Source of the DNA: Bacteroidales bacterium
Lineage (GTDB): Bacteria; Bacteroidota; Bacteroidia; Bacteroidales; P3
Assembly (NCBI GenBank): GCA_017618625.1
Contig: JAFZTV010000072.1
Location: forward strand, 1-20,956
Reading direction: 5' to 3'
DNA: 20,956 nucleotides
Shown here: one piece after another, positions 1-20,956 of the stretch
Numbering within the stretch: position 1 is the first letter of the stretch
How the letters are laid out: each line of letters starts with the position of its first letter
Translations under genes and position numbers: made by a program
Notes under the pieces: model-generated
Told to the model about the DNA's origin: nothing
The model's input: only the letters and a program-made list of their open reading frames with translations
Databases searched by the model: none

Positions 1-380
1 AGCATCACCAGCGTGATGATGATATTCTCCACTCCGAGTTTCTTTATCAGCTTGAAGCGACTCAGACGCTGCACCCTCCGGAGGAATGCCATCACACCGA
101 CGTCGATGGCGTGACTGTTGTTCAATATCCAGAACGCACCGCCGACCATAAGGATGAAGATGACGATGTCGGCTTTGTCGCAGAAACCGTTATAGAGCGC
201 CGAGAAAACCTGCCAAGTCTGCGGAGCAGCATCGACTCGATGGAATGAATCGTTGACAACGACTTCACGACCATCTACGGTATGTCTCGAAAACTCGCCT
301 GCCGGGATGACCCAAGTCATCACCGCCGCCAGCACGATAAGGGCGAAGACAATGGTAAAAGTATGTGGGATGCGTTTCAT
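1..380 (-). CDS. YfcC/DcuC-family membrane transporter, N-terminal part only
   Basis: The reading frame starts at an ATG at 380 and is open to the window edge, so only about 126 N-terminal residues are visible. A hydrophobic first segment (about residues 8-26) is followed by the short motif VIPAGEF, which is typical of the first helix of YfcC-family (DcuC superfamily) carriers. A second hydrophobic segment, about residues 72-87, contains VIFILMVGGAFWILN. Family members are inner-membrane carriers thought to move carboxylates or amino-acid-like substrates; the substrate cannot be read here. The gene begins 31 bp after the CYTH gene on the same strand, so it is probably the distal part of the rsmD-purC transcription unit. 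The family call is fairly secure from the VIPAGEF region; a related AbgT or ArsB-like carrier is less likely. Confidence 0.72.
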   Translation of the reverse strand, partial: MKRIPHTFTIVFALIVLAAVMTWVIPAGEFSRHTVDGREVVVNDSFHRVDAAPQTWQVFSALYNGFCDKADIVIFILMVGGAFWILNNSHAIDVGVMAFLRRVQRLSRFKLIKKLGVENIIITLVM

Positions 381-411
381 GTTTATCAGAAATCAGCTGA
401 TAGCAGTTGGT

Positions 412-888
412 TTATATTAGAGAGCTATTGCGGTAACGTTTGTCGCCAGACACATCCTCACCGAACCAGTCGGGTTTTACAAAGCTGTCGGCAGCGGCGG
501 TGTCGGGGAACTCAACCTCGACAAGACGCAAGCCGTCGTTGTGTCCATGAAAGATGTCCAACTCTGCCACAAGGTTTGAGTAAAGACCGTCGCCTTCGCT
601 GCGACGCAGGTCGATGCGATAACGTGTCTTGCTGACCATACGCCCTTCGCATTTTGTTTTCAAAAGCTCGTATTTTTCGGCAGATATCGAAAACTCCTCC
701 TCGCGGTTGTGGATAGCAGAACTATCGGTACGCACTTTCTCTTTGACGGTGAGGATATAGGCATCGCCCGCCCTGCGGATGCGCAGAGTGGGCGATGTGC
801 AGAGGTAGCCTTGCTCTATCTCGACGTGGGGGTAGCTGTCGAGATTGGCAGGAAGCTCACGGACGAGATATTTGCGTTCGATCTCCAT
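412..888 (-). CDS. CYTH domain protein (triphosphate-binding tunnel fold)
   Basis: The 158-residue product opens with MEIERKYLV, which contains the ExExK signature (E2, E4, K6) of the CYTH superfamily. Members hydrolyse or bind triphosphorylated substrates in a beta-barrel tunnel with divalent metal; they include inorganic triphosphatases, thiamine triphosphatase and class IV adenylate cyclase. Charged strands further on (LRIRRAGDAYILTVKEK, about residues 35-52, and ELDIFHG and LVEVEFP near 117-135) match the Arg/Lys/Glu-rich strands lining that tunnel. The ATG at 888 is preferred to an upstream start at 948 because the signature normally lies at the extreme N-terminus and because this ATG overlaps the purC stop by one base (TGATG), a typical coupled arrangement. 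The real substrate is unknown. Confidence 0.88.
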   Translation of the reverse strand: MEIERKYLVRELPANLDSYPHVEIEQGYLCTSPTLRIRRAGDAYILTVKEKVRTDSSAIHNREEEFSISAEKYELLKTKCEGRMVSKTRYRIDLRRSEGDGLYSNLVAELDIFHGHNDGLRLVEVEFPDTAAADSFVKPDWFGEDVSGDKRYRNSSLI

Positions 889-1835
889 CAGAGCGACGCA
901 AGGCAAGCGGTGACATTCTTCTCTATACGGGCAGCGATATCGGAGCACTCGTCGGCTTTCTGGAAACGCTCGCCGGTGATATGTTCGTAGAGCTCGATGT
1001 AACGGTCGGTGATGGAATTGACAATCTCGTCGGTCATCTCGGGCACTTTCTGTCCTTCCTTGCCTTGGAATCCGTTAGCCATAAGCCACTCACGCACAAA
1101 CTCCTTGGAGAGCTGACGCTGATGCTCACCCTTGGCCAGACGCTCTTCATAGCCGTCGGCATAGAAATAGCGGCTGCTATCGGGGGTATGGATTTCGTCG
1201 ATAAGATAGATTTTGCCGTCGCGTTTACCAAACTCATACTTGGTATCGACCAGGATAAGTCCTTTCTCGGCTGCAATCTTTGTGCCACGCTCGAAGAGGG
1301 CGAGCGCATAACGCTCCAACTGCTCGTAGTCGGCTTTGTCAACCAAGCCCGTACGGATAATCTCGTCACGGCTGATGTTCTCGTCGTGACCTTCGTCGGC
1401 TTTGGTGGTCGGAGTGAGTATCGGTGTTGGGAACTTCTGGTTCTCAACCATACCTTCGGGCAGCTGAACGCCACAGAGGGTACGAGCTCCGGCTTTATAT
1501 TCACGCCAGGCGCTGCCCGCAAGGTAACCGCGGACAATCATCTCGACGCGGAAACCTTCACATTTCAACCCAACAGTAACCATCGGGTCGGGGGTGGCTA
1601 TCTTCCAGTTGGGGACGATGTCGGCGGTGGCATCGAGGAACTTGGCTGCAATCTGGTTCAGAACCTGTCCTTTGTATGGGATGCCCTTGGGCAGCACCAC
1701 GTCGAAGGCCGAGATGCGGTCGGAGACAACCATTGCCATATATTTGTCGTCGATGTTGTAAACGTCGCGCACTTTGCCCACATAGAGGCTTTTCTGTTTC
1801 GGGAAATGAAAATCGGTCTTAACTATTGCTTGCAT
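888..1835 (-). CDS. purC: Phosphoribosylaminoimidazole-succinocarboxamide synthase (SAICAR synthase)
   Basis: This 315-residue protein is recognised as PurC, which ligates CAIR and aspartate using ATP in de novo purine synthesis in the cytosol. Visible family landmarks are YVGKVRDVY near the N-terminus (nucleotide-binding loop), [12 protein letters not shown], the region [24 protein letters not shown], and [11 protein letters not shown] close to the active site. It has the longer PurC form (about 300 residues or more) rather than the short 240-residue E. coli form. It starts at an ATG 81 bp downstream of rsmD; that spacer is filled almost completely by period-7 repeats and shows no clear -7 box. 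The stop codon overlaps the CYTH start by one base, so the two genes are probably translationally coupled. Confidence 0.97.
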
Positions 1836-1846
1836 TGTATTTTATT

Positions 1847-1923
1847 GTGATTAGTGATTAGTGAATAGTGAATTGACAAATGACAACGCCTGACACTTAA
1901 AACTTACAGCTTAAAGCTAAACA
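1847..1923. repeat. Period-7 degenerate tandem repeat in the rsmD-purC spacer
   Basis: On the plus strand GTGATTA occurs at 1847-1853 and 1854-1860, followed by GTGAATA (1861-1867), GTGAATT (1868-1874), GACAAAT (1875-1881) and, in the same register, CTTAAAA (1896-1902), CTTACAG (1903-1909) and CTTAAAG (1910-1916). The next heptad, CTAAACA, contains the rsmD stop codon (plus-strand cta at 1917-1919). The phase is kept over eleven units even though the unit sequence changes. The order of blocks, read on the plus strand from the purC start, is the same as in the spacer at 10083-10139. Confidence 0.85.
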
Positions 1924-2462
1924 TCCACCTCTTTTGCGAAGAAGGTGAAATTCACCTTGCCGTAGTTGCGGTGCTGCCAGAAATAGGAGTGCTCCTCAAA
2001 CGAATACTCCTTCGGGTGTTCCAGGATAAGGATGCCATCGGGGTTGAGAAGGTCTTTTTCGAACACCATGTCGGGTAGCTGTGGGAGGGATTCGTGGGCG
2101 TAAGGTGGGTCGGCAAAGATGATGTCGAACTTCTTGTAGGCACGTTTGAGCAGGTCGAACACATCGGCTCTCACCACATGGAGGTTGTGAACATTGAGGC
2201 GGGCTGCCGACGACTTTATGAAGTCGGTGCAAGGGCCGTTGATATCGACAGCGGTGACATCCTTGGCTCCACGGGATACAAACTCGAAAGTGATGGAGCC
2301 CGTGCCGGCAAAGAGGTCCATGACGGAGCAGTCCTCGTAGTCGACGTAGTTGTTGAGAATGTTGAAAAGACCTTCCTTGGCCATGTCGGTGGTGGGCCGG
2401 ACAGGCAGGTTGGTCGGAGGGTTGAGCCTACGACCCTTGAGGGAACCGGAGATGATGCGCAC
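1917..2462 (-). CDS. rsmD: 16S rRNA (guanine(966)-N2)-methyltransferase RsmD
   Basis: The 181-residue protein begins MRIISGSLKGRRL, the typical RsmD opening. It has the SAM-binding motif I DLFAGTGSITFEF (about residues 49-61) and the catalytic motif IV FADPPY near residue 115, as in N2-guanine and N6-adenine methyltransferases. RsmD methylates G966 of 16S rRNA during 30S assembly. The start codon is GTG at 2462; a purine-rich stretch (AGGA) lies just upstream, and no in-frame ATG gives a sensible N-terminus. The gene follows DUF3822 by 12 bp, an arrangement I know from many Bacteroidales genomes. The stop codon lies inside the period-7 repeat array that fills the following spacer. Confidence 0.96.
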   Translation of the reverse strand: MRIISGSLKGRRLNPPTNLPVRPTTDMAKEGLFNILNNYVDYEDCSVMDLFAGTGSITFEFVSRGAKDVTAVDINGPCTDFIKSSAARLNVHNLHVVRADVFDLLKRAYKKFDIIFADPPYAHESLPQLPDMVFEKDLLNPDGILILEHPKEYSFEEHSYFWQHRNYGKVNFTFFAKEVDV

Positions 2463-2474
2463 CTGTCCTAGAAT

Positions 2475-3293
2475 TTAGAACACCAAGACATTCCTGTAAA
2501 CATGGATGTTTCGAAACTCTTCGTTGTTGCAAGTGAAGGGGTGCCCGGTGTAGAGTTTCACCTGCGGGAAATATTTGACGAACATGTCGTAAATCGTCTT
2601 GTCGATATCACCGCAAAGCCAGAGCGTAAGGGCGGTGTTGTCGATTCCAAGCGACTTGGCCAAAGTCAACGCCCTGTACATGACATCACCCTGCGTGGGG
2701 CACTCGTATGAGTTGGACAGTTGAAGCTGTCCGCCCGACGAGGCAACGACATCGCAGCATCCACGGCGCACGTTGAGCAGCATGACGGGGTCGCTTTGCT
2801 GGACAAACTCCGGCACAACGAATTTTGAATACTGACAACGAACCCTGATGCCGGGGAAGGTGATTTTGAAGGCGGAGACGGCTGTTGAATCGGCCGAGAA
2901 GACGACGTATGATTTCAGCAACTCGTTGTAGTCGCTGAAACAAGTGGTGCCCGACTTCGTGTTGCCGACCAATGAGAGATACTGCCGTTCGCGGCCTCTC
3001 TCGTAGAGATGCTCGGGAAGCCACGACGAGAGCTCGGTGGTGGCAATCAGTTCGGCCTCTTTGAAACCGAAAGTCATAATCTTCTTGTCGGCGAACAGGG
3101 ATTTGATGTCTGCCGCGATGGTGGCAATGGAAGCATTCGTGTCGAGTGCCACATCGCAATAATGGAGCAGATGTCGGTTGCCGGCGAAAATTGTGAACGA
3201 AAAGCCATCCGGCTTGAGCGAGATGGAAAGTTTCTTGTCGGCAGAACTGACCTCAGCAGTGTCCGCTATGTAGGTTTTAATTGTGTAGGCCAT
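2475..3293 (-). CDS. DUF3822 family protein
   Basis: The 272-residue product fits DUF3822, an uncharacterised Bacteroidota family usually found immediately before rsmD; here the gap is 12 bp. There is no signal peptide or membrane segment, so a cytosolic location is expected. Recognisable stretches are LSISLKPDGFSFTI near the N-terminus, the middle part with LLNVRRGCCDVVASSGGQLQLSNSY, and the C-terminal end containing LWLCGDIDKTIYDMF and NVLVF. The alternation of two similar alpha/beta halves resembles actin-like ATPase-fold proteins, but I see no convincing phosphate-binding motifs, so that is only a guess. The ATG at 3293 is the first in-frame start. No -7 box was found upstream, although a terminator for the preceding gene implies that a new transcript starts near here. 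Confidence 0.82.
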   Translation of the reverse strand: MAYTIKTYIADTAEVSSADKKLSISLKPDGFSFTIFAGNRHLLHYCDVALDTNASIATIAADIKSLFADKKIMTFGFKEAELIATTELSSWLPEHLYERGRERQYLSLVGNTKSGTTCFSDYNELLKSYVVFSADSTAVSAFKITFPGIRVRCQYSKFVVPEFVQQSDPVMLLNVRRGCCDVVASSGGQLQLSNSYECPTQGDVMYRALTLAKSLGIDNTALTLWLCGDIDKTIYDMFVKYFPQVKLYTGHPFTCNNEEFRNIHVYRNVLVF

Positions 3294-3325
3294 TTGTATT
3301 GATGCTTGATTTAAGACGGTGCACT

Positions 3326-3361
3326 ATAAAGAAAAGCCCCCGACGTAAGCAAATCGGGGGC
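3326..3361 (-). terminator. Intrinsic terminator after the 236-aa gene
   Basis: Read on the minus strand, GCCCCCGA (3361-3354) pairs with TCGGGGGC (3343-3336) in a perfect 8-bp GC-rich stem with a 10-base loop. It is followed by a T-rich tract (TTTTCTTTAT, 3335-3326). It begins about 20 bp after the stop codon of the 3381-4091 gene and precedes the DUF3822 start by 33 bp. Confidence 0.9.
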
Positions 3362-3380
3362 GTAGTTTGAACACATGTTA

Positions 3381-4091
3381 TTACTCGAAGTTGCCTTCGA
3401 TGATGGACTCGTCCATGCTTCCGAATTTCCAGCCGGGATATTTGTTGCCGGAGACGAGTTTGTCTTTCTTGTTGACGACAAGCTGACGGTCGCAGTCGCT
3501 CATGAGGCGGTCAATATCGACTTTGACCTCGACCACCGGGACGTTGAAGCCACCAGTGGACTCTTTCAAGCCGGCATGGATTTCAAACTCTTCGGTGGTT
3601 CCTTTGGGGTAAGGCAGGAAGCGGAGGTGGAGGATTTCCTCGTCGGTCATCTGACGCACAGAACCGTCGGCCAGGGTGATGGGCAGTTTGCCGTTTTCAC
3701 GGAGCTGCTTGATGGGGTTGACGAGGGTGTCCTTGCGAGCGATATAGCCCTTCTTGATGGCTTCAAGCTCGGAGATTTCCTCGAGGACAAAGTTGCTGTC
3801 CTGCGGGAATTTGTCGCGGAAGACGACCTTTGTGGTGATACGGAGGCTGTCCTCGTTGAGCAGACGGCCGAAAAGGGTGTCGAAATTACCGCAGTAGCAG
3901 TTGTAGGTCTGCTTGTAGGCTTCTTCGAGGGTACGGATGGCCCGGAGCTTTTCGGCGCAGGCTACGCCGCGTTTGCTGTATTCTTCGTCGAATTTCACAG
4001 GTTTGCTGATGCTCAGATAGAGCCAGACGCCGAGGCCTATCACAACGATGGCCAGGACGGCCTCAATAATGATTTTTACTGTTTTATTCAT
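3381..4091 (-). CDS. Uncharacterised membrane-anchored protein, 236 aa
   Basis: I do not recognise a named family. The protein has one N-terminal hydrophobic helix (about residues 7-28, KIIIEAVLAIVVIGLGVWLY) preceded by a lysine, and no lipobox cysteine or clear cleavage site. It is therefore predicted to be a single-pass inner-membrane protein with about 205 residues in the periplasm. The rest is charged and mainly helical at first, with CAEKLRAIRTLEEAYKQTY and YCGNFDTL near residues 45-75. The last third looks like a compact beta-rich domain ending with GNKYPGWKFGSMDESIIEGNFE. It has a -7 promoter match 46 bp upstream and a strong terminator 20 bp downstream, so it seems to be transcribed alone. 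Similar proteins of unknown function occur near DUF3822 in Bacteroidales, from memory. Confidence 0.8.
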   Translation of the reverse strand: MNKTVKIIIEAVLAIVVIGLGVWLYLSISKPVKFDEEYSKRGVACAEKLRAIRTLEEAYKQTYNCYCGNFDTLFGRLLNEDSLRITTKVVFRDKFPQDSNFVLEEISELEAIKKGYIARKDTLVNPIKQLRENGKLPITLADGSVRQMTDEEILHLRFLPYPKGTTEEFEIHAGLKESTGGFNVPVVEVKVDIDRLMSDCDRQLVVNKKDKLVSGNKYPGWKFGSMDESIIEGNFE

Positions 4092-4136
4092 TGTTTGATA
4101 TTTTATATTTCCTGATAAGATGCTCTAAAAGCAATG

Positions 4137-4144
4137 CAAAAATA
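4137..4144 (-). promoter_or_regulatory. Bacteroidota -7 box candidate for the 236-aa gene
   Basis: The minus strand reads TATTTTTG followed by C, a full match to TAnnTTTG. It lies about 46 bp before the ATG at 4091, leaving a 5' untranslated region of roughly 35-40 bases. No good TTTG -33 element was found at the usual distance. Confidence 0.5.
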
Positions 4145-4188
4145 CAAATAAAAGTTAATAAATAGGCTTCACTGGTATAAAGTTTTTT

Positions 4189-5676
4189 TCATTCTTGTTC
4201 GCGATGATGCAGAACAACGTGACAATCAAAGTTTTCTCGCAGGCGCTGAGCTATAAATTCGGCACAATACACAGAGCGATGTTGGCCGCCTGTGCAGCCG
4301 AAAGAGACCTGAAGATGCGAAAACTTGCGCTCGGTGTATTTCTTCACCGACTGTGACACCAACGCATACGCATGCTCAAGAAACTGCGTTACCGAGTCCT
4401 CTTTTTGCAGGAAGTCGATGACCGACGGGTCTTTGCCTGTGACGTTGCGATATTCTGGATAGCGGCCTGGGTTGGGCAGTGCACGGCAGTCGAAGATGAA
4501 TCCTCCGCCGTTGCCGGACGAATCTGTTGGAAGGCCTTTCTTGTACGAGAAACTGCCTACGGTGACGGTGAGCGTGTCGGAGGGAATGGTGGATGCCGAC
4601 GTGTTTTCCGACTGCTGACCGCCGACTGCCAACCGCGAGTTTATTATGGTGTCGAGAACCTGTCGTAGATGGGGAATGTCCAGCTCTTTTGGCAGTTTTT
4701 CCACCACGGTACGCAAATTCGTAACCGCAAGGGGTATGCTTTTTATGAAATACTCCTTGCGCTCGAAAAGGCCCCGGTAGCCGTAAGCACCCATGGCCTG
4801 AAGAATTCGGATGAGGACATAGGAGTAGAAACGTGCCTCAAACTGCGTGTTTTCCGACTGCCGGCTGCCTACCGCCAACTTGGAATAGGTGTCGATGTAA
4901 TGCCTGAGGAGTTCCTGTCTTATGGCTTCGGGAATCTCGGCCTTTGAGCTGTAGAGTAGCGATGCAACGTCGTATTGTGGTGCTCCACGGCGCGCACCTT
5001 GGTAATCGATGTAGTAGAGTTGTGACAGGTCACCTGTGTCCGCCTGCTGAGCGCTCACAACCATGATATTGCGGGTTTGGAAGTCGCGGTACATAAACGA
5101 GCCGCAGTCACCTGCAAGAAGATAGTCGATAAGGGTGTGGAAGTCGTTTTCAAGAAGCTGCTCGTCAAACGGGATGTAGAGGAGTTTCAGGAAGTGGTAC
5201 TTGAAATAGTTGAGGTCCCACTGTATGGCCTGGCTGTCGAAGTCGGGGCGCGGGTAGGCATGGGAGAAGTCGAGGTCGCGACAGCGTGTCTGTATGACTG
5301 CAAGGTCGGAAAGTACTTGCTTGTACAGCTGAAGTGTTTCTCTGTCAAATCCTTCGCCTCGCTGACGTTTGGCATAGAGGTAGGAGTATAAGGTTGTGTC
5401 GCCGAGGTCTTGCTGTAGGTATGTGCGACGGTCGTCGCTGACAGCATAAAGCTCTGGCACAGAGATGTGGCGTGCCAGCATCTCACGGGTATAGTAGAAA
5501 AAGGCTTCATTCTCTCTGACGTCGTCGTTGATGGCGGCTATACAGGTGATGTCGCCTGCCGTGAGTCGCAGGTATTTGCGGTTTGAGCCGTTGGCACCAA
5601 GCAGTGAGTGGCGTTCACAATCGACGCCTGCCCACCGACGAAAGAGGGCAAGTGCTGAAGATATGTCGTTTTCCAA
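4189..5676 (-). CDS. Phosphotransferase (APH/AmgK-like sugar kinase) fused to a RapZ C-terminal-like domain
   Basis: The 495-residue protein has two parts. Residues about 10-335 form an aminoglycoside-phosphotransferase-type kinase with the catalytic loop YRDFQTRN (196-203; the usual HxD histidine is Tyr, with Asp198 and Asn203 kept) and the metal-binding IDYQGA (223-228). Residues about 370-495 match the C-terminal domain of RapZ, with DCRALPNP (396-403) and GCTGGQHRS (460-468). The RapZ N-terminal P-loop domain is absent. AmgK-type kinases phosphorylate cell-wall amino sugars, and the RapZ C-terminal domain binds glucosamine-6-phosphate, so a wall-sugar recycling role is a reasonable inference. 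The start appears to be TTG at 5676; no in-frame ATG occurs before residue 66. Two near-identical stretches, LAVGSRQSENT (267-277) and LAVGGQQSENT (349-359), come from inserted period-7 repeats. Bactofilin lies 49 bp upstream. Confidence 0.88.
   Translation of the reverse strand: MENDISSALALFRRWAGVDCERHSLLGANGSNRKYLRLTAGDITCIAAINDDVRENEAFFYYTREMLARHISVPELYAVSDDRRTYLQQDLGDTTLYSYLYAKRQRGEGFDRETLQLYKQVLSDLAVIQTRCRDLDFSHAYPRPDFDSQAIQWDLNYFKYHFLKLLYIPFDEQLLENDFHTLIDYLLAGDCGSFMYRDFQTRNIMVVSAQQADTGDLSQLYYIDYQGARRGAPQYDVASLLYSSKAEIPEAIRQELLRHYIDTYSKLAVGSRQSENTQFEARFYSYVLIRILQAMGAYGYRGLFERKEYFIKSIPLAVTNLRTVVEKLPKELDIPHLRQVLDTIINSRLAVGGQQSENTSASTIPSDTLTVTVGSFSYKKGLPTDSSGNGGGFIFDCRALPNPGRYPEYRNVTGKDPSVIDFLQKEDSVTQFLEHAYALVSQSVKKYTERKFSHLQVSFGCTGGQHRSVYCAEFIAQRLRENFDCHVVLHHREQE
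4604..4638. repeat. In-frame period-7 repeat in the interdomain linker of the kinase-RapZ gene
   Basis: The plus strand shows five heptads in register: TTTTCCG (4604), ACTGCTG (4611), ACCGCCG (4618), ACTGCCA (4625) and ACCGCGA (4632). They encode most of LAVGGQQSENT at residues 349-359, between the kinase and the RapZ-like domain. The same sequence, with a few changes, occurs at 4850-4884. Confidence 0.85.
4850..4884. repeat. In-frame period-7 repeat inside the kinase domain
   Basis: Five heptads on the plus strand are in register: TTTTCCG (4850), ACTGCCG (4857), GCTGCCT (4864), ACCGCCA (4871) and ACTTGGA (4878). They encode LAVGSRQSENT at residues 267-277, between the helix ending HYIDTYS and the conserved FYSYVLIRILQAMGAYG segment. 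This is a second copy of the repeat at 4604-4638, in the same reading frame. Confidence 0.85.
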
Positions 5677-5725
5677 CTTTTGCGATTACGTTAATGCGTG
5701 AGCATCATCTGCTCGCACTCTGTTG

Positions 5726-6109
5726 TTACTCTGCGGTGTTTTGTTCGCCGTCGTTCTCTTTGCGCAGTTCGTCGAGCATACGGCAGGTACCCGAGAAGGC
5801 TGCACCGGGCTCTATGGCGAGCTTGTTGATAAGGATGTCGCCTTTGACAACGGCAGTCGAATGGAGCGTGAGGACCTCCTTGACAGATATGTTACCGTCA
5901 ACACGTCCAATGATGTTGGCGTTCTGGCAGACCACATTTCCTTTGACCTGTCCCGACTCACCGACGACAAGTTTGCCGTTGAGCTGGATGTTTCCGTCTA
6001 GACGGCCGTCGAGGCGGAAGTCGCCCTGTGCGGTGATGTCACCTTTAATCTGTGTTCCGTTGCTGATTGTGTTGACCGATGTGTTTTCCATTTCAAATGT
6101 TTTTGCCAT
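5726..6109 (-). CDS. Bactofilin (polymer-forming cytoskeletal protein)
   Basis: The 127-residue protein has the bactofilin domain: a run of short beta-strand repeats rich in G, V and I, for example GDITAQGDFRLDGRLDGNI, then LVVGESGQVKGNV, ANIIGRVDGNI and TAVVKGDILINKLAIEPG. These form the right-handed beta-helix that polymerises without nucleotides. The N-terminus (about 20 residues) and the charged C-terminal tail (ELRKENDGEQNTAE) are short, as usual. Bactofilins scaffold envelope enzymes and contribute to cell shape. It lies 70 bp after the PorW-like gene and 49 bp before the kinase-RapZ gene. The ATG at 6109 is the natural start. The spacer upstream contains an 8-bp repeat near the start and a period-7 block at the preceding stop codon. 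Confidence 0.94.
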   Translation of the reverse strand: MAKTFEMENTSVNTISNGTQIKGDITAQGDFRLDGRLDGNIQLNGKLVVGESGQVKGNVVCQNANIIGRVDGNISVKEVLTLHSTAVVKGDILINKLAIEPGAAFSGTCRMLDELRKENDGEQNTAE

Positions 6110-6116
6110 GATGAAA

Positions 6117-6182
6117 ATTATTTGATTATTTGATTGTATTACTGGTTAATTGTATTTCGTCAAATGTGTTTTCCGGCTGCTA
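6117..6182. repeat. Composite period-8 and period-7 repeat in the PorW-bactofilin spacer
   Basis: Near the bactofilin start ATTATTTG occurs twice (6117-6124, 6125-6132), followed by ATTGTATT at 6133 and again at 6149, all in an 8-bp register. At the other end TTTTCCG (6169-6175) and GCTGCTA (6176-6182) repeat the type seen in the kinase-RapZ gene and overlap the stop codon of the PorW-like gene (6180-6182). The TTTTCCG end is the same core found at 4604 and 4850. Confidence 0.65.
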
Positions 6183-8948
6183 ACGATAGTATTTCCTGAA
6201 GAACAGTCGGTAGGCTTCTACATTCTTGCGGTTGTAGAAGGTGGTGTAGTTCTGGGTGGATATTGGGAACACCTCGTAGTAGTCGCTGTCAAACTCGTTG
6301 AGCGGGCTTTCGGGCTGCTGTAGGTGGGTGTAGTATAGCATCGCTTCGGCTGCGTTCTTGAAGCGGTGTATGGTGACCATCTGCGTGGAGTCGGTAAACA
6401 TGAGTGCATTGACCTTGTAGCCGGCGTTCGAGTAGTACTGTGCATTGAAATCGGCAATGCGGTACTGGAACTCGGTGGCCCGTATCTTCTTGTCGTTGAC
6501 CAGGATGATGACGTAATGCTGAAGTGATTCTTTATATCTGAAATATAGTGCCTCGGCTGGAAGCTGCTCTTCTTCGGGCGGGGTTTCAGGCTCGAGGGTG
6601 CGTGGGGTGCGGCCTGTGGCAACGGTCTCTTCTTCGGGGGTGATGGTCTCTGCTGTCTCTGGTTCCTCGACGTATGCGTCGCCTTTAAGGTACTTGAGCT
6701 GCAGCTGCGCGAGCGGGACGATGGAGTCTGTCTTGTCGCTGACGGCTATGATATTTTCAAAGGCTGCGATGGCTTTCTCCTTCTCTCCTATCCTGGCGTA
6801 TGACATGGCTTTCCAGTAGTCGAACTTTACGAGCATGGGGTCGCCGGCAAAACTCTCTCGTGCCACTCCTGCCTGGTTGATAACCTCGTTGTAGCGACGT
6901 TTGCGGAACATGGCGTAAAGGTCCTCATATTCGTCCTTGACACGCTGCTCACGTCGTATAATCTCTTTGTAGTAATCCTCGTCGCGTATGAGGTTGGCGT
7001 AGTCGCTGTCGGGGAATCCCATGAGTATCATGTCTCTGTAGTAGTTGGCCTGAGGGGTGTTGCCCTGCTTGGTGTATATGCGGTAGAGCATGTAGAAGGC
7101 CTGCACAATCTCGTCGTTCTCTGGAAATTCGTTTGCCATACGCAGGTAGCACTCCAGTGCACGCGGCACATTGCCGATACCGTCGTAGTAGATATATCCG
7201 GCATTGAGCAGCGCGACGGCTATCTCGGCTCGCATGGAGTCTTTCTGCTCTATGGTGGTTGGAAGGTCTTTGGTGTAGTATGCTACGTTGTGCGGGTCGT
7301 TGGGGTCGGCTCCTCGGGGCTGTTTCTCCTCGGTGGAGGTTGTGTCGCTGTCGTCGGTCTCGGTGTCTGTCTGTGTCTCCTCTTCGGCCATCGCCAACAT
7401 GTTCATGCCCAGCAGGCCTTTCTTCGAGAGGAACCAGTAGTCTTCAAGTGTTCGCATGCCCCAACGCTGACGGAAGGTCTCCTTGCCTTTCTGCACGGTG
7501 TTGTGGTTGTAGAAATACCAGTCGCCGGTCAAGGTGTTCTGTGCCGCCTTGGTGTCTGATGCAATCTGGGCCAGCAGTTCGCGTTCTTTGGCCTCTTCCT
7601 CCTGTTTTTTGAGGTCTTCTATCTTCTTTCTTATAAGTGCGTCGCGCTCTGCTGCCGGCATCTCCGAAACAGCTATCAGGCTGTCGTTGCGGTCTATGAC
7701 TCGAGTGTACGAAACCAGGGCTGTAAGCACGTCGTACCTCGATTTAATCTCGCCATAGTGGGGATATTCACGTGTGATTATCTGCATGGCGGTGTCGTAG
7801 TAATTCTGCGAGAGGTCGTAGTTTTCATAGACGTCATACAGAACTTCGGCCAGTCTGAGGGCCGACTTGGCTTTCTGGGGCTGGTTCTTGGTCGAGACGG
7901 CCACCGACTGCTTGTAGCTGTCGCAGGCTTTCTTGGCGTTCTTCACCCCCATGTACATCTCGCCCATGGCATAGTATATCTGGTCGCGGTATTCCTCGTT
8001 CTTGCTCTCCTTGAGCATTCGGTTCAGCTGTTTCTCGAGCTTGGGGATGTCGGTGTGTTCCAAGTCGGCACAGGATGCAATGTTAAGGCGCGCATTGAAC
8101 TCCATCACATAGAGTTCGGTGTTCTTTATCGCTTTCTGGTAGTATTTGGTGGCGGTGGGTTTCTTGTTCAGCTTCTGATATATCTGAGCCATGATGAAAT
8201 ACAGGCGAGCCTTGGTTTCTCTGTCGTGGGTGGTCTCCAGGGCAAGCTTTATATATTCGACCGCCTTCTTGTAGCGTTCCTGCGGCAGGAGGCTCTCGAC
8301 CATAGCCATGTAAAGCTTCGAGTCGAGTTTGCCCGCAAAGGCTCCCTCTTTCATCTTCTGCACCAGCTGGTCAAGTTCCTGTTCGGCAACCATGTATTGC
8401 TTGTCGGCAGTGTGGCAGCGTGCCATGAGAATCTTTGCTTCGTCGCCTTCCTTGGTGCCGGCAAACTGGGCAGACATCATCTGGCAGGTGTTCTCGGCCG
8501 ACACATAGTCATGTTCGTAAAACGAGCCGTAGGAGGTCAGCATGTAGCATTTGCGGATATATGGCACATGTTCTTTGCCATACACAAAGATGCTGTGCTT
8601 CTTTATTCCCTTCACGCCTTTCTCTATGGCTCGGTCAAACTTGGGTTTTGCCGACATGGCCTCGGCGGTGGTTCCCAGCTTGTAAACGGGCAGAATCTGG
8701 GTGTAGTCGTCGTTCACCTTTTTGTTCAGGTCCTTCACTCCTTCTTTCAGGCTCTCGTTGCCGTTCCACCACACGTTGTAGTGTGCCGTGAGGTTGTGAT
8801 AGCGTATGTTGGCCCACTTGGCCTTGCTGGTCGAGCACGACTGCATGGTTAAAAGGGTAGAAAAGGCCAAAAGGATTAGAAGCGGAACGCACACAACGCG
8901 AGTCCCTTTCAACCCTCTGGAACCTTTATGACCGATTAACCCCAACAT
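6180..8948 (-). CDS. PorW/SprE-like TPR lipoprotein (gliding/type IX secretion family)
   Basis: The 922-residue protein has a signal sequence (hydrophobic residues about 19-34) ending at a likely lipidated Cys38 (MQSC, a loose lipobox). It is followed by RYHNLTAHYNVWWNGNESL, which resembles the start of mature PorW/SprE proteins. Several TPR-type helical hairpins follow (about residues 110-400 and 600-760), with charged low-complexity segments near 545 and 785-820. The C-terminal 110 residues (HYVIILVND, FNAQYYSNAGYKVNALMF, FYNRKNVEAY) match the family's end domain. SprE/PorW proteins are needed for gliding and type IX secretion in Flavobacterium and Porphyromonas; no other secretion gene is visible here, so the exact role is inferred. 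The ATG at 8948 lies 17 bp after ychF. The stop is followed by repeats and the bactofilin gene. Confidence 0.83.
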   Translation of the reverse strand: MLGLIGHKGSRGLKGTRVVCVPLLILLAFSTLLTMQSCSTSKAKWANIRYHNLTAHYNVWWNGNESLKEGVKDLNKKVNDDYTQILPVYKLGTTAEAMSAKPKFDRAIEKGVKGIKKHSIFVYGKEHVPYIRKCYMLTSYGSFYEHDYVSAENTCQMMSAQFAGTKEGDEAKILMARCHTADKQYMVAEQELDQLVQKMKEGAFAGKLDSKLYMAMVESLLPQERYKKAVEYIKLALETTHDRETKARLYFIMAQIYQKLNKKPTATKYYQKAIKNTELYVMEFNARLNIASCADLEHTDIPKLEKQLNRMLKESKNEEYRDQIYYAMGEMYMGVKNAKKACDSYKQSVAVSTKNQPQKAKSALRLAEVLYDVYENYDLSQNYYDTAMQIITREYPHYGEIKSRYDVLTALVSYTRVIDRNDSLIAVSEMPAAERDALIRKKIEDLKKQEEEAKERELLAQIASDTKAAQNTLTGDWYFYNHNTVQKGKETFRQRWGMRTLEDYWFLSKKGLLGMNMLAMAEEETQTDTETDDSDTTSTEEKQPRGADPNDPHNVAYYTKDLPTTIEQKDSMRAEIAVALLNAGYIYYDGIGNVPRALECYLRMANEFPENDEIVQAFYMLYRIYTKQGNTPQANYYRDMILMGFPDSDYANLIRDEDYYKEIIRREQRVKDEYEDLYAMFRKRRYNEVINQAGVARESFAGDPMLVKFDYWKAMSYARIGEKEKAIAAFENIIAVSDKTDSIVPLAQLQLKYLKGDAYVEEPETAETITPEEETVATGRTPRTLEPETPPEEEQLPAEALYFRYKESLQHYVIILVNDKKIRATEFQYRIADFNAQYYSNAGYKVNALMFTDSTQMVTIHRFKNAAEAMLYYTHLQQPESPLNEFDSDYYEVFPISTQNYTTFYNRKNVEAYRLFFRKYYR

Positions 8949-8965
8949 ATCAACAAAAAAACATC

Positions 8966-10066
8966 CTACACATTAAACCTGAAATGCATTATATCTCCGT
9001 CCTGCACCACATAGTCTTTTCCTTCGACGGCCATCTTGCCTGCCTCTCGGCATTTGGCTTCGCTTCCGAGTGTCACATAGTCGTCGTATTTTATCACCTC
9101 GGCACGGATAAAACCTCGTTCAAAGTCGCTGTGTATGATACCTGCCGTCTGGGGTGCCTTCATACCCTTGCGGAAAGTCCATGCTCTGCATTCTTTCGGC
9201 CCTGCGGTGAGGAATGTCTGCAAACCCAGCAGTTTGTAGGCGGCTTTGATAAGTCGGTTCACTCCCGACTCCGACAATCCCAGGTCTTCCAAAAACATCT
9301 GTTTTTCCTCGAATGTCTCCAGTTCGGCTATGTCGGCTTCTATGGCTGCTCCAATGACCAGCACTTCGGCAGCTTCGCCACTCACTTCGGTCTTCACCAT
9401 CTCGACATATTTGTTGCCGTTTTTCACCGACCCTTCATCGACATTGCATACATACAGTACTGGCTTGGCCGTGAGCAGCATAAGGTCTTTCGCTGCTTCA
9501 AGCTGACTGTCGTCCAGTTCGACTGTCCTGGCGTTCTTTCCGCTCAGCAGGGCAGCTTTGTACAGGTCCATCACCTCTACAAGTTTTTTTGCTTTGGCGT
9601 CGCCTCCTGCTTTTGCTTTCTTCGCCTCTTTCTCGTATCGGTTCTCTATGGTTTCCAGGTCTTTGAACTGCAATTCCAGGTCTATCGTCTGCTTGTCTCT
9701 TATTGGATCAACGCTGCCGTCAACATGAGTCACATTGTCATCGTCGAAACAGCGCAGAACATGTATAATGGCATCGCAGGTACGAATGTTGCCCAGGAAC
9801 TTGTTGCCGAGTCCCTCTCCCTTGCTGGCGCCCTTGACAAGTCCGGCTATATCGACAATCTCGACCGTAGCCGGAACCACGCTGGCGGGATGTTCTATCT
9901 CGACCAGCTTGTTGAGCCTCTCGTCAGGCACCGTTATAACTCCCACGTTAGGTTCGATGGTGCAGAACGGGAAATTTGCCGCCTGAGCCTTGGCGTTGCT
10001 CAAACAGTTGAATAGGGTTGACTTACCGACGTTTGGAAGTCCTACTATGCCACATTGTAAACTCAT
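8966..10066 (-). CDS. ychF: Redox-regulated ATPase YchF (OLA1 family)
   Basis: The 366-residue protein is a clear YchF/OLA1 P-loop NTPase. The P-loop is GLPNVGKST (about residues 8-16), DIAGLVKGASKGEG is the switch II region, and the G4 position reads NVDE instead of NKxD, the change associated with ATP preference over GTP in this family. A coiled-coil insertion (LKDLETIENRYEKEAKKAKAGG-like, about 130-160) and the C-terminal TGS domain (from about residue 280, LQTFLTAGPKECRAWTF) are present, so the protein is complete. YchF binds ribosomes and influences stress responses. It starts at ATG 10066, after a 67-bp spacer full of period-7 repeats, and ends 17 bp before the PorW-like gene. Confidence 0.97.
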   Translation of the reverse strand: MSLQCGIVGLPNVGKSTLFNCLSNAKAQAANFPFCTIEPNVGVITVPDERLNKLVEIEHPASVVPATVEIVDIAGLVKGASKGEGLGNKFLGNIRTCDAIIHVLRCFDDDNVTHVDGSVDPIRDKQTIDLELQFKDLETIENRYEKEAKKAKAGGDAKAKKLVEVMDLYKAALLSGKNARTVELDDSQLEAAKDLMLLTAKPVLYVCNVDEGSVKNGNKYVEMVKTEVSGEAAEVLVIGAAIEADIAELETFEEKQMFLEDLGLSESGVNRLIKAAYKLLGLQTFLTAGPKECRAWTFRKGMKAPQTAGIIHSDFERGFIRAEVIKYDDYVTLGSEAKCREAGKMAVEGKDYVVQDGDIMHFRFNV

Positions 10067-10082
10067 ATCTTGATTGTTGTCT

Positions 10083-10139
10083 GTGAATCGTGATTAGTGA
10101 TTAGACAAATGGTACTTTATAACAACTTGAAACTTAGAA
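10083..10139. repeat. Period-7 degenerate tandem repeat in the DUF5715-ychF spacer
   Basis: The plus strand has GTGAATC (10083-10089), GTGATTA (10090-10096 and 10097-10103) and GACAAAT (10104-10110) in register. Further on come CTTGAAA (10126-10132) and CTTAGAA (10133-10139); the last overlaps the stop codon of the DUF5715 gene (10134-10136). Block order (GTGATTA units, GACAAAT, then CTT units at the stop) is the same as at 1847-1923. The two spacers separate unrelated genes. Confidence 0.82.
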
Positions 10140-11111
10140 TTCCACATAATTGGTTCGGCGGTCGAACTCTTTCGAGCGACTGCGCACATTGCTGTTTTTC
10201 TTCACGACGGGTTCTTCCGGTTTCACCTCGTTCGCCTTAGTTTCCTTGTTCTCAACAGTAGCCTCGCTCACATCTTGTTTCTCTTGTGTCTTGACCGTTT
10301 CAGTTTTTTCCGCCACGGCGGCTATCACGGGGCCGTTGCCGACCTCGTATTCAACCGTCTCGCTGGCTAGATTGCCCTCATAATCCACAGAACGCACCGT
10401 GATGTGGAAGCATGGTTGGCGACGCTCGTAACGCACATAGCACAACCCCTCGAATCGCAGCTCGTAGAGGGCGGCTGCCAGAAGCTCCTTGTATATCGGG
10501 TCTTCCGTCACGATACGTCCGTTCTCGTCCATGAAGCGGGTGTATGAGATGTCGAAAGTGGTGCCATAAACATGGCACGAATTCTCGCTGGCATTACCGT
10601 TCACCCTGCGGAGACGCCCTACGTCATGGCTGCTGCGCAACAGGCTTGTCACTATGGGACGCACCTTTTGTTTCACCTCACGCTCTACCTGGATTTCCTC
10701 GAACCGATGGCCGATATATGTCAGCAGCCTTGCGGCCTGCGGCACAAGGTAGGGTTTGGAATGGCGCAAGGTGTCTATCACGTAGTCGTTGCAGGTCTCG
10801 ACAGGAACGAGCTCGTAGCTGTCTGCCGGGTCGGTCAGGTTGTCGGGGTTGCGCAAGCCGTTGCTGCGGGCGGCTTCTATCTGCACATCGTTCATGTCGG
10901 GGAACATCTCGGAATAGGACTTGGCCGACACCTTGGGTATCTCGCTGCGCAGCAAGCGGCTGTGGCTCTCGGTCACCACCGTATCGTCATCGCCCGACTT
11001 GTGTCCGCCGGCAAACTTCCACGCACAGAACACACCACCGGCGACCAGCATCAAAAGCACAATCCATACTATGCCACGATTGTTCCTTCTATGTCTGCTA
11101 CGGGAGTTCAA
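10134..11111 (-). CDS. DUF5715 family protein, putative M15-like peptidase
   Basis: The 325-residue protein has an N-terminal basic stretch and one hydrophobic helix (about 14-34), so it is anchored in or exported across the inner membrane. I assign it to DUF5715, a Bacteroidota family without a proven function. Residues 178-187 read SCHVYGTTFD and fit the SxHxxGxxxD zinc-site pattern of M15-type D,D-peptidases, with a later histidine at residue 236 (CFHITV) where a third ligand would be expected. A peptidoglycan peptidase role is therefore plausible but unproven. The last 70 residues are low-complexity (Glu, Lys, Val, Thr) and look disordered. The only start that keeps the membrane helix is TTG at 11111; an upstream in-frame stop lies at about 11124-11126. 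Octad repeats lie just upstream of the start. Confidence 0.78.
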   Translation of the reverse strand: MNSRSRHRRNNRGIVWIVLLMLVAGGVFCAWKFAGGHKSGDDDTVVTESHSRLLRSEIPKVSAKSYSEMFPDMNDVQIEAARSNGLRNPDNLTDPADSYELVPVETCNDYVIDTLRHSKPYLVPQAARLLTYIGHRFEEIQVEREVKQKVRPIVTSLLRSSHDVGRLRRVNGNASENSCHVYGTTFDISYTRFMDENGRIVTEDPIYKELLAAALYELRFEGLCYVRYERRQPCFHITVRSVDYEGNLASETVEYEVGNGPVIAAVAEKTETVKTQEKQDVSEATVENKETKANEVKPEEPVVKKNSNVRSRSKEFDRRTNYVEF

Positions 11112-11114
11112 GTT

Positions 11115-11154
11115 GTTAATGCGTTATTGCGTTAATGTGTTATTGTGTTAGTAA
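11115..11154. repeat. Period-8 tandem repeat upstream of the DUF5715 gene
   Basis: On the plus strand GTTAATGC (11115), GTTATTGC (11123), GTTAATGT (11131), GTTATTGT (11139) and GTTAGTAA (11147) follow each other without gaps. The units alternate, so the array is also a 16-bp repeat with about two copies. It ends three bases before the TTG start codon. A short TTGAAAC/TTAAATT remnant lies by the preceding stop codon at 11170. Confidence 0.85.
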
Positions 11155-11169
11155 CTGAACGATTGAAAC

Positions 11170-12102
11170 TTAAATTTCCTTTTCAATCAAGTAAGTGTTT
11201 CTGGTCGAGGAGTTTCGGCAAACCAGCTCGCCGATGAATCCGGCCAGGAAAAGGACCATTCCTATCAGGGTGAAGAACATGGACAGGAAGAACCACACGC
11301 TGCGGGTCAGGGCTATGATGTGTGCCAGTCTCAACACAATGACCACCACCAACGCCACAAAGCCGAACAGGAAGGCGACACTGCCGATGAGTCCGAAGAA
11401 ATGCATCGGCTGCTTCCCGAACTTCGACATAAACATGATACTCATCAGGTCCAGATAGCCGTTCACAAAGCGGTCCATTCCGAATTTCGTCACCCCGAAC
11501 TCCCTCTTTCTGTGCTGCACCACCTTCTCCCCTATCTTCTTGAATCCCGCCCACTTGGCTATCACTGGAATATACCTGTGCATCTCGCCGTAAACCTCTA
11601 TCGATTTAACAACATCCTTCCTGTAAGCCTTCAAGCCGCAGTTGAAGTCGTGCAGCTTTATGCCGCTCATCTTGCGCGTTGTCCAGTTGAAGAACTTCGA
11701 CGGGATGTTCTTCGCCAGCTTCGAGTCATAGCGTTTTTTCTTCCATCCGCTCACAAGATCGTAGCCTTCCTCTTTTATCATGCGGTACAGCTCAGGCACC
11801 TCGTCGGGGCTGTCCTGCAGGTCGGCATCCATGGTTATCACCACATCGCCTTGAGCCACTCCGAATCCAACGTTCAGTGCTGCCGATTTCCCGTAGTTCC
11901 TGCGGAATTTCACTCCCCTGTAGCGTGGGTTGGCGTCATGCAGTCCTTCCACAACCGACCAAGAGCCGTCATTGCTTCCGTCGTCAACCATGACCACCTC
12001 GTAGTCAAAGTGGTTTTCCTCCATCACACGGTCAATCCACTTGGCCAGGTGAGGCAGCGACTCCGCCTCGTTATACAAAGGAACTATAATCGAAATATCC
12101 AT
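11170..12102 (-). CDS. GT2 glycosyltransferase, polyprenyl-phosphate sugar transferase type
   Basis: The 310-residue protein is a GT-A-fold family 2 glycosyltransferase. Landmarks are IIVPLYNEAESL at the N-terminus, VDDGSNDGS (about 39-47), RRNYGKSAALNVGF (67-80) and the metal-binding DADLQD (92-97). Two C-terminal membrane helices (about 235-258 and 269-291) follow, with the active site expected on the cytosolic side. This architecture is that of DPM1/ArnC/GtrB-like enzymes, which move a sugar from a nucleotide donor to undecaprenyl or dolichyl phosphate. Donor and final polymer are unknown. The start is ATG 12102; the longer frame upstream is only open sequence running through repeats into the preceding gene. 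It follows a DUF4199 membrane protein, a pairing I know from other Bacteroidales. Confidence 0.93.
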   Translation of the reverse strand: MDISIIVPLYNEAESLPHLAKWIDRVMEENHFDYEVVMVDDGSNDGSWSVVEGLHDANPRYRGVKFRRNYGKSAALNVGFGVAQGDVVITMDADLQDSPDEVPELYRMIKEEGYDLVSGWKKKRYDSKLAKNIPSKFFNWTTRKMSGIKLHDFNCGLKAYRKDVVKSIEVYGEMHRYIPVIAKWAGFKKIGEKVVQHRKREFGVTKFGMDRFVNGYLDLMSIMFMSKFGKQPMHFFGLIGSVAFLFGFVALVVVIVLRLAHIIALTRSVWFFLSMFFTLIGMVLFLAGFIGELVCRNSSTRNTYLIEKEI

Positions 12103-12138
12103 ACTTTGAATGTTTATATGTTTTCTATTGATAAGCTT

Positions 12139-12166
12139 ACTTGAAACTAAAAACTTGAAACTATTT
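12139..12166. repeat. Period-7 repeat in the DUF4199-glycosyltransferase spacer
   Basis: Four heptads lie in register on the plus strand: ACTTGAA (12139 and 12153), ACTAAAA (12146) and ACTATTT (12160). The last overlaps the stop codon of the DUF4199 gene (plus-strand cta at 12161-12163). The rest of the spacer towards the glycosyltransferase start is AT-rich and has the TGTTTATATG motif related to the 15-bp unit at 14661. Confidence 0.75.
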
Positions 12167-12697
12167 ATCTCGCCCTGTGCGGACACGCACATCCGCCTTC
12201 TCGGTCCTGAAAAAAAGTGCTCCGAAGAAAGTCACTATTATCGACGTCAGAAAAGTGTTCACAAACCCGAACATCAAGGCCCACATTCCTGGGTTCAGTG
12301 CCGCCAGATACCCCTCTGTCTGCGAGTCGTCGGTCTTGAATCGCTGGGCATAGAGCTCGGTCATTTCAGGGTACAGCACTCCGCAGTAGAGCCATACGAA
12401 CAGTCCATATAGCACGGCAGCCACAAGTCCTGTTCCAAGTCCCATAAGCAGCAGCTCTTTCATGGTCACTTTCCCATCCGGCAACGACCGTCTGTAAAAA
12501 TACATCGACACCACAATCCCCACCACAAGCAGGCCGTCTTTCCCCAGGTCTGCCGGGGTTGCGCATGGTGCTCCGGACCAATGTCTGACCAGCAAGTACA
12601 GCGAGAGCACAAGTCCCGAGAGGGCTCCCCAGCGGAGGTATGCCAGCCGGTAGTTGCCGTGAATCTCTGACTTATATCTTCTGATAATGTTTCCCAT
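12161..12697 (-). CDS. DUF4199 domain membrane protein
   Basis: The protein (178 residues from ATG 12697; a GTG two codons earlier at 12703 is possible) has four predicted membrane helices: about residues 21-38, 50-66, 76-98 and 135-160. This helix pattern, the basic N-terminus (RRYKSEIHGNY) and the position just before a GT2 glycosyltransferase fit the DUF4199 family of Bacteroidota. Function is unknown; by association it may serve lipid-linked sugar transfer. It is the first gene after the aspS terminator and has a -7 box 32 bp before the ATG, so it probably opens the envelope gene cluster that continues to the kinase-RapZ gene. The short C-terminal tail (EKADVRVRTGRDK) is basic and cytosolic. 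Confidence 0.83.
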   Translation of the reverse strand: MGNIIRRYKSEIHGNYRLAYLRWGALSGLVLSLYLLVRHWSGAPCATPADLGKDGLLVVGIVVSMYFYRRSLPDGKVTMKELLLMGLGTGLVAAVLYGLFVWLYCGVLYPEMTELYAQRFKTDDSQTEGYLAALNPGMWALMFGFVNTFLTSIIVTFFGALFFRTEKADVRVRTGRDK

Positions 12698-12728
12698 ACG
12701 CACGTGCGATAGTTGTAATAATAAACTG

Positions 12729-12736
12729 CAAATATA
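12729..12736 (-). promoter_or_regulatory. Bacteroidota -7 box candidate for the DUF4199 cluster
   Basis: The minus strand reads TATATTTG followed by C, a full TAnnTTTG match, 32 bp before ATG 12697. A TTTG lies nearby but too close to be a -33 element. The position, between the aspS terminator and the first gene of the next cluster, supports it. Confidence 0.55.
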
Positions 12737-12822
12737 CGCAAATTATTGTGTTCCGACAGGTCATTTATGAACTACTAATCAACAATTTTTCAGGGGTGTG
12801 TTAATCTCTTATCTGTCTGCTC

Positions 12823-12860
12823 TGAAAAAAGAAAAAGCAGCCTTGTTTTCCAGGCTGCTT
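12823..12860 (-). terminator. Intrinsic terminator after aspS
   Basis: On the minus strand AGCAGCCT (12860-12853) pairs with AGGCTGCT (12844-12837) around an 8-base loop, followed by TTTTTCTTTTTTC (12836-12824). The hairpin starts 26 bp after the aspS stop. On the plus strand the stem is followed by TTTCTTTT, so it could work in both directions, but no plus-strand gene points into it. The remaining 180-bp spacer to the next gene holds this hairpin and the -7 box at 12729. Confidence 0.93.
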
Positions 12861-12885
12861 TCTTTTGGTTCAGGATATGACTGCG

Positions 12886-14637
12886 TCAGGGTTTCAGGTC
12901 TATGTGCAGTTCCTCCAGCTGTTCTTTGGCTATCGGTGAGGGGCTTCCGCTCATGACATCGCGTCCACTGTTGTTCTTGGGGAAGGCAATGAAGTCGCGT
13001 ATTGAATCCACACCGCCGAAAATTGAGCAGAGTCTGTCAAATCCGAAGGCAAGTCCTGCATGTGGTGGAGCTCCGTAGGTGAAGGCATCCATCAGGAATC
13101 CAAACTGGGCGTATGCGCTCTCGTCTGTAAACCCGAGTGTGTGGAACATCTTGTTCTGCAGCTGACGGTCGTGTATTCTTATGGAGCCGCCTCCCACCTC
13201 TACTCCGTTGATTACTATGTCGTATGCGTTGGCACGTATTTCTCCCCAGCGGTTGGGGTCGTCCAGCAGTGTCTCGTCCTCTGGCTTGGGTGCTGTGAAT
13301 GGGTGGTGCATAGCATAGTAGCGCTGGGTCTCGTCGTCCCATTCCAGCAATGGGAAATCGACAACCCACAGCGGAGCATATTTCTGTGGGTCGCGGAGTC
13401 CTAGACGGCTGCCCATCTCAAGTCTGAGGGCACAGAGCTGCACTCGGGACTTCATCGGCTCTCCGCAAAGCAGTAGCATGAGGTCTCCCGGCTTGGCTCC
13501 GAATTTGTTGGCTATTGCCTTCAGCTCCTCCTGGCCATAGAACTTATCTACCGACGACTTGAATGTTCCGTCGGCATTGTATTTGACATATACCATTCCG
13601 CCGGCTCCTACCTGCGGACGTTTCACAAACTCTGTGAGCTCGTCAAGCTGCTTGCGCGTGTATTCAGCACAGCCTTCCGCACAGATTCCCACCACAAGTG
13701 GTGCGTTGTCAAACAGTCCAAAGCCGTGATTTTTAACTACATCATTGACCTCTACGAACTCCATTCCAAAGCGTTTGTCGGGTTTGTCGCTGCCGTAGAG
13801 TCTCATTGCATCATGCCACGAAATACGCTCAAACTCAGCGAATTCAAGTCCTTTCATCTCCTTGAAAAGGTGCTTGGCTAACCCCTCGAACATCTGCAGC
13901 ACATCCTCCTGCTCCACAAACGACATCTCGCAGTCAATCTGTGTGAACTCGGGCTGACGGTCGGCTCTGAGGTCTTCATCGCGGAAACAGCGTACAATCT
14001 GGAAGTATCTGTCCATTCCGGCCACCATAAGCAGCTGCTTGTACTGCTGTGGACTTTGTGGCAGTGCGTAGAATTCACCGGGGTTCATGCGGCTGGGCAC
14101 CACAAAGTCGCGTGCTCCTTCTGGTGTCGATTTGATGAGCATCGGGGTCTCTACCTCGAGGAAGTTCTGCGAGCTGAGGTAGTTGCGCACCAGCATAGCC
14201 ATCTGATGTCTCAGTATGAGGTTGTTCTTCACCGGATTGCGACGGATGTCCAGATAGCGGTATTTCATACGCAGGTCATCTCCTCCGTCGCTCTGGTCTT
14301 CTATGGTGAAAGGCGGCACTTTCGACTCGTTGAGCACGGTGAGCTTGCTTACCTGAATCTCAATCTCTCCGGTCGGTATCTTGGTGTTCTTTGATGAACG
14401 TTCAATGACGGTGCCTGTGACCTGCAGCACATACTCTCGGCCTAGTTTGCGAGCCTGCTCACAGAGTGCTGCATCCGTCTCCATGTTGAAGGCAAGCTGT
14501 GTTATGCCGTAGCGGTCACGAAGGTCTATGAAGGTCATACCGCCTAGGTCGCGGCTACGCTGGAGCCATCCGCAGAGGGTCACCTGCTGTCCGACATTCG
14601 ATATATTCAGTTCCCCACAAGTATTTGTACGATACAT
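12886..14637 (-). CDS. aspS: Aspartyl-tRNA synthetase (bacterial type)
   Basis: The 583-residue length suits the bacterial-type AspRS, which includes the GAD insertion domain. The N-terminal OB-fold anticodon-binding domain (about 1-105) contains [26 protein letters not shown]. Class II motif 2 is [18 protein letters not shown] (about 218-235) and motif 3 is [15 protein letters not shown] near the C-terminus. It charges tRNA-Asp with aspartate in the cytosol. Whether it also charges tRNA-Asn cannot be told from sequence alone. The ATG at 14637 follows rluB by 101 bp of repeat-rich spacer, and a strong terminator stands 26 bp after the stop, marking the end of the glnS-pheT-rluB-aspS run. Confidence 0.98.
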
Positions 14638-14660
14638 AGTTGTGATTGTTTATGTTAGAT

Positions 14661-14738
14661 GTTGATATGTTTAATGTTGATATGTTTAATATTGAAAAGG
14701 TAACTGACCACTCAAAACTTAAAACTCAAAACTCACTA
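14661..14738. repeat. 15-bp and period-7 repeats in the rluB-aspS spacer
   Basis: Near the aspS start the 15-mer GTTGATATGTTTAAT is perfectly duplicated (14661-14675, 14676-14690), with a partial copy before it (TATGTTAGAT). At the other end CTCAAAA (14711), CTTAAAA (14718), CTCAAAA (14725) and CTCACTA (14732) are in 7-bp register and end directly before the rluB stop codon at 14739-14741. Confidence 0.85.
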
Positions 14739-15758
14739 TCACACCATCTTCAAAAATCCAACCTCTTTGTCTGTAAGTTCACGGTAGCGTCCACGCGGTA
14801 GGTCCTTCTTGGTGAGCCCCGCAAAGATGACGCGGTCAAGTTTGTGTACCTCATAGCCGAGGTGCTCGAATATGCGTCTAACTATGCGGTTGCGCCCTGA
14901 ATGGAGTGCAACACCCACCACACGTTTGTCGTTGAATCCGTCTGCATACTGCACATCATCGACCTTTATCGGGCCGTCTTCAAGTTCTATCCCCTCAAGC
15001 ATCTTTTTCATGTCCTCGCGGGTGACGGCTTTGTTCAGCTCAACCTGATATACCTTATAAACCATGGTCGATGGATGCGTCAGTTTGCGTGCCAGCTCTC
15101 CGTCGTTGGTAAAAAGTAGGAGTCCCGTGGTGTTGCGGTCCAGACGACCTACAGGATAGATTCGCTCACGGCAGGCACCGTCTATAAGCATCATGACGGT
15201 CTTGCGCTCCTGTGGGTCATCCACAGTGGTGATATACCCTTTAGGCTTGTTCATGAGGAAGTAGCGTTTGGCCTCTGCGCTGAGGGTCTCTCCACCGTAT
15301 GACACAACGTCACCGGGTTTGACCTGATAACCCATCTGTGTGACAATCTGTCCGTTGACTTTCACACTTCCTGCTTCTATAAGTCGGTCTGCTTCACGAC
15401 GGCTGCAAATGCCCGCGTTGGCAATATATTTGTTCAGACGTACCGTCTCCTTGTCTGTTCTACGAGCCGCTGTTCTCCTTACTGCCGGTCTCTCTCCGCT
15501 GGCAGCCCTTCCTGCAGGCTTACGTTCAAACGTTCTGCGTTCTCCCCTCTCCTGCTTTTCTCCAAAGCTCTTCTTTGCAGGCCTACGTTCAAACGATTTA
15601 CGTTCTCCCCTCCCCTGCTTTTCTCCAAAGCTCTTCTTTGCAGGCCCATCCTCTTTCTTGAAGGTACGCTTCTGCTGCTCCGACGGCTTTCCGTCAGTCT
15701 TTGGACGCCTTGTAGTGCGTCCCGGTTCACTCCTGCGTGGTTTATTCTCCTTGTTCAC
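14739..15758 (-). CDS. rluB: Pseudouridine synthase, RluB/RsuA type, with basic repeat-bearing N-terminal extension
   Basis: Residues about 105-339 are a complete RsuA/RluB-family enzyme: an S4 RNA-binding domain (RLNKYIANAGICSRREADRL, about 107-126), then FLMNKPKGYITT, and the catalytic GRLDRNTTGLL with Asp206. RluB modifies U2605 of 23S rRNA in E. coli; RluB/RluE/RluF specificity is not certain here. Residues 1-104 are an unusual Lys/Arg/Ser/Gly-rich, presumably disordered tail, including two 21-residue copies that start with KKSFGEKQ (41-61 and 62-82). The start is GTG at 15758, with no ATG nearby in frame. It follows the unrecognised 25-residue-repeat gene by 56 bp and its stop abuts a period-7 block. 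Confidence 0.92.
   Translation of the reverse strand: MNKENKPRRSEPGRTTRRPKTDGKPSEQQKRTFKKEDGPAKKSFGEKQGRGERKSFERRPAKKSFGEKQERGERRTFERKPAGRAASGERPAVRRTAARRTDKETVRLNKYIANAGICSRREADRLIEAGSVKVNGQIVTQMGYQVKPGDVVSYGGETLSAEAKRYFLMNKPKGYITTVDDPQERKTVMMLIDGACRERIYPVGRLDRNTTGLLLFTNDGELARKLTHPSTMVYKVYQVELNKAVTREDMKKMLEGIELEDGPIKVDDVQYADGFNDKRVVGVALHSGRNRIVRRIFEHLGYEVHKLDRVIFAGLTKKDLPRGRYRELTDKEVGFLKMV
15513..15638 (-). repeat. 63-bp tandem duplication inside the rluB N-terminal region
   Basis: Two consecutive 63-bp (21-codon) copies encode residues 41-61 and 62-82. The stretch CTGCTTTTCTCCAAAGCTCT starts at 15552 and again at 15615 on the plus strand, exactly 63 bp apart, and DNA identity remains high across most of the copy, which suggests a recent duplication. 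It enlarges a basic, RNA-binding-like tail. Confidence 0.9.
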
Positions 15759-15784
15759 TATATGATTGTTGTTATGTTTACCAA

Positions 15785-15819
15785 ACTTAAAACTTAAAAT
15801 TTACAGCTTAAAACTCAAA
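15785..15819. repeat. Period-7 repeat at the end of the 152-aa gene
   Basis: Five heptads in register on the plus strand: ACTTAAA (15785 and 15792), ATTTACA (15799), GCTTAAA (15806) and ACTCAAA (15813). The last contains the stop codon of the unrecognised gene (plus-strand tca at 15815-15817). The rest of the spacer to rluB shows no period-7 pattern. Confidence 0.82.
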
Positions 15820-16273
15820 ATCTCATCTTATACGGAAAAGCAGCGTCCGACTCCTGCTTTTTTCTGATGTCTGCAACCTCCTTGGCTAGTCTCAGCAGTA
15901 TTTCAAGTTTCATCTGCTTGAGCCACGAGATAGCCACCTCGTCTTTCCTGCAGGCCATGCAGAACATGAAGTTCGCACGGTGCAGATTCTTCAGCACCCA
16001 CGCTCTCGCAGCATCTTCTCCGTCAATGGCATGGCTGAGTAGTCCCAGCCAGTGGTAGCCATGTTTCACAAGCCATGCTTCGGCATCCTCGTCTTCCTGT
16101 ATGAAATTGCAGAAGGCTGCAAGTTCTGGATAGCCCGCGTTGACCAGCCAGTTGAAGAAATCGTCCTTGCCGGTAAAAGCCTGCTGCAAAGCCAGCAGCA
16201 CCTTCACATCATATTTCAGCAGGCCTAGTTGCATTTCCTTTTGCGTTAATTTGCTCTTGTGTTTGCGATTCAA
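15815..16273 (-). CDS. Unrecognised protein built of four 25-residue helical repeats
   Basis: I do not recognise a named family. From the TTG at 16273 the product has 152 residues; the ATG at 16234 (139 residues, MQLGLLKYDVK) is an alternative start. There is no signal peptide or membrane helix. Four tryptophans stand exactly 25 residues apart (W42, W67, W92, W117), each followed by Leu or Val and preceded by an acidic or Ala-rich segment (DDFFNWL, DEDAEAWL, DAARAWV, DEVAISWL). Each repeat also has aromatic or Leu positions in the following helix. This suggests an alpha-helical solenoid-like scaffold for protein-protein contact. It sits between pheT and rluB on the same strand, perhaps co-transcribed. 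Similar proteins exist in other Bacteroidales, from memory. Confidence 0.78.
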   Translation of the reverse strand: MNRKHKSKLTQKEMQLGLLKYDVKVLLALQQAFTGKDDFFNWLVNAGYPELAAFCNFIQEDEDAEAWLVKHGYHWLGLLSHAIDGEDAARAWVLKNLHRANFMFCMACRKDEVAISWLKQMKLEILLRLAKEVADIRKKQESDAAFPYKMRF

Positions 16274-16292
16274 ATTAGTTTCTCAACTCTAA

Positions 16293-16325
16293 GTTCATTC
16301 TGACTTCACACGGACTTCATACGGA
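16293..16325. repeat. Three 11-bp tandem repeats in the pheT downstream spacer
   Basis: GTTCATTCTGA (16293-16303), CTTCACACGGA (16304-16314) and CTTCATACGGA (16315-16325) follow each other. The 115-bp spacer shows no promoter box or terminator hairpin that I can support. The 11-bp period recalls the 11-bp subunits of the array at the right end, but the sequence is different. Confidence 0.6.
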
Positions 16326-16388
16326 GTTTGTGGACTGTTTTTACCTTTCAGACGGGTGTCGTGGTGCCTTATGACTCCAAACAGATTG

Positions 16389-18878
16389 CTATCCTCTCAG
16401 CTTCGCGCCGAGCTGCTTCTCGAAGTTGCCCTGCAGCTTCGCCATCACAGACTCGATCTGCTTGTCGGTCAGAGTCTTGTCGTTGTCCTGCAGGATGAAG
16501 CTCACAGCATACGACTTCTTGCCGTCTTCAACGCCCTTGCCTTCATAGACATCGAAGAGCGACACGCTCTTGAGCAGCTTCTTCTCCGTGGAGTACGCAA
16601 CCTTCTCTATCTCAGCAAAGGTAACACCCTTGTCAATGACCAGTGCCAGGTCGCGGCGCACCTCTGGGAACTTGGGCAGCTCCTTGTAAGTGACCTCTTT
16701 GTCGGGGTAGTTCTTGAGCATAAGCGACCAGTTGAAATCGGCATAGAACACCTCCTGCTTGCAGTCCATCTTCTTCAGCAATTCGCGTCCGAGTCGTCCA
16801 AAGCTCAGCAAAAGCTTCTTGCTGTCCCGAAGGACGACATCATAGCCTTCGGCATAGAACTTCTCTGTAGCCGGAACGAAATCAAGCCGTGTGACGTTGA
16901 TACGCATCTTGGACAGGATGTTCATCACAAACTCCTTGAGGTTGTAGAAGTCCACCGGTGCCTGCTTCTGCTTCCAGTTTTCAGGTGCCGTTGCACCCGT
17001 CATAAAGAGCGACAGATGCTGCGTCTCTATGTATTTCTTGGTCACATCTACCGAGGCCGCATCCACAGGGATGTAGTCATGGTTGAGTACATAGGTGCGC
17101 CCGAACTCATAGAGCTTCTGGTCGAGGCACTTGTGGTTGAGGTTGCGCACCACACACTCCATGCCGCTGTAAAGCAGTGTCTGGCGCATCACGTTCAACT
17201 CCTTGCTCAGCGGGTTCAGAATCAACACGTTGTTCGCAGAGTCAAAGTCTGCATTGCCCTCGTAGTACTCGCTCTTGGTCAGCGAGTTGTTCATTATCTC
17301 GAAGAATCCGTTGTCGGAGAGGTAGTCAGCCACCCGGTTCTGCAACTTGCGGGGGTTTGGCTTGCTGCTGTAAGACAGGCAGCTGTTCAGCCGCTCGTCG
17401 AAGGTGATGTTGTTGTAGCCATAGATGCGCATAATCTCCTCCACTACGTCGCACTCTCTATATACATCCACCTTGCATGTGGGTATCTTGAGGAACATGC
17501 CGTCCTTCTCCTCTCTGACAATCTCTATGTTGAGCGAAGTCAAGGCTGTGCGGATTACATCGACGGGTATCTCCTTGCCTATCAGGTCAAACACGCGTTT
17601 GAAGTTTATCTCCACGTTGGCACGGTGAATCTGAGTTGGATATTCATCGACCATGGTGCCGCATATCTCGCCACCGGCCATCTCCTGTATCAGCTTCACA
17701 GCACGCTGCAGTGCCCAGATGGTAATGCTCGGATCACAGCCACGCTCAAAACGGAATGATGCGTCAGTCTTCAGTCCGTGGCGTTTGCTGGTCTTGCGCA
17801 CTGTCACAGGGTTGAAATAGGCGCTTTCGAGGAAGACGTTGGTTGTCTGCATGGTCACACCGCTCTTCTCACCGCCGAACACTCCGGCTATGCACATAGG
17901 CTCCTGTGCATTGCATATCATAAGGTCGTTCTCGTCAAGCTTGCGCTCCACACCGTCAAGTGTCACAAACGGAGTTCCTGTCGGCATGGTTTTGACAACA
18001 ACCTGGTTGCCTTCAATCTTGTCGGCATCGAAGGCATGCATCGGCTGACCAATCTCCATGAGCACGTAGTTGGTCACATCGACGATGTTGTTTATAGGAC
18101 GGATGCCTACTGTACGCAACTTGTTCTGCAACCAGTCGGGTGACTCGGCCACCTTAACGCCTTTCAGGGTGATGCCTGTGTAGCGAGGGCAAAGGTCGGT
18201 GCGTTCCACCGTAACGCTTATTGCACCCTCGGTGGTCTTGGGCACCAGCGGAGCCGTCACTGGAGGTATCTGCAGTTTCAGCCCTGCCCCGTTGCGGGTG
18301 TTCAGTACAGCAACCACATCTCGTGCCACTCCTATGTGGCTGGTTGCATCGCTACGGTTAGCCGTGATGGCAACCTCAAGCGTATAGTCCTCCTCAACAT
18401 GGAAGTATTCCTTTGCCGGCATTCCGACAGGTGAGTCATCAGGCAAAACCATGATACCGGCATGGTCGCTGCCCAGCTGCAACTCGTCGGCAGCACACAA
18501 CATCCCTTCGCTCACAGCACCACGCAGTTTGCCCTTCTTTATCTCGAAGAACTCGGTGTCGGAGGTGTAGATTTTAGTGCCAATCTGTGCACACACGACC
18601 TTCTGGCCTGCTGCCACATTGGGTGCGCCACAGACGATGTTCAATGGGCGTTCATCGCCAACATCGACAGTGGTCAGATGCAGGTGGTCGCTGTTGTGAT
18701 GGGGCTCGCAGGTCAAAACCTGGGCTATCACAACATGCTCCAGCCCGCCTTTTATGGTCTCCACTTTCTCAATGCCTTCAATCTCAAGGCCGCTGAAAGT
18801 CAGCAGCTCGTCAAGTTGCTCAGGCGTCATGTCGCCATAATCGACATACTCTTTCAACCATTTGTAAGAAATCTTCAT
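16389..18878 (-). CDS. pheT: Phenylalanyl-tRNA synthetase beta subunit
   Basis: The 829-residue length is normal for bacterial PheT. Domains in order: N-terminal B1 start (MKISYKWLKEYVDYGDM), the EMAP-II-like tRNA-binding domain (about 40-150), the B3/4 editing domain (about 220-390), B5 (about 410-480), a catalytic-like core and the C-terminal FDX-ACB anticodon-binding domain (about 735-829, PKFPEVRRDLALVIDKG). PheT pairs with the PheS subunit to form the alpha2-beta2 enzyme; pheS is not in this window, so the genes are not adjacent here on this side. It follows glnS by 40 bp and starts at ATG 18878. No truncation or frameshift was seen. Confidence 0.97.
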   Translation of the reverse strand: MKISYKWLKEYVDYGDMTPEQLDELLTFSGLEIEGIEKVETIKGGLEHVVIAQVLTCEPHHNSDHLHLTTVDVGDERPLNIVCGAPNVAAGQKVVCAQIGTKIYTSDTEFFEIKKGKLRGAVSEGMLCAADELQLGSDHAGIMVLPDDSPVGMPAKEYFHVEEDYTLEVAITANRSDATSHIGVARDVVAVLNTRNGAGLKLQIPPVTAPLVPKTTEGAISVTVERTDLCPRYTGITLKGVKVAESPDWLQNKLRTVGIRPINNIVDVTNYVLMEIGQPMHAFDADKIEGNQVVVKTMPTGTPFVTLDGVERKLDENDLMICNAQEPMCIAGVFGGEKSGVTMQTTNVFLESAYFNPVTVRKTSKRHGLKTDASFRFERGCDPSITIWALQRAVKLIQEMAGGEICGTMVDEYPTQIHRANVEINFKRVFDLIGKEIPVDVIRTALTSLNIEIVREEKDGMFLKIPTCKVDVYRECDVVEEIMRIYGYNNITFDERLNSCLSYSSKPNPRKLQNRVADYLSDNGFFEIMNNSLTKSEYYEGNADFDSANNVLILNPLSKELNVMRQTLLYSGMECVVRNLNHKCLDQKLYEFGRTYVLNHDYIPVDAASVDVTKKYIETQHLSLFMTGATAPENWKQKQAPVDFYNLKEFVMNILSKMRINVTRLDFVPATEKFYAEGYDVVLRDSKKLLLSFGRLGRELLKKMDCKQEVFYADFNWSLMLKNYPDKEVTYKELPKFPEVRRDLALVIDKGVTFAEIEKVAYSTEKKLLKSVSLFDVYEGKGVEDGKKSYAVSFILQDNDKTLTDKQIESVMAKLQGNFEKQLGAKLRG

Positions 18879-18886
18879 ATCAATCG

Positions 18887-18910
18887 AAACTTAATATGCA
18901 AAAACTTAAT
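18887..18910. repeat. Short duplicated 9-mer in the glnS-pheT spacer
   Basis: AAACTTAAT occurs at 18887-18895 and 18902-18910, followed by CTTTATA and CTTATTT, the last overlapping the glnS stop (18919-18921). It looks like a decayed version of the CTTAAAA-type repeats in other spacers, but with only two clean units. Confidence 0.4.
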
Positions 18911-18918
18911 CTTTATAC

Positions 18919-20625
18919 TTATTTCACCTTCGCCCAGCTGTCTTTGAGGGTGGCTGTGCGGTTGAACACCAGGTGGTCGGGGGTGGACTCCTTGTCGATG
19001 CAGAAATAGCCCATGCGCTCGAACTGGTAGCGGGCTATGCCGTCTTTCCAATTCTGACTTTCGGATTTTGAATTTTGAAGTGCGGGTTCAAGTTTGCAGT
19101 TCTTCAAAACCTTCAGCGAGTCGGGGTTCAGGTTGTCGAGGAAGGTCTTGCCTTCAGGACAGTCGTCTGGTGCCTCAACGGCAAAGAGACGGTCGAAAAG
19201 TCTCACCTCGGCATCAATGGCATGCTGAGCGCTCACCCAGTGGATGGTGCCTTTGACCTTGCGTCCGTCAGGAGCATCGCCACCACGGGTTGCAGGGTCG
19301 TAGGTGCAGTGGATGCAGGTGATGTTGCCGTCGGAGTCTTTCTCAACGCTCTGCGCTGTGACGAAGTAGGCATAGCGGAGACGTACCTCCTGTCCTATCG
19401 CCATGCGGAAATATTTCTTCGGGGCAACCTCCATGAAGTCCTCACGCTCAATGTAGAGTTCCTTCGAGAAGGGGACTTCACGGGTGCCGTCGGCCTCACA
19501 TTCGGGGTTGTTGACTGCGGTGAGCATTTCGGTCTGCCCTTCGGGGTAGTTGTCTATAACCACCTTCACGGGGTCAAGGACTGCCATACGGCGCTGGGCC
19601 ACCTTGTTGAGGTGCTCACGGAGCGAGAACTCAAGCAGAGAGTAGTCGATGATGTTGTCTCGCTTTGCAACACCTATGCGGTCGCAGAACGACTTGATGC
19701 TCTCGGGGGTGTAGCCTCTCCTGCGGAAGCCGCAGATGGTGGGCATACGAGGGTCGTCCCAGCCAGAGACATGGTTTTCCTTAACAAGCTGGAGCAGTTT
19801 GCGCTTGGACATCACGGTGTAGTTGATGTTAAGTCTTGCGAACTCGTACTGGTGGCTGGGGAATATCTCCAGCTTCTCGATGAACCAGTCGTAGAGAGGA
19901 CGGTGGATGTCGAACTCAAGCGTGCAGATGCTGTGGGTTATGTTTTCGATGGAGTCGCTCTGACCGTGGGCATAGTCGTACATGGGGTAGATGCACCACT
20001 TGTCGCCTGTGCGGTGGTGGGAGGCATGGAGTATGCGGTACATGATGGGGTCGCGGAACTGCATGTTGGGGTGGGCCATGTCTATCTTGGCACGAAGGAC
20101 CTTCTCGCCATCGGCAAACTCACCGGCTTTCATACGCTCGAAGAGGTCAAGGTTCTCCTCAACCGAGCGGTCTCTCCAGGGGCTGTTCTTGCCGGGCTGA
20201 GTCACAGTGCCGCGGTTGGCACGGATTTCGTCAAGGGTCTGGTCGTCAACATAAGCGAGACCTTTCTTTATCAGAGCGACAGCCCACTCGTAGAGCTGGT
20301 CGAAGTAGTCGGAAGTGTAGTGCACTCCGGCCCAGTGGAAACCGAGCCACTGGATGTCTTCCATTATGGACTCGACGTACTCGGTGTCCTCTTTCACGGG
20401 GTTGGTGTCGTCGAAGCGCAGGTTGGTCTTGCCACCGTACTTCAGGCCGAGGCCGAAATTGAGGCAGATGGACTTGGCGTGGCCTATGTGCAGATAGCCG
20501 TTAGGCTCGGGGGGGAAACGCGTCAATATGGATTTATGCACACCGTTTTTCAGGTCGTCTTCGATGATTTCCTCAAGGAAGTTCAACTGTCTGGCCTGCT
20601 CGTCGCACTTGATTTCGTTGTTCAT
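18919..20625 (-). CDS. glnS: Glutaminyl-tRNA synthetase
   Basis: The 568-residue protein is a class I GlnRS. The HIGH motif is in [16 protein letters not shown] (about 40-55), followed by [17 protein letters not shown]; the KMSKS-type motif is [10 protein letters not shown] (about 273-282). The C-terminal beta-barrel anticodon-binding part begins near residue 345 ([19 protein letters not shown]). GlnRS makes Gln-tRNA-Gln directly, so the host need not rely only on transamidation for tRNA-Gln. The start is ATG 20625 with a -7 box about 50 bp upstream, making it the first gene of its run. A period-7 stretch is inserted in the C-terminal domain ([16 protein letters not shown], from about residue 510), just before the conserved YQFERMGYF. 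Confidence 0.97.
19045..19079. repeat. In-frame period-7 repeat inside the glnS C-terminal domain
   Basis: Five heptads are in register on the plus strand: TTTCCAA (19045), TTCTGAC (19052), TTTCGGA (19059) and TTTTGAA (19066 and 19073). Read as protein they give the Gln/Asn/Ser/Lys-rich segment [12 protein letters not shown]. The period and base style match the spacer repeats (TTCAAAA/TTTTAAG types on the coding strand). Confidence 0.75.
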
Positions 20626-20675
20626 ATCAAAGAATTATAGGTAATTATATATAAATACGTTATTCATTAAATATG

Positions 20676-20708
20676 CAAAAGTACTAATTTTTTCCGAATA
20701 AACACAAG
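20676..20708 (-). promoter_or_regulatory. Promoter candidate for glnS
   Basis: The minus strand has TACTTTTG (20683-20676) followed by C, a full TAnnTTTG match, about 50 bp before the glnS ATG. A CTTG (20708-20705) lies 21 bp further upstream and is one mismatch from the TTTG -33 element. Between this site and the ATG the sequence is AT-rich and contains no gene. Confidence 0.6.
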
Positions 20709-20773
20709 TGTGCGGTGCGGCACTTTTGAACATGCGGGAGGTGTGGGATGCGGGAAGGAGGTGGCAGGGGGTC

Positions 20774-20956
20774 GGGGGATTGGTGGTTGCCTGGTGGGTC
20801 TTGTGTGGGTTTTAGGTGGGTCTTGGGTGGTTTTGGGTTGGGGGATTGGTGGTTGTTGGGTGGTTTTGAGGTGGGTTTTAGGTGGGTCTTGGGTGGTTTT
20901 GGGTTGGGGGATTGGTGGTTGTTGGGTGGTTTTGAGGTGGGTCTTGGGTGGGTTTG
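20774..20956. repeat. G-rich 66-bp higher-order tandem repeat at the right end
   Basis: The marker GGGGGATTGGTGGTTG recurs with its ATT starting at 20779, 20845 and 20911, exactly 66 bp apart. Each 66-bp unit is made of six pieces of 10-12 bp, mostly 11-mers of the form GGTGGNTNTTN. The second and third copies are almost identical; the first is diverged and the array continues past the window edge. The strand is almost free of C and A and has many GGG and GG runs. It shows no start-bearing gene. The region 20709-20773 before it is also G-rich but without clear repeat units. Confidence 0.88.

What the first reader, a model, noticed from the sequence alone, without database searches (positions are those of the whole stretch)
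1847..15819. A dispersed family of period-7 repeats sits on stop codons at gene junctions
In six spacers (1847-1923, 6169-6182, 10126-10139, 12139-12166, 14711-14738, 15785-15819) a block of degenerate heptads overlaps or abuts the stop codon of the upstream gene. The genes concerned are unrelated. Unit sequence drifts but the 7-bp phase is kept, which is unlike ordinary random AT-rich spacer. Heptameric short tandem repeats are known from cyanobacteria and similar tracts are familiar to me from Bacteroidota intergenic DNA, but a preference for the stop-codon side of operon spacers is, to my knowledge, not a described rule. They may be slippage products, remains of a targeted insertion process, or elements acting on mRNA 3' ends inside operons.
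Basis: partly seen in the sequence, partly recalled or inferred. Interest (0 to 1): 0.72.

Follow-up and report, generated by a model that had tools for sequence, protein, structure and literature searches.

The report
Polarised heptad arrays at gene edges
In a lineage of gut Bacteroidales the gaps between genes carry tandem repeats of 7 or 8 bases that often begin exactly at the preceding gene's stop codon, run in the opposite strand orientation before start codons, and are built from different repeat units in related species; heptad repeats with a similar placement are known from other bacteria, so this is a striking variant and not a new kind of element.

Summary
In the window four of the six named blocks are tandem arrays, one is two degenerate units, one (6169-6182) has none. 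In 983 spacers from samples of 11 congeneric genomes, arrays occur mainly with periods 7 (167), 8 (116) and 11 (93); 9 is minor (37); shuffles sum to 1-2 per period. Heptads begin within 2 nt of the stop in 36 of 138 co-directional cases (random placement 9.7; start codon 8); held-out DNA 8 of 49 versus 3.0. Near stops the coding strand is mostly G/T-rich, before starts A/C-rich (p 3e-9; replicated for heptads). The gene's stop is often unit one. Orthologous junctions carry unrelated units although the proteins end alike. Heptads also invade protein loops. Best reading: a lineage-wide process making 7/8-base arrays, limited by selection at gene edges; leader openness may favour A/C before starts; the stop-side polarity is unexplained. 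The same polarity is published for G-rich heptads of Xanthomonas and Nostoc (PMC4692102), so the rule is not undescribed; its A+T-rich form argues against G-quadruplexes as the general cause.

The parts
15783..15820 (-). heptad array (TTTTAAG type, G/T form on the coding strand) that contains the stop codon 15815-15817 of the 152-aa gene
   Evidence: TRF score 48; lag scan 13.5
14710..14735 (-). heptad array (TTTTGAG/TTTTAAG, G/T form) beginning 3 nt after the stop codon of the pseudouridine synthase gene
   Evidence: TRF score 45; lag scan 14.0; Pfam
12139..12162 (-). weak heptad array (TTTCAAG/TTTTTAG) at the stop codon 12161-12163 of the DUF4199 gene
   Evidence: TRF score 34; lag scan 7.0 at 12144-12162; Pfam
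11115..11150 (-). start-side octad array (ATTAACGC type, A/C form) before the DUF5715 gene
   Evidence: TRF 44 for period 8 and 58 for period 16; lag scan 18.0
10083..10104 (-). start-side heptad array (CTAATCA type, A/C form) before the YchF gene
   Evidence: lag scan 10.0; TRF 10090-10104
   Evidence: TRF 38; lag scan 11
1895..1921 (-). heptad array (CTTTAAG/CTGTAAG/TTTTAAG, G/T form) over the stop codon 1917-1919 of the Cons_hypoth95 methyltransferase gene
   Evidence: TRF 32 at 1896-1918; lag scan 10.0
1847..1886 (-). start-side heptad array (CTAATCA/CTATTCA, A/C form) before the SAICAR synthetase gene
   Evidence: TRF 43 at 1847-1871; lag scan 20.5
16288..16328 (-). 11-mer array, the second period class
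   Evidence: lag scan 12.5; TRF 16302-16325
20794..20953 (-). 11-mer arrays (three stretches), second period class
   Evidence: lag scan 14.5, 21.5, 11.5; TRF 20793-20953

Best explanation
These are products of a lineage-wide process that makes tandem arrays with a step of 7 or 8 bases (11-mers are a second class), probably replication slippage helped by copying between spacers. It acts all over the genome, and purifying selection leaves arrays mainly between genes. Shown here: the periods, the roughly 30-fold spacer bias of heptads over coding sequence, the boundary at the stop codon, the strand polarity, species-specific units, turnover at conserved junctions, and invasion of coding loops. 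Inferred: arrays reach exactly to the stop because free sequence begins there, and a unit that carries TAA, TGA or TAG can take the stop codon in as its first unit; they keep a few bases off the start codon because the leader is constrained. Partly shown: the A/C strand is kept on the mRNA before starts because the opposite orientation would fold and hide the start. Not explained: why the G/T strand is preferred right after stops; candidates are polar growth of the array, avoidance of C-rich RNA that loads Rho, or stop codons in every frame.
For: Periods 7, 8 and 11 against shuffles: replicated in 62. Stop edge: 36 of 138 against 9.7, 8 of 49 against 3.0. Sharp boundary: lag-7 identity 0.23-0.45 in the last 14 coding bases, 0.55-0.65 on the stop codon, 0.68-0.90 after it (31 arrays of 7 genomes); only 5 of 43 stop-adjacent arrays extend into the last 7 coding bases. 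Stop codon in phase: same triplet one unit on in 10 of 43, two units on in 15 of 43, other lags 0-3. Turnover with conserved protein ends; closer pair. Dialects: split-half similarity exceeds every between-genome value in 6 of 7 genomes. Neighbouring spacers share words more often than distant ones in 5 of 5 genomes. Coding sequence: 78 heptad and 24 octad arrays in 2.0 Mb against 2 and 2 after codon shuffling, 32.6-fold rarer per base for heptads than in spacers. Start-side orientation: reversing would change mean fold energy from -2.60 to -6.69 kcal/mol, 55 of 70 less structured as they stand.
Against: No mutation was observed; strains of one species could not be compared. Slippage alone explains neither the shared unit spectrum of distant spacers nor the choice of 7, 8 and 11 over 5, 6 or 10. 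The stop-side polarity has no demonstrated cause (reversal has no net effect on folding, n=64). Octads are nearly confined to co-directional spacers (87 of 751 spacers against 2 of 114 convergent and 3 of 118 divergent), which a purely neutral process would not predict. No gradient of unit homogeneity was seen. One inverted array pair is conserved but for one base between two species in which other junctions turned over.
Confidence: 0.55

Rival explanations
1. Selected elements of polycistronic mRNA: a G/T-form, C-poor array with stop triplets behind the stop codon, and an A/C-form, G-poor leader before the next start that keeps the ribosome site open; together a cistron separator.
For: Octads avoid convergent and divergent spacers (same direction in 62). 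Start-side orientation keeps the start open. Stop triplets in all three frames in 35 of 47 stop-side heptad arrays as oriented, 23 if reversed; octads 13 of 17 against 2. Arrays in 117 of 362 co-directional spacers of 60-250 nt without a TAnnTTTGC motif against 3 of 73 with it.
Against: About two thirds of the motif-free junctions lack arrays. The promoter-motif contrast did not replicate (36 of 99 against 6 of 23, p 0.47). Heptads per spacer do not differ significantly between spacer types (p 0.099 and 0.24) and were as dense in convergent spacers of the held-out set. Arms of one spacer pair no better than swapped arms. Units are replaced between sister species and arrays enter coding loops.
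Confidence: 0.25
2. Dispersed composite element: stop-side heptads, a G+C-rich core and start-side octads are copied together from junction to junction, as a REP-like or other mobile sequence.
For: In G012 several spacers repeat the order heptads - GGCTGACGC core - octads; AAGTGGCTGACGCG with up to 1 mismatch has 103 places in G012 (backward control 9), 50 in G052 (3), 29 in G046 (3). G041 and G001 share dispersed G+C-rich cores. Neighbouring spacers share words.
Against: Many arrays have no core, no fixed ends and no fixed length. In most of the 119 genomes the G012 core is about as rare as its control. No transposase or target-site duplication was looked for.
Confidence: 0.15
3. Chance or annotation artefact: A+T-rich spacers look periodic, or arrays with stop codons in every frame merely end the reading frames that run into them.
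For: The units do carry stop codons, and the point is made for TAACTGA repeats in PMC4679880 (passage). 5 of 43 stop-adjacent arrays do extend into the coding end.
Against: Shuffles give almost no arrays. Periodicity mostly begins at the stop codon itself. Orthologs end at or within a few residues of the same place with different arrays behind them.
Confidence: 0.03

Closest known systems
G-rich heptameric repeats GGGAATC and GGGGA(C/T)T of Xanthomonas and Nostoc (PMC4692102; passages and sections 13 and 16 read)
   Same: Intergenic degenerate heptads; near stop codons on the coding strand, near start codons on the non-coding strand, including overlap with stops; length and sequence variation between close species
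   Different: Here the units are A+T-rich and cannot form G-quadruplexes of that type, they differ from species to species, octads and 11-mers accompany them; no direct repeats of GGGAATC or GGGGATT in 2.33 Mb
TAACTGA direct repeats of Beggiatoaceae, Cyanobacteria and five Bacteroidetes (PMC4679880; abstract, section 12 and passages read)
   Same: Heptads before start codons in one orientation; one set behind a stop in the reverse orientation; stops in all frames; some intergenic regions with other heptads
   Different: One fixed unit there; no TAACTGA direct repeat in 2.33 Mb here; main site here is the stop edge for heptads
Cyanobacterial STRR heptanucleotide repeats (Calothrix; name recalled, mentioned in PMC4692102)
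   Same: Several heptad families in intergenic DNA
   Different: Position and polarity relative to genes not compared here
Heptanucleotide repeats of the P6b stem in the Nostoc tRNA-Leu intron (recalled; PMC4476775 seen as abstract in a listing)
   Same: Degenerate heptads with the complement on a second arm
   Different: A structured intron stem; here arms of one spacer do not pair better than swapped arms

Membership tests
Heptameric intergenic simple repeats (STRR / long SSR type) | Tandem units of 7 bases in excess over chance, mainly outside genes | tested here: met
   167 heptad arrays in 983 spacers against shuffle sum of about 1; 32.6 times denser than in CDS
Heptameric intergenic simple repeats (STRR / long SSR type) | Unit number differs among strains of one species | not testable with these tools
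   one genome per species is held; species pairs only
G-quadruplex heptads (GGGAATC type) | Runs of three or more G per unit | tested here: not met
   listed units lack them as a rule; no GGGAATC or GGGGATT direct repeats in 2.33 Mb
G-quadruplex heptads (GGGAATC type) | Coding strand near stops, non-coding strand near starts for the G-rich strand | tested here: met
   G/T form 38 of 46 within 5 nt of stops, A/C form 31 of 38 within 15 nt of starts; held-out 14 of 15 and 9 of 11
TAACTGA repeats | Unit TAACTGA in direct repeat | tested here: not met
   0 in 2.33 Mb and in the window
REP / BIME or MITE-like mobile element | Defined palindromic unit with fixed ends | tested here: inconclusive
   recurring G+C-rich cores in some genomes, arrays without core or fixed ends elsewhere
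REP / BIME or MITE-like mobile element | Filled and empty sites, target-site duplication | not tested
   no strain pairs available
Hairpin-forming intercistronic element | Arms of the same spacer pair better than arms of different spacers | tested here: not met
   106 array spacers: own pairing weaker by 0.58 kcal/mol on average, p 0.033; G085 (11 spacers) leans the other way
Known structured RNA | Match to an Rfam family at gathering score | tested here: not met
   0 matches in the window

The most novel reading that the evidence does not exclude
The polarity is a general property of bacterial 7/8-base arrays and not of G-quadruplexes: in distant phyla the C-poor strand of the array reads away from the nearest gene edge. 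That would point to a directional array-building process that works from, or up to, the coding/non-coding boundary, with the stop codon itself serving as first unit, and to a separate 11-base class that favours divergent spacers.
Probability: 0.2. Interest if true: 0.8.

Novelty: new variant of a known kind. Interest (0 to 1): 0.55.

Why it matters
Heptad arrays have been noted in several bacterial groups without an accepted cause. Here the published edge-and-strand rule holds with A+T-rich, species-specific units, which argues against G-quadruplexes as its general reason. A genus of about 120 held species, some with an estimated several hundred arrays each (extrapolated from samples; one sampled genome had none of period 7 or 8) and with visible turnover between sisters, is a good system for asking why 7 and 8, why at gene edges, and whether cells use the result in operon mRNA.

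Tried and rejected
Hairpin or translational-coupling model (stop-side arm pairs with the start-side arm of its own spacer): rejected as a general rule. Gradient of unit homogeneity as a sign of the growing end: none (p 0.10-0.77). Array invades the gene end and supplies a new stop: explains a minority (5 of 43). 'Period not divisible by 3' as sufficient reason: rejected, since 4, 5, 10 and 13 give 3 to 14 arrays in all 11 genomes together. Operon-only element marked by lack of a promoter motif: strong in the first set, not replicated, left open. Convergent spacers as a test between mRNA function and boundary polarity: 8 of 12 arrays outward, divergent 5 of 7, too few. Polarity outside the genus: 33 arrays in 16 loci, stop half 11 G/T and 9 A/C, start half 2 and 8, p 0.12. 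Exceptions inside the genus: G037 stop-half heptads (2 G/T, 7 A/C) and G041 stop-half octads (1 and 6). Limits: my gene caller is home-made, and starts are less certain than stops, so start-edge counts may be too low. Dropped before counting: arrays that are runs of period 1-3, spacers under 20 or over 600 nt, spacers with N; sequences under 8 kb (77 of 81 used, window included). Literature searches on Bacteroidetes or Bacteroidales spacer repeats gave 0 papers; some searches gave listings, from which two papers were opened. One search was a script error, repeated.
Full report
SETTING. The window's main genes lie on the minus strand. No genome is held for it; the closest loci (L001-L006) are Bacteroidales or Bacteroidetes MAGs, several of them labelled rumen, deer or goat. 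Pfam gives SAICAR synthetase, a Cons_hypoth95 methyltransferase, YchF, DUF5715, a family 2 glycosyltransferase, DUF4199, a class II tRNA synthetase, a pseudouridine synthase, no family for the 152-aa gene, and an APH-RapZ fusion for ten proteins submitted. The shorter name AspRS is recalled. The congeneric set is the 120 genomes grouped with G001, the genome of L001; by the AspRS gene G069 is nearest to the window (86%), then G041 (81%).

OBSERVATION. Tandem Repeats Finder and a lag-based scan agree on heptad arrays at or near 1847-1886, 1895-1921, 14710-14735 and 15783-15820. TRF gives one at 12139-12162 that is weak in the lag scan. Start-side arrays lie at 10083-10104 (heptads), 6117-6135 and 11115-11150 (octads), and 11-mers at 16288-16328 and 20794-20953. 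Four of six blocks stand, one is marginal, one is absent.

PERIODS. In 983 spacers (144.6 kb) from 1.93 Mb of samples of 11 genomes, arrays with score >=10 number 167 (k=7), 116 (k=8), 93 (k=11) and 37 (k=9). Periods 4, 5, 6, 10, 12 and 13 give 3 to 14 each. Dinucleotide shuffles give 0 to 1.3 per genome and period. G101 has no 7- or 8-base arrays but 15 of period 11; G062 has few of any (2, 1 and 5). Held-out stretches of G041 and G069 (0.40 Mb, 235 spacers) give 59, 20 and 15 for periods 7, 8 and 11 against 0.0, 0.7 and 0.3. Seventy-seven sequences from across Bacteroidota, the window included, show weaker peaks: 39, 23 and 21 against 1.5, 2.0 and 0.5, and 15 against 0.5 for period 9.

POSITION. 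Of 138 heptad arrays in co-directional spacers 36 begin within 2 nt of the stop (random placement 9.7 +- 2.7; 0 of 5000 permutations); 8 end within 2 nt of the start. Within 10 nt both edges are enriched (stop 55, start 42, random 30.2). Octads: 13 of 108 at the stop against 4.6, start 7. 11-mers: 1 of 33. Held out: heptads 8 of 49 against 3.0, start 2; octads 2 of 19 against 1.3, not significant. Lag-7 identity is 0.23-0.45 in the last 14 coding bases, 0.55-0.65 on the stop codon and 0.68-0.90 after it (31 arrays of 7 genomes). Five of 43 stop-adjacent arrays reach clearly into the last 7 coding bases. The same stop triplet recurs one unit later in 10 of 43 and two units later in 15 of 43, at other lags in 0-3; held out 3 and 2 of 13, other lags 0-1.

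POLARITY. Within 5 nt of a stop 38 heptad arrays are G/T-rich on the coding strand and 8 A/C-rich; within 15 nt of a start 7 and 31 (p 3e-9). Octads: 15 and 2, then 4 and 28 (p 3e-7). Held-out heptads: 14 and 1, then 2 and 9 (p 1.6e-4); octads 2 and 1, then 0 and 6 (p 0.08). Exceptions are G037 for stop-half heptads and G041 for stop-half octads. Outside the genus the direction is the same but not significant (33 arrays, p 0.12). Turning start-side arrays round would fold the start region (mean -2.60 to -6.69 kcal/mol; 55 of 70 less structured as they stand, 12 more); turning stop-side arrays has no net effect (n=64, p 0.99). The start side thus has a plausible selective reason; the stop side has none that I could show. 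Stop-side arrays carry more stop triplets as oriented than reversed, but this follows from the same strand asymmetry and cannot be separated from it here.

SPACER TYPE. Per kb, heptads: co-directional 1.43, convergent 0.72, divergent 0.52; octads 1.12, 0.15, 0.17; 11-mers 0.34, 0.67, 1.62. By spacers with an array, the octad bias is significant (p 0.0004 and 0.001), the heptad bias is not (p 0.099 and 0.24), and 11-mers favour divergent spacers (24 of 118 against 27 of 751). In the held-out set heptads were as dense in convergent spacers (5 in 2.2 kb), octads were 19 co-directional, 0 convergent, 1 divergent, and 11-mers again favoured divergent ones. Avoidance of spacers with a promoter-like TAnnTTTGC was strong at first (3 of 73 against 117 of 362) and did not replicate (6 of 23 against 36 of 99).

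TURNOVER AND DIALECTS. Behind the 152-aa gene the window has TTTTAAG-type heptads, G069 GGTTTAAAA-like 9-base units and G041 TACACC octads, right after a conserved protein end. Behind the 922-aa gene the window has no stop-side array, whereas L001 has 131 bases (18.7 units) of AAGTAAG-type heptads beginning at the stop codon. For G023 and G066 (96% over 3.2 kb around AspRS) 12 syntenic rows were listed, two of them the same convergent spacer; several spacers are unrelated, and one inverted heptad pair differs by a single base. Unit spectra are more alike within than between genomes in 6 of 7 genomes (G023 is the exception). One 21-base heptad pattern with up to 3 mismatches has 0 to 255 places per genome in 41 genomes, 29 with at least one; its backward control is itself a heptad family, with 260 places in G002. 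Spacers less than 4 kb apart share 12-base words more often than spacers of other stretches: G001 2.3 against 1.3%, G041 4.0 against 1.2, G069 9.4 against 2.2, G009 2.7 against 2.0, G085 3.5 against 1.2.

CODING SEQUENCE. 2.0 Mb of called CDS hold 78 heptad and 24 octad arrays, 2 and 2 after codon shuffling; periods 4, 5, 10, 11 and 13 give 2 to 4. Of the 78, 6 lie within 30 nt of the gene end and 5 within 30 nt of its start. Heptads are 32.6 times denser in spacers. In the APH-RapZ fusion the window has two heptad-like loops, and L001 has GGTCACA-type heptads in two loops of the same protein; in the alignments of L002-L004 these loops are missing, and L005 has a loop of its own. The process is therefore not tied to stop codons; gene ends are where it is tolerated and where its limit shows.

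MECHANISM. I favour a mutational process with a 7/8-base step, filtered by selection at gene edges, with the orientation before starts kept by the need for an open leader. The evidence is comparative; no mutation was observed. Selected elements of operon mRNA keep real support from the octads. Composite modules of G012 keep a spreading element possible. Pairing of the two arms of a spacer is not supported.

LITERATURE. PMC4692102 (passages, sections 13 and 16 read) describes G-rich heptads with the same edge and strand preference in Xanthomonas and Nostoc, and repeats an older idea that the polymerase contact length favours 7-base slippage. PMC4679880 (abstract, section 12 and passages read) describes TAACTGA repeats. 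In what I read, neither treats A+T-rich species dialects, octads or the 11-mer partition. Searches that found no Bacteroidetes-specific account. The library lacks most subscription journals.

Noticed in passing
window 4608-4636 and 4854-4869; L001 17138-17203 and 17327-17401: The APH-RapZ fusion gene has heptad-derived loops inside its coding sequence, at different places and with different units in the window and in L001.
   Followed up: partly
L187, L189, L190 (G101); L195 (G062); L227, L230 (G023): 11-base arrays lie in the middle of divergent spacers, often as two adjoining inverted arms, and favour divergent over co-directional spacers.
   Followed up: partly
G012 spacers in L202, L203, L207, L209; also G052 and G046: A G+C-rich core AAGTGGCTGACGCG sits between stop-side heptads and start-side octads in several G012 spacers; 103 places in G012 with up to 1 mismatch (control 9), 50 in G052, 29 in G046.
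   Followed up: partly
L225 behind the gene 5930-6838, and its ortholog in L246: An inverted pair of heptad arrays around a G+C-rich core is identical but for one base in G023 and G066, while other junctions of the pair have turned over.
   Followed up: no
window 15513-15646: A 63-bp tandem repeat (2.1 copies) in the N-terminal, low-complexity part of the pseudouridine synthase gene.
   Followed up: no
G002 and G062 coding sequences: More heptad arrays inside called coding sequence than in the other genomes (19 in 175 kb and 12 in 88 kb).
   Followed up: no
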